This document shows, piece after piece, positions 1 through 64,000 of a stretch of DNA of 64,000 nt. The notes under the pieces are model-generated. The model worked only from the letters and a program-made list of their open reading frames with translations. It was not told where the DNA came from and ran no database searches. Made by a program: the position numbers and the translations under genes. How positions within the stretch are numbered: position 1 is the first letter of the stretch; every line of letters starts with the position of its first letter. Origin of the DNA: Flavobacterium palustre (GTDB lineage Bacteria > Bacteroidota > Bacteroidia > Flavobacteriales > Flavobacteriaceae); NCBI RefSeq assembly GCF_014639535.1, contig NZ_BMGA01000001.1, positions 1-64,000 on the forward strand, given 5' to 3'.

Positions 1-98
1 GCATATCAGTAAACAGATGAGAAATCTTTGCGGTAATCTTTCAAATCTTTGCGGTAAAAAAAAAGCAAAACTTAATAAGCTAAATTTCTTAATGGTTT

Positions 99-121
99 AA
101 AAAAATTACGGTAATTTTTTT
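99..121 (-). terminator. Possible AT-rich terminator hairpin after the WbpM/PglF-like gene
   Basis: AAAAAAATTA (99-108), loop CGG, then TAATTTTTTT (112-121) is a perfect 10-bp stem. The minus-strand copy ends in T-rich sequence, and it lies about 135 bases after the stop of the last locus gene. The stem is weak because it is almost all A/T, so the call is tentative. Confidence 0.35.
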
Positions 122-130
122 AGCCACAAT

Positions 131-146
131 CCCGATAGCTATCGGG
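131..146. repeat. 16-bp palindrome CCCGATAGCTATCGGG, copy 1
   Basis: Perfect palindrome CCCGATAGCTATCGGG. It is followed by ACACAAATTATTTTTAT, a tail that recurs in similar form after the copy near 8242, so the repeated unit is longer than the palindrome. Four other copies (two slightly degenerate) lie in this window. Confidence 0.8.
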
Positions 147-254
147 ACACAAATTATTTTTATAATGTTTGATTTTAAATTCCTGAGTGAACTTTGCGGA
201 AATCTTTCAAATCTTTACGGTTTAAAAAGACACCACAAACTTTGAGAGCAAATT

Positions 255-2222
255 TTATTTATCTAAGACCTCATAGGCCGAGTTCATACTCTTGAATTCA
301 GGTACTATTTTTTTCATTTTGCTTACAATAGCTTCTTTTTTATGAAAATTAGCAATCGTAATCAGTTCTTCAATTTCATCGTGCAATATTTCGAATTCTT
401 CCTGAACTTCTTCGGCAATCATAATTTTATGATGGTGCGTAGGGATTGTTTTTGAGGTATCGTTCAGCAATTCCTCGTATAATTTTTCTCCCGGTCGCAA
501 ACCTACAATCTTGATTTTAATGTCTTCATCGGGAACAAAACCGGCTAATTTGATCATTTTTCGAGCCAGATCGATAATCTTTACCGGTTTACCCATATCA
601 AAAATGTAAATCTCACCTCCTTTTCCCATTGCTCCGGCTTCCAGAACTAACTGGCAAGCTTCGGGAATGGTCATAAAATAACGGATAATATCCGGATGCG
701 TTATAGTTATAGGACCACCGGCAGCAATTTGTTTGGTAAACAAAGGCACAACAGAACCATTAGAACCTAATACATTACCAAATCGGGTGGTGATGAATTT
801 AGTGTGTTTAAAATTTTTCTCAGCAATCGATTTTAGCTGCAGCGATTGTACGTATTTCTCGGCAATGCGCTTACTTGCTCCCATAACATTACTCGGGTTA
901 ACCGCCTTATCGGTAGAAACCATTACAAAATTCTTCACTTTGTACTGACAGGATAAATCGGCTACAATTTTGGTTCCTTCTACATTGGTTAAAATCGCCT
1001 GAGAAGGATTTTCTTCCATTAAAGGTACATGTTTATAGGCTGCTGCATGAAAGACTACATCGGGCAGAAATTTTTTAAAAACAGCATCCACAGCATCTTT
1101 ATTTCTTATATCTGTCACTGTAGTTATCAGTTTGTCCTGCAAACCAAGATTAGCCAATTCTAAAGATAAATTATGCAAAGGGGTTTCGGCCTGATCCAAC
1201 GCTATAATATTTTCGGGCTTGTAAAGCATTACCTGTCTTACTATTTCGCTACCTATAGAACCGGCAGCTCCCGTGATTAAAATAGTTTTATCTTTTAATT
1301 GTTTTGAAATAGATTTTCCATCCAATACAATAGGTTTTCGCTCTAACAAGTCTTCAATTTGGATACTTTTTACTTTTTGAGAAATTTCTTTTTGATTTTC
1401 CCAATCGGTAATTAAAGGAACAATATATACTTTGTAATTGAACTCCAAACATTGCTCTACTATAACCAATCGTTCTTCTTTAGAAAGACTTTTATCGGCA
1501 ATAATTAAACTTTCCGCTCCTACCGAACGCATCAGGGTAGGTAATTTTTTCTTTTGAATTAAAATAGGCAAATCCATCATTCGCTTGGATGAATTCTGAC
1601 TGTTTCTATCTACAAAACCTACAATTTTAAAACGGCTCGGAGTTTCTAATTTTAGAGCCTTGGCAACCGAAAGCGCATTGGCATCAGTTCCGTAAATTAA
1701 AGTACGTGGTAATTTAACATCATTCCTTTCCGAAAAATAATGTTCAAAAACCTGTTTGACTACAACCCGATACAAAAATAAGGCACAAAAAGACAGCACC
1801 ATATTAATGAAAAGCGCAGTATTTAAGTATATTTTAAATCCATAAAAAAATTGGAAAACAAAATTGATAAAAACAAAAAAAACTAAAACCGAAATTTGAG
1901 AGAATAACAGCTTAATAGCATCCACATAGGATGAATGCCTGATAATTCCGGCATAAGTACGAAAAATCCAAAATGTAAAAACATTAAATCCCAGAAGCAA
2001 ACTTACATAAGGTACCTTGTTGGGAAAATTAACAAAGTGCAAACCTACTCCATTGATAATCGCCTTCGTAAAAAAGAAGGAAACTATCAAAATTGACAAA
2101 TCTATCATAAAGATAATCCATCTGGGCAAATAACTTAAATTACGAATATTAAACCTTAAATTTCCTTTAGAAAAAAAACCTGAGGTAAATGATTCAGAAT
2201 CAGACTTTATATACTTACTCAA
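255..2222 (-). CDS. WbpM/PglF/CapD-type membrane UDP-HexNAc 4,6-dehydratase
   Basis: Probably converts UDP-GlcNAc to a UDP-4-keto-6-deoxy-HexNAc, the precursor of QuiNAc, FucNAc or bacillosamine-type sugars. The 655 residues match the long, membrane-bound members. There are about four N-terminal membrane segments (roughly 33-57, 70-90, 105-127, 133-153), a first Rossmann domain from about 172, and a second SDR domain with GAAGSIG at 318-324. The catalytic region has D438, K439, M447 and K451; Met replaces the usual SDR Tyr, as is typical of this family. It is the last gene of the locus. The likely partners are the aminotransferase at 6654, the reductase-like SDR at 13011 and the WecA-like transferase at 9562. 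Family call is firm; exact product is inferred. Confidence 0.9.
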   Translation of the reverse strand: MSKYIKSDSESFTSGFFSKGNLRFNIRNLSYLPRWIIFMIDLSILIVSFFFTKAIINGVGLHFVNFPNKVPYVSLLLGFNVFTFWIFRTYAGIIRHSSYVDAIKLLFSQISVLVFFVFINFVFQFFYGFKIYLNTALFINMVLSFCALFLYRVVVKQVFEHYFSERNDVKLPRTLIYGTDANALSVAKALKLETPSRFKIVGFVDRNSQNSSKRMMDLPILIQKKKLPTLMRSVGAESLIIADKSLSKEERLVIVEQCLEFNYKVYIVPLITDWENQKEISQKVKSIQIEDLLERKPIVLDGKSISKQLKDKTILITGAAGSIGSEIVRQVMLYKPENIIALDQAETPLHNLSLELANLGLQDKLITTVTDIRNKDAVDAVFKKFLPDVVFHAAAYKHVPLMEENPSQAILTNVEGTKIVADLSCQYKVKNFVMVSTDKAVNPSNVMGASKRIAEKYVQSLQLKSIAEKNFKHTKFITTRFGNVLGSNGSVVPLFTKQIAAGGPITITHPDIIRYFMTIPEACQLVLEAGAMGKGGEIYIFDMGKPVKIIDLARKMIKLAGFVPDEDIKIKIVGLRPGEKLYEELLNDTSKTIPTHHHKIMIAEEVQEEFEILHDEIEELITIANFHKKEAIVSKMKKIVPEFKSMNSAYEVLDK

Positions 2223-2398
2223 AATATACTCTTTTTACGTTTGTAATTTTACGACTTCAAAATTAGGATATAATGAAGTTAAAAAAAAATTATTCCACTC
2301 TTTATAATTTCAAATTAAAACAAATCTGAAATCTATGGTCTTTTGTATTATCCATATCATATAACGCCACACACAACCTATTCCGATAGCTACCGGGA
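2223..2398. other. Intergenic spacer between rmlA and the dehydratase gene
   Basis: Short AT-rich spacer with no gene. It carries a degenerate copy of the 16-bp palindrome next to the rmlA stop. A TAnnTTTG-like box on the minus strand (TAATTTTG, complement at 2258-2265) could be a weak promoter for the dehydratase gene; no clear -33 partner is seen. Confidence 0.35.
2382..2397. repeat. 16-bp palindrome, degenerate copy 2
   Basis: TCCGATAGCTACCGGG differs from CCCGATAGCTATCGGG at two positions, breaking the symmetry. It abuts the rmlA stop codon. Confidence 0.6.
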
Positions 2399-3271
2399 CT
2401 AATAACTCTTATGTTTCAACAAGCCCAGTAAATACTCACCGTAGCCTGATTTTTTCAAAGGTTCAGCTATAGCTTTAAGTTGTTTATCTGTGATAAACCC
2501 CTGTCTCCATGCAATTTCTTCAATACAGCCCACTTTTAATCCCTGACGTTCCTCAAGAACCTGCACAAACTGTCCGGCCTGCATCAGACTGTTAAAAGTT
2601 CCCGTATCCAGCCAGGCTGTTCCTCTGCTAAGGATTCCTACTTTTAAATCTCCTTTTTCCAAATAAGCTTTATTGACATCGGTAATTTCATATTCACCAC
2701 GCGCGCTGGGCTTAATATTTTTCGCAATTTCCACCACCGAATTATCATAAAAATACAATCCCGGAACTGCATAATTGGATTTAGGTTCCAATGGTTTTTC
2801 TTCAATAGAGATTGCTTTTAGCTCATTATCAAACTCCACTACTCCATAACGTTCCGGATCTGAAACATGGTAAGCAAAAACGACTCCTCCGTCAGGATTC
2901 CTATTGGATTGTAACAACTCCTGCATATGGGCTCCAAAGAAAATATTGTCGCCCAAAACCAGTGCTACACTATCTTTTCCGATGAATTCTTCACCAATAA
3001 CAAAGGCCTGAGCCAATCCATTGGGAACAGCTTGTTCAGCATAACTGAATTGACAACCTATAGCGCTTCCATCGCCTAATAGTTTTTGAAAATGAGGTAA
3101 ATCATGAGGAGTAGAAATAATCAATATTTCATGAATCCCTGCCATCATCAAAGTTGACAATGGATAATAAATCATCGGCTTATCATAAACCGGCATTAAT
3201 TGCTTACTTACAGCCAGAGTTAAAGGGTGTAATCTGGTTCCTGAACCACCTGCTAATATAATTCCTTTCAT
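2399..3271 (-). CDS. rmlA: Glucose-1-phosphate thymidylyltransferase
   Basis: Makes dTDP-glucose from dTTP and glucose-1-phosphate, the first step to dTDP-L-rhamnose. The signature G8-G9-S10-G11-T12-R13 with K23 and the PVYDKP segment (27-32) form the nucleotide-binding loop, and D108 lies in LGDNIFFG, the metal site. At 290 residues it has the usual RmlA length. It lies with rmlD and rmlC at the downstream end of the locus, while rmlB is 32 kb away. The start gives the standard MKGIILAGG opening. Confidence 0.96.
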
Positions 3272-3279
3272 TTTTTTTC

Positions 3280-3326
3280 AGTTATCAGTTATCAGTTATC
3301 AGTTAAAGAAACCGACAACTCACAAC
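3280..3326. repeat. GTTATCAGTT-family short repeat array (solo)
   Basis: Tandem CAGTTAT units (about 3280-3304), then the inverted motif CCGACAACTCACAAC. The same words in both orientations occur at 5373-5418, 31631-31728 and on both sides of the four-helix-bundle gene at 41325. Here there is no associated gene. Confidence 0.65.
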
Positions 3327-3380
3327 ATTATTACATTTGTTTATTTTTATAAAGTATTTTGCTATCAGAGTCCATTAATA

Positions 3381-3430
3381 AAATTCGTTTTAAAATTCGC
3401 TCTAATTCGCTCTAATTCGTTTTAATTCGC
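3381..3430. repeat. 10-bp periodic TCTAATTCGC array at the 3' end of rmlD
   Basis: About five near-tandem copies of an approximately 10-base unit with core AATTCG. The array runs into the last codons of rmlD, so the RmlD tail (RIKTN) is encoded by the repeat. Oppositely oriented AATTCG units lie upstream of rmlD at 4285-4320. Confidence 0.6.
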
Positions 3431-4278
3431 AACAACTCCATACATTTTTGTAAACTTTCTTTATAATTTGGTACTGCTACATCATAAACCTGTTTAATTT
3501 TTGTTTTATCCAGTAAAGAGTAGGCCGGACGCTTGGCCGGAGTAGGATAGGCTGAACTCGGAATACCCGAAACAGCACAATCAAATCCACCGATTTCCTG
3601 AATAGCCAAAGCAAATTCGTACCAGCTAATCTCACCTTCATTCGAAAAATGATAGATTCCTGCCTGCCAATTCGGATGATTGAGTATCGTTACAATAGCC
3701 TGTGCCAAATCAGCTGCATAGGTAGGACTGCCTATCTGGTCATTCACTACATTCAGACTGTCTCTTTCCTCCATCAATCGGGACATGGTTTTCACAAAAT
3801 TGTTCCCAAAACTGGAATACACCCAGGAAGTCCTGATGATAACTGCCTCCGGATTGGCTGCTAAACAAGCCTTTTCACCTGCTAATTTAGTAACACCATA
3901 TACATTAATTGGATTGGTTGCTGCTTCCTCAGTCAAAGCAACAGCCGAATTCCCATCAAAAACATAATCCGTTGATACATGAATCAATTTACAATTATGA
4001 GCCTGACTCCATTGAGCCATAATTCCCACTGCCTGATGGTTCAACACATCCGATAATTCTACTTCTGATTCGGCTTTATCCACCGCAGTATGCGCCGCAC
4101 AATTGATAATAATTTGAGGATTAATTATAGCAATTGAAGCCGCTAAATTTTCCAAATCACACAAATCCAATTCCTGCCAATCGGTAAAAACCCATTCGAA
4201 TTGTTTTTCCTGTTCTGATAATTTTCTAAGCTCAGAACCTAATTGACCATTGGCTCCTGTTACTAGTATTTTTTTCAT
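3412..4278 (-). CDS. rmlD: dTDP-4-dehydrorhamnose reductase
   Basis: Last step of dTDP-L-rhamnose synthesis: reduces dTDP-4-keto-rhamnose with NAD(P)H. The SDR fold starts with GANGQLG (8-14), and the catalytic residues T103 (in STDYVFDG), Y127 and K131 (YGVTK) are present. The 288 residues are typical. It lies between an unrecognised gene and rmlA. The last residues are read from a 10-bp repeat array, and AATTCG arrays of opposite orientation bracket the gene, an unusual setting. Confidence 0.95.
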   Translation of the reverse strand: MKKILVTGANGQLGSELRKLSEQEKQFEWVFTDWQELDLCDLENLAASIAIINPQIIINCAAHTAVDKAESEVELSDVLNHQAVGIMAQWSQAHNCKLIHVSTDYVFDGNSAVALTEEAATNPINVYGVTKLAGEKACLAANPEAVIIRTSWVYSSFGNNFVKTMSRLMEERDSLNVVNDQIGSPTYAADLAQAIVTILNHPNWQAGIYHFSNEGEISWYEFALAIQEIGGFDCAVSGIPSSAYPTPAKRPAYSLLDKTKIKQVYDVAVPNYKESLQKCMELLRIKTN

Positions 4279-4284
4279 TTATTT

Positions 4285-4320
4285 CTAATTTTACGAATTA
4301 ATCCGAATTGAAACGAATTA
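4285..4320. repeat. AATTCG-type array 5' of rmlD (inverted relative to the 3' array)
   Basis: Three roughly 10-base spaced CGAATT units. Together with 3381-3430 they form an inverted pair of degenerate arrays around rmlD. Confidence 0.5.
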
Positions 4321-4444
4321 CTATTTTTTTTGTTTTCCGCAATCTGCCGCGGCGGAAGCCGAAAATTCTAACGTATTCAATAAGTAATCACGTCTTAATT
4401 TCTTTTCCCCTTTAGGGATAGGGTAAGAAAAGAAATTCAACTTA

Positions 4445-5203
4445 CTACTCTCCCCACCTACATCCGATAAGCGTCGTCGTATTCCACCTATTCGGCAAAA
4501 CCTTCACACTATTATAAAGTCGGCTACTAAACCTAATATGGATAAAAGCAAGCCACAAATCCTTATTTTCTAAAGCTTCCTGTTCAAAAGCCAACTTAGT
4601 AAGTCCTGCCTCCTTTGACAAAACGATAGCATTACTGTAAGACGTCTCAAAAGTATCCGCTTCACAATTCCAATTCGAGATGGCAAGTTGAAGATGGACA
4701 TGGGTAGCCTCATCAGGCCAATCTAGGTGGCGCAAAGGGTGAATTGTTTTAAGATTAATTTCCCGTCTAATCCAGTTAAAAACGACCTTTCTTTTTAAAA
4801 CTTTAACAAGCGGCCTTCCCTTATTCCCTTCAAAACCAACCAAAAAATCCAAAGCCGCTGCCGACCGTAATCCTATATGCAATTGCCTTTGTCCGCGTTC
4901 ATGTGCTGTATCCTCTTTAATGATGGCATGCAACAACTGATGACTTCTGCCGGCTATCGATCCGTCTTTGGCACAATCATAAAAAGGCTTAACCAAACGT
5001 CTGAAAACGGCTCCCTTTTTGGCACAGCGCCCAAAATCTTTGCTGTGCTCTTTTACCGGAGTAAAAATAGGATTCTCCCTAAAACTTTTTTTCGTATTGC
5101 CGGTTTTTCCTTTCACCCTGGCAATATTGCCATCAGCCGACATATAAAAATTCAAATCGTCAAGTGTACCTACAAGTCGGACAGGACCAAATGCTTTTGC
5201 CAT
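4445..5203 (-). CDS. Uncharacterised protein, 252 residues
   Basis: I do not assign a function. It is a soluble, fairly basic protein with no signal peptide or membrane segment. The N-terminal third holds a Lys/Gly-rich stretch around GKTGNTKKSF and a Cys-Ala-Lys-Lys motif; the rest looks like mixed alpha/beta. I place the start at the ATG at 5203 (MAKAFG...) because the only upstream start in frame, at 5218, is a TTG. From memory this type recurs as a hypothetical protein in flavobacteria, which I could not check. It sits between rmlC and rmlD, flanked by repeats, so it may be an accessory insertion rather than a sugar-pathway gene. Confidence 0.7.
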   Translation of the reverse strand: MAKAFGPVRLVGTLDDLNFYMSADGNIARVKGKTGNTKKSFRENPIFTPVKEHSKDFGRCAKKGAVFRRLVKPFYDCAKDGSIAGRSHQLLHAIIKEDTAHERGQRQLHIGLRSAAALDFLVGFEGNKGRPLVKVLKRKVVFNWIRREINLKTIHPLRHLDWPDEATHVHLQLAISNWNCEADTFETSYSNAIVLSKEAGLTKLAFEQEALENKDLWLAFIHIRFSSRLYNSVKVLPNRWNTTTLIGCRWGE

Positions 5204-5407
5204 ATCTTTTTCTGACAAAAGTACAAATAAAATCTTTTACTTTTAACAAGATTTTCAATACGTTTTAATGCGTTTTGATGCGTTTTGGAACCTTATTATC
5301 AAATTGAAGCAAAAACGATGTCTTCCAAAAACGGATTCACAACCCATCCCGATAGCTATCGGGACCGAGAATAGACAACTCCCAACTGATAACTGACAAC
5401 CGATAAC
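5204..5407. other. Repeat-dense spacer between rmlC and the uncharacterised gene
   Basis: No gene. In about 200 bases it holds three unrelated repeat types: a 10-bp tandem GCGTTTTRAT array (about 5257-5287), the 16-bp palindrome (5348-5363) and GTTATCAGTT-family words (from 5373). Confidence 0.6.
5348..5363. repeat. 16-bp palindrome, copy 3
   Basis: Perfect CCCGATAGCTATCGGG, next to a GTTATCAGTT-family array downstream of rmlC. Confidence 0.8.
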
Positions 5408-5418
5408 TCAAAACTGAC
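5373..5418. repeat. GTTATCAGTT-family repeat overlapping the end of rmlC
   Basis: Repeated words AACTGATAACTGACAAC and CGATAACTCAAAACTGAC. The array runs into the rmlC coding sequence and encodes its last residues (SQF) and stop codon. Confidence 0.6.
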
Positions 5419-5956
5419 TATTACAATCCGCAATAAACGGCAGAATTTGGTCTTTCTCAGAAACAATAGCGTCTTTCAAATCCATTCCCCAGTCGATATG
5501 TAATGAGGGATCGTCAAATTTAATTCCGCCTTCAGAAGCTTTGTTATAAAACTGATCGCATTTGTACATAACAGAAGCTGTTTCACTAATTACTGAGAAA
5601 CCATGGGCAAATCCCTGAGGAACCAGTAATTGCTTTTTATTTTCGGCAGATAATAAAATACTGAACGATTTTCCGAAAGTAGGAGAGTCTTTTCGTAAAT
5701 CCACTGCAACATCAATAATTTCACCTTCCAGCACCCGAACTAGTTTGGTTTGAGCAAAAGGCGGATTTTGGTAATGCAATCCTCTTAATGTCCCCTTTTT
5801 AGAAAAAGACTGATTGTCCTGAACAAAATCGATATGAATTCCTAAATCTTCAAATTTAGTTTTACTATAGGACTCAAAAAAATAACCTCTTTCGTCTCCA
5901 AAAACAGTTGGCTCGACTACCACCAAATCTTTTATAAATGTTTCTTCAATTTTCAT
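5408..5956 (-). CDS. rmlC: dTDP-4-dehydrorhamnose 3,5-epimerase
   Basis: Epimerises dTDP-4-keto-6-deoxy-D-glucose at C3 and C5 on the way to dTDP-L-rhamnose. This cupin enzyme has R59, the catalytic base H61 (in LRGLHYQ), and Y131 in MYKCDQFY as the usual acid. At 182 residues it has the normal length. Upstream is a 697-base gap filled with palindromic elements. The last residues are encoded by a repeat array, which probably replaced the original tail. Confidence 0.95.
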   Translation of the reverse strand: MKIEETFIKDLVVVEPTVFGDERGYFFESYSKTKFEDLGIHIDFVQDNQSFSKKGTLRGLHYQNPPFAQTKLVRVLEGEIIDVAVDLRKDSPTFGKSFSILLSAENKKQLLVPQGFAHGFSVISETASVMYKCDQFYNKASEGGIKFDDPSLHIDWGMDLKDAIVSEKDQILPFIADCNSQF

Positions 5957-6653
5957 ATTAATATTTTATTCTTATTATTCCGTTGGGTGAAATTATCAAA
6001 AATGTCAGTTTACCACTCCGTCAGTTCGACTTGAAAACCAATTTGCGACAGAAAATGGGTTCGAAGTATCGAAAGCTATTTTTTACACAAGGCTTCTCGT
6101 CCCGATAGCTATCGGGACATTTTGGCTTATTTAAATCCTAATCTCAAAAGAAAAACTATCAAGCCAAAATACTCGAAGTGACGAAAACGGAACGTCAGTT
6201 CACCGCACCGTCAATTCGAGTTGAGAACTCATTTGCGACAGAAAATGGGTTCGAAGTATCGAGAACTATTTTGTACACTAGACTTCTCGATACTCCCGAA
6301 ACTTCGGGATTCTGAAAAGCTATTCGCATTTTCTGAAAATTCACTCGAAGTGACGAAAACAGAACGTCAGTTCGAGTTGAAAACCAATTTGCGACAGAAA
6401 ATGGTTTCGAAGTATCGAGAACTCAGATTTAAACAAGACTTCTTGATACAATTCGCTACTCGAAGTGACGTAACAGAACGTCAATCCTCCACACCGTCAG
6501 TTCGAGTAATTTTTAAAGCTAAAACAATATTCATTATTAAATCAAAGCATCTGCTTTAAAAATTGTATCGAGAACCGAGAACCATTTTGCAAACAAAACT
6601 TCTCGATACGCTTCGCTACTCGAAGTGACGCAACAACATATTGGTTCCAATTA
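5957..6653. repeat. Four composite palindromic elements in tandem
   Basis: No gene. Four copies follow each other: 6019-6183, 6209-6355, 6365-6470 and 6495-6630. Each begins with a CGTCAGTTCGAGT-like end and finishes with ACTCGAAGTGACG, and each contains the central arm GTATCGAGAA...TTCTCGATAC (partly degenerate in copies 1 and 3). The side arms differ. Copies 1-3 carry an arm with loop GCGACAGA; copy 4 has AATTTTTAAAGC/GCTTTAAAAATT. The second arm is TTTTGGCTT/AAGCCAAAA (copy 1), TCCCGAA/TTCGGGA plus a degenerate stem (copy 2), or the short GCTTCGCT form (copy 4; degenerate in copy 3). Copy 1 has the 16-bp palindrome inserted in its central arm. Confidence 0.85.
6101..6116. repeat. 16-bp palindrome, copy 4, nested in a composite element
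   Basis: Perfect CCCGATAGCTATCGGG placed inside the 3' half of the central arm of the element 6019-6183, where other copies read TTCTCGATAC. It looks like an insertion of one repeat into another. Confidence 0.75.
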
Positions 6654-7793
6654 TTATTCAAAGAAATTAATGATCACTTCTTTAATTCTATTTTTATCAT
6701 CCTCACTAAGATGAGATCCCGAAGGCAGACACAATCCTCTTTCAAACAAACTTTCCGCAACCTTATTTCCATAATACGGATAACCTGAAAAAATGGGTTG
6801 CAAATGCATCGGTTTCCAAAGCGGACGGCTCTCAATGTTTGCTGTTTCAAAAGCCAGCCTTAAACTTTCCCTATCTCTTTTTTTTTCAGTATTAGGTTTT
6901 ACTAAAATAGTACTCAACCAATAATTTGAAAAAACAGCTTCATTTGAAACCTCCAAAAGTACTGCATCTTCAATCGTTTCAAAAATGCTTTTGTAAAAAA
7001 AATGATTCGTTCTCCTTTTTCCAACATTTTCATTCAAAACGGTTAACTGACCAAGACCTATTCCGGCGCAAATATTGCTCATTCTGTAATTATAACCAAT
7101 ATGGCAATGTTCGTAATGTACCGCATCCTCTTTCGATTGAGTGGCATAGAAAATGGCTCTTTCTTTTAATAATTTTGAATCGGAAATTAAAGCACCGCCT
7201 GCGGAAGTGCTAATAATTTTATTTCCATTAAAAGACAAAACCCCAAAAGTGCCCAAAGTCCCGCATGCTCGCCCTTTGTAAGAACTTCCCAAAGCTTCGG
7301 CAGCATCTTCAATAACCGGAATTCCATAACGGTCAGCAATTGTGTGAATTTCATCTGCTTTATAAGGCATTCCATACAAATGAACAGCGATTATTGCTTT
7401 CGGCTTCTTACCTTTGGCTATTCTATCTTCTATCGCTCCTTCTAAAGCTTTTGGACAAATGTTCCAGGTATCGGCTTCACTATCAATAAAAATTGGAGTT
7501 GCCCCCTGATACAAAATAGGATTGGCTGAAGCCGAAAAGGTCAGACTTTGGCAAATTACCTCATCTCCGGATTTTATCCCTAATAATATTAAAGCCAAAT
7601 GAATAGCAGAAGTTCCCGAATTTAACGCCGTAACAAAATTGTCACTTCCAAAATATTTTTCCAGTTCATCCTCAAAGGCATCCACATTGGGTCCGCCCGA
7701 AGTGATCCAATGAGTCTCTAAAGCTTTTTGAACGTATTCCTGCTCAAAACCACTTTGTTGAGAAAGCGAAAGAAAAACCCTTTTATTATCCAT
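6654..7793 (-). CDS. DegT/DnrJ/EryC1 PLP-dependent sugar aminotransferase
   Basis: Probably transfers an amino group from glutamate to C4 or C3 of a keto-sugar nucleotide. The fold-type I PLP site is intact: D163 (in IEDAAEALGS) and the Schiff-base lysine K192 in SFNGNK. The WITSGGPNV opening and the HIGYNYRMSN motif resemble PglE/WlbE-type UDP-4-amino-sugar transaminases. At 379 residues it has the normal length. Its first 8 bases overlap the end of the cupin gene at 7786, so the two are translationally coupled and likely act in one pathway. The substrate could be the WbpM/PglF-like product or a dTDP-3-keto sugar made by the cupin; I cannot decide. Confidence 0.88.
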   Translation of the reverse strand: MDNKRVFLSLSQQSGFEQEYVQKALETHWITSGGPNVDAFEDELEKYFGSDNFVTALNSGTSAIHLALILLGIKSGDEVICQSLTFSASANPILYQGATPIFIDSEADTWNICPKALEGAIEDRIAKGKKPKAIIAVHLYGMPYKADEIHTIADRYGIPVIEDAAEALGSSYKGRACGTLGTFGVLSFNGNKIISTSAGGALISDSKLLKERAIFYATQSKEDAVHYEHCHIGYNYRMSNICAGIGLGQLTVLNENVGKRRTNHFFYKSIFETIEDAVLLEVSNEAVFSNYWLSTILVKPNTEKKRDRESLRLAFETANIESRPLWKPMHLQPIFSGYPYYGNKVAESLFERGLCLPSGSHLSEDDKNRIKEVIINFFE

Positions 7794-8211
7794 TTAACAC
7801 CCAATAATCCGAAGGATAACGAACATCGTCTTCGCTTACATCAGCCAATGGCAAAGTTGAAAATGACAGTAATTTGGAATGAGATTCCAATGATTCTATT
7901 GCATTGGCATATCCCGCCGGAATATGAACTATTTTGCTGTCTGATTCCGACATCTCAACAGTTTCTATTACTAAATCTTTTGAAGGATTGTCCCAGTTAT
8001 CAATTTTTACAAAATGAATTTTGAAAGCCCCATTTAAACAATAAAAATTCTTGGCGTCCAGTTTATGCCCCTGCCAGGCACGAATAGGGTTTTCATCGGA
8101 ATTACTAATAATGTAAAATCTTTCGATTTCCTTAAAACTAAAATCATTTACATAAGAAATACTTCCCCGATGATCTGAGAAATTGCCACCCTGAATTATT
8201 TTCGGATTCAT
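7786..8211 (-). CDS. WxcM/FdtA-like cupin sugar 3,4-ketoisomerase
   Basis: A 141-residue single-domain cupin of the FdtA/QdtA/WxcM type. Such enzymes move the keto group of dTDP-4-keto-6-deoxyglucose from C4 to C3 before transamination. The opening DHRGSISYVND and the RAWQGHK segment (the family usually has R-x-x-H in this position) are visible, as is the IPAGYANAIESLE barrel end. It overlaps the aminotransferase start by 8 bases, supporting a two-step amino-sugar branch. The family is clear, but some members are uncharacterised epimerases, so the exact reaction is inferred. Confidence 0.75.
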   Translation of the reverse strand: MNPKIIQGGNFSDHRGSISYVNDFSFKEIERFYIISNSDENPIRAWQGHKLDAKNFYCLNGAFKIHFVKIDNWDNPSKDLVIETVEMSESDSKIVHIPAGYANAIESLESHSKLLSFSTLPLADVSEDDVRYPSDYWVLNG

Positions 8212-8241
8212 ATTTTTTTTATCTAGTTGTGGGTCAACTGT

Positions 8242-8257
8242 CCCAATAGCTATCGGG
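8242..8257. repeat. 16-bp palindrome, degenerate copy 5
   Basis: CCCAATAGCTATCGGG, one change from the consensus. It is followed by ACACTAATTATTTTTT, resembling the tail of the copy at 131. Confidence 0.7.
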
Positions 8258-8450
8258 ACACTAATTATTTTTTACAAGCTGTATGGCTAAATGACTACCA
8301 AAGATTGCTTTACCTGTTCGCTATCGCTCGGGTCGCAAATTATTTTTATATGCTTTGCGTTAAAAAATTACTGCTGATATACTGATTTAACATCAAATAT
8401 TGAAAATCTTTGTTTGTCTTGTGTTCACATTTTAAATTAATGAACCATAT

Positions 8451-8535
8451 ATGCTTTATGTATGCTTTATGTATGCTTTATGTATGCTTTATGTATGCTT
8501 TATGTATGCTTTATGTATGCTTTATGTATGCTTTA
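8451..8535. repeat. 11-bp tandem array (ATGCTTTATGT), seven full copies plus a partial
   Basis: Seven exact copies of ATGCTTTATGT from 8451 to 8527, then an eighth partial copy to 8535. There are no mismatches between copies, which suggests recent expansion. It directly abuts a composite element lacking its left half (8538-8586). Confidence 0.95.
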
Positions 8536-8537
8536 AT

Positions 8538-8860
8538 TTTTCCGAAAAAGCTATTTGCATTTTCGGAAAATTCACTCGAAGTGACGAAAACGGAACGTCA
8601 GTTCGAGTTGAGAACTCATTTGCGACAGAAAATGAGTTCGAAGTATAAAGAACCTTTTAGTAAACAAAGCTTCTCGATACTCCCGAAACTTCGGGATTCT
8701 GAAAAACTATTCGCATTTTCTGAAAATTCACTCGAAGTGACGAATACGGAACGTCAGTTCGAGTTGAGAACTCATTTGCGACAGAAAATGAGTTCGAAGT
8801 ATCGAGAACCTTTTAGTAAACAAAACTACTTCTCGATACGCTTCGCTACTCGAAGTGACA
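8538..8860. repeat. Composite palindromic elements beside the GIY-YIG gene
   Basis: A right half-element at 8538-8586 has TTTTCCGAAAA (8538-8548) pairing with TTTTCGGAAAA (8560-8570), then ACTCGAAGTGACG. Full copies follow at 8596-8742 and 8752-8860. Each full copy has the arm GAACTCATTT/AAATGAGTTC (perfect 10 bp) and the central arm ending TTCTCGATAC. The first has the TCCCGAA/TTCGGGA side arm, the second the short GCTTCGCT form. The last copy ends 20 bases from the stop of the GIY-YIG gene. Confidence 0.85.
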
Positions 8861-8879
8861 TTCCCTTAAGCGAGAATTA

Positions 8880-9173
8880 TTACTTTCCAAAACTCTTTTT
8901 TGCCAAATTAACCAACTCATCAAAATCATCATTAATTAATGCTTCTTTTTTAGCTCTAGACCATTTTTTAATTTGTTTTTCCTTTTCAATTGCTAAATTA
9001 ATATCCGTAAACTCACAATAAAAAACTAATTCTAACGGTCTCCTGTTAAAAGTAAAACAATCGGGGTAAAACCCTGAATTATGTTTAAACATCCTAGCCG
9101 ACAGATTACTCGTAACACCTGTGTAATAGCTCCCATCAGAACATTTTAAAATATAAACAAAAGACTGTTTCAT
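8880..9173 (-). CDS. Small single-domain GIY-YIG endonuclease
   Basis: A 97-residue protein consisting only of a GIY-YIG nuclease domain. The VY (6-7) and YYTG (16-19) strands, R27, H31 and E48 (in RRPLEL) match the family's active-site pattern, and a basic helix (KEKQIKKWSRAKKEAL) follows. It resembles the UPF0213/YhbQ-type small nucleases common in Bacteroidetes. It has no evident role in glycan synthesis. Composite palindromic elements end 20 bases beyond its stop, and a degenerate element begins about 20 bases upstream of its start. This suggests an association with the repeats, perhaps as their processing or mobility enzyme; that is inference. Confidence 0.85.
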   Translation of the reverse strand: MKQSFVYILKCSDGSYYTGVTSNLSARMFKHNSGFYPDCFTFNRRPLELVFYCEFTDINLAIEKEKQIKKWSRAKKEALINDDFDELVNLAKKSFGK

Positions 9174-9561
9174 CTCATTTCTTTTATTTAAGTACTTTCG
9201 ATACTTCCTAAAACTTCTCGATACACTTCTCTATTCGAAGTAACGAAAACGGAACGTCAGTTCAAGTTGAGAACTCATTTGCGATAGAAAATGGGTTCGA
9301 AGTATCGAGAACTATTCTGAAACCAAACTTCTCGATACTCCCGAAACTTCGGGATTCTGAAAAGCTATTCGCATTTTCTGAAAATTCACTCGAAGTGACG
9401 AATACGGAACGTCAGTTCGAGTGATTTTTAAAGCTGAAACAATATTCATTATTAATTCAAATCATCCGCTTTAAAAATTGTATCGAGAACCGAGAACCAT
9501 TTTGCAAACAAGACTTCTCGATACGCTTCGCTACTCGAAGTGACGGAAACGGAACCTCAGT
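9174..9561. repeat. Composite palindromic elements upstream of the GIY-YIG gene
   Basis: No gene. A degenerate half-element lies at about 9193-9245, full copies at 9255-9400 and 9410-9545, and a lone left end at 9571-9583. The copy at 9410-9545 shows the plan clearly: ATTTTTAAAGC (9424-9434) pairs with GCTTTAAAAAT (9468-9478), GTATCGAGAA (9480-9489) pairs with TTCTCGATAC (9515-9524), GCTTCGCT forms the short arm (9525-9532), and ACTCGAAGTGACG closes it. Confidence 0.85.
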
Positions 9562-10536
9562 TTATCTCCTCGTCAGTTCGAGTTGAGAATCACTCTTTTT
9601 TAACAAATAAAATTTTAAACTATAGACTAAAAGTAAAGGAATTACAACAATAGCAAACAAAATTATGTCTTCAACTTTTTGATAAAGCGATATAACCAAA
9701 AATGAAATTCCGGCCTGAACTAAGGCATAATACAAAGCAACCAATCTGTGTTGTATTTTATATTCATTACTTAAAACCTGATACAAATGCAGTCGATGCG
9801 CTTCAAAAATATTCTGTTTTAGATAAAGGCGATGCAAAATGGTACAAACCGCATCAGCACCATAAACTGCTAAAAACAAAAGCCAGATTAAAGAATTGGT
9901 TTTCAAAATCAGTTTTAAAACCAAATAAATTATCCAGAAAGCAATGGCAATACTTCCCACATCTCCGGCAAAACATTTGGCTTTTTTTCTGTAATTAAAA
10001 AACAAAAATACCAAACTTGCCAACATCGCATATTTTATAAAACTTCCATCTGTAAAAAGCTGAATTTTGTTATTCACATATAACAAAGAGCCCATTACCG
10101 TCAAGGTGTAAAGACCAGTAATGCCATTAATGCCATCCATGAAATTATAAGCATTGATTAAACCAATAGAAAAAACATAGGCTATTACTACACCCCAGAT
10201 AGGGATTAAATGAAACAATTCCAAATCTAAAAACAGCACAGTGATTGCCAAAAAATGAATCGAGATTCTTATTTTATTGGATAAACTTTTAATATCGTCC
10301 CAAAAACTGACCAAACTCACTAATGTAATTCCTGTAAAGAAAAAATAATTAGTTGGAATGTGTTGTGCAAAATAAAGCAAGGCGGAAAACCAAAAAATGA
10401 TTCCGCCGCCTCTTAAGGTTATTTCAGTATGTGAACTTCTCTGATTGGGTTTGTCAATAATATTAAAACGATCTGCTACTTTAAAATAAAGCAGCATCAA
10501 AATCATTAAAACAATTCCCAGTAATGTGTATTCCAT
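9562..10536 (-). CDS. WecA/WbpL/MraY-family undecaprenyl-phosphate sugar-1-phosphate transferase
   Basis: Predicted initiating enzyme: it moves a HexNAc-1-phosphate from its UDP donor to undecaprenyl phosphate at the inner membrane. About ten membrane segments are visible. Conserved positions include RGGG (42-45), the Asp pair D80-D81, N131 and D134 (NFMDGING), D192 (FAGDVGS) and the HRLH motif (247-250). At 324 residues it matches WbpL-type members. Neighbours supply a WbpM-like dehydratase and a WbpK-like SDR. The last residues (about SQLELTRR) and the stop codon are read from a truncated composite palindromic element, so the native C-terminus was probably replaced. Confidence 0.88.
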   Translation of the reverse strand: MEYTLLGIVLMILMLLYFKVADRFNIIDKPNQRSSHTEITLRGGGIIFWFSALLYFAQHIPTNYFFFTGITLVSLVSFWDDIKSLSNKIRISIHFLAITVLFLDLELFHLIPIWGVVIAYVFSIGLINAYNFMDGINGITGLYTLTVMGSLLYVNNKIQLFTDGSFIKYAMLASLVFLFFNYRKKAKCFAGDVGSIAIAFWIIYLVLKLILKTNSLIWLLFLAVYGADAVCTILHRLYLKQNIFEAHRLHLYQVLSNEYKIQHRLVALYYALVQAGISFLVISLYQKVEDIILFAIVVIPLLLVYSLKFYLLKKSDSQLELTRR

Positions 10537-10550
10537 TATTTATCCCGAGT

Positions 10551-11483
10551 TTACTCCCAATTAGTATCTTTAATTTCATCATAAACTTTCTGAATACCTT
10601 CTTCCAAAGAAGTTTTTGCTTTCCAGCCCAGACTGCTTAATTTAGAAACATCCATCAATTTACGAGGTGTACCATCTGGTTTAGAAGTATCCGTCAGAAT
10701 TTCCCCTTCAAAACCAACTATTTTTTTCACCAAAATAGCCAAATCTAAAATGGAAATATCTTCACCAACTCCAATATTGACCAATCCTTCTTCATCATAA
10801 TTTTCCATTAAATACAAACAGGCAGCCGCTAAATCATCCGCATGTAGAAATTCTCTTTTAGGAGTTCCTGTTCCCCATATAGTCACAGAAGCCTCGCCAT
10901 TGCGCTTAGCTGTAATGAACTTACGCAGCATCGCCGGCAAAACATGGGAATTTTTCAAATCGTAATTATCATTAGGACCGTATAAATTGGTAGGCATTAC
11001 CGAAATGAAGTTACAGCCATACTGTGAGCGATAGCCATCACACATCTTTATCCCTGCAATTTTAGCAATAGCATAAGGTTCGTTTGTCGGCTCTAAAAGT
11101 CCCGTTAACAAATAATCTTCTTTTAAAGGTTGTGGTGCCATTTTGGGATAAATGCAGGAAGAGCCTAAAAACATTAGTTTTTTTACCTTATTTACATAAG
11201 CCTGATGGATTACATTATTCTGAATCATCAAATTCTCATAGATAAAATCCCCCCTAAAAGTATTATTGGCTACAATCCCTCCAACTTTGGCTGCTGCCAA
11301 AAAAACATAATCGGGTTTTTCCTCTGCAAAAAAATCAGCCACTGCTTCTTGATTTCTTAAATCCAGCTCAGATGAAGTTCGTAACAAAAAGTTACTATAT
11401 CCTTGTGCTTCTAAAGCTCTTAAAATAGCAGAACCCACCATTCCGCGGTGACCTGCAATATATATTTTGTCTTGTTTATCCAT
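10551..11483 (-). CDS. fcl: GDP-L-fucose synthase
   Basis: Epimerises and reduces GDP-4-keto-6-deoxymannose to GDP-L-fucose with NADPH. The SDR signature GHRGMVGS (11-18), active-site Ser around 108-109 (LGSSCIYPK), and Y137/K141 (YAIAK) are present. At 310 residues it is a usual Fcl length. It works with gmd upstream (392 bases away), manC at 35501, and the GT11 fucosyltransferase at 21578. Confidence 0.95.
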
Positions 11484-11875
11484 TTTTTATAATACAAATA
11501 TTTCAAAGTATATTTATGCATTGTTCTTCAAATCGAGAATTAATTTGGTAAGCTAAGAACAATGTGAAATGACGTTTTAAAATAGTTATTTCAAAATAGC
11601 ACTAATTTCCGGCCTTCGAATCCGCAGTCGAGTGTCAAATGTTTGAAGAATCCGAAAAAAGAAAAACTGTTTGAGCATAGTGAAACGGAGCGAGTTTTTT
11701 TCTTTTAGGATTCAAAAACTAATTTGACCGACGAGGATTCTAGCCTTGATTTTTTGCTTCTTTTGTATCAAGACAAAAGAAGAATTAAATTTGATATAAT
11801 GTTATTACTAAATTTTAAAGTACATTTTTTTACTTATTCATTGGTAGCCTAGTCGAGATTCAAGCACTAAAATTA
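11484..11875. repeat. Composite inverted repeat in the gmd-fcl gap
   Basis: No gene. An imperfect outer inverted repeat pairs 11611-11640 with 11722-11745 (shared blocks GGC, AATCC, GTCG, TCAAAT). Nested inside are GAATCC (11648-11653) with GGATTC (11708-11713) and A-rich/T-rich arms. Just beyond, CTTCTTTTGT (11757-11766), loop ATCAAG, and ACAAAAGAAG (11773-11782) form a perfect 10-bp hairpin. This is a different family from the CGTCASTTCGAGT elements. The hairpins separate two genes of the same pathway. Confidence 0.65.
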
Positions 11876-12991
11876 CTACTTAACACCCAATCTCACTTCC
11901 TTTAATATCTTTTCTCTTTGAACATACTCCAAATCAGAAGCCATCATTTCTTCCACCAATCCTTTTAAATCATATTGAGGAACCCATCCTAATTTGGTTT
12001 TCGATTTCGTTGGATCTCCAATCAACAAATCCACTTCAGTCGGACGGAAATATTGCGGGTCAACGGCAATCACCTGCTTCCCTATTTCCAACTGATAAGC
12101 AGGGTTAGCACAAGAAGCTACATAGCCTTTTTCGTTTACCCCTTCTCCTCTGAATTCAATTTCGATTCCCACTTCCGCAAAAGACATTCTGACAAAATCA
12201 CGCACATAGGTCGTTTCTCCCATCGCAATAACATAATCTTCTGCAACATCCTGTTGTAAAATACGCCACATCGCCTCTACATAATCTTTGGCATGTCCCC
12301 AATCACGTTGTGCATCCAGATTCCCTAAATATAGGCAATTTTGTTCACCTAAAGCTATAGCAGCAGTTGCCATCGTAATTTTGCGGGTTACGAAAGTTTC
12401 ACCTCGGCGAGGTGATTCGTGATTAAACAAGATTCCATTACAGGCATACATATTATAGGCTTCACGGTAATTTTTCGTAATCCAGAAACCATAAATTTTA
12501 GCTACTCCATAAGGGGAACGCGGATAAAATGGTGAGTTTTCATCATACAACCCTTTTTCGTTTTTATTCTCTGCTAAACCACCATACAATTCAGAAGTCG
12601 AAGCCTGATAAATACGGCATTTCTTTTCCAAACCTAAAATACGTACCGCTTCTAAAATTCTTAAAGTACCAATACCATCCACATTAGCCACATATTCCGG
12701 AGAATCAAAAGACACCTTAACATGACTCATGGCTCCTAAATTATAAATCTCATCAGGTTGTACTTCCTGAATAATTCGAATGATATTAGTAGAATCAGTT
12801 AAATCACCATAATGCAATCTAAAATTCACATGGTCCTGATGCAAATCCTGGTATAGGTGATCGATTCTTTGAGTATTAAAAGAAGAAGCTCTTCTCTTCA
12901 CTCCATGCACCATATATCCTTTTTCTAATAATAATTCGGCCAGATACGAACCATCCTGACCTGTAATTCCTGTGATAAGGGCTACTTTCAT
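11876..12991 (-). CDS. gmd: GDP-mannose 4,6-dehydratase
   Basis: Converts GDP-D-mannose to GDP-4-keto-6-deoxy-D-mannose, the first committed step to GDP-L-fucose. The Gmd-type nucleotide motif TGITGQDG (7-14), T132, E134, and Y161/K165 (YGVAK) are visible. At 371 residues it is the standard length. It is followed by a long spacer and fcl; preceded by an SDR gene 19 bases away. Confidence 0.96.
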
Positions 12992-13010
12992 TTTTTATTT
13001 CTTTATATCT

Positions 13011-13904
13011 TTATTTTCTAAATGACTTGAAAGTCTTCAATAATCCATCTTTTGCATTTACAGGAAGTGATTTCCCTAAAGCAGTAGCTATTTTCTCATT
13101 ACTGACCACATAATTTTCAGTTAGCTTTTGCAAACGTTCTGAATTCAAAGGTAAATGGAAAAAATCTCCCAATCTAGCCAGTAAGTTAATCCTCTTTGGT
13201 GACAAATTTAATATCCTATTTTTCTTTCCTAAACTCGTTCCTAATAATTCTATCAATTCATTGGTTGATAATGATTCATCATCTGCCACATTGTAAATGC
13301 CTGAAGGTATCGTTTCATTTCGCAACAACTCTTTAATCACAAAACATAAATTTTCAATACTCAAAAAAGAACGTTGATTTTCAAAAGCGCCCAGTGGCCA
13401 GGGTATGCCTTTAACCACCAATTGGTACAATAAATTCAGATTTCCTTTATTTCCAGGACCATGAATCATACAGGGTCTAAATATATACACTCTTTTACCA
13501 GTTGGTAATTTCTTAGATAAAATATATTGTTCTGCCTGTAGTTTAGCGATTCCGTAATGTGTTTTAGGATTTGGAACAATTCCTTCTGTTAAAATTCCAT
13601 CCACTTTATCTGCAACTGCTTTCACTGTGCTCATAAAAATAAAAACACTTGATTCAGAATCTAAAAAAGCATCAAATAATTGTTTGGTTAATTCAAAATT
13701 GGCTTCATAATAATCTTGTGGATTGGACACCTTCCTCAAATCATGAGCTTTACCTGCAAGGTGAATTATGGCATCTGTTTCAAGTTTAATAGTCTGATCT
13801 TCCAGAAATCGAACACTTAGAGTATCTATTTCATAAGTCACTTTTAAATAATCCTGAAGATTCTGACCAACAAATCCTGACGCCCCTGTAATGGTTACTT
13901 TCAT
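13011..13904 (-). CDS. NAD(P)-dependent SDR sugar epimerase/reductase, WbpK-like
   Basis: An extended SDR of 297 residues with GASGFVG (7-13), S92-T93, and Y117/K121 (YGIAK). The best fit is a WbpK/FnlB-type reductase of UDP-4-keto-6-deoxy-HexNAc, giving UDP-FucNAc or UDP-QuiNAc. The support is contextual: a WbpM-like dehydratase and a WbpL-like initiating transferase are in the same locus. It abuts the glycosyltransferase at 13905 with no gap. Other 4-keto-sugar substrates are possible. Confidence 0.75.
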   Translation of the reverse strand: MKVTITGASGFVGQNLQDYLKVTYEIDTLSVRFLEDQTIKLETDAIIHLAGKAHDLRKVSNPQDYYEANFELTKQLFDAFLDSESSVFIFMSTVKAVADKVDGILTEGIVPNPKTHYGIAKLQAEQYILSKKLPTGKRVYIFRPCMIHGPGNKGNLNLLYQLVVKGIPWPLGAFENQRSFLSIENLCFVIKELLRNETIPSGIYNVADDESLSTNELIELLGTSLGKKNRILNLSPKRINLLARLGDFFHLPLNSERLQKLTENYVVSNEKIATALGKSLPVNAKDGLLKTFKSFRK

Positions 13905-14723
13905 TTACTTAAACTGAGCTAAAGCTCTTTTATTTATCTCAACTCTTTCCTTATCAAAAAACCACCCCCACTTATTAAAATAGGTAATTGCAGAGTTTAT
14001 AAAAATCTTAAACAGCTTACTGCTTTTATTAGCTCCCGATTCATATTCATGTACCACTGAAACTTTTGGATAATAAATGGTTTTATATTTTTGATGCATT
14101 CTTCGGGATAAGTCCCAATCCTCAAAATACATAAAAAAAGCATCATCATACATCCCTACTTGTTTGATCGCATCAAGGTTTAACAAGGTAAAACAACCAG
14201 AAAGTACAGGTGCATTATATATTTGATCTTTAGGAATCTGACGTAACTCATATTCATTAATAAATTTTTGATAAATGCCAGTTGGTTTTTTTATTTTTCT
14301 TTTCACTATACTTAGCGGACTTGGCAACAATTTAGGCAAATGCTGAACACTTCCATCAACATTTAAAACCTGAGGCATCAACATTCCAATTGCAACATCA
14401 TTCTTCATATACTCAACCATAGGTGTAATCACATCACCCTCAAAATAAATATCCGGATTAATTATAAAATGATATTCTGAACCAATTTCAATTGCTTTTT
14501 TAATTGCAATATTATGAGCTGCGCCAAAACCTGGATTAGAAGGATTATGAAAATACTTAATTCTAGAATCTGTAACCAAATCAGATATATTTATATCTTC
14601 AATTGGGGAATTATCAATTAAAAAAAGTTGTAAATCTATCCCACCATAAAAAATACTCTCAACTGTTTTTAATAATTCCTCAAAACTTGTATTATACAAA
14701 ACAATTGATGCACTGACAACCAT
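13905..14723 (-). CDS. GT2-family (rhamnosyltransferase-like) glycosyltransferase
   Basis: A GT-A transferase of 272 residues. The opening SASIVLYNTSFEEL is typical of family 2, with N89-P90-D91 in the metal-binding position and FFMYFEDWDLSRR late in the domain, a motif common in rhamnosyltransferase-like members. There is no membrane segment except possible peripheral contact. It adds one sugar to the lipid-linked repeat unit on the cytoplasmic face. The acceptor and donor cannot be told from sequence. Confidence 0.85.
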   Translation of the reverse strand: MVVSASIVLYNTSFEELLKTVESIFYGGIDLQLFLIDNSPIEDINISDLVTDSRIKYFHNPSNPGFGAAHNIAIKKAIEIGSEYHFIINPDIYFEGDVITPMVEYMKNDVAIGMLMPQVLNVDGSVQHLPKLLPSPLSIVKRKIKKPTGIYQKFINEYELRQIPKDQIYNAPVLSGCFTLLNLDAIKQVGMYDDAFFMYFEDWDLSRRMHQKYKTIYYPKVSVVHEYESGANKSSKLFKIFINSAITYFNKWGWFFDKERVEINKRALAQFK

Positions 14724-14745
14724 AAGAACTAAATTAATATTAAAA

Positions 14746-15579
14746 TTACTTTTTATAAATATGTTTAGTTTCTACTATTCTTTTACCTGTAATTTTTCTA
14801 ACAGCTTGTCTTAAAAAAGCATCCGCTCTTAAAAAAATATTTTTCACACCTTCTTCTGGTCTACCATAAAATGAAGTAACATGAAAATATTCTGTTGCTT
14901 CAGCTGGTTTCTTTGAAAAGTAGTAATTTGAAACACAACATCTTTTACCTATTGCTGTTACTTTACTAACAGAGTGTATTGATGTTTTATTCGTAATCAT
15001 AAGTGCTAAACGATTAAACTTAGAATGAATAACTCTTTGAGACTTATTCATTCCGTTATCCCAAAGTTCCAAATTACCTCCGTTATTGATATCCCAGTCC
15101 GGGGTGACATAATACAATAAATTAAGAACTCTATAATTTTCTCTACCATTGTCATGTGAATTATCTAAGTGTGGATTTAAAAAGTTACCTGTCGACATCA
15201 AACTTATTCCTCCAGCATACAAATGTTCATCAGGTATCATTTCCTTTAAACCTGTTATTTCCTCAACTACTTTGACAATTCTATCATCTTGAAAAGCATA
15301 TACAGCTTCTTCTAAAATTGGATTATACAAATCCATTTGAGCAGCAATTCTTTTATTCTCACGCAATGATTTATGTAAAGCCATCTCTTCAGGTGATGGA
15401 TATGCTTCATAAATTTCTTTTGCCACTTCTTCAGGTAACAAATCATCAATTACGCATGAGTTGATTCGTCCTACCTGGTTAAATTCTTTTCTCAATTCTT
15501 CCTTATTAGCAATTAATTTATCCAAAATTAAGTCTGCCAAATACTTTCTATTTAATTTCATATTTAAACTTTTATCCAT
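14746..15579 (-). CDS. 2OG-Fe(II) oxygenase (prolyl-4-hydroxylase-like)
   Basis: Predicted Fe(II)/2-oxoglutarate dioxygenase of 277 residues. The metal triad is visible as H137-x-D139 (PHLDNSHD) and H202 (IHSVSKV), with R213 (GKRCCVSNYY) as the likely 2-oxoglutarate anchor. It overlaps the acetyltransferase gene by 16 bases if started at 15579; an ATG at 15561 (MKLNRKY) would remove the overlap, and both are possible. It lies between an acetyltransferase and a glycosyltransferase, so it may hydroxylate a sugar or an acyl substituent of the glycan. The chemistry call is good; the substrate is unknown. Confidence 0.82.
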   Translation of the reverse strand: MDKSLNMKLNRKYLADLILDKLIANKEELRKEFNQVGRINSCVIDDLLPEEVAKEIYEAYPSPEEMALHKSLRENKRIAAQMDLYNPILEEAVYAFQDDRIVKVVEEITGLKEMIPDEHLYAGGISLMSTGNFLNPHLDNSHDNGRENYRVLNLLYYVTPDWDINNGGNLELWDNGMNKSQRVIHSKFNRLALMITNKTSIHSVSKVTAIGKRCCVSNYYFSKKPAEATEYFHVTSFYGRPEEGVKNIFLRADAFLRQAVRKITGKRIVETKHIYKK

Positions 15580-16154
15580 TTATTGATTTCAAAATCATAT
15601 TTTTTAACAACCTTAGCAGGATTCCCAGCTGCAATTGAATATGGAGGTATCGATTTAGTAACTACCGATAAAGCTCCAACTATACATCCTTCACCAATGG
15701 TTATTCCTGGTAAAATACATACTGATTCTCCAAGCCAAACATTATCACCAATCACTACAGGTTTACATATAGCCTTTCTTTCTTCTGGAATGCTCATTGG
15801 ATGATCGCTTATTAGATCATCATAATTCCCGTGATTATGGTCTGATATATAAATTTTACTTGCCATCAAAACATTATTACCAATTGTTATATTACCAACA
15901 GCACCAATATGTACATAATCATTAATCTGTACATTATCTCCTATGGTTATACAATATTCATCATTTTTATCAAGTGGAAAAGCTTCAATTCTACAGCCAA
16001 AACCTGCAGTAAACCTTCTACCTATTTTAATAAATCTTCTATTTCGAATATCAAAAGGCAATCTTATTAATCTAGCTTTATAAAAAAATATTTTTGTATA
16101 GATTAGAGAAACAACAAGTCTTATTGATCCTAAAAAGCCGTATCTATTTAACAT
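15564..16154 (-). CDS. Left-handed beta-helix O- or N-acetyltransferase (WcaF/Maa type)
   Basis: A 196-residue hexapeptide-repeat acyltransferase. Imperfect repeats such as IGDNVQINDYVHIGAVGNITIGNN run from about 70 to 180, with the catalytic-loop motif SDHNHGNYDD and a typical VAAGNPAKVVKKY-like ending. It probably O-acetylates a sugar of the repeat unit using acetyl-CoA. It overlaps the downstream 2OG oxygenase gene, which suggests joint modification of the glycan. Confidence 0.85.
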   Translation of the reverse strand: MLNRYGFLGSIRLVVSLIYTKIFFYKARLIRLPFDIRNRRFIKIGRRFTAGFGCRIEAFPLDKNDEYCITIGDNVQINDYVHIGAVGNITIGNNVLMASKIYISDHNHGNYDDLISDHPMSIPEERKAICKPVVIGDNVWLGESVCILPGITIGEGCIVGALSVVTKSIPPYSIAAGNPAKVVKKYDFEINKWIKV

Positions 16155-16156
16155 AT

Positions 16157-17266
16157 TTAATCCTTTAAAATAACTTCAAATAACTCATCCCATTTCTCAA
16201 CATAAGGAGCTTCATAATTTATTAATTTTGTTTGATCGAATTTACACTTATCATTAATAACATTAAACATTAATTTTGATAATTCTTCTGCATCTTCTGG
16301 ATTGAAGAAATTAACACTATCAAATTTACTTACGGTTTCTTTTGCATAAGGCAAATCTGATGCTATAATTGGTTTATTAAATTGTTTAAATTCAGAGATT
16401 GGCAGCCCCCATGTCTCTAGTTTAGAAGGAAATATTAAACAATCTACTAAACTATAAAATTCGTAAACTTTCTCTCTTGAAATCAAACCAATAAATTTTA
16501 CATTAGAAATTTCCTTATATTTTTTCACCACATTTGCTGCATATTTATTTTCTGTTCCGTTAACTGTAATTTTAACTTCAAAATTATAAATGCCTTTTTT
16601 ATTAAGAATTTTAACGGCATCACAAATAATCTCAATATTTTTAAAAGGTCTAGGAAAAGTGGGGAAAAAAAAAGTTGTAATCTCAGTTTTCTTTAAATTT
16701 TTCAAATATTTTTCTGGAACAATTGGTACTTGAGGTTTGGCTATAATTATAGAATCTTTTTTGAGGTCAAATATTTCTGCAAATTTTATTTTCATCCATA
16801 ATTGCTGTACAATGATATATTTGTTTCTTCTTATATTTATTTTATATAGATATTTATAGAATAGACTAAAAAAAAACTGTGTGGGTTGAATTAAAAGATC
16901 TGAAAAATTTACCGAATTAAAAGGTGAAGGGTTATGACAATAAACAGCTTGTGGAACATTACCAACATTCGGGGTCATATCATGAAGAGAGAGCCAAAAA
17001 TCAACGTTCTTATTTATGGCAATCTTTTTAAAATAGTAATATTCATAATATATTCTATAAAAGTACGATTTTCTGGATTTCGGAAATTCAATAAATTCAA
17101 CATTAGGATATTTAGAAATATCTATAATATTTTTTTTATGGATTAGGGCTAAAATATTATACTCTTTATCTTTATCATCATTAAGATAACTTAAACAATC
17201 ATTTAATATCGAAAGTGGTCCGCCTTCAAAAAAATTCACAGCAGAAACAACCAATGTTTTTTTCAT
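16157..17266 (-). CDS. GT4-type glycosyltransferase (GT-B)
   Basis: A 369-residue GT-B enzyme. The C-terminal half has the family-4 pattern FPSKLETWGLPISE with E-x7-E, preceded by the FFFPTFPRPFKN donor-domain strand. The coding sequence is visibly A/T rich compared with gmd or rmlA. Only 2 bases separate it from the acetyltransferase gene, so they are cotranscribed. Donor and linkage are unknown. Confidence 0.83.
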   Translation of the reverse strand: MKKTLVVSAVNFFEGGPLSILNDCLSYLNDDKDKEYNILALIHKKNIIDISKYPNVEFIEFPKSRKSYFYRIYYEYYYFKKIAINKNVDFWLSLHDMTPNVGNVPQAVYCHNPSPFNSVNFSDLLIQPTQFFFSLFYKYLYKINIRRNKYIIVQQLWMKIKFAEIFDLKKDSIIIAKPQVPIVPEKYLKNLKKTEITTFFFPTFPRPFKNIEIICDAVKILNKKGIYNFEVKITVNGTENKYAANVVKKYKEISNVKFIGLISREKVYEFYSLVDCLIFPSKLETWGLPISEFKQFNKPIIASDLPYAKETVSKFDSVNFFNPEDAEELSKLMFNVINDKCKFDQTKLINYEAPYVEKWDELFEVILKD

Positions 17267-17272
17267 ATATTT

Positions 17273-18379
17273 TTAATATAGATTTCTTTTATATTCCGTG
17301 TTAATAAAAATTCCCTTGTAGGGTAAAAATAAATCAGAATAAACGGATATTGATTGAAAAAATAAATAAATCGAATAGGCAAACACTATTAGCACAATAT
17401 ATTTCCGATCAGCTTTTACAGTAAATAAAAGCAATTGGCTAGCAATCAAAAACACTTCCATAACATTAAAATACAAACTTCCTCTATTCACTAATATTGT
17501 TAAAGAACTTGAAAACAAAAAGTAAAAACATAAACCAAATAGAAATCCATTAAATAATATTTTATACTCTTTAAACTTAGATACTATAGCATCATAATTT
17601 ACAAAAAAAAGTATAAAATAAAGTAATCTTCTAATTAAACCAACTAAAGTTAAACTATCACCGCCAGTTCCAATTTCTGAATAAACATCCACTTTTGAGA
17701 GTGATGCACCTCCCAAGAAATTACCAACGCCTGAAAAAAGCACATTGGGTAAAGATGTTTTTCCAATTATAAATGCTAACAATAAAACTGAAATAATTTG
17801 ATATTTTTTAAGATCTCTATATAAAAAATAATATACAATAAAAATGATTGCTGTTGTATGAAATAAAAATGCAATAAAAACTAGAATAAAAAATTTGACT
17901 GCTTTTCTTTCAATTGCAAATTTTAAAGAATACAAACAGATTGCCAAAGCAAGTAATTGTCTATTTGATCCCAAAACACCAATATTTGTAACATAAAATA
18001 AAAGTAAAGACAAAAATGGGAATGGACTTAATTTTTTATTTGCTTGGAATATTAAATAATAATAAATAATCGCATGAAAAAGCAAAAAAATTGTATAGTT
18101 ATTTGTTAAACTACGAATTAAAAAGGTAAAAAAACCATACCCTATTTCAAATCCTATAACACTATTTACTAAAACTATATCAATATCTACCGTATCTTGA
18201 AAATTATTATAGTACGACATCCAATCTGTACCTGTTTCCCATCTTAATCCAATTTGCAGAACTATAAGAACATATAAAATTGAATACATAAATTTATATT
18301 CAACATTTGTTAATTTACAACGAAGTTCAACAAGAGCAAATAAAGAAATAAGTACAATTGTACATATATAGATTTCCAT
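17273..18379 (-). CDS. wzy: EpsG/Wzy-like O-antigen polymerase
   Basis: A 368-residue protein with about ten membrane segments and the EpsG-type signature LRWETGTDWMSYYNNF near residue 47. It is the only polymerase candidate among the polytopic proteins of the locus; the other two are the flippase and the WecA-like enzyme. It should polymerise undecaprenyl-linked repeat units in the periplasm after Wzx export. Sequence is AT-rich and fast-evolving, as is usual for Wzy. Confidence 0.78.
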   Translation of the reverse strand: MEIYICTIVLISLFALVELRCKLTNVEYKFMYSILYVLIVLQIGLRWETGTDWMSYYNNFQDTVDIDIVLVNSVIGFEIGYGFFTFLIRSLTNNYTIFLLFHAIIYYYLIFQANKKLSPFPFLSLLLFYVTNIGVLGSNRQLLALAICLYSLKFAIERKAVKFFILVFIAFLFHTTAIIFIVYYFLYRDLKKYQIISVLLLAFIIGKTSLPNVLFSGVGNFLGGASLSKVDVYSEIGTGGDSLTLVGLIRRLLYFILFFVNYDAIVSKFKEYKILFNGFLFGLCFYFLFSSSLTILVNRGSLYFNVMEVFLIASQLLLFTVKADRKYIVLIVFAYSIYLFFQSISVYSDLFLPYKGIFINTEYKRNLY

Positions 18380-18386
18380 TACTTTT

Positions 18387-19202
18387 TTAAATAGATTTTA
18401 GAAAATCAAAGCCTCCTTTAAAAATAAATTTAATTTTTTCTGTTTTTTGTTTTTCAATACAGAAAACCCTTGCTATCGTTTTAAGTACTATCAATAGTGA
18501 TTGAGCATTTTTATAATTTAATGCCGTTTTCAAGCCATTTCTAACTACATAATAATATCTAATTGGTGAGGCTTCGAAATACTTATAATTAAATCCCAAA
18601 ATAGATATTGAATTTTGAACACCAGGTTCATGATTTAATATTACACTGCTAATGGCCTTAATTCCCATATCTTTTAATCTTGCACGAAGACAATATTCAT
18701 AATCTACAAAATCAATAAAGTAATCTTCATTATAGGGCCCAAGCTTAATATAATTTGATAATTTTACCAAATTTCCAGATTGTGGAGCTATAATGGGATC
18801 AGATAATATTTTATTTTCAGTGTTTGTATCATTATAATAAGCATAAGCCGGTATTAAAGCAATAAGGTTAGTACAATCATTAGAATTTATATAATTTCTA
18901 TATCCTGTAAAATCTGTTAAAAAACAGCTATCCTGATCCATGGTTAGTACCCATTCGCTTTTGTTTTTCTGAGTATATTCAAATCCGATATTCAGTGCAG
19001 CTGCAATACCCTTATTGCCGTTCATATCATGATAAACAAACTCGTTATCATTACATAAAGTTTTAATTTCTTTTTTTTTAGCACAATCAGTTGAATTATC
19101 AACTACTATTATTTCATCTACACTATTTTTATAAGAACTAATATTCTGAAATAGTAAGTTGCAATTTGGATTAAATGATATGATTACCGCTGAAATTTTC
19201 AT
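18387..19202 (-). CDS. GT2-family glycosyltransferase
   Basis: A 271-residue GT-A enzyme. VIISFNPNCNLL opens the domain and D89-Q90-D91 (WVLTMDQDS) is the metal-binding DxD. The IDFVDYEYCLRAR motif resembles rhamnosyltransferase-like GT2 members. It follows the adjacent GT4 gene at 19206 by 3 bases. Specific sugar unknown. Confidence 0.85.
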   Translation of the reverse strand: MKISAVIISFNPNCNLLFQNISSYKNSVDEIIVVDNSTDCAKKKEIKTLCNDNEFVYHDMNGNKGIAAALNIGFEYTQKNKSEWVLTMDQDSCFLTDFTGYRNYINSNDCTNLIALIPAYAYYNDTNTENKILSDPIIAPQSGNLVKLSNYIKLGPYNEDYFIDFVDYEYCLRARLKDMGIKAISSVILNHEPGVQNSISILGFNYKYFEASPIRYYYVVRNGLKTALNYKNAQSLLIVLKTIARVFCIEKQKTEKIKFIFKGGFDFLKSI

Positions 19203-19205
19203 AAA

Positions 19206-20219
19206 TTAGTTATTTGAAGTTAAAACTTTCGAATATAACTCCGAGTACATTTGTGCAATTGCTTCTACATTATATTTTTCGACATTTTTTAACCCAAGTT
19301 CTATTAATTCTTTTCGTAAATCGGTATTATTTATTAACTTTTTAAATCCTTCAGAAATTTTTCCTACATCAAAAGGATCTATAAGAAAATAATTTTCTCC
19401 GGCTACAGCTTTCATTGGTAAAATATTTGATGTCAAAACTGGGCGACCAACTGCCTGACCTTCTAATATTGGAACGCCAAATCCCTCATAAACACTAGGA
19501 AAACTAACAATATCGCATTCTATATATTCTTTCTGAATCTGCTCATTAGTTAAATCTATCTTGTTTGTATATTTAATCTTACACTCTTTTAAAAGATCCT
19601 CTTCTAACTTTCCAAGTTTACCAACAATTATTAAATGGCATGGTACTTCAGACAAGGCTTTTATTACATTAATTAAATTTTTATTTGGTCTAGTACCAAT
19701 ATGCAAAATACGTGGTTCTTCATTATTAAATTCTTTTGGGGTAAAAACAAATGAGTCTGAAACTGGATTAGGAATTACAATTATTTTGGAAGGATCACAA
19801 CATTTATATTTAATCAAAGAACTTCTAACTGATTCAGAAATACAGGTAACATACTTGCACTTTTTTATAGGTAGGTAGAAGAAAAAAAACCAAAAAAAAA
19901 TTTTTTTTAAACCTCTGCCCTGCTCTACCGAAATTAAATCATGTATAGTAATAATTGTTTTGGAATAAGGAAGTAAAAACGAACAATAGTGTATTACTCC
20001 AGTAATATGATTAACATCTGATTTATTTCTTTTACAATAAATTAAATTTTTAAAAATGTAATTTAATTTAATTCGGTAATAAGGAACATAAAAGTTTTTT
20101 GTAGTGAGACTTGAGTCTAATTTTGGTATTATAGAATCAAAAATCCTTTCAATACTATAATCAATACCTTCTGATCGAAAAAATATTGAAACTGTTTTTT
20201 TTTGTTTTTGTAATTCCAT
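19206..20219 (-). CDS. GT4-family glycosyltransferase
   Basis: A 337-residue GT-B enzyme. YEGFGVPILEGQAVGRPVL carries the E-x7-E active-site motif, and RILHIGTRPNKN marks the donor domain. TCISESVRSSL and HDLISVEQGRG in the N-terminal half are typical for mannosyl- or rhamnosyltransferase-like GT4 proteins. It belongs to the AT-rich core and is tightly packed with its neighbours. Confidence 0.85.
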   Translation of the reverse strand: MELQKQKKTVSIFFRSEGIDYSIERIFDSIIPKLDSSLTTKNFYVPYYRIKLNYIFKNLIYCKRNKSDVNHITGVIHYCSFLLPYSKTIITIHDLISVEQGRGLKKIFFWFFFFYLPIKKCKYVTCISESVRSSLIKYKCCDPSKIIVIPNPVSDSFVFTPKEFNNEEPRILHIGTRPNKNLINVIKALSEVPCHLIIVGKLGKLEEDLLKECKIKYTNKIDLTNEQIQKEYIECDIVSFPSVYEGFGVPILEGQAVGRPVLTSNILPMKAVAGENYFLIDPFDVGKISEGFKKLINNTDLRKELIELGLKNVEKYNVEAIAQMYSELYSKVLTSNN

Positions 20220-20281
20220 TATTTTTTGAAAAGTAAAACTTCTCTAATGTTTATATCGTTTCTTATTGAAAAAGTATTTAT

Positions 20282-21571
20282 CTAATTTCTAATTTTAAAA
20301 TTTTTAAAATATGATTTGTCTATTAAGTAAACATGATTTTCAGTTTTCGAATATAACCTCATAAGTCTTGTTAGAAGAAAAAATCTATTAGCTCCAATTA
20401 TTTTAAAAAAATAATTCAGCATTTTATTAATTAGAATAGTTTTTCGTTCTACATTATCATAATTATTAACTGAAACTTTATCATTAACAACCATGTTTTC
20501 TTTTAATATCTTATTTTTTTTCAGCTGCTGATAGAAAACGTTCGATGATTCGAAGGGATCAGAATCAATTTTACCATCTTCAAATAACCTTCTAAAGAGT
20601 TTTCTATAAATAACAGATATTTGTATCCCATTAGAAAAACTGCCATAACTGTATTTTAGTTTACTATATTTTAGAAAATCACTTTCTTTCAAATATTCTA
20701 TGTATATATCAATTGGCTGTTTATAATCTGAATAAATTTCTAGGTCTTTAATATTTGCTTGGGTTACCTTATCATCAATCAAAAACTTATAATTAAAGCC
20801 TGAAAAATGGATAAAGGTTAAAGGAAATGTATTTTTTTCTGAAGTATTAATTCTATTCTTGACTAAATACTCGTCGCATTCATATATAATTTCTCTCTCA
20901 TAAAAATTCCAAGGAGCAACATTTAATCCTAAATTTGAAGAAATTAATAATTCTTTAGAAAAAAAAGAAGGCAAAAAGTCCATCCACTTTTGATCAGTAA
21001 AATAATTTTCCATCATATTTTGAAAACATCTGTCCTCTAATCGAATTTCCCACCAATCTAACATCCTTTTGGCACTATCATCATTTTTAAGTCCTAAGAA
21101 ACCTAAATTAAACATCCCAGAATAAAACAAACTTCTTTCATTTAACTTTCCAGTATATTTTGTTTCAATAGTTGTAATATGAGGTGTAACCATTATCGAA
21201 TTTTCGACTAAATTATCATATATGCAATCTAGAGAATTATATACTAAAATGTCTGGATCAAAATAAATACAACTGTCTGGGTTATGTTTTTCAAATATGT
21301 ATTTAAAACAAGATGGCTTAATAGAAGTACAAAATTCTGTTAAGTCATATTTGAAACTCATTTGGTTCCAAGTTTGAGGTTCAATTCCAACTACATCTTT
21401 TGCTACAATAACATTTTTTGGAAGATCAAGGATATTATCTTCTTTATGAATTTCATCAGCAACAAAAATAAAAAACTCAATATCCGAATTAAATTTTTTA
21501 ATCGATTTTTCAAGCACTAGTGCTAAACCAATGTAATTTTTTGCACAAATTGTAAACGCCGCTTTTTTCAT
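20282..21571 (-). CDS. Nucleotide-diphospho-sugar transferase (GT8-like)
   Basis: A 429-residue protein. The N-terminal 220 residues look like a GT-A domain: FTICAKNYIGLALVLEKS opens it and D105-P106-D107 (YFDPDILV) is a DxD. The C-terminal part (HFSGFNYKF then Lys/Tyr-rich) resembles no domain I can name. It lies 6 bases downstream of the fucosyltransferase gene. Likely adds one sugar; linkage unknown. Confidence 0.72.
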   Translation of the reverse strand: MKKAAFTICAKNYIGLALVLEKSIKKFNSDIEFFIFVADEIHKEDNILDLPKNVIVAKDVVGIEPQTWNQMSFKYDLTEFCTSIKPSCFKYIFEKHNPDSCIYFDPDILVYNSLDCIYDNLVENSIMVTPHITTIETKYTGKLNERSLFYSGMFNLGFLGLKNDDSAKRMLDWWEIRLEDRCFQNMMENYFTDQKWMDFLPSFFSKELLISSNLGLNVAPWNFYEREIIYECDEYLVKNRINTSEKNTFPLTFIHFSGFNYKFLIDDKVTQANIKDLEIYSDYKQPIDIYIEYLKESDFLKYSKLKYSYGSFSNGIQISVIYRKLFRRLFEDGKIDSDPFESSNVFYQQLKKNKILKENMVVNDKVSVNNYDNVERKTILINKMLNYFFKIIGANRFFLLTRLMRLYSKTENHVYLIDKSYFKNFKIRN

Positions 21572-21577
21572 TATCTA

Positions 21578-22456
21578 TTAATAATCTGAAATTTTAACCC
21601 AAGACTCTGGGTAGACATCAGTATGTTTATCGTTATTTAAAAATCTAGAGGGTGAAATAATAATTTTTTGAGGATTCTTGTTTAACCAAGCGCCCCACCA
21701 ACTAAAAGTACTATTAGGAATTATATTATGCTTACACAAACTCATAAGATACATATCCTTCCAAGAATTTTTACCTGTATTCCACGTTACATAAGTCACT
21801 GTCGAAATCGATAAATTTTGTTTTACCCATTCCATGTCGTTTGAAAATACAAAAAAATGAGGGGTCTCAATTTTACTTTCTATGTTACTTATAGCTTTTT
21901 GAAAGTACTCTTTGGTACAAACTCCTCCAAATAGATTTACATTCGCCGAATTAAGAAAATCACCTCTTCTTACGTGTATAGATACAGAATTGCAATTGGC
22001 GATAATCTTACTGTGCTCAATATTTTCTGCTTCTTCTACATCGTCAAACTTAAAAGCCGACAGCAATGCCTCTTTTTCATTAAAAAAATACTTTTCAGTA
22101 TGCCAACCCCCATAGTAAAATGTAATCCCTTTTGAGGCTTTCAAATAATCTTCATTAAAGCTATAATCAAAATCTTCTCGAACAATTTTACAATTAAGAA
22201 TCTTTAATATTCTTTTCAATGGTATAGTAACTACTTTTATTTTATCTGTTAGTAATATTCTAAATAAAATATACAGTAATTTTTTAATCATAAAATCTGT
22301 CGAAGTAATCTTAAAAACTGAATCAAGTTCGAATCCATTATGATCTCTACAAAATGAAATAAAATGAGTTGATTTATTGATGCTCTTCTTTTGTAAATAA
22401 AAGGCGTATTGAGACATTTGGTTGCCTAAACCATTAAATATAACTATTACATCCAT
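21578..22456 (-). CDS. GT11-family alpha-1,2-fucosyltransferase-like enzyme
   Basis: A 292-residue enzyme. The N-terminal GLGNQMSQYAFY (9-20), the GDP-fucose-binding HVRRGDF (161-167) and the late IPNSTFSWWGAWL motif are hallmarks of GT11. It would use GDP-L-fucose made by manC, gmd and fcl, all present in the locus. This makes fucose a predicted component of the polysaccharide. Confidence 0.9.
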   Translation of the reverse strand: MDVIVIFNGLGNQMSQYAFYLQKKSINKSTHFISFCRDHNGFELDSVFKITSTDFMIKKLLYILFRILLTDKIKVVTIPLKRILKILNCKIVREDFDYSFNEDYLKASKGITFYYGGWHTEKYFFNEKEALLSAFKFDDVEEAENIEHSKIIANCNSVSIHVRRGDFLNSANVNLFGGVCTKEYFQKAISNIESKIETPHFFVFSNDMEWVKQNLSISTVTYVTWNTGKNSWKDMYLMSLCKHNIIPNSTFSWWGAWLNKNPQKIIISPSRFLNNDKHTDVYPESWVKISDY

Positions 22457-22514
22457 CCCTATTTTCCTTGTCTTTCTTTTATCATATTTATCATATCCTA
22501 AAAAAAGCTAGTAT

Positions 22515-24092
22515 TTAACGAACACCATTTAACTTTTTGTACTTTATAAAATTTAATTTACTTAAAACTTTTAAAAACATTTCTTTTATCTCTTTTGAAA
22601 AAATTACTATTAATACAACATTTGAAATTCCAATCAATCCGGAAAAAACGGCAAAACTTAACCAATTGTCGATTTTGGGCAAGAAATAAATCCACAAAAA
22701 TGAGATACTAAAAACAATAAAAAATAAAGTACTTCCGGAAAAGACAAATTCAAGTATTTCTTTACCCCTTAATTCTATTTTGTTTACCAACAATTTATTA
22801 ATAAAATAACCATATAATATTGTTGTCGATAAAAACTCTGCAATTGGCAAAGCAATATATCCAATATATTCTATTAGAGAAAATATAATAATTAGACGCA
22901 TTACACCTCCAATTATATCAAATAAAACCGTTTTCCCAAAAACTCCCAAAGCATATAGATTCACACTCAAAAAATTAAAACGAGTGTAAAACAGCATATT
23001 AACACACAACAATATTGACAAAAGGGTACCCCCATATTTATCATTTCCAAGTAGAATCGAAACAAAACTAGAATTTAAAATAAAACTAGCTGATAAGATA
23101 AAAATCGAAAAAACATTAAAAATATAGAAAACATTGACTATATTTCTTTTTACAGAATCTTTATCACCTTCGCCTACAATTTGCGATATACTGGAGAAAA
23201 TTGATGACCCCACTGGTGCAAGAAAAGAATCGCACACTTGGTATATTCTTCCCGTAATAAAATAAACAGCAGATGCGGTCGGGTTTATAAAACTAGTTAT
23301 AATTAGTAGCTGACTGTTTGTGACTAATGACTTAGCAACTCCTCCACCAAACATAGGGAGTACTGAACGTATTAACAACTTACAATCCAATATATCAATA
23401 TCAATACGAGGAAAACTTTCTTTGACCAAAATTTTAACAAGTGCAAAACTTAAGATAAGAACACCTATTAAAGCCCTCATTAACACTCCAAGAGGAATTG
23501 CCACTACTCCCAAGCCAAAGTTCAAACCTAAAAGTGTTACTGCCAACCCTATTACAATTGAAATAATATTGGCAAATCCACTAACACTAACGCGCAATAA
23601 CGCCTGAAACACCGAAGAGATATTATGAAATAAAATGTTTAAACCAGCTCCGATAGCAGAATAAAGAAATGCAAACTGAATATTCCTATATTCATTAGGT
23701 TCTGCCTTAACCCAGTCAGAAATAAAAGGAAAAAATGCTACACCAATAATGATTAGTAAAATTACAATTGAAATAGAAATTAGCAATCCTGAACCAAGAA
23801 TTTTTGAAAAACTTTTAAAATCCTTTTGCGCATAACTGCTAGATAACTTTTGAGTCAAAACAAAAGACATCCCACCCTCTAGCAACCCCAGCATTGCTAC
23901 TATATTCCCAGATGACAAATAGGAACCATAAGTACTAACCGAAAAATATTTTAAATATAATGGCACTAAAACTAACCCATTGATTATTGCAAATGAAGCA
24001 TTTGCATAATTAAAAACAAGGTTAATTATAGCTGCCTTTTTCTTTGATAGTTGATTTGTTTTCAAACTATGATTCTTTTGGTAAATAACCAC
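22515..24092 (-). CDS. wzx: Wzx-type flippase, MATE/MOP superfamily
   Basis: A 525-residue polytopic protein with about 12-14 membrane segments. It starts at KKKAAIINLVFNYANASFAIINGLVLVP (split over the first segment), the usual polysaccharide-flippase opening. It should move the undecaprenyl-linked repeat unit across the inner membrane. The GTG start at 24092 would overlap the upstream transferase by 26 bases; a TTG at 24065 would give no overlap, so the start is uncertain. Partner of the Wzy-like protein at 17273. Confidence 0.88.
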   Translation of the reverse strand: MVIYQKNHSLKTNQLSKKKAAIINLVFNYANASFAIINGLVLVPLYLKYFSVSTYGSYLSSGNIVAMLGLLEGGMSFVLTQKLSSSYAQKDFKSFSKILGSGLLISISIVILLIIIGVAFFPFISDWVKAEPNEYRNIQFAFLYSAIGAGLNILFHNISSVFQALLRVSVSGFANIISIVIGLAVTLLGLNFGLGVVAIPLGVLMRALIGVLILSFALVKILVKESFPRIDIDILDCKLLIRSVLPMFGGGVAKSLVTNSQLLIITSFINPTASAVYFITGRIYQVCDSFLAPVGSSIFSSISQIVGEGDKDSVKRNIVNVFYIFNVFSIFILSASFILNSSFVSILLGNDKYGGTLLSILLCVNMLFYTRFNFLSVNLYALGVFGKTVLFDIIGGVMRLIIIFSLIEYIGYIALPIAEFLSTTILYGYFINKLLVNKIELRGKEILEFVFSGSTLFFIVFSISFLWIYFLPKIDNWLSFAVFSGLIGISNVVLIVIFSKEIKEMFLKVLSKLNFIKYKKLNGVR

Positions 24093-25254
24093 TAATTAAT
24101 TGCTTATATAATTTATTAGGATTATTAATGTCAAGCAAAGTTTTATAACCGCTTTCGGCTATATAATTTCTCAACTCATTATTTTGATCTAATTCAACAA
24201 TGGCCTCAGAAAATGATTTTATATCATCTGGTTCTACTACCATTGCATTTACTCTGTTTTTAAAAATATCTTTATGAACTCCAACATTAAAAATAACAAC
24301 TGGTTTTTTCATTAATAAAGCTTCACATAAGGCATACTCAGTCGAAGTTGACCACAATGAAGGCATTAAAACTGCTTTTGCATTTAAAATTGCAGTACTT
24401 AGTCCATTTTGCCAATTTACGCCATTAATAATTTCAATATTTTTATATCTAGAAAAATCCGGAGATAAATATGCCATTGGATAAATCTTAAGTTTTAAGT
24501 CAGGTAATTTGGAAAAAACCTCCATCAAAACCTGTAATCCTTTATGTGCATTAGCTTGTCCATAGAAAATAAAATAATCCTCTTCATTTTGTTCTGATTG
24601 CTTTTTTAGGAAAGTGTAATCAAATGCAATTGGAAATCTTTGAATTTTTTTTGTAGCTACACCATAACGATTCAAAATAGAATCCAATGCACTATTACTA
24701 GATAAAAACAGGTCTGCTTTAAGTGCCTTTTTATGAGTGATACTTTTTTCTATTAAACTAGGGATTGCTCGTATTGTAGTACATTTGTTAGACAATGCCT
24801 TCCAATAATTACCATTGGCGCAAAGGCTACATTGTTTACCATTTCTAAAACCAAACCCTTGAGTACAGTAGAAATGCATTGTCCAAGGTTGTAAAATTAC
24901 TTTTGCTTGTGAATTTTTTGCGACCGTTAAAAACTGGGAAGGTTTTGTATGATCAAAGGAAGCAAAATGAATCGCATCAGGCTGGAAATTATTTACTATA
25001 TCAGTAAATTCTCTTATCTCTTTAGTTGTAACTAATAAACGACTAAATCTATTCCAAAGACCTTGTCTAACCGGAAGAAATATAACTTCATTTTCGTTAT
25101 AGAAATTATCCAAATTATAATCATCTCTTTTTTCAGATAAGACAATTAATTTTACTTTGTTTTCGTCCCTTTTTAAGATTTGAGTTATGTACCTTACCAC
25201 TCTTCCACCAGATTCATAAAGATGGGACGATTCACAAACTAGTAATATATTCAT
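24067..25254 (-). CDS. GT4-family glycosyltransferase with a four-cysteine insertion
   Basis: A 395-residue GT-B enzyme. The C-terminal donor domain has MPSLWSTSTEYALCEALLM with a conserved Glu pattern. The acceptor domain holds Cys130, Cys142, Cys145 and Cys158 after H127, a C-x11-C-x2-C-x12-C pattern seen in some GT4 members that may bind a metal. First gene of the AT-rich glycosyltransferase core; overlaps wzx. Confidence 0.83.
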   Translation of the reverse strand: MNILLVCESSHLYESGGRVVRYITQILKRDENKVKLIVLSEKRDDYNLDNFYNENEVIFLPVRQGLWNRFSRLLVTTKEIREFTDIVNNFQPDAIHFASFDHTKPSQFLTVAKNSQAKVILQPWTMHFYCTQGFGFRNGKQCSLCANGNYWKALSNKCTTIRAIPSLIEKSITHKKALKADLFLSSNSALDSILNRYGVATKKIQRFPIAFDYTFLKKQSEQNEEDYFIFYGQANAHKGLQVLMEVFSKLPDLKLKIYPMAYLSPDFSRYKNIEIINGVNWQNGLSTAILNAKAVLMPSLWSTSTEYALCEALLMKKPVVIFNVGVHKDIFKNRVNAMVVEPDDIKSFSEAIVELDQNNELRNYIAESGYKTLLDINNPNKLYKQLISGYLPKES

Positions 25255-25373
25255 TCAGTAAATTTATTTTAAAATTCTAAAATACTATCAATTTCTTGAC
25301 CGACTATATAAAATTCAATCATACGTACATTTATCCTTACCTTTTTACCAATATTAGGACATTCTATTTACGA

Positions 25374-26678
25374 CTACGAATCCAAATACTCTCGAATAAC
25401 TTTGGCGATATAATCATAATGTGATTCATTTAATCCAGGCCATACTCCTAACCAAAACGACTGATTCATAATAGTATCAGTATTTTCTAAAGTACCAACT
25501 ACTCGGTGTTCAATATTAGCATAGGCAGGTTGACGCAATAAATTACCACCAAATAACAATCGAGTTCCGATTTTATTTTTCTCCAAATGCTGTACTAACA
25601 TGTGTCGATCTGCGGCATCGCCTTCTCTCAAAGTCAACAAAAATCCAAACCAAGATGGTTCTGAATTTGGAGTAGGTTCAGGTAATATAAAAACCTCTTC
25701 AAATTCTTTCATTCTTTCATACAATGCTGCGTAATTTTCCTTACGACGTTGTACAAAATGGTCAATTTTCTTGATTTGAGATACACCAAAAGCAGCCTGC
25801 ATATCGGTAACTTTTAAATTGAAACCAATGTGCGAATAGGTATATTTGTGATCATAGCCATAAGGCAAGGTTCCTAATTGTTGACCGAAACGACAGCCAC
25901 AAGTATTATCTTTCCCTGGCTCACAATAACAATCGCGGCCCCAGTCACGGAAACTTTCAGCTAATTTGGATAACTCAGGATTATTAATCAATACTGCTCC
26001 ACCTTCACCCATAGTTATGTGGTGAGCTGGATAGAACGAGAAAGTCGAAATATCCCCAAAAGTTCCCGTTTTTTGCCCTTTATAAGTAGCCCCAAGCGAA
26101 TCACAATCATCTTCCACTACCCATAAATTGTATTTTTTAGCCACACGCATCACCTCATCTAAATCAAAAGGATTTCCTAAAGAGTGTGCAATCATAATTG
26201 CTTTGGTTTTTTCACTTACCGCTGCTTCAATCATGTCTGATTTCACATTATGGGTTGCGATATCCACGTCAATGAAAACGGGGATGGCACCAAATTGAAT
26301 AATTGGATTCACGGTAGTTGGGAAACCTGCTGCCACCGTAATTACTTCATCGCCTGGTTTAATTGCTCTTTCTCCCAACTTTGGAGAGGTCAAAGCATAA
26401 AATGCCACCAAATTAGCCGAAGATCCTGAATTTACTAATAATGCTTTGTGCGCCCCAAAATAAGCAGCAAAATCTGCTTCAAAAGTATTGGCAAAACGAC
26501 CCGCTGTCAACCAACCATCCAAAGCTGCATCTACCCCCAATAAAATATCTTCCTCATCTAGTACTTTTCCTGTTACGGGAATATAATTTTCACCCGGTAT
26601 AATTAGCTGAGTGGTTTTTGCCTTTGCTATTGCTCTCAGACTATCTTGTAGAGAAGCGTCTTGTATATTTTTTAACAT
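25374..26678 (-). CDS. rfbH: CDP-6-deoxy-L-threo-D-glycero-4-hexulose-3-dehydrase (E1)
   Basis: Removes the C3 hydroxyl of CDP-4-keto-6-deoxyglucose using PMP and a 2Fe-2S cluster, with an E3 reductase. The fold is DegT-like, but the PLP lysine is replaced by His (PAHH at 217-220), the hallmark of this dehydrase. Cluster cysteines C250, C252, C260 and C262 are all present. At 434 residues it has the standard RfbH/DdhC length. The reductase candidate is at 29534, and rfbG and rfbF follow the same pathway, giving a 3,6-dideoxyhexose. Confidence 0.95.
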
Positions 26679-26693
26679 ATTTAAAAATTGTAT

Positions 26694-27581
26694 TTATCGT
26701 AATTCTAATTCTATCATTTTTGCTATCGCTGTTCTCAAATTATAATTTGGCTTCCAACCTAATTTAGATAAGGGACCAATATTGGCCTTTGAATCTTGAA
26801 TCTCCCCTTTTCTACTTGAAATTGCTCCAAAAACTAATTTTGATTTTGATTTCGTTAGCTCTGCCATTAATTCAACAAATTGACGAACAGCTACTGACTC
26901 CCCTCTTCCGACTTCAAACTCGGTAACACTAGCAATTGAGTCAATATTATTAAGTACTTTTAAGTAAGCATTTACTACATCCTCTATATAAACAAAATCT
27001 CTTTTTTGCGTTCCATCTGTTAATAAAATTTCATTTTCAGATTTTAATAACTTATGCAAAACCTCAGTTACAAATTTATTCTCGGAATCAAATTCGCCAA
27101 AGATATGTTCTAATCTTAGATTAACAGCTTTAATTTCTTTCCTTTTGCTAAATAAATAATTTAAAAAATATTTTTTAGAATTTGTGTATTCATTCAGATA
27201 AGACAAATCGGAAAATTCAGATTTTCCAAAAAAAGTATCGGAGTTAATAAATGATTTCAAACCATGTTCTAAACCATTTTCAATCAATCTAATTGGAAAA
27301 ATTATATTCGTCATTAGAACATCAGAAGCCTTCAAATTTCTCCCATATTCAGTTGCGGTATGAATAATTGTATCTATATTATGTTTCTCAAACAATTCAT
27401 TCAAATTATTTAGTTTTTCATCAACATAAAATAACTCAAAACTACTATTGACATCTTGAATTCTAGACAAATTAGACTCTTTACGAACTAAAGCAATAAC
27501 ATTGTACCCTGAATCAACTAATCTTATTAAAATTTTACTTCCTAAAAAACCTGTTGCTCCAGTTAATAAAATTTTATTCAT
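26694..27581 (-). CDS. SDR for the last step of CDP-3,6-dideoxyhexose synthesis (RfbJ/RfbS-like)
   Basis: A 295-residue extended SDR with GATGFLG (8-14), S114, and Y132/K136 (YTNSK). Its place inside an rfbF-G-H set suggests a CDP-abequose, CDP-paratose or related synthase that reduces the 4-keto group, possibly with epimerisation. Which stereoisomer is made cannot be decided from the sequence alone. Its start overlaps the end of rfbG by 8 bases. Confidence 0.78.
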   Translation of the reverse strand: MNKILLTGATGFLGSKILIRLVDSGYNVIALVRKESNLSRIQDVNSSFELFYVDEKLNNLNELFEKHNIDTIIHTATEYGRNLKASDVLMTNIIFPIRLIENGLEHGLKSFINSDTFFGKSEFSDLSYLNEYTNSKKYFLNYLFSKRKEIKAVNLRLEHIFGEFDSENKFVTEVLHKLLKSENEILLTDGTQKRDFVYIEDVVNAYLKVLNNIDSIASVTEFEVGRGESVAVRQFVELMAELTKSKSKLVFGAISSRKGEIQDSKANIGPLSKLGWKPNYNLRTAIAKMIELELR

Positions 27582-28674
27582 TCAAAAAACTGTTTATCTG
27601 TGTTTTTGTAAAATCTACAATGTTATTTTTGTTCGTATTAAACTCACTATACCAATCCATCGTCATACTCACCGCTTGTTGGGCATTCATTTTTGGTTGC
27701 CATCGTAATTCGGCAATCGCTTTGCTTATATCCAGTTTCAACAAACCCGCTTCGTGAGGCTGTCCTTCTAGTTGCTCAACGATATATTCTCCTTTTCCCC
27801 AACTCTGTATTGCTAGTTGGAGCATTTCTTCTACCGGCAATGCATCCGACAATTGAGGTCCAAAATTATAGGCTTGACTAAATTGTAATGGTTTATCGGA
27901 TAAATTTGCTCCTAAAAGCAAATAGCCAATCACAGGTTCTAAAACGTGTTGCCATGGTCGCACCGATTGTGGGTTACGAATAACTACTGGTTTTTCAATC
28001 GCAAAAGCTCTTGCAATATCTGGTATCAAACGGTCTTTTGACCAATCTCCTCCACCAATGACATTCCCTGCTCTTCCCACTGCAATACCTTTTTGGTGCT
28101 GGTTATAATTATTGCTATTAAAAAATGAGTTTCGGTAGGAATCAATCACCAATTCCGTACAAGCTTTACTGGCACTATAGGGATCATAGCCTCCTAATCG
28201 ATCATTTTCGCGATACGGATATAACCATTCATTGTTGCGATAGACTTTATCCGTTGTAATCAGCACCACCGAACAGGGTTTTTCAAGAAGACGCACAGCA
28301 TCCAAAACATTAGCCGTTCCTATCGCATTGACCTCAAAAGTTTCGGCAGGAATTTCATAAGACAATCTCACTAGAGGCTGAGCTGCTAAATGAAAAACAA
28401 AATCAGGTTGAAAAGAAACCAATTCTTCTTCCAGTCTTTTTTTATCACGCAAGTCGGCTATAACAGAATCACAAATTTGGTTCCCTTGTATTAAACAAAA
28501 TAAATCATTTTGGGTATGCGGTTCTAATGCATAGCCTTTAACCTCAGCACCCAAGATCGATAAAGTTTTAAGCATCCAAGAGCCTTTAAAACCTGTATGA
28601 CCAGTCAAAAATACTTTCTTATCTTTATATATTTTTTGCAAACTATCAAAAGAAGAATCTACCATGTTTTCCAT
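27574..28674 (-). CDS. rfbG: CDP-glucose 4,6-dehydratase
   Basis: Converts CDP-D-glucose to CDP-4-keto-6-deoxy-D-glucose. GHTGFKG (25-31) binds NAD; T141-D142-K143 and Y166/K170 (YSASK) make the active site. The GDWSKDRLIPD segment is typical for this enzyme. At 366 residues it is normal. It overlaps its neighbours on both sides (8 bases with the SDR, 16 with rfbF), a tight translational unit. Confidence 0.94.
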   Translation of the reverse strand: MENMVDSSFDSLQKIYKDKKVFLTGHTGFKGSWMLKTLSILGAEVKGYALEPHTQNDLFCLIQGNQICDSVIADLRDKKRLEEELVSFQPDFVFHLAAQPLVRLSYEIPAETFEVNAIGTANVLDAVRLLEKPCSVVLITTDKVYRNNEWLYPYRENDRLGGYDPYSASKACTELVIDSYRNSFFNSNNYNQHQKGIAVGRAGNVIGGGDWSKDRLIPDIARAFAIEKPVVIRNPQSVRPWQHVLEPVIGYLLLGANLSDKPLQFSQAYNFGPQLSDALPVEEMLQLAIQSWGKGEYIVEQLEGQPHEAGLLKLDISKAIAELRWQPKMNAQQAVSMTMDWYSEFNTNKNNIVDFTKTQINSFLNE

Positions 28675-29435
28675 TTAGCATTACCTGAATTCCACATTTC
28701 CTCTAATTCAATACGATCTCTTAATGCGTCCATACATTTCCAAAAACCATGATGTCTATATGCTGCCAATTGATTATCCTTTGCAATAGCAGCTAAAGGT
28801 CCTTTTTCCCATTGTACATCCTCTACTTCATAATCCAAATACTTGAATATACCAGGCTCTAATACAAAAAAACCACCATTAATCCACATGCCGTCTCCCA
28901 TTGGTTTTTCTTCAAAATGCCCCACTTCACCGGATTCATTAATATCTAAATTTCCAAATCGACCTGGTATTTGAACGCTGGTCAATGTGGCTAAACGTCC
29001 ATGAGAACAGTGAAAATCATAAAGTGCTTTTAAATTGACATCCGCAACCCCGTCGCCATAAGTCAACATAAAAGTCTCATCCTTTACATACTTTTGAATC
29101 CGTTTTAATCTTCCTGCCGTATTCGTATGTAATCCTGTATCAATCAAAGTAACTTTAAACGATTCTGTTTCCGAAAAATGGACATTTATATTATTGTTTG
29201 CCAATTCGATAGTAACATCTGAATTATGCAAATAATAATTATAAAAATACTCTTTAATGTAAGTAGCTTTATATCCTAAGCAAATTACAAACTCATTGTA
29301 ACCATGCTGCTCGTACATTTTTAATATGTGCCAAAGAATAGGCTTGCCCCCAATCTCTACCATGGGTTTGGGTCTAGCTTCGGTTTCTTCCATTAATCGG
29401 GTTCCAAAACCTCCAGCAAAAATTACTACTTTCAT
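28659..29435 (-). CDS. rfbF: Glucose-1-phosphate cytidylyltransferase
   Basis: Makes CDP-glucose from CTP and glucose-1-phosphate. The nucleotidyltransferase signature FAGGFGTRL is at the N-terminus, and GDGVADVN carries the metal-binding Asp. I choose the ATG at 29435, which gives the canonical MKVVIFAGG opening and 258 residues, close to the usual 257; an upstream ATG at 29465 would add ten atypical residues. It starts the CDP-sugar branch with rfbG and rfbH. Confidence 0.94.
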   Translation of the reverse strand: MKVVIFAGGFGTRLMEETEARPKPMVEIGGKPILWHILKMYEQHGYNEFVICLGYKATYIKEYFYNYYLHNSDVTIELANNNINVHFSETESFKVTLIDTGLHTNTAGRLKRIQKYVKDETFMLTYGDGVADVNLKALYDFHCSHGRLATLTSVQIPGRFGNLDINESGEVGHFEEKPMGDGMWINGGFFVLEPGIFKYLDYEVEDVQWEKGPLAAIAKDNQLAAYRHHGFWKCMDALRDRIELEEMWNSGNAKWKTW

Positions 29436-29533
29436 ATATGAAAAATTTATTTTTTTAGCGGTCATGTATGTTATCGCCTTTCTTCATTTTTGTTTGCTTA
29501 GGCAAACTTATTTTAAATGGCGATTTCATAAAT

Positions 29534-30568
29534 TTATACTTCAATATATACATTATCAGATAAAGGGTAAGTACAACAAAGCAAATACTCATCTTCTAAA
29601 AGATCTTCACGTTCTTGTATTCCTATCATTTTAGTTTCCCCAGATTTTAATTGTCCCTTACAAGTATTACAATTTCCTGTTTGACAAGAATAAGGCAATT
29701 CTATTGCAGCATCTAAAGCCGCCTCTAAAATACTTTTCCCTTTTGTAACTTCCAATTCAGTCTCTTTATTTTCAAAATTTAAAATAATTCTTCTGCTTTC
29801 AATTCCAATAAAATCTTTTGGATCTTTAACCAACTCAAAATCTTCTATAAATACATTTTCTTTAGGCAAATCATATTTTGCTAAAACTGTCTTAATATTA
29901 TTTTTTAAATCCGATGGTCCGCAAATGTAGTGCAAACTCTCTTTGATCATATCTGAATCATAATTTTTCAGTACTTGCTGAGGCTCTATTCTACCTAAAA
30001 TACTGATAGCGGTATTTTCTTTTTGCTGAGATCGTGTGTGAAAATGAGTGATTTGCAATCGATCCGAAAATTTCTGCTGCAAAATATGTAAAGTATCCCA
30101 AAAAATAGAACTCTCAACATTATGATTTCCATAAACTAAATGTACCTGAGTTGCTGATAAAGATTCTTCGTTTAAAATAAATTTCAACAACGAAAATAAT
30201 GGAGTTACCCCACTTCCCACTCCCCATAAAAAAACATGCTTAATCTTTCTTTCAACAGGAAAGACAAAATCGCCAATGGGTTGTAATACTTCAATAGCAT
30301 CACCAATTGCTACTACATCATTAATATAATTAGAAACAAGCCCATTCGGTACTCTTTTAATAGTAACTTCCAAAAAAGAATCCACCCCAGGAGCTGATGA
30401 AAAAGAATAGGGGCGCAAATAACGTCTACCATTAATTCTAAAAATCAAGGTAAGGTATTGCCCTGCTAAATATTTTATTTTTTTTAATCCCGGTTGCTTA
30501 AAACAAAGTGTAACTGTATTTTCAGTTTCCTTCCTGATTTCAATAACTTTAAGTGTATATGTATTCAT
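29534..30568 (-). CDS. Ferredoxin-NAD(P)H reductase-type E3 (RfbI/DdhD/AscD-like)
   Basis: Predicted electron donor for RfbH. Order of domains in 344 residues: FAD-binding barrel with R50-Y51...RPYS (51-55), NAD(P)-binding GSGVTP (118-123), then a C-terminal plant-type 2Fe-2S domain with C295, C300, C303 and C331/332. In the classical DdhD/AscD E3 enzymes the 2Fe-2S domain is N-terminal, so this one is permuted, resembling PaaE-type reductases. The location directly before rfbF supports the role; biochemical identity is inferred. Confidence 0.82.
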   Translation of the reverse strand: MNTYTLKVIEIRKETENTVTLCFKQPGLKKIKYLAGQYLTLIFRINGRRYLRPYSFSSAPGVDSFLEVTIKRVPNGLVSNYINDVVAIGDAIEVLQPIGDFVFPVERKIKHVFLWGVGSGVTPLFSLLKFILNEESLSATQVHLVYGNHNVESSIFWDTLHILQQKFSDRLQITHFHTRSQQKENTAISILGRIEPQQVLKNYDSDMIKESLHYICGPSDLKNNIKTVLAKYDLPKENVFIEDFELVKDPKDFIGIESRRIILNFENKETELEVTKGKSILEAALDAAIELPYSCQTGNCNTCKGQLKSGETKMIGIQEREDLLEDEYLLCCTYPLSDNVYIEV

Positions 30569-30569
30569 A

Positions 30570-31625
30570 CTATACTATTGATTTTAAGATTTTTCTAATA
30601 ATCAACAGCAGTACTGTTAAAAAACCGGACAAAATACCGCCCAAGACAATTCCTTTTGCTTTTCCAAATTTCTCCTTTGCCAAAGGCAAAATCGGTCGGT
30701 CAATTACCTGAATCAATGGCGTTTCTTTACGCAAGGTTACTTTGGCTAATTCGGTTTGCTTCACCAACTCAGTCAAAATTGCTGTATTCGCCTGAACATC
30801 GACTTGTCGTCTAGCCGAAGGCGCACGCCTCACATTCATCGCGGGATTCAATCCAAAGGTATTGTCATTGGCCACCGCCACTCCGGTAATCGCTCCATTG
30901 AGTTCGCGACGAATAGAATCAGTCTGACGTTCTAAAATCAACATATTTTCACGGGATTTCTTGCTTTTCGTATCAATATAAAAATCAGATACTTCCTTCG
31001 CTAAAGCTTCACAAAAATATTTAGAAAACAATTCATTCTCAGAAGCAACATCAATATTGATAATGGAGATCTTTTTATCCTTTTGAGCTACTGACAAAGC
31101 AGATTTTGATAAATTAGTATAAATGCTCCCCATAATACTATCCTGAACACGGGTGAATTTTTGACGATCGGCATGGGGTAAAAATTGAAGTTTTGCAAGA
31201 TTAGACTTTTCTTCCCATCCTTTTCGCCATTCATTATTTTGAATGTACATCTCTGCCAGAGAAATAGTCTTACCGTCTACAACAACGGGACTTAGCAAAG
31301 TTTTTTCTACCATTGCTCTTGACTTGAACAATTCAGTTAAATTAGAACCCGTGAACATACTACCTCCACCGCCTCCTAGATCAATACCAAAAGAACTGGC
31401 TAATCCTAAAGCGCCTCCTAGACCGCCACCTTTTTCATCTTCTAAGGCAAAAGACAGGGTCGCCGTATAGACTGGTTTTTTGACAAAAGAATATGCTAAT
31501 CCTAAAGCGGCTCCTACAATTCCTGCTAACACAATAATCTTCCATTGCGAAAGCAAATAGTCAAACCATTCCCTTGCTTTTTGTAATAATTCCTTTAAGG
31601 ATATTTCGTCGTTTTGTTCGTTCAT
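30570..31625 (-). CDS. Wzz-family chain-length/polysaccharide co-polymerase protein
   Basis: A 351-residue protein with one membrane segment near 32-50 and a second near the C-terminus (GIVLGGILSGFLTVLLLII). Between them is a periplasmic region with a Gly-rich patch around 68-92 and predicted coiled helices. Proline-rich IDRPILPLAKEK precedes the last segment, as in Wzz proteins. No kinase domain. It sits beside the large SLBB exporter, a natural pair, and is one of two such proteins in the locus (the other is Wzc). Confidence 0.82.
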   Translation of the reverse strand: MNEQNDEISLKELLQKAREWFDYLLSQWKIIVLAGIVGAALGLAYSFVKKPVYTATLSFALEDEKGGGLGGALGLASSFGIDLGGGGGSMFTGSNLTELFKSRAMVEKTLLSPVVVDGKTISLAEMYIQNNEWRKGWEEKSNLAKLQFLPHADRQKFTRVQDSIMGSIYTNLSKSALSVAQKDKKISIINIDVASENELFSKYFCEALAKEVSDFYIDTKSKKSRENMLILERQTDSIRRELNGAITGVAVANDNTFGLNPAMNVRRAPSARRQVDVQANTAILTELVKQTELAKVTLRKETPLIQVIDRPILPLAKEKFGKAKGIVLGGILSGFLTVLLLIIRKILKSIV

Positions 31626-31630
31626 TTTTT

Positions 31631-31728
31631 TGTTATCAGTTATCAGTTGTCGGTTATCGGTTGTGAGTTATCAGTTTTGGATTGTTTAGAACTGTCGCTG
31701 ACAACAGACAACTCACAACCGACAACTG
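31631..31728. repeat. GTTATCAGTT-family inverted array between the exporter and Wzz genes
   Basis: Left half CAGTTATCAGTTGTCGG-like and right half ACTCACAACCGACAACTG are near reverse complements, so the 98 bases can fold as a long imperfect hairpin. It has the same words as the arrays bracketing the gene at 41325, but no gene lies between the halves. Confidence 0.65.
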
Positions 31729-31733
31729 AATTT

Positions 31734-34157
31734 CTACTTAAAAGCGGTAATAATTAACAATGCCAAACTGGAAATCACACTTCCAAAACCAACCCATTCG
31801 CCGGCACTTAATTTCTTGCGTTCCGGTTTTTCCGGTACTACAATTTGAGAATCGGGTAAAACTTTAGGATAAGATCTAAAAAACAAGAAAGAACCCGTAA
31901 CATCGGCTTTCCCATTTGGATAAATAATGTAGGCTTTCTTTTTCCATCCTTTTGCATCTACACCACCTACTGAACTTAAATAATATTGGAATGACTTTCC
32001 TTTGCGATACGGAATTTCAGAGTTCAACAATACATTTCCGGTCACCTTAACCCCTTCATTGAAGGTTGTAACCACTATTTCATCATCTGGAAATAAAGTA
32101 ACATTAGAGTAATGTTCTTTGTCTTTCTCAATTTTTTTCCAGTCTAAAGGGATTACGGCAAATTTTGCTTCTTCTTTTAATTTTTTTACGAATTTATCTT
32201 TCAGCGTATCATTTTTAGCTAAATTCAAATCGATACTCTCAATTTTGTCAATTTGTTCCTGCTTGATGGGTCTTAGAATCTTCATCCCATCTATATTAGC
32301 AACAGGGCTTAATCCTCCTGCACGCATCACGACATTATAAACCGATTCTTTTTTATTAGCCAACACATATTTCCCAGGATAAACGACAGCACCGCTAATT
32401 TTAACCATTTGCGGCTTTTCGTAAACAGCCATTCTTCTGATATTAATCACATCAAAGGGTTTCAAAACAAAGTTCTTTACCTGCTCGTTGTTGTCGGCTG
32501 TAATTTCGAATTCAAGCAGTTCAATACGCTTTGGATTAGCATCATCGATTTCATCCGATTTGATCATTCGGGCAATCTCTACTTTTTTAGAAGCAGAACC
32601 GGTTAATCCGCCCACCTGAACAATTAAATCATTCAAACTTAGATTATCAACATATTCGTATTCTCCCGGATTTTTTACCTCACCATCAATCGTAACTTTA
32701 TACTCTTCCTTGAAATCCAAAACAGAATAAATGGTTACCTCATCTTCCCTTTTCAAAGCAATATCCGCATTCGCATCTCCCGATAAAGCAGCAGCTAAAT
32801 CGACATTGACTATTTCAGTTGTTAAGTCCGATTTCAAACGGATAATTCGGGCTCTTTTAGTATAAGCATCTTCCTTTAAACCTTCGGCTCTTTGAATCAA
32901 ATCCGAAATTCGCATGCCTTCATTGTAAGAATAATAATCCGGTCTAAAAACAGCCCCTTCGATTTTAATACGGTTTTCAAATCGGTTTAAAATTTTAGTA
33001 ACTCTGAAAACATCGCCTGACTGCGGCGTATAAGAAGCGAATTCTTTTTCACTAATATCCTTAACCTTAAACTCTTTTCCTGTTTTTTGGATAACATTTA
33101 CAGATGCCGTATAAGCGAATTCATTAAAGCCTGAAGCAAAATTCAACAAGTCGGAAAATTTCTCTCCTCTTTTCATCTCAAAAATCCCGGGACGTTTTAC
33201 CTGACCTTCCACAGTAACTCTTTGGGTATAAACCGGAATGCGAATCACATCGTTTTCTTTCAAAGTTACATTATCAGACTGATCACCTTTAACCAAAAAG
33301 CGATAAATATCGATATTTTTATAGACCTTATTATTTCGGATCAATTCGATGTTACGGTAACTGCCGTTTTTACCCGGACCTCCGGCCAAATGCAAAGCAT
33401 TGTAAACTGTTGCCAAAGAAGATATCGAATAATTCCCCGGCTGTTTTCCACCCACTATCGTAATCTTGATGGTTCGGATTCGGCTTAAACTAACGCTTAC
33501 CTGAGACTGCCCCGATGGCACGGTACTATATACTCTGGCAATAGCTGCTTTTATTTTTTGGGTAGCTGCTTCAATAGACATGCCTGCCACTGAAATTTGG
33601 CCTACATACTGAATGGCAATTTTCCCTTCCACACTTACGGGAATACTCGCATTAAATTCCTGTACGCCATACACACTCACCTGTAATTCATCACCGGGAC
33701 CTAAAATATAATTTACCGGAGTAGCCAAATTCGAATCGGGTTCGAAATTCAAGGTTGGATTATCAAACAACTCCGAACCGAATATCAAAGCATTTACAGT
33801 ATCCTTTACTTTCTTATTGACAATTTTCTCCTGAGTGCGTCCGGAATTAGTTCCCTTCCCATTACTGCTGTCCGTATTCTTTGTAGTTGAAGCAGTTCCT
33901 GAAGCTCCGTTTAATCTAGCCTTTAATTTTGCAAATTCAGTAACACTCATGCCTTTTGATAAAGCCATCGGTTCAGCCTGTTCAATAGTCATATTATTAC
34001 TTTGTAACTGCGCCTTTATTTTGGCAATATCAGTATCCGATAAATAATCCACTTTTACCGTGCTCAAATCATTGGATTTAAGTATATCCTGAGCATGGGA
34101 CTGATAACTAAATAAAAATGTAAAAAAGAATAAAAAGACAGCCGTTATTTTTTTCAT
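31734..34157 (-). CDS. Large SLBB-domain outer-membrane polysaccharide export protein
   Basis: An 807-residue Wza-superfamily exporter. A signal peptide (1-22, ending near SHAQ) is followed by a helical linker, a poly-export domain from about 150 (YILGPGDELQVSVYGVQEF) and several SLBB repeats recognisable as VTVEGQVKRPG, VTIDGEVKNPG and VKISGAVVYPG. A hydrophobic stretch ends the chain (WVGFGSVISSLALLIITAF). The length is more than twice that of E. coli Wza but normal for Bacteroidetes forms. With the Wzz-like protein it likely forms an export path for the glycan. Confidence 0.9.
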   Translation of the reverse strand: MKKITAVFLFFFTFLFSYQSHAQDILKSNDLSTVKVDYLSDTDIAKIKAQLQSNNMTIEQAEPMALSKGMSVTEFAKLKARLNGASGTASTTKNTDSSNGKGTNSGRTQEKIVNKKVKDTVNALIFGSELFDNPTLNFEPDSNLATPVNYILGPGDELQVSVYGVQEFNASIPVSVEGKIAIQYVGQISVAGMSIEAATQKIKAAIARVYSTVPSGQSQVSVSLSRIRTIKITIVGGKQPGNYSISSLATVYNALHLAGGPGKNGSYRNIELIRNNKVYKNIDIYRFLVKGDQSDNVTLKENDVIRIPVYTQRVTVEGQVKRPGIFEMKRGEKFSDLLNFASGFNEFAYTASVNVIQKTGKEFKVKDISEKEFASYTPQSGDVFRVTKILNRFENRIKIEGAVFRPDYYSYNEGMRISDLIQRAEGLKEDAYTKRARIIRLKSDLTTEIVNVDLAAALSGDANADIALKREDEVTIYSVLDFKEEYKVTIDGEVKNPGEYEYVDNLSLNDLIVQVGGLTGSASKKVEIARMIKSDEIDDANPKRIELLEFEITADNNEQVKNFVLKPFDVINIRRMAVYEKPQMVKISGAVVYPGKYVLANKKESVYNVVMRAGGLSPVANIDGMKILRPIKQEQIDKIESIDLNLAKNDTLKDKFVKKLKEEAKFAVIPLDWKKIEKDKEHYSNVTLFPDDEIVVTTFNEGVKVTGNVLLNSEIPYRKGKSFQYYLSSVGGVDAKGWKKKAYIIYPNGKADVTGSFLFFRSYPKVLPDSQIVVPEKPERKKLSAGEWVGFGSVISSLALLIITAFK

Positions 34158-34445
34158 TTTAAATGTTTTTTTTCGATTACAAAATTCGAAACAGAATTTT
34201 TATTTTAGGAATACCTCCTAAGGGTAATTTATTTAGATTATTTATTTTTCGTCACCCGAGCTGAAAGCGAACAGGCGAAGCAGTTCTAGTAAATTTTCCG
34301 AAAAATGAGAACGTCACTTCGAGTAGCGAAGCGTATCGAGAAGCCTATCGTAAACCATCGTTCTCGATACATTTTTATAAAAATGCTACCGCTATTTTAT
34401 AAAAAAACTCGAACTGACGGCTGCCGAATTAACTGATGATACTGC
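34158..34445. repeat. Composite palindromic element between rmlB and the exporter gene
   Basis: A complete compact copy at 34312-34419 (108 bases). CGTCACTTCGAGT (34312-34324) pairs with ACTCGAACTGACG (34407-34419) with one mismatch. GCGAAGC forms a mini-hairpin (34326-34332). GTATCGAGAA (34333-34342) pairs with TTCTCGATAC (34361-34370) across an 18-base loop. TTTTTATAAAA (34372-34382) pairs with TTTTATAAAAA (34395-34405). Orientation is opposite to the copies at 6-9.6 kb. No gene is present. Confidence 0.9.
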
Positions 34446-35492
34446 TTATGAATATTGTTTTTGATAATAATCCTTATAAGCACCGGAAGTTACATTCTGA
34501 AGCCATGCCTCATTATCCAGATACCAATTAATGGTCCTTTCCAAACCTTCTTCAAAAGTCACTGAAGGTTTCCAACCCAGTTCCTTATTAATCTTAGAAG
34601 CATCAATAGCATAACGCAAATCATGTCCCGGACGATCTTTTACATAAGTAATCAATTGCTCCGAAGTACCGGCTTCCCTGCTTAATTTTTGATCCATAAT
34701 CTGGCATAATAATTTCACCAAATCGATATTCTTCCATTCGTTAAAACCACCAATATTATAAGTTTCGTGATTTTTACCTTCGTGAAATACCAAATCAATG
34801 GCGATAGCATGGTCTTCAACAAAAAGCCAGTCACGGGTATAATTACCATCTCCGTAAACCGGTAAGGATTTATTATTGATGATATTATTAATAAAAAGCG
34901 GAATTAATTTTTCAGGAAAATGATAGGAACCGTAATTGTTAGAACAATTGGTTAAAACATAAGGCAAGCCGTAAGTTTCCCCATAAGCCCTCACGAAATG
35001 ATCGGAACTTGCCTTTGAAGCCGAATAGGGAGAATTGGGATCATAAGGAGTCGTTTCTGTAAAAAGTCCTTCAGCCCCTAAAGAACCATAAACCTCATCA
35101 GTACTGATGTGATAAAATCGTTTGCCTTCAAAATTATCTTTCCATTGATTTTTTGCAGCATTCAGTAAATTCATGGTTCCGATAACATTGGTTTTTACAA
35201 ATGCCAACGGATCTTCGATAGAACGGTCAACATGAGATTCTGCTGCCAAATGCAATACGCCGTCAAAATAATGCTCTGAAAAAAGTTCGTTTATAAAAGT
35301 GGCATCAACGATATCTCCTTTGATAAAAGTATAATTAGGCTGATTTTCGATATCTTTAATATTTTCCAGGTTCCCTGCATAAGTAAGGGCATCTAAATTA
35401 TAAATGTGGTATTTCGGATATTTCGTAACAAAACGTCTTACTACATGCGATCCGATAAATCCGGCTCCACCCGTTATCAAAATTTTCTTCAT
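34446..35492 (-). CDS. rmlB: dTDP-glucose 4,6-dehydratase
   Basis: Converts dTDP-glucose to dTDP-4-keto-6-deoxyglucose, second step to dTDP-rhamnose and also a substrate for the cupin/aminotransferase pair at 6.6-8.2 kb. GGAGFIG (8-14), T131-D132-E133 (STDEVYG), and Y156/K160 (YSASK) are diagnostic. 348 residues, normal. It is separated from rmlA, C and D by about 30 kb of serotype-type genes. Confidence 0.96.
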   Translation of the reverse strand: MKKILITGGAGFIGSHVVRRFVTKYPKYHIYNLDALTYAGNLENIKDIENQPNYTFIKGDIVDATFINELFSEHYFDGVLHLAAESHVDRSIEDPLAFVKTNVIGTMNLLNAAKNQWKDNFEGKRFYHISTDEVYGSLGAEGLFTETTPYDPNSPYSASKASSDHFVRAYGETYGLPYVLTNCSNNYGSYHFPEKLIPLFINNIINNKSLPVYGDGNYTRDWLFVEDHAIAIDLVFHEGKNHETYNIGGFNEWKNIDLVKLLCQIMDQKLSREAGTSEQLITYVKDRPGHDLRYAIDASKINKELGWKPSVTFEEGLERTINWYLDNEAWLQNVTSGAYKDYYQKQYS

Positions 35493-35500
35493 CTTATTTA

Positions 35501-36505
35501 TTAATTTAATAATTCTGAATTTTGTGTTTCTAACTCATTATACAAATCCTTCACATCCTGTGAATACTCTTTTTGCAAAACCAGATTAGCATTTTCAGTA
35601 GCAACCAAAATGGTGTTTTTCATACCTATGAAAGCGGTAAAATTTTGAACCCCTATTACCATATTACCATTTTCATCCACGGGATGTCCTTTAGACAATA
35701 AATAATCATAAACCGATTCAAAAGAACCCAAATCAGACCAAAGAAACTGAGAGTGTATTACTTTTATCTTTTTAGAACGCTCCATCACGGCATAATCCAC
35801 ACTGATAGACGGGATTTCCAATGACAAGTCCAGGTCTAATTTCCCATCCTGATTATGCTCCCAGACTTTTTTCGCTTTTTTATAGACTTTAGGCTGAAAA
35901 TGTTTCAATTCATCCAATAAGACTCCGGCTTTGAAGCAAAACATCCCGCTATTCCATAAAAAATTCTTCTTGGCAATAAAATTTTTGGCCGTCTCCAAAT
36001 TGGGTTTTTCCCTGAATGACAATACATTTTCACCTTTAGACTCTATATAGCCATAACCGGTTTCGGGTTTGGTAGGCACAATTCCAAAAGTAACAATATG
36101 CCCCTTTAATGCTTTTTGAATGGCTTCATTTACTGCCTCATCGTAAAGCTCTTTCTTTTCGATAATGTGATCCATCGGGGTAACTATTAAAATATCATCC
36201 GGATCAGCTGCTAAAGCTGCAAAAGCAATGGCTGCAGCGGTATTCCTTGGCGTAGATTCAACAATATCCAGATAAGGTACATTTTTCTTTTCTAAAATAG
36301 CTCTGCTCAAATGACAATTATCGGTATTTCCTACTACAATGACCTTATCAGCAATAGCACTGTTACGCTCTACTGTTAATTCAAACAAAGACTTTCCTTC
36401 AAATATTTCTAAATATTGTTTAGGTCTGCTTTTACGCGACAAAGGCCATAAACGGCTCCCTACTCCTCCGGTAAGGATAACATGTATAATATTGTGTTTT
36501 TTCAT
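35501..36505 (-). CDS. manC: Mannose-1-phosphate guanylyltransferase, single domain
   Basis: Makes GDP-mannose from GTP and mannose-1-phosphate, feeding gmd and fcl. LTGGVGSRLWPLSR (11-24) and PKQY are the nucleotidyltransferase signature. At 334 residues it lacks the C-terminal phosphomannose isomerase cupin found in the long ManC form, so isomerase and phosphomannomutase activities must come from elsewhere; no such gene is in the locus. Confidence 0.92.
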   Translation of the reverse strand: MKKHNIIHVILTGGVGSRLWPLSRKSRPKQYLEIFEGKSLFELTVERNSAIADKVIVVGNTDNCHLSRAILEKKNVPYLDIVESTPRNTAAAIAFAALAADPDDILIVTPMDHIIEKKELYDEAVNEAIQKALKGHIVTFGIVPTKPETGYGYIESKGENVLSFREKPNLETAKNFIAKKNFLWNSGMFCFKAGVLLDELKHFQPKVYKKAKKVWEHNQDGKLDLDLSLEIPSISVDYAVMERSKKIKVIHSQFLWSDLGSFESVYDYLLSKGHPVDENGNMVIGVQNFTAFIGMKNTILVATENANLVLQKEYSQDVKDLYNELETQNSELLN

Positions 36506-36507
36506 TT

Positions 36508-36597
36508 TTCGTTGTTCGATATTCGATGGTTGTTATTCGCTGTTCATTTTTCGTTGTTCGATAGTCGGTGGACGATAAACGATGAACGATTAACGAT
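36508..36597. repeat. CGTTGTTCG/CGATGG short-repeat array, 3' side of the four-helix gene
   Basis: Degenerate 8-10 base units (CGTTGTTCG, ATTCGATGG, GATAGTCGG) and then inverted forms (ACGATGAACGATTAACGATT). The stop codon of the adjacent four-helix-bundle gene lies in the last unit. The same words bracket the other side at 36961-37095. Confidence 0.7.
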
Positions 36598-36944
36598 TAA
36601 ACCTGAAGCGACTTAATCAATTTATATAACATCATTTTAATCCTATTACATAAGTCAAACAACAACTTATAATCATTATCAGAAATGTAACCAAGTTCTT
36701 TTGACAAAAATAAATGATAATTAGTTTCTTCTAATGATCCTTTTGATATATACAAAAACTGGATAAACTCTTTTTTATATTGCCTTGCTTGTCCTTCAAT
36801 AATATTAGTTGGCACACTGGAAGCACTTCTTCTGACCTGACTAATTAAACCAAAACGTTCTGATTCAGGGAACCTTTGGGTTATTTTATAGACTTCCAAT
36901 ACCAATTGGTGAGAAACTTTCCAAACTTCTAAATTAGCTTCCAT
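36597..36944 (-). CDS. Four-helix-bundle protein of the 23S rRNA intervening-sequence (IVP) family
   Basis: A 115-residue all-helical protein. MEANLEVWKVSHQLVLEVYKITQ, the RFGLISQVRRSASSVPTNIIEG core and the SLEETNYHL helix are typical of the S23/IVP family (relatives include Avd of diversity-generating retroelements). I set the start at the ATG at 36944; a reading frame open to 37001 only adds residues translated from the flanking repeat. Function is unknown for free-standing members; RNA or DNA binding is suspected. It is bracketed by one repeat family on both sides and is not a glycan gene. Confidence 0.85.
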   Translation of the reverse strand: MEANLEVWKVSHQLVLEVYKITQRFPESERFGLISQVRRSASSVPTNIIEGQARQYKKEFIQFLYISKGSLEETNYHLFLSKELGYISDNDYKLLFDLCNRIKMMLYKLIKSLQV

Positions 36945-36960
36945 TGTTTCGTTTTTCCTT

Positions 36961-37095
36961 GTTAGATAGTCATTGTTCGATGGCCGTTGTTCGTTGTTCA
37001 ATCAACGATGGACAATTTTCGTTGTTCGCTATTCGTTGTTCGCTATTCGATAGACGATGGACGATTTTCGATGGACGATTTTCGATGGACGACTA
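36961..37095. repeat. CGTTGTTCG/CGATGG short-repeat array, 5' side of the four-helix gene
   Basis: About 135 bases of degenerate units: TCGTTGTTCGCTATTCG repeated, then CGATGGACGATTTT repeated three times. It ends one base before the stop codon of the downstream-coordinate dehydrogenase gene. Confidence 0.75.
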
Positions 37096-38385
37096 TCACA
37101 ACTTTCCATCCACATTAGCCTTTAAAATCCCCTTAACATCATAAATAATACTATTCTGTTTTCGAAGTGTTGACAAATCCATAGTTAAAAAAGAAGTATG
37201 CGCTACTCCTAGTACTATAGCGTCAAATTTCTCTTGTGGTATCAGACTTGTTGTGCTTAGCTGATATTCTTTTTTCACTTCATCTGGATTCGCTAACGGA
37301 TCAAATGTGGTAACTGAAATTCCGTATTCCTGCAATGCTTTAATCACATCAACTATTTTAGTATTGCGAACATCAGGACAGTTTTCTTTAAAAGTAATTC
37401 CAAGCATTAATAATCTGGCTCCATTAACCGAAATTCCTTTTTTAATCATCAATTTGACCACTTGTGCCGCGACATAATCACCCATGCTGTCATTCAATCG
37501 TCGTCCTGCCAATATAATTTCAGGATGATAGCCTAATTCCTGTGCTTTTTGTGCCAAATAATAAGGATCCACCCCGATGCAATGCCCGCCAACTAATCCC
37601 GGCTTAAATGGTAAAAAATTCCATTTGGTTGCTGCTGCTGCTAAAACCGCCTGGGTATCAATATCCATTAAATTGAATATTTTAGCCAATTCGTTGACAA
37701 AAGCAATATTAATGTCTCGTTGGGAATTTTCGATTACTTTGGCTGCTTCGGCTACTTTTATAGATGGGGCTAAATGTGTTCCGGCAGTAATTACAGACTG
37801 GTACAATTCATTTACTTTTTTTCCTGTTTCAGGAGTAGAACCTGCAGTAACTTTCAGAATTTTATCTACAGTATGTTCCTTATCACCCGGATTGATTCGC
37901 TCAGGAGAATAGCCTGCAAAAAAGTCAACATTAAATTGCAATCCTGATATTCTTTCCAAAACGGGTACACATTCCTCCTCTGTAACCCCAGGATAAACAG
38001 TTGACTCATAAATGACAATATCTCCTTTTTTCAAAACTTTTGCCACAGTTTCACTGGCTTTGTACAAAGGAGTCAAATCAGGACGATTGTTTTTATCGAC
38101 AGGAGTTGGTACCGTTACAATATAATAATTGCAGTCGGCTATGTCTTTTAAATCAGAACTGCAGTACAGTCCTTTTTGTTTTTTAATTTCCTCATTTGAA
38201 ACTAAAACCGATTTCAAAGCAACTGCTTCCACCTCAAAAGTAGTATCAATCCCTGAACGTAGTTCTTCTATCCGTTTTTCATTAATATCAAATCCTACAA
38301 CAGCGTATTTTGTAGCAAACAATCGAGCCAATGGCAAGCCCACATAACCCAAACCGATAACTGCTATTTTCAAACTACAATCCAT
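37096..38385 (-). CDS. UDP-N-acetylhexosamine 6-dehydrogenase (TviB/WbpA/VipA type)
   Basis: Oxidises a UDP-HexNAc to its uronic acid in two NAD-dependent steps. GLGYVG (11-16), the YESTVYPG segment, K216 and the catalytic C269 in GGHCIGVDP are present. The 429 residues and the SDLKDIADCNYYIVTVPTPVD stretch fit the Vi-antigen TviB subgroup rather than UDP-glucose dehydrogenases. A TviC-like epimerase at 41770 suggests UDP-GalNAcA, though UDP-ManNAcA or GlcNAcA are possible. Confidence 0.88.
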   Translation of the reverse strand: MDCSLKIAVIGLGYVGLPLARLFATKYAVVGFDINEKRIEELRSGIDTTFEVEAVALKSVLVSNEEIKKQKGLYCSSDLKDIADCNYYIVTVPTPVDKNNRPDLTPLYKASETVAKVLKKGDIVIYESTVYPGVTEEECVPVLERISGLQFNVDFFAGYSPERINPGDKEHTVDKILKVTAGSTPETGKKVNELYQSVITAGTHLAPSIKVAEAAKVIENSQRDINIAFVNELAKIFNLMDIDTQAVLAAAATKWNFLPFKPGLVGGHCIGVDPYYLAQKAQELGYHPEIILAGRRLNDSMGDYVAAQVVKLMIKKGISVNGARLLMLGITFKENCPDVRNTKIVDVIKALQEYGISVTTFDPLANPDEVKKEYQLSTTSLIPQEKFDAIVLGVAHTSFLTMDLSTLRKQNSIIYDVKGILKANVDGKL

Positions 38386-38665
38386 TGATTTATACTATTT
38401 TTAGCTGAAATACGAGAATATACTCCAACGCTTCGCGGTTCCAACCCACATAAAATGGGGCAGAAATCCAATTTTTTTTCGCCTGCAAATATAAACGACA
38501 AAAAGCTGAATTCCTATAAATATTTAAAATTTGAAAGAAAAATAATAAATTAAAAACATTAACAACCAAAAAGCTACGGTTAAAAGGCATTAAAAACCAG
38601 ACAAACAACAACATAAGAACTTTCTTTCCATTTTTAATAAAAACAAAAAAAGGAAAAATCCCCTC
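38386..38665. other. Leader-like spacer between upxY and the TviB-like gene
   Basis: 280 bases with no convincing gene. A locally GC-richer patch (about 38426-38462) contains CGCTTCGCG, a GCGAAGC-type mini-hairpin on the minus strand. An open frame (38390-38614) exists, but its sequence is low-complexity hydrophobic plus the patch, and I do not accept it. Being just after an antiterminator gene, the region could include an antitermination or pausing signal; nothing specific is recognised. Confidence 0.4.
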
Positions 38666-39145
38666 TTATTTCATTTTAACCTTCAAAACACAACCCATAG
38701 ATTCCAATACCAAAACATAATTGTTCTTATTGACCTCCTGAACAATCGCCTCCTGAGACTTAAAAGGCCCTGATTCTAAGATTAACTTATCTCCTACCTG
38801 TATCGAAGTAACAGCAATTTCATACTGATCCGGGTTACTAAGCCATTTCTGAATGGTATCAATTTCATCATCCCTTACAATTGCCGGCTTTCCCAGCCAA
38901 AAAAGATAACGAACCACCCCTGATGACTGAAAAACTAAATTCCGGTCTTTTTCAGCTAAGCGGACAAAAATATAGGAATTAAAAAGAGGCACTTCTACCT
39001 TTTTTTTCCTGTCCGACCACTGTTTTATTTGAGTAACCAAAGGACAATAGCAATCAATACCCCTTTGGATCAGTTGTTCTGCTACTTTTTTTTCCCACTT
39101 CGGTTTTGTGTAAACCACATACCAATTCATTTTTTCTTTCTGCAT
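38666..39145 (-). CDS. UpxY-family (NusG-like) transcription antiterminator
   Basis: A 159-residue protein with a NusG N-terminal domain: WYVVYTKPKWEKKVAEQL opening and FNSYIFVRL strand, then a KOW-like end (GDKLILESGPFKSQEAIVQEV). In Bacteroides, UpxY proteins bind RNA polymerase and let it read long capsule operons. The first ATG (39145) and one five codons later (39130) are both plausible. It stands at the head of about 39 kb of same-strand genes, after 689 bases of palindromic elements, so it probably controls most of the locus. Confidence 0.87.
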   Translation of the reverse strand: MQKEKMNWYVVYTKPKWEKKVAEQLIQRGIDCYCPLVTQIKQWSDRKKKVEVPLFNSYIFVRLAEKDRNLVFQSSGVVRYLFWLGKPAIVRDDEIDTIQKWLSNPDQYEIAVTSIQVGDKLILESGPFKSQEAIVQEVNKNNYVLVLESMGCVLKVKMK

Positions 39146-39834
39146 TGAAATAGAAATATAAAGTTCTTAATATACCCTTGGCTGAAATTGTTTTTTGACT
39201 GTAAATTTTGTCAGTTCTTTAAAGCTTAGCGTAAGTTCGAGTAGATTTTAAGAAAACACAAACAGCTTTTTCAAAAAATTGGCATCGAGAACAATTCTGT
39301 TATAAAACCTTCTCGATACGTTTTATTCCGTTTCACTCCATAAAAACACTCGAAGTGACGAAGCAGATACCAGACTACAAACCGTCAGTTAGTTACAACT
39401 TAGCGTCAGTTCGAGTGATTTTTAAAGCCAACTAATTTTCATCTTTAACAAAAAGAACCGCTTTAAAAATTGTATCGAGAACTATTTTTAGCAAAAACGT
39501 CATAAGGTCATCAACCGTCAGCTAGAGTAATTTTTAAAGTGAACTAATCTCCCTCTTTTTAAAAACACCTCACTTTAAAATTTTTAGTTTTCCCGTAAGT
39601 TTGAGCTGAGAACCATCCTGCACACAAAACTTCTCGATACATTTTTGGCTTATTAAACCCCGCTTCAATTGAAACACTTTTAAGCCAAAAACACTCGAAG
39701 TGACGAAAACAGACATCAGTTCATCACCTCGTCAGTTCGAGTGGATTTTCAAAAAATGCAAACAGCTTTTTCTGAAAATTTATATCGAGAACCAATTACA
39801 TCCAAATCCGTCAAGACCAATTTACAATCTAGTT
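39146..39834. repeat. Array of full and truncated composite palindromic elements upstream of upxY
   Basis: No gene. A full copy at 39230-39360 has side arm TTTTAT/ATAAAA and central arm ATCGAGAA/TTCTCGAT. Left portions begin at 39404 (with GATTTTTAAAGC and GCTTTAAAAATT) and 39516 (AATTTTTAAAGTG and CACTTTAAAATT). A copy with a degenerate left end runs 39593-39705 with arms ATTTTTGGCTTA/TAAGCCAAAAA. Another left portion is at 39730-39791, near the dehydrogenase stop. The upxY promoter should lie near the low-coordinate end of this gap, but no clear TAnnTTTG box is seen. Confidence 0.8.
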
Positions 39835-41226
39835 TTAAGAGCCTATCGCCTGATATACAAAACCAATCTTCTCCAAAACCGCTTTGTCTAAAATATTTCT
39901 TCCGTCAAAAACAAAAGCTGGTTTTTGCATTGCATCGTAGATTTTTTGCCAGTCGTAAGCAACGAATTCGTCCCACTCAGTAAGAATTGCTACCGCATGA
40001 GCATTCGAACAGGCCTCATAAGGATTTTCAAACGACAAGATGCTTTTCGCATTTTCATCAGCTGTTCTTGTTTGCAAATAATCCAAATCGGCTAACACCT
40101 TTTTTCTTGATACTTTAGGATCATAAACTGCTATTTTCGCATTTTCATTAATCAAATCATCAGCCACATAAATAGCCGCTGATTCCCGTGTATCATTGGT
40201 ATCTTTCTTAAAAGCCCAACCTAAAAAAGCAATCTTTTTATCAGAAACCGTATTATAAAGTGTTTTCACAATAGTATCTGAAAAACGTCTTTTTTGGTGG
40301 TCATTCATAATAATCACCTGCTCCCAATAATCGGCTACTTCCTGCAAACCATACGACTTAGCTATGTAAACCAAATTCAATATATCTTTTTGAAAACAAG
40401 AGCCTCCAAAACCTACCGAAGCTTTAAGGAATTTAGGTCCGATTCGGCTGTCCATTCCAATAGCTCTCGCTACCTCATTGACATCAGCTCCGGTCTTCTC
40501 ACAAAGTTCAGACATCGCATTGATGGAAGAGATTCTTTGTGCTAAGAAAGCATTGGCAGTCAGTTTTGACAATTCCGAAGACCAAACATTGGTAGTCAGA
40601 ATTTTATCAACCGCAACCCAATTCGCATACACATCCACTAATGCCTGAATGGCCTTTTGTCCTTCTGCCGTAGTATCACCACCAATTAAAATTCGATCCG
40701 GATGCAATAAATCCTGCACTGCTGTTCCTTCGGCTAAAAACTCAGGATTGGATAGAATCTGAAATTTCACTCCGTTACCGGTATTATCTAAAATACTTTT
40801 TATTGCTTCCGCAGTTCGCACCGGCAAAGTCGATTTTTCTACTACAATCTTATTGCTTTTGGAAACTCTGGCAATTTGTCTGGCGCACAACTCAATGTAC
40901 TTTAAATCGGCCGCCATACCTTTTCCTTTTCCGTAGGTTTTTGTTGGCGTATTCACCGAAATAAAAATCATCTCCGCTTCATCGATTGCCTGATCCACTG
41001 CTGTAGAAAAGAATAAATTCCGTCCTCTTGCTTCCTTCACTATTTCAGAAAGCCCCGGTTCGTAAATTGGAATATTATTAACATCTGCATCATTCCAGGC
41101 CGCAATTCTTTCTTCATTCAAATCCACTACCGTTACCTGTATCTGCGGACATTTTTGTGCTATAATTGCCATTGTAGGCCCTCCAACATAGCCAGCTCCA
41201 ATGCAACAAATTTTTGTAATTTTCAT
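39835..41226 (-). CDS. ugd: UDP-glucose 6-dehydrogenase
   Basis: Oxidises UDP-glucose to UDP-glucuronic acid. G10-A-G12-YV-G15 binds NAD, and C277 in [10 protein letters not shown] is the catalytic cysteine. The 463 residues with [20 protein letters not shown] are characteristic of the longer, eukaryote-like Ugd. This gives a second uronic-acid route besides the TviB-like enzyme. Confidence 0.93.
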
Positions 41227-41237
41227 TTATTTTTTTC

Positions 41238-41320
41238 TGTTATCAGTTATCGGTTGTGGGTTGTCAATTTTGGGTTATCTGTTATCGTTATCTACTAACT
41301 GACAACCCAAAACTGACAAC
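41238..41320. repeat. GTTATCAGTT-family inverted array, 3' side of the four-helix gene
   Basis: GTTATCAGTTATCGGTTGTG words followed by ACTGACAACCCAAAACTGAC words, roughly reverse complementary, so a hairpin is possible. It ends 4 bases before the stop codon of the gene at 41325. Confidence 0.7.
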
Positions 41321-41324
41321 ATAT

Positions 41325-41693
41325 TTATATTTTCCAATGTTCTTCTACGTACTTCAGGAAAGAAAAAATTTTGGCTCCCAAAACATCATATCCTTCATAA
41401 AGCATTTTAATATCATCAGCCAAATAAGGATACAAATTGACTATCTTTTCAATATGATTAAGTGTTTCTAAATTACTTGCGTGAGAGTAAACCAAAAATT
41501 TAATAAAATCATTTTTATACCTTCTACGCCCATATCCCTCCACAATATTTGTCACTACAGAATCGGAAGACCTTCTAATTTGACTTCCCAATTCATAAAG
41601 TTCATATTTAGGCAATTGCATAGATAAAGAATGAGTTTTGTAAAACAATTCCATTCCGATGGTATAAATATCTAAATCTTTATAACTTTTCAC
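41325..41693 (-). CDS. Four-helix-bundle protein of the 23S rRNA intervening-sequence (IVP) family
   Basis: A 122-residue helical protein: MKSYKDLDIYTIGMELFYKTHSL opening (split here over the first helix), the ELGSQIRRSSDSVVTNIVEG core that defines the family, and KFLVYSHASNLETLNH. It is a distinct member from the copy at 36597. It is bracketed by GTTATCAGTT-family arrays at 41238-41320 and 41731-41770. Function unknown; not part of sugar metabolism. Confidence 0.87.
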   Translation of the reverse strand: MKSYKDLDIYTIGMELFYKTHSLSMQLPKYELYELGSQIRRSSDSVVTNIVEGYGRRRYKNDFIKFLVYSHASNLETLNHIEKIVNLYPYLADDIKMLYEGYDVLGAKIFSFLKYVEEHWKI

Positions 41694-41730
41694 CTACTTC
41701 CAAGTTTAATGATAATAATATTGCTTTTCA

Positions 41731-41770
41731 AACTGTCAACTCACAACTGAGAACCGACAACTCACAACTC
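41731..41770. repeat. GTTATCAGTT-family array, 5' side of the four-helix gene
   Basis: ACTGTCAACTCACAACTGAG then ACCGACAACTCACAACTC, the complement-strand form of the family. It touches the stop codon of the epimerase gene at 41770. Confidence 0.65.
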
Positions 41771-42753
41771 TATCTCAAATTATCCCAATACCAATCAACT
41801 GCTATCTTTAATCCTTCCTGCAAAGAATACTGCGGATTATAGCCCAACAATTCTTTTGCCTTATTAATACTTGCTAATGAGTGCGGAATATCACCTGCTC
41901 TGTTAGGACCGTGAATCACTCCCACATTAGCAATTTCAGAATCATAACTACTCAAATATTCTTTTAAATAACCCACCAAATCATTCAGCGTATTCCTGTC
42001 TCCGTAAGCGGTATTATAAACAGTATTCACCGCCTCCGTATTATCTGTCGAAATCGCCAATTCATTCATCTGAATCACATTGTCGATATAGGTAAAATCA
42101 CGGGAATAATTCCCATCCCCGTTAATCGTAATACTTTCGTGATTCATCAATTGCATGACAAATTTCGGAATTACCGCCGCATAAGCTCCATTAGGATCCT
42201 GTTTTCTTCCAAAAACATTAAAATAACGCAAACCTATCGTTTCTATTCCATAGGTCTTACTAAAAATCTCTGCATACAATTCGTTCACATATTTGGTAAT
42301 CGCATAGGGCGAAAGCGGTTTTCCAATAACTTCTTCGACTTTTGGCAATCCAACTGAATCCCCATAAGTAGAAGAACTGGCTGCATATACAAAACGCTTA
42401 ACCTTCGCTTCTGTAGCCGCCTGAAGCATATTCAAAAAACCCGAAACATTAACATCATTCGTAGTAACAGGATCTTTTATAGAACGCGGAACCGAACCCA
42501 AAGCCGCCTGATGCAACACATAATCAACTCCCTGAACTGCTTTTTTACAATCTTCAATATTCCGTATATCTCCTTCAACCAAAAGAAAGTTTGGATTGTC
42601 CATACAAGCTGCTAAATTGTGACGATGTCCTGTAGCAAAATTATCCAGACAAATCACTTTATTGTCTTTGGACAAAAAATACTCGCACAAATTGGAACCA
42701 ATAAAACCAGCTCCACCTGTTATCAAAATGGTATATTTTGTTATTTCTCTCAT
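41770..42753 (-). CDS. UDP-N-acetylhexosamine 4-epimerase (WbpP/TviC type)
   Basis: Interconverts UDP-GlcNAc and UDP-GalNAc, or their uronic acids. GGAGFIG (13-19), S126-S128 (AASSSTYGDS), and Y150/K154 (YAITK) are present. The 327 residues and the LVEGDIRNIEDCKKAVQGVD stretch fit the WbpP/TviC subgroup. Likely partner of the TviB-like dehydrogenase at 37096, as in Vi-antigen synthesis. Confidence 0.88.
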   Translation of the reverse strand: MREITKYTILITGGAGFIGSNLCEYFLSKDNKVICLDNFATGHRHNLAACMDNPNFLLVEGDIRNIEDCKKAVQGVDYVLHQAALGSVPRSIKDPVTTNDVNVSGFLNMLQAATEAKVKRFVYAASSSTYGDSVGLPKVEEVIGKPLSPYAITKYVNELYAEIFSKTYGIETIGLRYFNVFGRKQDPNGAYAAVIPKFVMQLMNHESITINGDGNYSRDFTYIDNVIQMNELAISTDNTEAVNTVYNTAYGDRNTLNDLVGYLKEYLSSYDSEIANVGVIHGPNRAGDIPHSLASINKAKELLGYNPQYSLQEGLKIAVDWYWDNLR

Positions 42754-42865
42754 TTTCTATTTAAAATTTGCCACCTAGAACCTATTTAAAATTCATCAAA
42801 TTAATCCCCCCAATTCCAAAAGAATGAATTTCTGATGCGTCTTAAGAAATTTTCCACCCTTTAGA

Positions 42866-43053
42866 GCAATGTCATTAAGTTAAGCTTTTTGTCGTCACTT
42901 CGAGTGATTTTAAATAATAATGCGGTAGCTTTATTATTTAAAATTGTATCGAGAAGTCTTGTTTAAACTAGAGTTCTCGATACTGGCTTACGATTTTCTA
43001 TCGCAAATTGTAAGCCAACTCGAACAGACGTATCCTTAACTTAATGACATTGC
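42866..43053. repeat. Composite palindromic element nested in a 19-bp perfect inverted repeat
   Basis: Fills the 354-base gap between wzc and the epimerase gene. GCAATGTCATTAAGTTAAG (42866-42884) is exactly reverse complementary to 43035-43053. Inside, CGTCACTTCGAGT (42893-42905) pairs with ACTCGAACAGACG (43018-43030). Three arms follow: ATTTTAAATAATAA (42907-42920) with TTATTATTTAAAAT (42931-42944); GTATCGAGAA (42946-42955) with TTCTCGATAC (42974-42983); TGGCTTAC (42984-42991) with GTAAGCCA (43010-43017). The predicted fold is a cloverleaf-like junction on a two-part stem. Confidence 0.93.
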
Positions 43054-43107
43054 CCTTTAGGGAGGGGAAAAGAAAATTTCTTTTTTTTAATAAATCTAAA
43101 ACATGCA

Positions 43108-45567
43108 CTAAACCTTTCTAATCTTTTCCTTCCACTTTGCAATCCATCCTTTCGGTTTTTCTTCTTCGTGATAGCCATTCGAATAATTACCATAACCGTA
43201 GCCATAGCCGTAACCGTAGCCATAAGCCGATCCGTATTTTGCCTTATTTTCAAAACCGTTCAGAATAATGCTCACATTATTCATTTCGCCGCGTTTTACA
43301 CGATTATTTAATAACGGAATCATTTCTTTCTTGGTGATATTTTGGCGTACTATATACAAAGTCACATCAGCATATTGCCCTAATTCCAAAGAATCGGAAA
43401 CCAAACCAACAGGAGGCGTATCGAGAATAATATAATCGTATTGTTTCTTTAAATCCTCCATCAACTCTGCCATAGCTTCGCCAATAATTAACTCCGAAGG
43501 ATTCGGTGGAACCGGTCCCGAAAGAATAACATCCAGATAAGGAATCGCTGTTTTATTGACTATCTGATCTAAACTTTTTTGTTTAATTAAATAGTTTACC
43601 ACACCAACATCATTCGACAAATTAAATTCCTGAGACAATTTCGGTTTTCTCAAATCCAATCCAACAATTACTGTTTTCTTTTCGCTTAGCGCAAAAACGG
43701 TTGCAATATTAATCGAACAAAAAGTCTTCCCTTCCCCACTAACTGAAGAAGTTATCATAAGCGTTTTAGCTCCTTCAACATGCTGCTTTTTATACAAAAA
43801 CTGCAACGAAGACCGTATGGCTCTAAAAGATTCGGACATAGCAGATTTAGGCTTATCAAAAACGGCTAATTCTCCTTCTTCCTTATACACTCCTACCACT
43901 CCAATTAACGGAATTTGGGTTTGTTTACTAACATCTTCTGCATTTTGAACCGAATTATTTATAAAAAAAAGCACAAAAATAAAAAGCAACGGAATTAAGA
44001 TTCCCAGAAAAAGTGCCGAAACATAATTGACAGAAGAATTAGGTCCAATCAATCCGCCTCCCACATCTTTAGCGGGATCTATAAAATGAATATCAGATAA
44101 ATTAGCTGCTTTAACAATATCAGCTTCGCTTCTTTTTTGAAGAAAGGTGCTGTAAATATTATCGCTTAAATCGTATTTTCGCTTTATTTTAACCAACTCC
44201 TGTTGATCATCAGGCAATTGTTTAATATTGCCTTCGGCCTGATTGATTTTGCTGTTTACCAATCCTAAGTCAAACTGCAGCGACGCTTTTGCGGAAGCTA
44301 TATTCTCTAATAAAACACTTTTAACCGCTTCCATTTGATTGTCAAAATCCCGGAATATCTTATCGCTTTTTACCGCATAAGCCATTTCCGAACGCTGCGT
44401 AGAAAGCGCTATCAACTTCGATATATTAGCCACAATATTAGGGTCTTCAATTCCTGCCACTGATGGAGCGGGAAGTCTGGAATAATCAACACTGTTTTTT
44501 AAATAAGCCTTAAGCGAATTGTAATAGGTTATTTTTCGAACAATAGCATCTTTTTCAAGATCATACTGAAGAATTTTATCCGAAAATTTAGCTCCTCCGT
44601 CTTCAATATTAAAAACGTCTTTTCCTTTCTTAAAAGACTTTAATTCTTCTCCGGCAGTCTTTAATTGCGATTCCATAGCCACAAGAGTACTGTCAATAAA
44701 AGCAATGGTATTAGTTGCAAATCGATTTTTTTTATCCAACTGACTCTTCATGAGCATATTGACCGTGGCATTGAGATACTCCACCATTCTAGCCTTATTG
44801 GTTCCCTGTAATTTTAAACTGAGTATCGAAGCTCCTTTCTCATCAGCACTAACATTAATTCCCCGGTAACGCGAAACTGCGGCATTAAAATCGTTGAATC
44901 TTACAAAGTATTCTTTGCCTTTATAATTTCCAGGATTGTCTTTTATTTCTAATTTCCAATGTAAAAACGGCAGAGAGACCTGTTCGCCTACTTTGTATTT
45001 TTTAACAAAATCACCAACAGCCACCGCTGTAGAACCGTACGAATTGTCAGAATAGGTAATTAATGAAGCCGAATTCCCTTCGAAAGTAATTTTAATTTGA
45101 TATTCCGATTCACTTAAAAATTGAATAGCAATCAAAGCCCCCGAAAGCTGTCCTTTGTTTTTGTCAATAGCCACATAAAACGGAACAGCTCCATAAGCAT
45201 CCACCATATTGTACTTTTCCTGTACCAGATAATCGATATAAAACTGTAATTGATCAACCACTAATTCGTTATGAGATCGGGATTGCAAAGTAGTCAAGAT
45301 GGTTTGCATTTGATCTGAAACACCACCCCAGTTGAAAGTCAAGCTGGTATTAGAAGTAAATAACGGATTATTTTCTTCCTTTACGGATATCAAAGTTCCC
45401 ATTTCGTAAATTTTCTCTTTACGAATATTTACCTGATAAGCAATAGTGAAGGTAATGATCAAACTAATTAAAAACCATTTCCAATAGCTCAGTATTTTTA
45501 TCAGTAAACCTTTGAAGTCAAAACTAACCTGGTTTTCAAAAATGGAAAAATCTTTTATATCTAACAT
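43108..45567 (-). CDS. wzc: Wzc-like polysaccharide co-polymerase with BY-kinase domain
   Basis: Controls polymerisation and export by autophosphorylation cycles. Of 819 residues, the N-terminal part has two membrane segments (about 33-46 and 515-535) around a long periplasmic coiled region. The cytoplasmic kinase follows: Walker A SSVSGEGKT (607-615), Walker A' VIVGLDLRKP (633-642), Walker B IILDTPP (713-719). A C-terminal cluster of nine tyrosines (778-799), mostly alternating Gly-Tyr, is the autophosphorylation tail. It is 17 bases downstream of the Wza-like lipoprotein gene. Confidence 0.94.
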   Translation of the reverse strand: MLDIKDFSIFENQVSFDFKGLLIKILSYWKWFLISLIITFTIAYQVNIRKEKIYEMGTLISVKEENNPLFTSNTSLTFNWGGVSDQMQTILTTLQSRSHNELVVDQLQFYIDYLVQEKYNMVDAYGAVPFYVAIDKNKGQLSGALIAIQFLSESEYQIKITFEGNSASLITYSDNSYGSTAVAVGDFVKKYKVGEQVSLPFLHWKLEIKDNPGNYKGKEYFVRFNDFNAAVSRYRGINVSADEKGASILSLKLQGTNKARMVEYLNATVNMLMKSQLDKKNRFATNTIAFIDSTLVAMESQLKTAGEELKSFKKGKDVFNIEDGGAKFSDKILQYDLEKDAIVRKITYYNSLKAYLKNSVDYSRLPAPSVAGIEDPNIVANISKLIALSTQRSEMAYAVKSDKIFRDFDNQMEAVKSVLLENIASAKASLQFDLGLVNSKINQAEGNIKQLPDDQQELVKIKRKYDLSDNIYSTFLQKRSEADIVKAANLSDIHFIDPAKDVGGGLIGPNSSVNYVSALFLGILIPLLFIFVLFFINNSVQNAEDVSKQTQIPLIGVVGVYKEEGELAVFDKPKSAMSESFRAIRSSLQFLYKKQHVEGAKTLMITSSVSGEGKTFCSINIATVFALSEKKTVIVGLDLRKPKLSQEFNLSNDVGVVNYLIKQKSLDQIVNKTAIPYLDVILSGPVPPNPSELIIGEAMAELMEDLKKQYDYIILDTPPVGLVSDSLELGQYADVTLYIVRQNITKKEMIPLLNNRVKRGEMNNVSIILNGFENKAKYGSAYGYGYGYGYGYGNYSNGYHEEEKPKGWIAKWKEKIRKV
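43190..43230. repeat. Hexanucleotide repeat encoding the Gly-Tyr tail of Wzc
   Basis: Near-tandem 6-base units (CCGTAA/CCGTAG/CCATAG on the plus strand) encode the alternating Gly-Tyr stretch. The unit keeps frame, so slippage would change the number of tyrosines without frameshift. Confidence 0.75.
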
Positions 45568-45584
45568 TTATTTAAAATGTGTTT

Positions 45585-46373
45585 TTATCTTTTTAATAAT
45601 AACAAAACAGTTGTTCCTAAAGAAATCAATGTTAAAATGGTACCTAAAGATTCTATCCCTGTTTTACCCGTTCCCCAGGTTTTTTGCTTGAGTGGCTTTA
45701 CATAAATATAATCATTCGGTTGCAAATAATAATAAGGCGAATTCACCACATTAGCATTGGTCAAATCAATATTGTGCATTTCATTTCCTGTTGGTGTTTT
45801 CCGTATAATGGTCACTGCTTTTCTATTCCCTAAAAGAGTTATATCTCCTGAATTAGCAATAGCTTCCATAATATTAACATGCTCCTGAAACAAGGTTTTA
45901 GTACCCGTGCTTCCTACTTCGCCATTAATAGTGTAACGAAAACCAGCCAATTTTACTATCACAAAAATATTAGCTTCTTTCTTAAAATATTCGGCTAACA
46001 ATTGTTTTTCAATACGTTGCCTGACTTCATCCAGAGTATAACCTATTACGTTTAATTCTCCCAAAACAGGCATTCTGATATTCCCGTGATCATCCACTGT
46101 AAAACCACTAAAATACAAAGCAGCTTCGGATTTACCGGATTCTCCACTGCTTGTAGTGCTAAAAATCTCAACTAACTTAGGATCATTGGCCTTAATACTG
46201 ATACTTAAAACATCATTAGATTGCAGGCGATAAGGCTTAGACACCACTGCCGAAATGGATGTTTCAGCATTAGTTTCGTTTTTATTTTGCAAATAAACCA
46301 AATCCCTTGTTGAAATACAGGAAGAAAACAACACACTAATACTTAGTAATAAACCAAATAGATACTTACCCAT
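45585..46373 (-). CDS. Wza-like outer-membrane polysaccharide export lipoprotein
   Basis: A 262-residue exporter. The signal peptide ends in a lipobox (LFSSC, Cys19). A poly-export domain (SNDVLSISIKANDPKLVEIF) and one SLBB domain (FRYTINGEVGSTG) follow, with a C-terminal hydrophobic segment (GTILTLISLGTTVLLLL). Size and order match the short Bacteroidetes Wza forms paired with Wzc. First gene of the locus in transcription order. Confidence 0.92.
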   Translation of the reverse strand: MGKYLFGLLLSISVLFSSCISTRDLVYLQNKNETNAETSISAVVSKPYRLQSNDVLSISIKANDPKLVEIFSTTSSGESGKSEAALYFSGFTVDDHGNIRMPVLGELNVIGYTLDEVRQRIEKQLLAEYFKKEANIFVIVKLAGFRYTINGEVGSTGTKTLFQEHVNIMEAIANSGDITLLGNRKAVTIIRKTPTGNEMHNIDLTNANVVNSPYYYLQPNDYIYVKPLKQKTWGTGKTGIESLGTILTLISLGTTVLLLLKR

Positions 46374-46390
46374 TTTATTATTTTAGATAA

Positions 46391-46398
46391 CAAATATA
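46391..46398 (-). promoter_or_regulatory. Candidate Bacteroidetes promoter box for the wza-wzc genes
   Basis: Minus strand TATATTTG matches the TAnnTTTG -7 consensus of Bacteroidetes, ending 18 bases before the start codon of the Wza-like gene. No clear TTTG -33 element at the usual spacing, so moderate support. Confidence 0.45.
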
Positions 46399-46442
46399 GC
46401 TTTTCATTTATTATATTAAAAGCATCGTTTGTGTTAAACCAA

Positions 46443-47063
46443 TTAATTATTTTTTATAGCTTTTTCAAAAGGCAAACGCTGCAAAATACTTCTTCCTAAA
46501 GTAACTTCATCAGCATATTCTAATTCATCTCCTACAGCAATTCCGCGTGCGATGGTTGAAATTATAATTCCCGAATCGGCAATTTGTTTATAAATATAAA
46601 AGTTAGTGGTATCCCCTTCCATCGTAGAACTCAGTGCAAAAATAACTTCACTCAATTTCCCCGATTTCACTTTTTCGACCAAAGTACTAATTTTTAACTG
46701 GCTGGGTCCCACTCCGTCAATTGGCGAAATTTTCCCTCCCAAAACATGATATACCCCTTTAAATTGCCCCGTATTTTCAATTGCCATCACATCGCGAATA
46801 TCTTCGACAACGCAAACTAATTGATGATTCCTCCCGGTATTACTGCAAATTTCACAAATTGCTGTATCTGAAATATTATGACAGCTTTCGCAAAATTTAA
46901 TCTCCTCACGCATAGCAACTAAAGCCTGAGTTAAAAAACCGGTTTGTTCCTTAGGCTGTTTTAACAAATGCAACACTAACCGCAAAGCCGTTCGCTTGCC
47001 GATTCCGGGCAATTGCGAGATTTCATTGACTGCTTTTTCTAATAATTTTGAAGAAAATTCCAT
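46443..47063 (-). CDS. recR: Recombination mediator protein RecR
   Basis: Acts with RecF/RecO to load RecA on single-stranded gaps. The helix-hairpin-helix [12 protein letters not shown] (18-29), the zinc finger C58, C61, C70, C73, and the Toprim start VVEDIRD (85-91) are all intact. 206 residues, normal. A TAnnTTTG box (complement at 47069-47076) lies right before the start and would give an almost leaderless mRNA. Confidence 0.96.
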
Positions 47064-47115
47064 AGTTGCAAATGTAACAATTTGTTTTTTGAAATAATTA
47101 CAAATCCCTAAAATG

Positions 47116-47146
47116 AAAAAGCCATCTTCTTTACAAAAATGGCTTT
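47116..47146 (-). terminator. Terminator hairpin after the CoA-binding protein gene
   Basis: AAAGCCAT (47118-47125) pairs with ATGGCTTT (47139-47146); on the minus strand the stem is followed by a short T run. Confidence 0.6.
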
Positions 47147-47170
47147 GATATTTCTCTTAAATTACAAAAA

Positions 47171-47536
47171 TTAATATTGATTAGTAACCAATAAAGTCAA
47201 CGTACAAGCCACATCCACTTTGATATTATTCAATTCTAAAAGCTGGTACAACTCCGGATTCTCTGTTCCCGGATTAAAAACCACGCGTTTAGGCTGTGCT
47301 TCGACGATATAATTATAATAGTCCCGTTGATTTTTAGGATTTAAATACAAAGAAATAGTATCAATATTTTTTAAAGGAATGGCTTTAGTCCTAATTTTAA
47401 TTCCTGCCACTTCTCCTGTATTTTGACCAATCGCTAAAACCGAATGTCCTTTTTCAACAAGCAGTTCAATTGCTTTAAACACTGGTTTATGAGTCTTAGC
47501 AGAGGCTCCAAGAACCAAAGTTTTTTTATTTTTCAT
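47171..47536 (-). CDS. CoA-binding domain protein (YccU type)
   Basis: A 121-residue single Rossmann-like domain. VLGASAKTHKPVFKAIELL and the VFNPGTENPELYQLLE segment are typical of stand-alone CoA-binding proteins. Role unknown. A TAnnTTTG box (TACTTTTG, complement at 47553-47560) precedes it and a hairpin follows, so it is probably monocistronic. Confidence 0.85.
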   Translation of the reverse strand: MKNKKTLVLGASAKTHKPVFKAIELLVEKGHSVLAIGQNTGEVAGIKIRTKAIPLKNIDTISLYLNPKNQRDYYNYIVEAQPKRVVFNPGTENPELYQLLELNNIKVDVACTLTLLVTNQY

Positions 47537-47575
47537 TTCGAATTATTTTTCACAAAAGTACTAAAATAAAACCAG

Positions 47576-48511
47576 CTAGTCTCTAGGCAAAAATATCTCA
47601 GCCATCATACATCGGGCACTTCCTCCACCACAGCTTTCAATTGTTTGCAAATTAGCATTCAAAATAGTCCCGTATTTCTCCAACTGCTTTTTTTGCACAG
47701 CACTCAACGACTCCATCGCAGCGGTGCTCATCACAATATATCTTTTATCATTAGTCCCTGAAACCTCCAGCACATTTCCGGCAAAATGCGCCACTTGTTG
47801 CTCATTAATTAAAACAACCTCTTTTCCGCTGGCTCGTAAATTCTCCAAAACCATTTTGCGTTCCTGCTTATCTTCAATCAAATCAGCGCAAATTACAGCA
47901 AAATGTTCTCCTACACTCATCATCACATTGGTATGATAAACCAACTCCTTACGTCCATCAACCGTATGAAAAGCTTCAAAAATAACCGGCGCATAATCAA
48001 AATCTTCACAGAATTCAATAAAAAGTTCCTCATTAGCTCTTGGAGACAAAGCACAATAAGCAATTGAATTCACTCTGTCCAAAACGACACTACCAGTTCC
48101 TTCAAGAAAAATCCCCTCTTCTTCAGCCGAAGTAAAATCAACTACATTTTCAATTACAAAATCTTTTTCTTCTAAAATATCCAAAATATCTTCACGGCGT
48201 TCGGCTCTCCGATTCTCAGCAAACATTGGATACAAAACCACATCCCCATTATCGTGAAACGAAATCCAGTTATTTGGAAAAATACTATCAGGCGTATCGG
48301 TCACCGGAGTGTCATCTACCACAACAACTTCCACTCCCACTTCCTGAAGCTGACTTACCAAAGCATCAAATTCCTGTTGCGCTTTAGCGTTTATAGCTGC
48401 TGGCAACATTCCGCTCAATTCCTCTTGAAAATAATTATTTACTGTTGTTTGCTCATTCATTCGAAAAGCCACCGGACGAATCATCAAAACCGAATCTGTA
48501 ACTTGTTTCAT
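47576..48511 (-). CDS. ctlX: CtlX-like hydrolase of the arginine deiminase/amidinotransferase superfamily
   Basis: A 311-residue guanidine/ureido-group-modifying enzyme fold. N80-N81 (FPNNWISFH), H193 (YHTNV) and the catalytic C301 (GGGSARCM) match the superfamily's active-site pattern. The closest named type I recognise is CtlX, a citrulline hydrolase; a dimethylarginine or arginine substrate cannot be excluded. A TAnnTTTG box (complement at 48540-48547) lies 29 bases upstream of the start. Confidence 0.78.
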   Translation of the reverse strand: MKQVTDSVLMIRPVAFRMNEQTTVNNYFQEELSGMLPAAINAKAQQEFDALVSQLQEVGVEVVVVDDTPVTDTPDSIFPNNWISFHDNGDVVLYPMFAENRRAERREDILDILEEKDFVIENVVDFTSAEEEGIFLEGTGSVVLDRVNSIAYCALSPRANEELFIEFCEDFDYAPVIFEAFHTVDGRKELVYHTNVMMSVGEHFAVICADLIEDKQERKMVLENLRASGKEVVLINEQQVAHFAGNVLEVSGTNDKRYIVMSTAAMESLSAVQKKQLEKYGTILNANLQTIESCGGGSARCMMAEIFLPRD

Positions 48512-48546
48512 TTATTAAATTTTTATTTATTCTAACTTTCAAAGAT

Positions 48547-48577
48547 AAAAAAAAGCTCCACTTTTCAGTGAAGCTTT
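48547..48577 (-). terminator. Terminator after gltA
   Basis: AAAAGCT-C-CACT, loop TTTC, AGTG-A-AGCTTTT; followed on the minus strand by a run of T. It partly overlaps the ctlX promoter box. Confidence 0.8.
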
Positions 48578-48596
48578 TACTTTGTTATAATTTTAA

Positions 48597-49874
48597 TTAT
48601 ACCGGTTTTTTAAATTCTCTCAACGGAGCACCAGTGTAAACCTGTCTTGGTCTTCCAATAGGTTCTTTGTTTTCACGCATTTCTTTCCATTGTGCAATCC
48701 ATCCCGGTAATCTTCCAATAGCAAACATTACTGTAAACATATCAGTAGGAATCCCTAACGCTCTATAGATAATTCCAGAATAAAAATCTACGTTTGGATA
48801 TAAATTTCTTGCTTTGAAATACTCATCTTCTAAAGCTGCTGCTTCTAATTTTTTAGCTATTTCCAAAATTGGATCATCAACTCCTAAAGTTCCTAAAACT
48901 TCATTAGCTGCTTTTTTGATAATCTTAGCACGCGGATCGAAGTTTTTGTAAACTCTGTGTCCGAATCCCATTAAACGGAATGGATCGTTTTTATCTTTAG
49001 CTTTAGCCAAATACTTTTCGGTATCTCCACCATTTTGGTGAATTTCTTCTAACATTTCAAGAACTGCCTGATTAGCACCTCCGTGTAAAGGTCCCCATAA
49101 AGCAGAAACTCCGGCAGAAATAGAAGCAAATAAACCTGCATGAGAAGAACCTACCATTCTTACTGTAGAAGTAGAACAGTTTTGTTCGTGGTCGGCGTGT
49201 AAAATAAATAATTTATCTAAAGCATCAATTACAACTGAACTTGACTTATAAGGCTCTGTAGGCAATTCGAACATTAATCTCATAAAGTTCTCTACATATC
49301 CTTTAGTATTATCATAATAATTCAAAGGATAACCCATAGATTTCCTGTAAGTCCATGTTGCAATAACTAAGAATTTACCCATAGTTTTACAAACTGCCTG
49401 GTACAATTCTTTTTCGTTCTCAACATTTACAGATTTTGGATTGAAAGCAGTTAAAGCACTAGTTAAAGCCGCTAAAACGCCCATTGGGTGAGCCGTTTTA
49501 GGAAAACCATCAATAATACCTTTCATCTCCTCATTTACTAAGGTATGCTTTCTGATATCTGTTTCAAATTGTTCCAATTGAGCAGCTGTTGGTAATTCAC
49601 CAAAAATTAAAAGATAAGAAACTTCTAAAAAGCTAGCTTTGTCTGCTAAATCTTCAATAGCATATCCTCTGTAACGTAAAATCCCCAGTTCCCCATCTAA
49701 GAAAGTAATTCCACTAGTACAAGAACCTGAATTTTTGAAACCTGGATCAATTGTAATTGCCCCTGTTAAATCTCTTAACTTGTTAATATTGATTGCTTCT
49801 TCGTTCTCACTTCCTTTAATAACAGGAAACTCATACTTCTTGCCATCAATTTCTAATATAGCTGTTTTTGACAT
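48597..49874 (-). CDS. gltA: Citrate synthase, type II
   Basis: Condenses acetyl-CoA and oxaloacetate in the TCA cycle. It has the extra N-terminal beta domain of type II enzymes and the catalytic residues H264 (GPLHGGANQ), H306 (GFGHRVYK) and the Asp in NVDFYSG. H229 (HADHEQN) is also conserved. 425 residues, normal. It has its own promoter-like box and terminator. Confidence 0.97.
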   Translation of the reverse strand: MSKTAILEIDGKKYEFPVIKGSENEEAININKLRDLTGAITIDPGFKNSGSCTSGITFLDGELGILRYRGYAIEDLADKASFLEVSYLLIFGELPTAAQLEQFETDIRKHTLVNEEMKGIIDGFPKTAHPMGVLAALTSALTAFNPKSVNVENEKELYQAVCKTMGKFLVIATWTYRKSMGYPLNYYDNTKGYVENFMRLMFELPTEPYKSSSVVIDALDKLFILHADHEQNCSTSTVRMVGSSHAGLFASISAGVSALWGPLHGGANQAVLEMLEEIHQNGGDTEKYLAKAKDKNDPFRLMGFGHRVYKNFDPRAKIIKKAANEVLGTLGVDDPILEIAKKLEAAALEDEYFKARNLYPNVDFYSGIIYRALGIPTDMFTVMFAIGRLPGWIAQWKEMRENKEPIGRPRQVYTGAPLREFKKPV

Positions 49875-49911
49875 AATAATTTGAAATAAATCTTTACACT
49901 TAATAATGTAC

Positions 49912-49919
49912 CAAATCTA
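49912..49919 (-). promoter_or_regulatory. Candidate gltA promoter box
   Basis: Minus strand TAGATTTG matches TAnnTTTG and lies 38 bases upstream of the gltA start; no clear -33 TTTG. Confidence 0.5.
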
Positions 49920-49972
49920 AGGATAATAACATTAATTAAAAAGGGAAAAAAGCAGTGATATTGTTAAATTTC

Positions 49973-50008
49973 AAAAAAAAAGCCATTCATTTTAAATGAA
50001 CGGCTTTT
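49973..50008 (-). terminator. Terminator after eno
   Basis: AAAAGCC (49978-49984) pairs with GGCTTTT (50002-50008) around TTCAT/ATGAA, with one A/C mismatch; the minus strand continues into a run of nine T. Confidence 0.85.
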
Positions 50009-50030
50009 AAAAAATAACAATCTGCTATTC

Positions 50031-51335
<1,305 letters not shown>

Positions 51336-51350
51336 TTAAATTTTCGGATA

Positions 51351-51378
51351 CAAATATATTCTAAGTTTTTCAAACAAA
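51351..51378 (-). promoter_or_regulatory. eno promoter, Bacteroidetes type
   Basis: Minus strand TATATTTG (complement at 51351-51358) with a TTTG at 51375-51378 about 16 bases further upstream; close to the TTTG...TAnnTTTG arrangement. Confidence 0.55.
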
Positions 51379-51481
51379 GCACTATTTTTTTCATTCGTTA
51401 TCAACGAAAACGTTATAAAAACATTTTTTAAACATAATTTAAAATAAAGTTTACAATTTAAGAAGCAAACCAAGCCATTCG

Positions 51482-51520
51482 ACAAAAAAAAGCAGGCTAA
51501 ACAAAAAAGTTTAGCCTGCT
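51482..51520 (-). terminator. Strong terminator after carA
   Basis: AGCAGGCTAAAC (51491-51502), loop of six A, GTTTAGCCTGCT (51509-51520): perfect 12-bp stem, followed on the minus strand by eight T. Confidence 0.95.
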
Positions 51521-51542
51521 CAATATACTTTATATCAAAAAT

Positions 51543-52643
51543 TTATTTTTTCAAATTTTCTACAAACTGATCAAATAAATAAGAAGAATCATGTGGACCA
51601 GGACTTGCTTCCGGGTGGTATTGCACTGAAAAACAGTTTTTATTTTTCATTCTCATACCTGCTACAGTTCCGTCATTTAAGTGAAGATGCGTAATTTCCA
51701 TATCCGCATTAGCTTCTAATTCTTCTCTGTTTACAGCAAATCCGTGATTTTGAGAAGTAATTTCTCCTTTACCTGTAATCAAATTAGAAACAGGATGGTT
51801 AATTCCACGGTGACCGTTAAACATTTTATAAGTAGATATTCCATTTGCCAAACCAATTACCTGGTGTCCTAAACAAATCCCAAACAAAGGTTTATTGTTT
51901 GCCAAAATTTCTTTTGCCACCTGAATAGCTCCATCCAATGGCTCAGGATCCCCAGGACCATTTGAAAGAAAGAAACCATCTGGATTGAAAGACGCTAAAT
52001 CAGCGTAAGATGAATCATAAGGAAACACCTTAATATAGCAATCTCTTTTAGCCAGATTACGAAGAATATTAGTTTTAATACCTAAATCTAAAGCTGAAAC
52101 TTTATACTTAGCATTTTCGTCTCCATAAAAATAAGGCTCTTTAGTTGAAACCTTAGAAGCCAATTCCAAACCTTTCATGTCCGGAACCTTAGCCAAAGCC
52201 GCTTTTAATTCTTCAATTGGAGTACCATCTGTACAAATTACAGAGTTCATTGCTCCATTTTCTCTAATATAACTTACCAAAGCACGAGTATCTACATCAG
52301 AGATACAGATTAGATCATGTTTTGCAAAATAATCCTCTAAACTTCCTGAAGCATCTACTCTGGAATAGTTAAAACTGAAATTTTTACAAACCAAACCAGC
52401 AATTTTAATTCCGTTTGATTCTACTTCATTGTCATTAACCCCATAATTTCCAATATGAGGGTTAGTTGCCACCATGATTTGTCCAAAATAAGATGGGTCA
52501 GTGAAAATTTCTTGATAACCAGTCATTCCTGTGTTAAAACAAACTTCACCAAAAGTGGTTCCGCTGATTCCGATAGATTTTCCGTGGAATATAGTTCCGT
52601 CACTTAACAATAGAACGGCGCTTTTTCGTGTTGTGTATTTCAT
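51543..52643 (-). CDS. carA: Carbamoyl-phosphate synthase small subunit
   Basis: Glutaminase subunit that supplies ammonia for carbamoyl phosphate (pyrimidine and arginine synthesis). The class I triad is present: C257 (GICLGHQ), H343 and E345 (YHPEASPGP). 366 residues. carB is not in the window. It follows rplQ, separated by a terminator and its own promoter. Confidence 0.97.
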   Translation of the reverse strand: MKYTTRKSAVLLLSDGTIFHGKSIGISGTTFGEVCFNTGMTGYQEIFTDPSYFGQIMVATNPHIGNYGVNDNEVESNGIKIAGLVCKNFSFNYSRVDASGSLEDYFAKHDLICISDVDTRALVSYIRENGAMNSVICTDGTPIEELKAALAKVPDMKGLELASKVSTKEPYFYGDENAKYKVSALDLGIKTNILRNLAKRDCYIKVFPYDSSYADLASFNPDGFFLSNGPGDPEPLDGAIQVAKEILANNKPLFGICLGHQVIGLANGISTYKMFNGHRGINHPVSNLITGKGEITSQNHGFAVNREELEANADMEITHLHLNDGTVAGMRMKNKNCFSVQYHPEASPGPHDSSYLFDQFVENLKK

Positions 52644-52661
52644 TTGTTTTTAAATATGGTG

Positions 52662-52692
52662 CAAATTTAATTCATTAAAGCAGTGAAAGCAA
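52662..52692 (-). promoter_or_regulatory. carA promoter, Bacteroidetes type
   Basis: Minus strand TTG at 52690-52692, 20-base spacer, TAAATTTG (complement at 52662-52669), 18 bases upstream of the carA start. Confidence 0.55.
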
Positions 52693-52761
52693 CAATTTTA
52701 AAAATTATTTTAAATCTCAAAAGGAGAGGGTTCACCAGCCTGTTTTATGTAACAAAAAATC

Positions 52762-52798
52762 AAAAAAAAAGGATAAACTAAATAAATAGCTTATCCTT
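52762..52798 (-). terminator. Terminator of the ribosomal operon after rplQ
   Basis: AAGGATAA (52769-52776) pairs with TTATCCTT (52791-52798), extended by CTA/TAG; T run on the minus strand. Confidence 0.88.
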
Positions 52799-52825
52799 GA
52801 TTTTATTGAATGATTATCTTCATAA

Positions 52826-53311
52826 TTATTCAGCAGCTTCTGCATTAGTATCAGCTTCTGCAGCAGGAGCTTCTTCTGTTTTCTTAGCTTTACCACCACG
52901 ACGGCTTTTTGCTTTTTTAACTTCTTTTTTACCTCCGTTGTAAAGTTCGTTAAAATCTACTAATTCGATCATTGCCATATCAGCATTATCTCCTAAACGA
53001 TTTCCAACTTTAATGATACGAGTGTATCCACCCGGACGGTCACCAACTTTAGCAGCTACATCTCTGAACAAGTCAGTTACAGCATACTTGCTACGTAAGT
53101 TAGCAAAAACAATACGACGGTTGTGAGTCGTATCATTTTTAGATTTTGTTATAAGCGGCTCAACAAATTGTTTAAGCGCTTTTGCTTTAGCAACAGTAGT
53201 GTTAATACGTTTGTGCTCGATAAGAGAACAAGCCATATTAGCCAACATAGATTTTCTATGTGCAGTCTGTCTGCTTAAGTGATTGAATTTTTTTCCGTGT
53301 CTCATGACCAA
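52826..53311 (-). CDS. rplQ: 50S ribosomal protein L17
   Basis: [24 protein letters not shown] is the diagnostic opening (positions 3-26, split in the chain). Residues after about 125 are a Lys/Ala/Glu-rich tail, common in Bacteroidetes L17 and longer than in E. coli. A valid alternative start is the second Met (MRHGKKF). Last gene of the ribosomal operon. Confidence 0.97.
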
Positions 53312-53367
53312 TTTATTTTAACTTCATCTTGCTTCAATCCGCTATGGAGAGCAAAATATGAAGTAAA

Positions 53368-54360
53368 TTATTCTTTATCTAGTTTGTATTTTGCTAAATC
53401 CATTCCGAAAGTTAAATTCTTAACCGCTACAAGTTCATCTAGCTCAGTTAAAGATTTTTTACCAAAATTACGGAATTTCATTAGGTCATTTTTATTGAAC
53501 GATACTAAATCACCAAGTGTATCAACTTCAGCCGCTTTCAAACAATTTAAGGCTCTAACAGATAAATCCATATCAACAAGCTTAGTTTTAAGCAATTGTC
53601 TCATATGTAATGACTCTTCGTCATAAGATTCTGTCTGTGCAATTTCATCAGCCTCAAGTGTAATTCTTTCGTCAGAGAACAACATGAAATGGTGAATTAG
53701 AACTTTAGCAGCTTCAGTCAAAGCATCTTTTGGATTAATAGAACCGTCAGTTTTAATTTCAAAAACTAATTTTTCATAATCTGTTTTTTGCTCCACACGG
53801 AAGTTTTCAATAGCATATTTTACATTTTTTACCGGAGTAAAAATAGAATCTGTAAATATGGTTCCAATTGCAGCATTCTGTTTTTTGTTCTCTTCAGCAG
53901 GAACATATCCTCTACCTTTCTCGATTGTTAAATCAAGGTTTAATTTGATTTTAGAATCTAAATTACAGATAACCAATTCTGGATTCAAAACTTGGAAACC
54001 TGAAATAAATTTTTGAAAATCACCAGCTGTCAGCTGATCTTTACCTGAAACAGAAATAGAAACTGATTCATTATCGATATCTTCAATTTGACGTTTGAAA
54101 CGTACTTGTTTTAGATTAAGGATAATTTCGGTAACATCTTCAACAACTCCTGAAATAGTAGAAAACTCATGATCTACACCTTCTATGCGAACAGATGTAA
54201 TTGCATACCCTTCCAATGCTGAAAGCAAAACTCTTCTAAGTGCATTACCAACAGTCAATCCATAACCAGGTTCTAAAGGTCTAAATTCGAATTTACCTTC
54301 AAAATCGGTTGAATCGATCATGATAACTTTATCGGGCTTTTGAAAATTAAATATTGCCAT
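53368..54360 (-). CDS. rpoA: RNA polymerase alpha subunit
   Basis: 330 residues: N-terminal dimerisation domain ([21 protein letters not shown]) and C-terminal DNA-binding domain ([19 protein letters not shown]). Normal position between rpsD and rplQ. Confidence 0.98.
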
Positions 54361-54381
54361 AAATTTCGACTAAGTCAATTA

Positions 54382-54987
54382 TTATTTGTTGTACAACTCT
54401 ACGATTAATTGTTCTTTAATGTTTTCTGGAATTTGAATTCTAGCCGGTACAGCTACGAAAGTACCTTCTTTAGTATCATTGTTCCAAGTAATCCATTCAT
54501 AAACTTGACTTGAATTAGATAAAGAACGTTCGATAGCCTCTAAAGATTTAGATTTTTCACGAACAGCAACTTTATCACCAGGTTTAAGGTGGTAAGAAGG
54601 AATGTTTACCACTTCACCATTAACAGTGATATGTCTGTGAGAAACTAATTGTCTAGCACCTCTTCTAGAAGGAGCAACACCCATTCTGAATACTACGTTA
54701 TCCAATCTTGCCTCACATAATTGTAAAAGAACCTCACCAGTAACACCTTTAGTAGCTGATGCTTTTTTGAATAAACCTCTGAATTGTTTTTCTAAAATTC
54801 CATAAGAATATTTAGCTTTTTGCTTTTCCATTAACTGGATAGCGTACTCAGATTTTTTACCTCTTTTTTTAGCCATCCCGTGTTGTCCAGGAGGGTAGTT
54901 TCTTTTTTCGAAAGATTTGTCATCTCCGAAAATTGCTTCGCCAAATTTACGAGCAATTCTAGTTTTAGGACCAGTATATCTTGCCAT
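54382..54987 (-). CDS. rpsD: 30S ribosomal protein S4
   Basis: 201 residues. [17 protein letters not shown] opening and S4 RNA-binding domain ([21 protein letters not shown]). Lacks Cys in the N-terminal region, the zinc-free form. Binds 16S rRNA early and represses its own operon in many bacteria. Confidence 0.98.
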
Positions 54988-55076
54988 TTCTAATGAATTA
55001 ATTAAGGTAGAGATTATGAATTCAGGTCATATCCTTCGATAATCGTTTTTCTACCTAGTTATACTTAAATTTAATA

Positions 55077-55460
55077 TTAAACTCTACGTCTCTTTGGAGG
55101 ACGACAACCGTTGTGTGGCATTGGAGTAACGTCTATAATTTCAGTCACTTCGATTCCACCGTTATGAATAGAACGGATAGCAGACTCACGTCCGTTTCCT
55201 GGTCCTTTTACATAAACCTTAACTTTTTTCAATCCAGCTTCAAGAGCTACTTTACTACAATCTTCTGCGGCCATTTGAGCTGCATATGGAGTGTTCTTTT
55301 TAGAACCTCTGAAACCCATTTTACCAGCTGAAGACCAAGAAATAACTTCACCTTTTTTGTTAGTCAAAGAAATGATGATGTTATTGAAGGTAGCAGAAAT
55401 ATGAGCTTCTCCCGTTGATTCAACGATAACTTTACGTTTTTTTGTAGTTGCTTTAGCCAT
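55077..55460 (-). CDS. rpsK: 30S ribosomal protein S11
   Basis: 127 residues; [21 protein letters not shown] and the basic end [12 protein letters not shown] are diagnostic. Located between rpsM and rpsD. Confidence 0.98.
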
Positions 55461-55468
55461 ATTACTTA

Positions 55469-55843
55469 TTATTTAGTTGCTTTTTTCTTGTTAGCAACAG
55501 TTTTTCTTTTACCTTTTCTAGTTCTAGAGTTGTTTTTAGTTCTTTGTCCTCTTAACGGAAGACCAGTTCTGTGACGAATTCCTCTGTAACATCCAATATC
55601 CATTAAACGTTTGATGTTTAAAGATACTTCTGAACGCAATTCTCCTTCAATTTTGAAAGCTGATACTGCCTCACGGATTGCTCCAATTTCGTCATCATTC
55701 CAATCTTGAACTTTTTTATCCTGGCTAACTTGAGCTTTCTCTAAAATCTCAATAGCTCTACTTTTTCCTAATCCGAAGATGTAGGTAAGTGCAATAACAC
55801 CTCTCTTGTTTTTTGGGATATCTACCCCTGCTATTCTTGCCAT
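55469..55843 (-). CDS. rpsM: 30S ribosomal protein S13
   Basis: 124 residues; [20 protein letters not shown] opening, [19 protein letters not shown] motif and basic tail. Two bases after rpmJ. Confidence 0.98.
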
Positions 55844-55845
55844 AA

Positions 55846-55962
55846 TTATCCTTGTCTTTGTTTAAATCTAGGATTCTTTTTGTTTATTACGTATAATCTT
55901 CCTTTTCTACGTACGATAATGCACTCGGCACTTCTCTTTTTTACTGATGCTCTTACTTTCAT
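55846..55962 (-). CDS. rpmJ: 50S ribosomal protein L36
   Basis: A 38-residue gene. It begins [20 protein letters not shown] and ends NPRFKQRQG. Only one Cys-like zinc position (C14) is visible, so this is the zinc-ligand-poor form. It lies between infA (11 bases) and rpsM (2 bases), its usual place. Confidence 0.95.
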
Positions 55963-55973
55963 TGTGAATATCT

Positions 55974-56189
55974 TTAATATCTATAAGTAATTCTTGCTTT
56001 TGACAAATCGTAAGGACTCATTTCCAGTTTCACCTTATCACCAGGTAATAATTTGATGTAATGCATACGCATCTTTCCCGAAATATGAGCAATCACAACA
56101 TGTCCATTCTCTAATTCTACACGGAACATTGCATTAGATAATGCTTCAATGATTGATCCGTCTTGTTCTATTGCTGATTGTTTTGCCAT
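55974..56189 (-). CDS. infA: Translation initiation factor IF-1
   Basis: 71 residues, single OB fold: [19 protein letters not shown] and [19 protein letters not shown]. Placed directly after secY with no adk or map between, as in Flavobacteria. Confidence 0.98.
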
Positions 56190-56192
56190 AAA

Positions 56193-57539
56193 TTAAGCTA
56201 CTGCTTTTCTATTTTTTCCGCTTTTCATTAAACCATCATAATGTTTGTTCAACAAGTATGAATTGATTTGTTGAATTGTGTCAATTGCAACACCTACCAT
56301 AATAATTAACGAGGTACCTCCAAAAAACATTGCCCAAGATTGTTGAACATCCATAAGACTTACAACTATGGCTGGGAACACAGCTATTAGAGCAAGAAAT
56401 AAAGAACCTGGAAAAGTTATCAAAGACATCACTTTGTCTAGAAAATCAGAAGTTTCAGCCCCCGGTCTAACACCAGGAATAAAACCACCACTTCTTTTAA
56501 GATCATCTGACATTTTATTAGTAGGAACTGTAATTGCAGTATAAAAGAATGTAAATACAACAATTAAAGTTGCAAAAACAAAATTATACCAAAAACCGAA
56601 CATATTACTAAAAGCACCTACAATAGATTGTGAAGCATCGGATTTTGACAATCCTGCTACAGCAGCAGGAATAAACATAATTGCCTGAGCAAAAATGATA
56701 GGCATAACCCCAGCAGCATTAAGCTTCAAAGGAATCCATTGTCTATTTCCACCTAACATATCTTGTTCAAAATCACCAGAAGCAGTACGACGAGCATACT
56801 GAACTGGTATTTTTCGAATAGCCATAGTTAACAACACACATGCAATGATAACTAAAAGCCAAATAATTATTTCAATTACTAACAACATTGGTCCACCGTT
56901 GTTATTAGTAACTCTAGTTGTAAATTCCTGAATAAATGCTTGAGGAAATCTTGCTAAGATACCCACCATAATTAACAGTGAGATACCATTACCAATTCCT
57001 TTATCAGTTATCTTTTCTCCTAACCACATGGCAAAAATTGTACCTGTAACTAAGATAATTACTGAAGAAAATAAGAATTCAAAAGAATTAAAACCTAATA
57101 AAAATGCACTTCCTGGCAGAGTTCTGTAAAGATTATAAATGTACGTAGGACCTTGTACTAATGTAATAACAATAGTCAACCAACGTGTAATTTGATTAAT
57201 CTTTTTTCTACCACTTTCTCCATCACTTTGTAATTTTTGCAAATAAGGAATAGCGATTCCCATTAGCTGTACAACGATAGATGCAGAAATATAAGGCATA
57301 ATTCCTAAAGCAAAAACTGACGCTTTAGAAAAAGCTCCTCCAGTAAACATATCCAAGATGGACCCAAGACCGTTTTCGGTTTGACCAGCAAGGCTGTTTA
57401 ATTGTGTAGCGTCAATTCCCGGAAGAGTAACGTGAGCTCCAAAACGATAAACTAAAAGCAGTCCTAAGGTCATTAGGATTCTATTTTTTAATTCCTCGAT
57501 TTTCCAAACATTACTTAATGATTCAATAAATTTCTTCAT
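56193..57539 (-). CDS. secY: Preprotein translocase subunit SecY
   Basis: 448 residues with ten membrane segments; GIMPYISASIVVQL, the plug region, and the late cytoplasmic loop PGVRPGAETSDFLD are diagnostic. Central channel of protein export. Follows rplO by 13 bases. Confidence 0.98.
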   Translation of the reverse strand: MKKFIESLSNVWKIEELKNRILMTLGLLLVYRFGAHVTLPGIDATQLNSLAGQTENGLGSILDMFTGGAFSKASVFALGIMPYISASIVVQLMGIAIPYLQKLQSDGESGRKKINQITRWLTIVITLVQGPTYIYNLYRTLPGSAFLLGFNSFEFLFSSVIILVTGTIFAMWLGEKITDKGIGNGISLLIMVGILARFPQAFIQEFTTRVTNNNGGPMLLVIEIIIWLLVIIACVLLTMAIRKIPVQYARRTASGDFEQDMLGGNRQWIPLKLNAAGVMPIIFAQAIMFIPAAVAGLSKSDASQSIVGAFSNMFGFWYNFVFATLIVVFTFFYTAITVPTNKMSDDLKRSGGFIPGVRPGAETSDFLDKVMSLITFPGSLFLALIAVFPAIVVSLMDVQQSWAMFFGGTSLIIMVGVAIDTIQQINSYLLNKHYDGLMKSGKNRKAVA

Positions 57540-57552
57540 ACTAATTGAAAAA

Positions 57553-58005
57553 TTATATTGTTACAGCCTCTCCACCAGCAGCTTCAATAGCAGCTTTTGC
57601 AGTAGCAGTAAATTTGTGAGCAGTTACTTTTAATTTAGCTTTCAATTCTCCTCTTCCTAAAATCTTAACAATTTCATTCTTAGTAGCCAAACGATTTGCT
57701 ACGAAATCTGCCATTGCAACAGTATCGGTAACTACGCCATTATCTACTAATAATTGAAGTGTATCCAGATTAACACCTTCGTATTCTTTACGATTGATGT
57801 TTTTGAAACCAAACTTAGGAACACGTCTTTGAAGTGGCATTTGTCCTCCTTCAAAACCAATCTTTTTAGAATATCCAGAACGAGATTTTGCTCCTTTGTG
57901 TCCACGTGCAGCAGTACCACCTTTTCCAGAACCTTCTCCTCTACCTACTCTTTTATTTTGATTGTGTGTTGACCCTTCAGCTGGTTGTAAGTTACTTAAA
58001 TTCAT
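57553..58005 (-). CDS. rplO: 50S ribosomal protein L15
   Basis: 150 residues; NLQPAEGSTHNQNKRVGRGEG opening (split) and GGQMPLQRRVPKFGF motif. Confidence 0.97.
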   Translation of the reverse strand: MNLSNLQPAEGSTHNQNKRVGRGEGSGKGGTAARGHKGAKSRSGYSKKIGFEGGQMPLQRRVPKFGFKNINRKEYEGVNLDTLQLLVDNGVVTDTVAMADFVANRLATKNEIVKILGRGELKAKLKVTAHKFTATAKAAIEAAGGEAVTI

Positions 58006-58016
58006 AACAGTATTTG

Positions 58017-58199
58017 TTATTTAGCTTCTTCAACAGAAACTAAGTGTTTAACTTTGTTTATCATCCCAAGGATTGCAGGGTTTGAATCATGTTCTACAAC
58101 CTGACCCATTTTACGTAGTCCTAAAGCCTCTAATCCTCTTTTTTGATCAAGCGGACAGTTGATTTTACTTCTAACTTGTTTTACTAATAATTTAGCCAT
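58017..58199 (-). CDS. rpmD: 50S ribosomal protein L30
   Basis: 60 residues; VKQVRSKINCPLDQKRGLEAL and RKMGQVVEHDSNPAILGMI. Normal length. Confidence 0.97.
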   Translation of the reverse strand: MAKLLVKQVRSKINCPLDQKRGLEALGLRKMGQVVEHDSNPAILGMINKVKHLVSVEEAK

Positions 58200-58210
58200 A
58201 ATTTCCTTGA

Positions 58211-58732
58211 TTAACCTTTAAAAACTTTTTCTAAAGATACTCCTCTTTGTTTTGCAACGGTGTGAGCACTTCTCATTTGTAATAAAGCATCAAAAGTTGC
58301 TTTCACTACGTTGTGAGGATTTGATGATCCTTGAGATTTAGACAATACATCGTGAATACCTACTGATTCAAGAACTGAACGAACAGCTCCACCAGCAATA
58401 ACTCCTGTACCATGAGAAGCAGGAATTAAAAATACACGTGCACCACCAAATTTACCTTTTTGTTCGTGAGGAACTGATTGACCATTCAAAGGAATTCTAA
58501 CTAAGTTTTTCTTAGCATCTTCTACTGCTTTCGCAATTGCTTCAGAAACGTCTTTAGATTTTCCTAATCCATGACCAACTACTCCGTTTTCATCACCTAC
58601 TACTACAATAGCAGAAAAACCAAATGCTCTACCACCTTTTGTAACTTTAGTAACACGATTAACACTTACCAGACGATCTTTAAGTTCAAGACCACTTGGT
58701 TTTACTAATTCTACATTTTTGTATTTAGACAT
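58211..58732 (-). CDS. rpsE: 30S ribosomal protein S5
   Basis: 173 residues; [21 protein letters not shown] double-stranded-RNA domain and [20 protein letters not shown] region. Confidence 0.98.
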
Positions 58733-58738
58733 AATATA

Positions 58739-59089
58739 TTAGAATTTAAGTCCAGCGGCTCTTGCGCCTTCTGCTAATGATTTAATACGACCGTGGTATA
58801 AGTATCCTCCTCTATCGAATTTTACTGTTTCAACCCCGGCTTTTAACGCTTTTTCTGCAACCAGTTTTCCAACTGCAGCTGCAACTTCAACGTTAGTACC
58901 TTTTCCTATTTCTTTCTCTCTTGAAGAAGCAGACAATAATGTAACTCCGTTTACGTCATCAATCAATTGAGCGTAAATTTCTTTGTTACTTCTAAATACA
59001 GATAACCTTGGACTAGTAGCAGTACCACTTATCGTTTTTCTGATTCTGAATCTGATTCTCTGTCTTCTTTCAGGTTTTGTTAATGACAT
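58739..59089 (-). CDS. rplR: 50S ribosomal protein L18
   Basis: 116 residues; [21 protein letters not shown] opening, split, and [21 protein letters not shown] end. Confidence 0.97.
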
Positions 59090-59100
59090 AATCTTATTTT

Positions 59101-59643
59101 TTAAGCTGATTTACCTGCTTTTCTTCTTAATACTTCACCTACAAATTTAACACCTTTTCCTTTGTATGGTTCAGGCTTACGGAAACCTCTGATTTTCGCA
59201 GCTACAGCTCCTAAAAGTTGTTTATCTAATGATGTTAATTTTACAATTGGGTTCTTACCTTTTTCAGATATAGTTTCAACAGTTACTTCAGGAGCAACTT
59301 CTAAAACAATATTGTGAGAAAATCCAAGTGCCAAATCTAATTTTTGTCCTTGATTAGAAGCTCTGTAACCTACCCCTACCAATTCTAATGATTTAGTAAA
59401 TCCTTCAGTTACTCCAACAATCATATTGTTGATTAGAGATCTATATAAACCATGTTTTGCTCTTTGATCTTTGTGATCAGATGATCTTTCAACTAGAACC
59501 TGATCACCTTCAACTGTAACAGTTACATCCGAAAACTCCTGTGATAGTTGACCATTTTTTCCTTTTACTGTAATGATACCGTCTTTAACTTCTACAGTTA
59601 CTCCAGCAGGGATTACAATTGGGCTTTTACCTATTCTTGACAT
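59101..59643 (-). CDS. rplF: 50S ribosomal protein L6
   Basis: 180 residues; [19 protein letters not shown] opening, [11 protein letters not shown] and [21 protein letters not shown]. Confidence 0.98.
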
Positions 59644-59661
59644 CTTATTTAGTCTTTAAAA

Positions 59662-60060
59662 TTAGTATACGTAACAAATTACTTCACCACCTACATTTAA
59701 TTGCTTAGCTTGTTTTCCAGTCATCAAACCTTTTGATGTAGAAACAATAGCAATTCCTAATCCGTTAAGGATTCTTGGTAATTTGGCAGCACCTGCATAC
59801 TTACGTAAACCTGGTTTACTAATTCTTTGGATATCTTTAATTACAGGCTCTTTAGTATCTTTATCGTACTTCAAAGCAATTTTGATTGAACCTTGAACTG
59901 TGTCCTGTTCAAATTTGTAACTCAAGATATAACCTTGATCAAATAAGATCTTAGTTATTTCTTTTTTTAGATTAGATGCCGGAATTTCAACAACTTTGTG
60001 GTTTGCAGCCACAGCGTTTCTAACTCGCGTTAAATAATCTGCAATAGGATCTGTATTCAT
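59662..60060 (-). CDS. rpsH: 30S ribosomal protein S8
   Basis: 132 residues; [16 protein letters not shown] opening and [18 protein letters not shown], with the GGEVICYVY end. Confidence 0.98.
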
Positions 60061-60132
60061 ATTTATTAATTTGCGGCTATGGTTTTCTTTGAGTCTCTCT
60101 CATTGAACCTTTAACCAATTAAAATTCATTTT

Positions 60133-60402
60133 TTACCAGCTGGCTTTTTTAACTCCTGGTATCAATCCACTATTAGCCATTTCACGGAAAGTCACACGTG
60201 AAATACCGAATTGACGCATGTACCCTCTTGGTCTTCCTGTTAATTTACAACGATTGTGTAAACGAACTGGCGAAGCATTTTTAGGTAATTTTTGCAAACC
60301 TACGAAATCTCCAGCCTCTATCAAAGCTTTTCTTTTCTCAGCATACTTTTCTACCGTTTTTTGTCTCTTAACCTCACGGGCTTTCATTGATTCTTTTGCC
60401 AT
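60133..60402 (-). CDS. rpsN: 30S ribosomal protein S14, zinc-free form
   Basis: 89 residues; only one Cys (in [15 protein letters not shown]), so this is the long zinc-independent type. A 72-base gap separates it from rpsH. Confidence 0.97.
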
Positions 60403-60405
60403 GTC

Positions 60406-60957
60406 TTAGTTCTTTTTAAAAGGTAAACCTAATTGAGTCAATAATGATTTTGCTTCTTTGTCTGTTTGAGCAGTAGTAACAAAAGTAATATCCATTCCTG
60501 AAATTTTGTTTACTTTGTCAATATCAATTTCAGGGAAAATGATTTGCTCTAAAACTCCAAGGTTGTAGTTACCTCTACCATCGAATCCAGTAGCTTTGAT
60601 ACCACTAAAATCTCTTACACGTGGTAAAGCAGAAGTAATAAGTCTATCTAAAAACTCATACATTCTTTCTCCACGTAAAGTAACTTTTGCTCCAATTGGC
60701 ATTCCTTTTCTCAATTTGAAAGACGCAACGTCTTTCTTTGAAATTGTAGAAACTGCTTTTTGTCCAGTGATCTTAGTCAACTCATCAACTGCATAGTCAA
60801 TTAGTTTTTTATCAGACACAGCTGCACCAACTCCACGGCTCAAAACGATTTTTTCAAGTTTAGGAACTTGCATTACGTTTGTGTATCCGAACTCTTCTTT
60901 AAGAGCAGAGATTACTCTACTCTTATATTCCTCTTTTAATCTAGGTATATACGCCAT
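60406..60957 (-). CDS. rplE: 50S ribosomal protein L5
   Basis: 183 residues; [21 protein letters not shown] opening (split) and the [18 protein letters not shown] motif. Binds 5S rRNA. Confidence 0.98.
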
Positions 60958-60959
60958 TA

Positions 60960-61274
60960 CTATAGTACTTGATTAGATTTTTTTGAAAATCTTACTTTCT
61001 TATCTCCTTCTACTCTTACACCTACTCTTGTTGTTTCCTTAGTTTTAGGATCAATCAAAGAGATGTTAGAAATTTGAATAGGAGCTTCTTTCTTTACGAT
61101 ACCACCTTGAGGGTTTTTTGCGCTTGGCTTCGTGTGTTTTGAAACCAAGTTTACACCTTCAACAATCGCTTTGTTTTTCTCACGGTCAACACGTAAAACT
61201 TTACCTTCAGCACCTTTGTGATCTCCAGCAATTACTCTTACAACGTCGCCTGATTTTATTTTTAGCTTTATCAT
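60960..61274 (-). CDS. rplX: 50S ribosomal protein L24
   Basis: 104 residues; KOW motif in [21 protein letters not shown] (split) and [20 protein letters not shown]. Confidence 0.97.
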
Positions 61275-61285
61275 CTTATAACGAA

Positions 61286-61654
61286 TTAAAGCACTTCTGG
61301 TGCTAATGATACAATTTTCATGAATTGTTTTTCACGAAGTTCTCTTGCTACCGGACCAAATACACGAGTTCCTCTCATTTCTCCTGCAGCGTTCAAAAGA
61401 ACACATGCATTGTCATCGAAACGGATATAAGAACCATCAGCTCTTCTCACTTCTTTTTTGGTACGTACAACAACTGCAGTTGAAACAGCTCCTTTTTTAA
61501 CGTTTCCGTTAGGAGTTGAATCTTTAATAGATACTACAATCTTATCACCAACAGAGGCATATCTTCTTTTAGTACCTCCTAAAACACGGATAGTTAAAAC
61601 TTCTTTAGCTCCTGTGTTATCTGCTACTTTTAGTCTTGATTCTTGTTGTACCAT
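61286..61654 (-). CDS. rplN: 50S ribosomal protein L14
   Basis: 122 residues; [19 protein letters not shown] opening and [16 protein letters not shown]-like end ([12 protein letters not shown]). Confidence 0.98.
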
Positions 61655-61656
61655 AA

Positions 61657-61914
61657 TTATTTAGCTCTTTCTAGGATTTCAACCAATCTCCAACATTTTG
61701 ACTTACTTAAAGGACGCGTTTCGCTAATCCTTACAGTATCTCCAATGTTACAGTCGTTTGTTTCGTCATGTGCAACAAATTTCTTTGTTTTCAATACGAA
61801 CTTACCATATAATGGGTGTTTTACTTTAGTAACTTGTGCAACAACAATAGATTTATCCATTTTGTTAGAAGTCACAACACCAATTCTTTCTTTTCTTAAA
61901 TTTCTTTTTTCCAT
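61657..61914 (-). CDS. rpsQ: 30S ribosomal protein S17
   Basis: 85 residues; [21 protein letters not shown] opening (split) and [20 protein letters not shown]. Confidence 0.97.
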
Positions 61915-61930
61915 CTTTCGCAGATTACAA

Positions 61931-62122
61931 TTATTGCAATTCTCTTTTAGTAAGCTCTGTAGCTAATCTAGCAACTGTTCTTCTCAAACTTCTAATTTGA
62001 AGTGGATTCTCAATTGGAGATATTGCGTGAGCCAATTTTAGGTCAGCATAAGTTTTCTTAGCCTGGCTAAGATTTTCTTGCAACTGTGCTGCAGAAAGAC
62101 CTTTTATTTCTGATTGTTTCAT
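61931..62122 (-). CDS. rpmC: 50S ribosomal protein L29
   Basis: 63 residues from the ATG at 62122 ([14 protein letters not shown]). The frame is open 13 codons further to 62161, but that would overlap rplP and add atypical residues, so I use the internal start, which gives the standard L29 length. Confidence 0.95.
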
Positions 62123-62135
62123 AATATAATATAGA

Positions 62136-62561
62136 TTATGCTTCGAAATCTCTAGCAACAACGAATTTAGTTTTTACAGGAAGCTTTTGAGCTGCAAGAC
62201 GTAACGCCTCTTTAGCAACTGACAAAGGAACTCCTCCTACTTCAAACATAATTCTTCCGGGTTTAACAACAGCTGCCCAATATTCAACGGCACCTTTACC
62301 TTTACCCATACGTACCTCAAGAGGTTTCTTAGTAATTGGTTTGTCTGGAAATATTTTAATCCATAATTGTCCCTCTCTTTTCATGTAACGAGTTGCAGCG
62401 ATACGCGCAGCCTCGATTTGACGTGAAGTAAGAAACATACCATCTTCATGAACAGATTTAATACCAAACATTCCGTTTGAAAGTTCGTGCCCTCTATTAG
62501 AGTTCCCTTTCATTCTACCTTTTTGTACCTTACGGTATTTTGTTCTTTTAGGCTGTAACAT
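62136..62561 (-). CDS. rplP: 50S ribosomal protein L16
   Basis: 141 residues; [19 protein letters not shown] opening and [21 protein letters not shown]. Confidence 0.98.
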
Positions 62562-62579
62562 TTTTCTTTAATTTAAAAA

Positions 62580-63329
62580 TTACTTTCTTTTACGAGCGTC
62601 TGGTTTTCCACCTTTTGAAAAGTTAGATTTTCCACGAGGAGCATCTCCACCTTTTCCACTAGCTTGTTTTTTGTCCATTCCAGCTAAAGGAGAAAGCTCT
62701 CTCTTTCCGTAAACCTCACCTTTCATGATCCACACTTTGATACCCATTCTACCATAAGTAGTATGCGCCTCAGCAAGTGCATAATCAATATCAGCTCTGA
62801 AAGTTGACAAAGGAATTCTTCCCTCTTTGAAACCTTCCGAACGCGCCATCTCAGCACCATTCAAACGACCAGAAATTAAAACTTTGATACCTTCAGCGTT
62901 CATACGCATAGAAGCAGCAATAGCCATTTTAATTGCACGTCTGTAAGAAATACGGCTTTCGATTTGACGAGCGATGCTTGTTGCAACTAAATAAGCATCT
63001 AACTCAGGTCTTTTAATTTCAAAGATGTTGATTTGAACCTCTTTGTCAGTAACTTTCTTAAGTTCCTCTTTCAACTTGTCTACCTCTTGACCGCCTTTAC
63101 CAATAATGATACCTGGACGAGCCGTAGTGATAGTAACGGTTACAAGCTTCAAAGTTCTCTCGATAATTACTTTAGATACACTAGCTTTTGATAAACGAGC
63201 ATGTACATACTTTCTGATTTTGTGATCTTCAGCTAATTTATCGCCGTAATCATTTCCACCATACCAGTTTGAGTCCCATCCTCTGATGATACCAAGTCTA
63301 TTTCCAATTGGATTTGTCTTTTGTCCCAT
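62580..63329 (-). CDS. rpsC: 30S ribosomal protein S3
   Basis: 249 residues; [20 protein letters not shown] opening, KH motif [15 protein letters not shown], and a basic Gly/Lys tail typical of Bacteroidetes. Confidence 0.98.
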
Positions 63330-63335
63330 CTTGTA

Positions 63336-63746
63336 TTAATTTGCTTGTGTGTTATTAATAGCTCCTAACACGATTGTTACGTGATTAGAACGTTTTCTAA
63401 TTCTGTGTGCACGACCTTGCGGAGCTGGACGAAGTCTTTTTAACATCATTCCACCATCTACTCTGATCTCTTTAACAAATAATCCAGCTTCTTCTAAATT
63501 ACCTTCACTATTTTTTTGCTCCCAGTTGTTGATTGCAGATAATAATAGTTTTTCTAATTTCCTTGAAGCTTCTTTAGAACTGAATCTTAAAATGTTAAGT
63601 GCTCTTTCTACCTTCTGACCTCTTACCAAGTCCGCTACTAAGCGCATTTTTCTAGGTGAAGTAGGGCAGTTATTCAATTTCGCGAAAGCAATAGACTTAT
63701 TAGCCTCTTTTCTCGCATCTGCTGTTTCTCTTTTACGAACTCCCAT
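63336..63746 (-). CDS. rplV: 50S ribosomal protein L22
   Basis: 136 residues; [20 protein letters not shown] and [20 protein letters not shown]. Confidence 0.97.
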
Positions 63747-63752
63747 TGCTTC

Positions 63753-64000
63753 TTATTTTTTACCTTTATTTTTTGCTCCAGCATGACCTCTAAAAGATCT
63801 AGTTGGTGAAAATTCTCCTAATTTGTGTCCTACCATGTTTTCAGTAACGTAAACCGGTACAAATTGACGACCGTTATGAACTGCGATAGTTTGTCCAACA
63901 AAGTCAGGAGTAATCATAGAAGCTCTAGACCAAGTCTTAACCACTCCTTTATTTCCACCTGCAATGTTCTCTTCAACTTTCTTTTCTAATTTATAATGAA
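63753..64000 (-). CDS. rpsS: 30S ribosomal protein S19, 5' end beyond the window
   Basis: Partial. The frame stays open to the window edge: the sequence upstream of 63944 encodes [18 protein letters not shown], which is normal S19 sequence. The GTG at 63944 is therefore an internal Val codon, not the start. About 81 of the usual 92 residues are visible, including [19 protein letters not shown] and the end [11 protein letters not shown]. Confidence 0.96.

Follow-up and report, generated by a model that had tools for sequence, protein, structure and literature searches.

Dispersed through the 64-kb window analysed here (positions 1 to 64,000 of contig NZ_BMGA01000001.1 of Flavobacterium palustre) are palindromic elements in which a constant frame carries exchangeable arms, and they raise the question of what kind of repeat they are and what has spread them. 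All ten copies listed in a preliminary description are present. The outer end CGTCAGTTCGAGT, with at most one mismatch, has 39 matches in the 3.97-Mb genome (reversed control, 0), and 26 of the 39 fall inside the window (binomial p 1.6e-37, a value that ignores the non-independence of tandem copies), which holds 25 half-units. The elements and the one gene found among them are as follows.

6019..6183, degraded element: left half 6019-6077 (+), right core broken by the palindrome TCCCGATAGCTATCGGGA
6209..6355, head-to-head pair: halves 6209-6267 (+) and 6282-6355 (-)
6365..6470, head-to-head pair: halves 6365-6423 (+) and 6438-6470 (-)
6495..6630, head-to-head pair: halves 6495-6576 (+) and 6598-6630 (-)
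8596..8742, head-to-head pair: halves 8596-8654 (+) and 8669-8742 (-)
8752..8860, head-to-head pair on the 3' side of the GIY-YIG gene: halves 8752-8810 (+) and 8828-8860 (-)
8880..9173 (-), single-domain GIY-YIG nuclease ORF, 97 aa, open throughout; candidate mobiliser
9213..9245 (-), half-unit on the 5' side of the GIY-YIG gene
9255..9400, head-to-head pair: halves 9255-9313 (+) and 9327-9400 (-)
9410..9545, head-to-head pair: halves 9410-9491 (+) and 9513-9545 (-)
34312..34419, isolated head-to-head pair: halves 34312-34344 (+) and 34359-34419 (-)
39230..39360, degenerate head-to-head pair
39404..39483 (+), lone half-unit
39629..39705 (-), lone half-unit with arm TTTTGGCTT
39730..39793 (+), lone half-unit
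42893..43030 (42868..43052 with the palindromic shell AATGTCATTAAGTTAAG..CTTAACTTAATGACATT), head-to-head pair: halves 42893-42957 (+) and 42972-43030 (-)

Each half-unit reads CGTCA[C/G]TTCGAGT - arm - GTATCGAGAA[G/C], and the outer ends (CGTCASTTCGAGT) carry the terminal CGTC that, with TGTC/CCTC, serves as the tag of CGTC-tagged REPs. The copies at 39.2-39.8 kb are partly degraded. The idea of a fixed frame with swappable self-complementary arms is borne out by 569 arms of at least 16 nt (out of 581 distinct arms from many genomes, own-genome loci that repeat the window being left out here and in the direct-repeat, pairing and unit-length counts): 65% form a stem of at least 8 pairs, against 4% of shuffled arms and 16% when halves are swapped between loci. 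Arm length ranges from 7 to 69 nt, with a median of 30. In 15 aligned copies from the genus, 20 pairs have changed on both sides, against 3-10 with the partners slid; the two arms account for 16 of the 20, and the other 4 belong to the inner portion of the central loop. The side arms are conserved as hairpins rather than as sequence. Two details of the preliminary description required adjustment: the central loop, said to be commonly 18 bases long, has that length in 34 of 171 gene-less elements, with a median of 20, and TCCCGAAACTTCGGGA, listed there as an arm type, is present but forms an extra small hairpin beside the arm in three copies (6209, 8596, 9255).

Pairing within the frame was followed in 654 half-units. 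As predicted beforehand, base 6 (O6) pairs with the base after GAGAA (C11) within the half, in 91.1% of cases against 46.5% expected. O7-C10 pairing reaches 98.9% against 91.3% expected, with both A-T and G-C switches seen, whereas O5-C12 pairing shows no excess (35.9% against 37.6%), and this part of the prior prediction failed. Four further frame positions are almost invariant and hence uninformative on pairing. The half-unit stem would include a GA/GA step, and the O6-C11 switch may reflect a single old event passed to two half types. Among 173 full elements, 144 combine a C-type and a G-type half and are therefore heterodimers; base 6 is paired within both halves in 156 and non-complementary across the outer ends in 158. 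Covariation accordingly favours a frame in which each half would pair within itself, with no cloverleaf closed by the outer ends.

Energy-based folding gives a less uniform picture. As single-stranded DNA, eight window elements, one of them folded on both strands, gave z <= -5 in 8 of 9 folds; the strongest is 42893-43030 (z -12.1) and the exception is the degenerate pair 39230-39360 (z -1.83). A cloverleaf-like fold had been suggested as the target of selection, and the four-way fold is indeed the minimum-energy fold of most whole elements; as the selected structure, however, a cloverleaf closed by the outer ends is weakened, because base 6 is mismatched across those ends and paired inside the halves. 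Since the four-way fold still has minimum energy in most whole elements, both folds may form. For isolated half-units the program chose a TCGA/TCGA register in 5 of 6 cases rather than the register proposed here, and for the short half 34312-34345 the proposed fold was not obtained (z -0.71).

The gene at 8880-9173 (-), which the preliminary description had overlooked amid the copies, matches Pfam PF01541 (E 3.1e-17, 63 bits). Six residues, Y7, Y17, G19, R27, H31 and E65, are invariant in 42 sequences and presumably have catalytic roles. In a scan of Flavobacteriales based on the protein alone, 78 of 80 GIY-YIG loci had two or more element motifs no further than 600 bp from the gene, with a motif density of 9.5/kb near the gene against 0.36/kb far from it, and in these loci the gene lies most often between two halves. 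Around 117 GIY-YIG genes, gathered across all clades, the nearest motifs are arranged C>..C< in 59 and O<..O> in 15, and are lacking in 19. With both outer ends included, the median length of 73 gene-bearing units is 446 bp (range 394-628). Among 29 loci selected on the element, just 3 contain the gene. A GIY-YIG match below 1e-45 occurs in 14 of 36 element-rich genomes against 2 of 36 element-poor ones (p 0.0013), at a cut-off picked after the scores were seen, the figures at 1e-20 being 23 of 36 and 16 of 36. The element-rich sample consisted of 36 genomes with at least four exact motifs each, drawn from 77 motif-positive ones (G079, G226 and G278 also qualify and were omitted), and the element-poor sample was drawn from 222 genomes with no motif. 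Of 17 matches below 1e-45, the 16 that have a locus were inspected. Nineteen phage records also contain a protein match, each under 60% identity.

Repeat type co-segregates with nuclease clade. In a tree of 142 proteins, in which the window protein is one of 98 rows labelled OC, that label needs 2 changes (shuffled mean 38), and all labels together need 12 (shuffled 42). Palindromes of other kinds often bracket the genes of other GIY-YIG clades: a flanking inverted repeat scoring at least 12 was found at 28 of 41 of their loci against 1 of 165 control windows, and at 8 of 14 OC loci against 1 of 56 (L153, L160, L218, L239 and L240 were omitted as short). In other phyla and classes (6 of 25 plasmid records were sampled, and 13 of 34 in a further round, with near-duplicates and weaker rows omitted), such repeats occur at 15 of 19 loci against 4 of 76 controls, and CGTC-type hairpins are seen close to the gene at 12 of these 19 loci and at a distance from it at 4 of them. 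Canonical CGTC REPs bracket GIY-YIG genes in Rhizobiales, a sphingomonad and Azospirillum; the Neisseria locus is uninformative because its control windows are also repeat-rich.

The elements have dispersed. Copies 80-85% identical lie at unrelated loci in several congeneric genomes, and the shell AATGTCATTAAGTTAAG..CTTAACTTAATGACATT accompanies copies of the 42893-43030 type at other loci in such genomes, the exact pattern for shelled copies occurring in 5 of 299 genomes of the genus. At the shell ends, 3 of 13 sites have direct repeats scoring at least 10, compared with 0 of 156 flank pairs that were mismatched; 5 of the 13 have repeats of 8-11 nt, compared with 3 of the 156 pairs, and 8 of 13 sites score under 8. 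Some of these repeats (CGCTCGATAT, GCGCTCAG) resemble other palindromes and may therefore predate the insertion. No target duplication was found at the CGTC ends, where direct repeats abutting them (score at least 8, within 5 nt of both ends) occur in 1 of 60 clusters against 12 of 3536 mismatched pairs. Further out, repeats of at least 9 nt are found in 10 of 60 clusters against 4.2%, an excess that comes partly from shelled copies and in which L010, L011 and L214 are one site counted three times. The 42.9-kb copy is absent from three congeneric genomes (G349, G334, G345), none of which offers a base-resolved empty site; G349 has 22 bp there, possibly including a remnant.

Comparison with known systems suggests where these elements belong. 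CGTC-tagged REPs have been described in five phyla, according to Di Nocera, De Gregorio and Rocco (2013, BMC Genomics 14:522; PMC3733652), as hairpins with a CGTC or TGTC tag, a stem of 8-9 bp, a loop of 4-5 nt and mostly CCA tails, organized in head-to-head dimers, commonly heterodimers, and sometimes within a larger palindrome. The flavobacterial elements share the tag, the hairpin, the head-to-head dimers, the frequent heterodimers and an occasional enclosing palindrome, but the loop is replaced by an arm of 7-69 nt and the CCA tail is rare (of 654 half-units, 4 have CCA directly after C11 and 2 have it after C12). The preliminary view that they are unlike simple REPs is not upheld: apart from its larger loop, each half looks like a CGTC-tagged REP, and two such halves form a head-to-head dimer, the arrangement known from CGTC REPs. 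They differ from CGTC REPs as published in bracketing a GIY-YIG gene: that paper reported no dedicated transposase, and the term "GIY-YIG" does not occur in its main text. As in REP/REPIN systems with RAYT (Nunvar 2010, PMC2817692; PMC8049555), tagged inverted-pair hairpins are accompanied by a cognate nuclease and gene-less copies outnumber gene-bearing ones; RAYT, however, is a tyrosine transposase with the tag GTAG, in place of GIY-YIG and CGTC. The elements also recall MITEs (as defined in PMC2817692) in being small, in having inverted ends and no coding sequence, and in their kinship with a larger element that bears a gene; they differ in that no target duplication was found at the CGTC ends, and no DDE transposase was noticed in passing in the loci read. 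No description of a pairing between GIY-YIG genes and CGTC palindromes was found in the literature searched, which comprised listings and abstracts besides the three papers named above, with subscription papers largely outside it.

On this evidence the elements are probably a flavobacterial type of CGTC-tagged REP, arranged as head-to-head dimers and mobilised by the GIY-YIG nuclease. The unit would join the CGTC tag to a short stem (X T T C .. G A A X'), a conserved frame (GAG..CGA) and a hairpin arm as loop; the full form would carry the ~96-aa single-domain gene between two halves, and copies without it would be miniature derivatives. On DNA that is single-stranded or extruded, the nuclease would recognise the tag together with the foot of the hairpin and nick at or near the tag; host replication and repair would then copy or paste the element elsewhere. 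The arms could vary in sequence provided that they pair, which would explain a fixed frame with swappable arms. What the data show is the association, the pairing, the match of repeat type to nuclease clade, the spread to unrelated loci and direct repeats at some insertions, whereas cutting, the choice of strand and transposition are predicted.

Other explanations have to be weighed against this one. Stand-alone GIY-YIG homing endonucleases share the domain and the behaviour of a mobile gene; they usually have DNA-binding parts or intron hosts, unlike the lone ~96-aa domain placed here between palindromes with many gene-less copies. The flavobacterial gene could be a homing-type passenger, inserting into pre-existing CGTC palindromes while gene-less repeats spread otherwise, for example by local recombination. 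Most copies are indeed gene-less, 22 of 36 element-rich genomes have no GIY-YIG match below 1e-45, and in the tandem arrays L043 and L059 the gene sits inside the central loop of one copy among gene-less ones, an arrangement that suits mobilisation by the nuclease as well. A passenger, however, accounts poorly for the match between repeat type and nuclease clade or for tag-outward halves being the commonest bracket (59 of the 98 genes with any motif near); we regard it as unlikely. It is more doubtful still that the protein is a host factor resolving or trimming cruciforms, its link to the repeats being functional: among solved structures its closest relatives (1zg2, 1ywl) are UPF0213 proteins, small and uncharacterised, whereas a scattered distribution, as many as 10 matches in one genome and internal stops in some matches point to a mobile gene.

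Selection for an RNA fold, in mRNA stabilisers or terminators, would agree with the covarying hairpins and with the position of the 5.9-9.6 kb copies between ORFs that are all on the minus strand. Half of the frame is conserved as sequence, however, halves occur in both orientations and in tandem, and the link to the nuclease gene is tight; in addition, an Rfam search gave no match at the gathering threshold over the elements, the only one in the window being RF03141 at 55012-55044. We consider this explanation highly improbable, though the elements may have a secondary RNA role. The general REP-like look and the presence of four Y1_Tnp genes in the genome might point to a RAYT/IS200-type transposase, as for GTAG REPs, but the element tag is CGTC, an outer end lies within 1.5 kb at 0 of 4 Y1_Tnp loci (one has a single near-match to the core), and no tyrosine transposase gene is flanked by CGTC units according to Di Nocera 2013 (PMC3733652). 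Already disfavoured, this mobiliser was rejected for the window's genome and is the least credible of all.

On balance, we lean slightly towards a broader proposal, that small single-domain GIY-YIG nucleases are the dedicated mobilisers which the CGTC/TGTC-tagged REP superfamily as a whole has long lacked, in several phyla. There would then be two independent REP systems, and this second one, whose autonomous unit is only ~450 bp long, would rely on GIY-YIG chemistry where GTAG REPs use tyrosine transposases. CGTC REPs were reported enzyme-less in 2013, and the question becomes testable at the bench with a candidate gene that the repeats bracket and that corresponds to them clade by clade. If the proposal is true, GIY-YIG nucleases would join the chemistries used by minimal mobile DNA, and the fixed frame and variable arms of the flavobacterial repeats would be accounted for.

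The ten copies listed in the preliminary description are all present at their coordinates in the window, which holds 25 half-units. From the outside in, each half-unit consists of CGTCA[C/G]TTCGAGT (the outer end, O), an arm, and GTATCGAGAA[G/C] (the inner core, C); two such halves face each other in an element, with their O ends pointing outward. The reported central loop of 18 bases is indeed the commonest C-to-C gap (34 of 171 gene-less elements), although the median is 20 nt. Allowing at most one mismatch, 39 O ends were found genome-wide, 26 of them inside the window, and the reversed O-end control gave no match in the genome. Among 299 family genomes, 77 contain exact matches to CGTCASTTCGAGT; the reversed control of this pattern gives, in some of the genomes, at most one match per strand.

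The description of the side arms as sequence-variable inverted repeats is borne out by an excess of stems and by two-sided pair changes. From 581 distinct arms collected in many genomes, 569 were at least 16 nt long, and 65% of these form a stem of at least 8 pairs, compared with 4% after shuffling and 16% when halves were swapped between loci. When 15 genus copies were aligned, 91% of the named cells were paired and 20 pairs showed two-sided changes (3-10 when partners were slid); the arms account for 16 of these and the inner portion of the central loop for the other 4, and neither the outer helix nor the central helix over its first ten pairs has any.

Within the frame, pairing inside each half-unit is well supported at two positions. 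The outer ends look, as first described, imperfectly complementary, an appearance that stems from base 6, where one half has C and its partner has G. Pairing of this base with the base after GAGAA of its own half was predicted in writing before the test; O6 and C11 pair within the half in 596 of 654 half-units (91.1%; expected 46.5%). Of the 173 full elements, 156 have base 6 paired internally in both halves, and only 15 have it complementary between the two outer ends. O7 and C10 pair in 98.9% of the 654 half-units (expected 91.3%); in 25 of them T-A is replaced by A-T or G-C. Pairing of A5 with the following T (O5-C12), also predicted, failed (35.9% versus 37.6% expected); the remaining frame positions are almost invariant. 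When six half-units were folded, the program preferred a TCGA/TCGA register over the GA/GA step in five, and the proposed fold was not obtained for the short half at 34312.

Several other repeats and features were observed in the window. A small palindrome around CCGATAGCTATCGG (6100-6117, ~131-147 and 8241-8258; also at loci L207, L208 and L070) recurs and lies, seemingly by insertion, within other hairpins, among them the end of an element and a tRNA-like T loop. The 11-mer ATGTATGCTTT is repeated in tandem at 8447-8534, adjoining an element copy; a separate array with a 14-base, TTCGTTGTTCGATA-like pattern spans 36501-37087; and short GTTATCAGTT-type repeats occur at 3253-3325, 31611-31690 and 41218-41283. 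The left arm of the palindrome CCGTTGGGTGAAATTA..TAATTTCACCCAACGG, which encloses an element at C1:1190458 (L214), also precedes the 6019 copy, at ~5981-6001. A ribosomal protein leader is also found:
55012-55044, minus strand, S4-Flavobacteria ribosomal protein leader (RF03141)

L043 and L059, two tandem arrays in other genera, each contain in one central gap an ORF of ~300 bp encoding a single-domain GIY-YIG nuclease, and the window has such a gene as well:
8880-9173, minus strand, single-domain GIY-YIG gene
The nearest named match of its product is from F. pokkalii (98%), which points to Flavobacterium as the probable genus. A repeat-blind scan of named genomes was run with three GIY-YIG proteins as queries and the best 80 of 482 relatives were kept; at least two element motifs lie within 600 bp of the gene at 78 of these 80 loci, the two exceptions being from Chryseobacterium. 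Motifs were likewise present at all 16 genes fetched, from 17 family-genome genes with a profile E below 1e-45. Around 117 gathered GIY-YIG genes, C> before and C< after the gene was the arrangement in 59 and O< with O> in 15, while 19 had no element motif around them. The association of the gene with the elements in this clade is near certain.

Comparable arrangements extend beyond this clade. The frame tag - N5 - GAG - loop - CGA - N5', with short loops, recurs near the gene at 12 of 14 and 15 of 27 loci in two sets of other Bacteroidota GIY-YIG loci (2.86 and 1.76 per kb near the gene; 0.16 and 0.02 far from it), and at only 2 of 19 loci in other groups; 55 of 83 distinct frames have stems with at most one mismatch, versus 7.8% with shuffled partners. 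Inverted repeats scoring at least 12, many beginning with TGTCA, flank the gene at 28 of 41 loci of other GIY-YIG clades and in 1 of 165 control windows. The repeat labels, assigned by our own motif rules, need 12 changes on a tree of 142 proteins, compared with 42 when shuffled; the tree was built from few columns, and many of its forks are weak. Of 19 loci from plasmid records (Alpha-, Beta- and Gammaproteobacteria, Cyanobacteria and one Cytophagale), 15 are bracketed, versus 4 of 76 controls, and 12 have CGTC-type hairpins close to the gene. In S. meliloti the hairpin CGTC.ATCCTCGGG.CTTGA.CCCGAGGAT.CCA adjoins the gene, and a near-copy of it stands on both sides of the gene in Neorhizobium; a Neisseria locus could not be counted because its control windows are equally repeat-rich. 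The superfamily of CGTC-tagged repeats was defined by Di Nocera et al. 2013 (PMC3733652), who state that it apparently has no dedicated transposase; the term GIY-YIG is absent from their main text.

Further GIY-YIG genes were also noted. A 32-bp inverted repeat (94%), starting TTGTCATTCCGACGAAGGAGGAATCTC, brackets one at L068:1419-1827. Four other, single-domain genes in the same genome as the window, L064 (contig C13), L067 (C7), L070 and L072 (both C1), lie directly 3' of tRNA genes (Met, Val, Asn and Phe according to ARAGORN) and are followed by a tRNA-like sequence repeating part of that tRNA, which at L067 ARAGORN calls tRNA-Glu; the layout looks as if a related element targeted tRNA genes.

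As regards movement, several congeneric genomes carry the 42.9-kb copy again at unrelated loci, together with its outer palindromic shell (best matches 80-85% identical). Of 13 distinct sites, 5 have direct repeats at the shell ends that score at least 8 and 3 have repeats that score at least 10; the corresponding numbers among 156 mismatched flank pairs are 3 and 0. Right at the CGTC ends they were found at 1 of 60 clusters (12 of 3536 mismatched pairs); direct repeats of at least 9 nt within 60 nt of these ends occur at 10 of 60 (control 4.2%), an excess to which shelled copies and one site counted three times contribute a part.

Counting against mobilisation of the elements by the nuclease, the gene is often missing from element-rich genomes and rare at loci picked by element, and both cutting and movement are inferred. 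At E 1e-45, a cut-off set post hoc, 22 of the 36 sampled element-rich genomes lack the gene; at E 1e-20 it is present in 23 of these 36 and in 16 of 36 genomes without the motif. Only 3 of 29 element-picked loci contain it. The GIY-YIG nuclease is the likely mobiliser of these elements.
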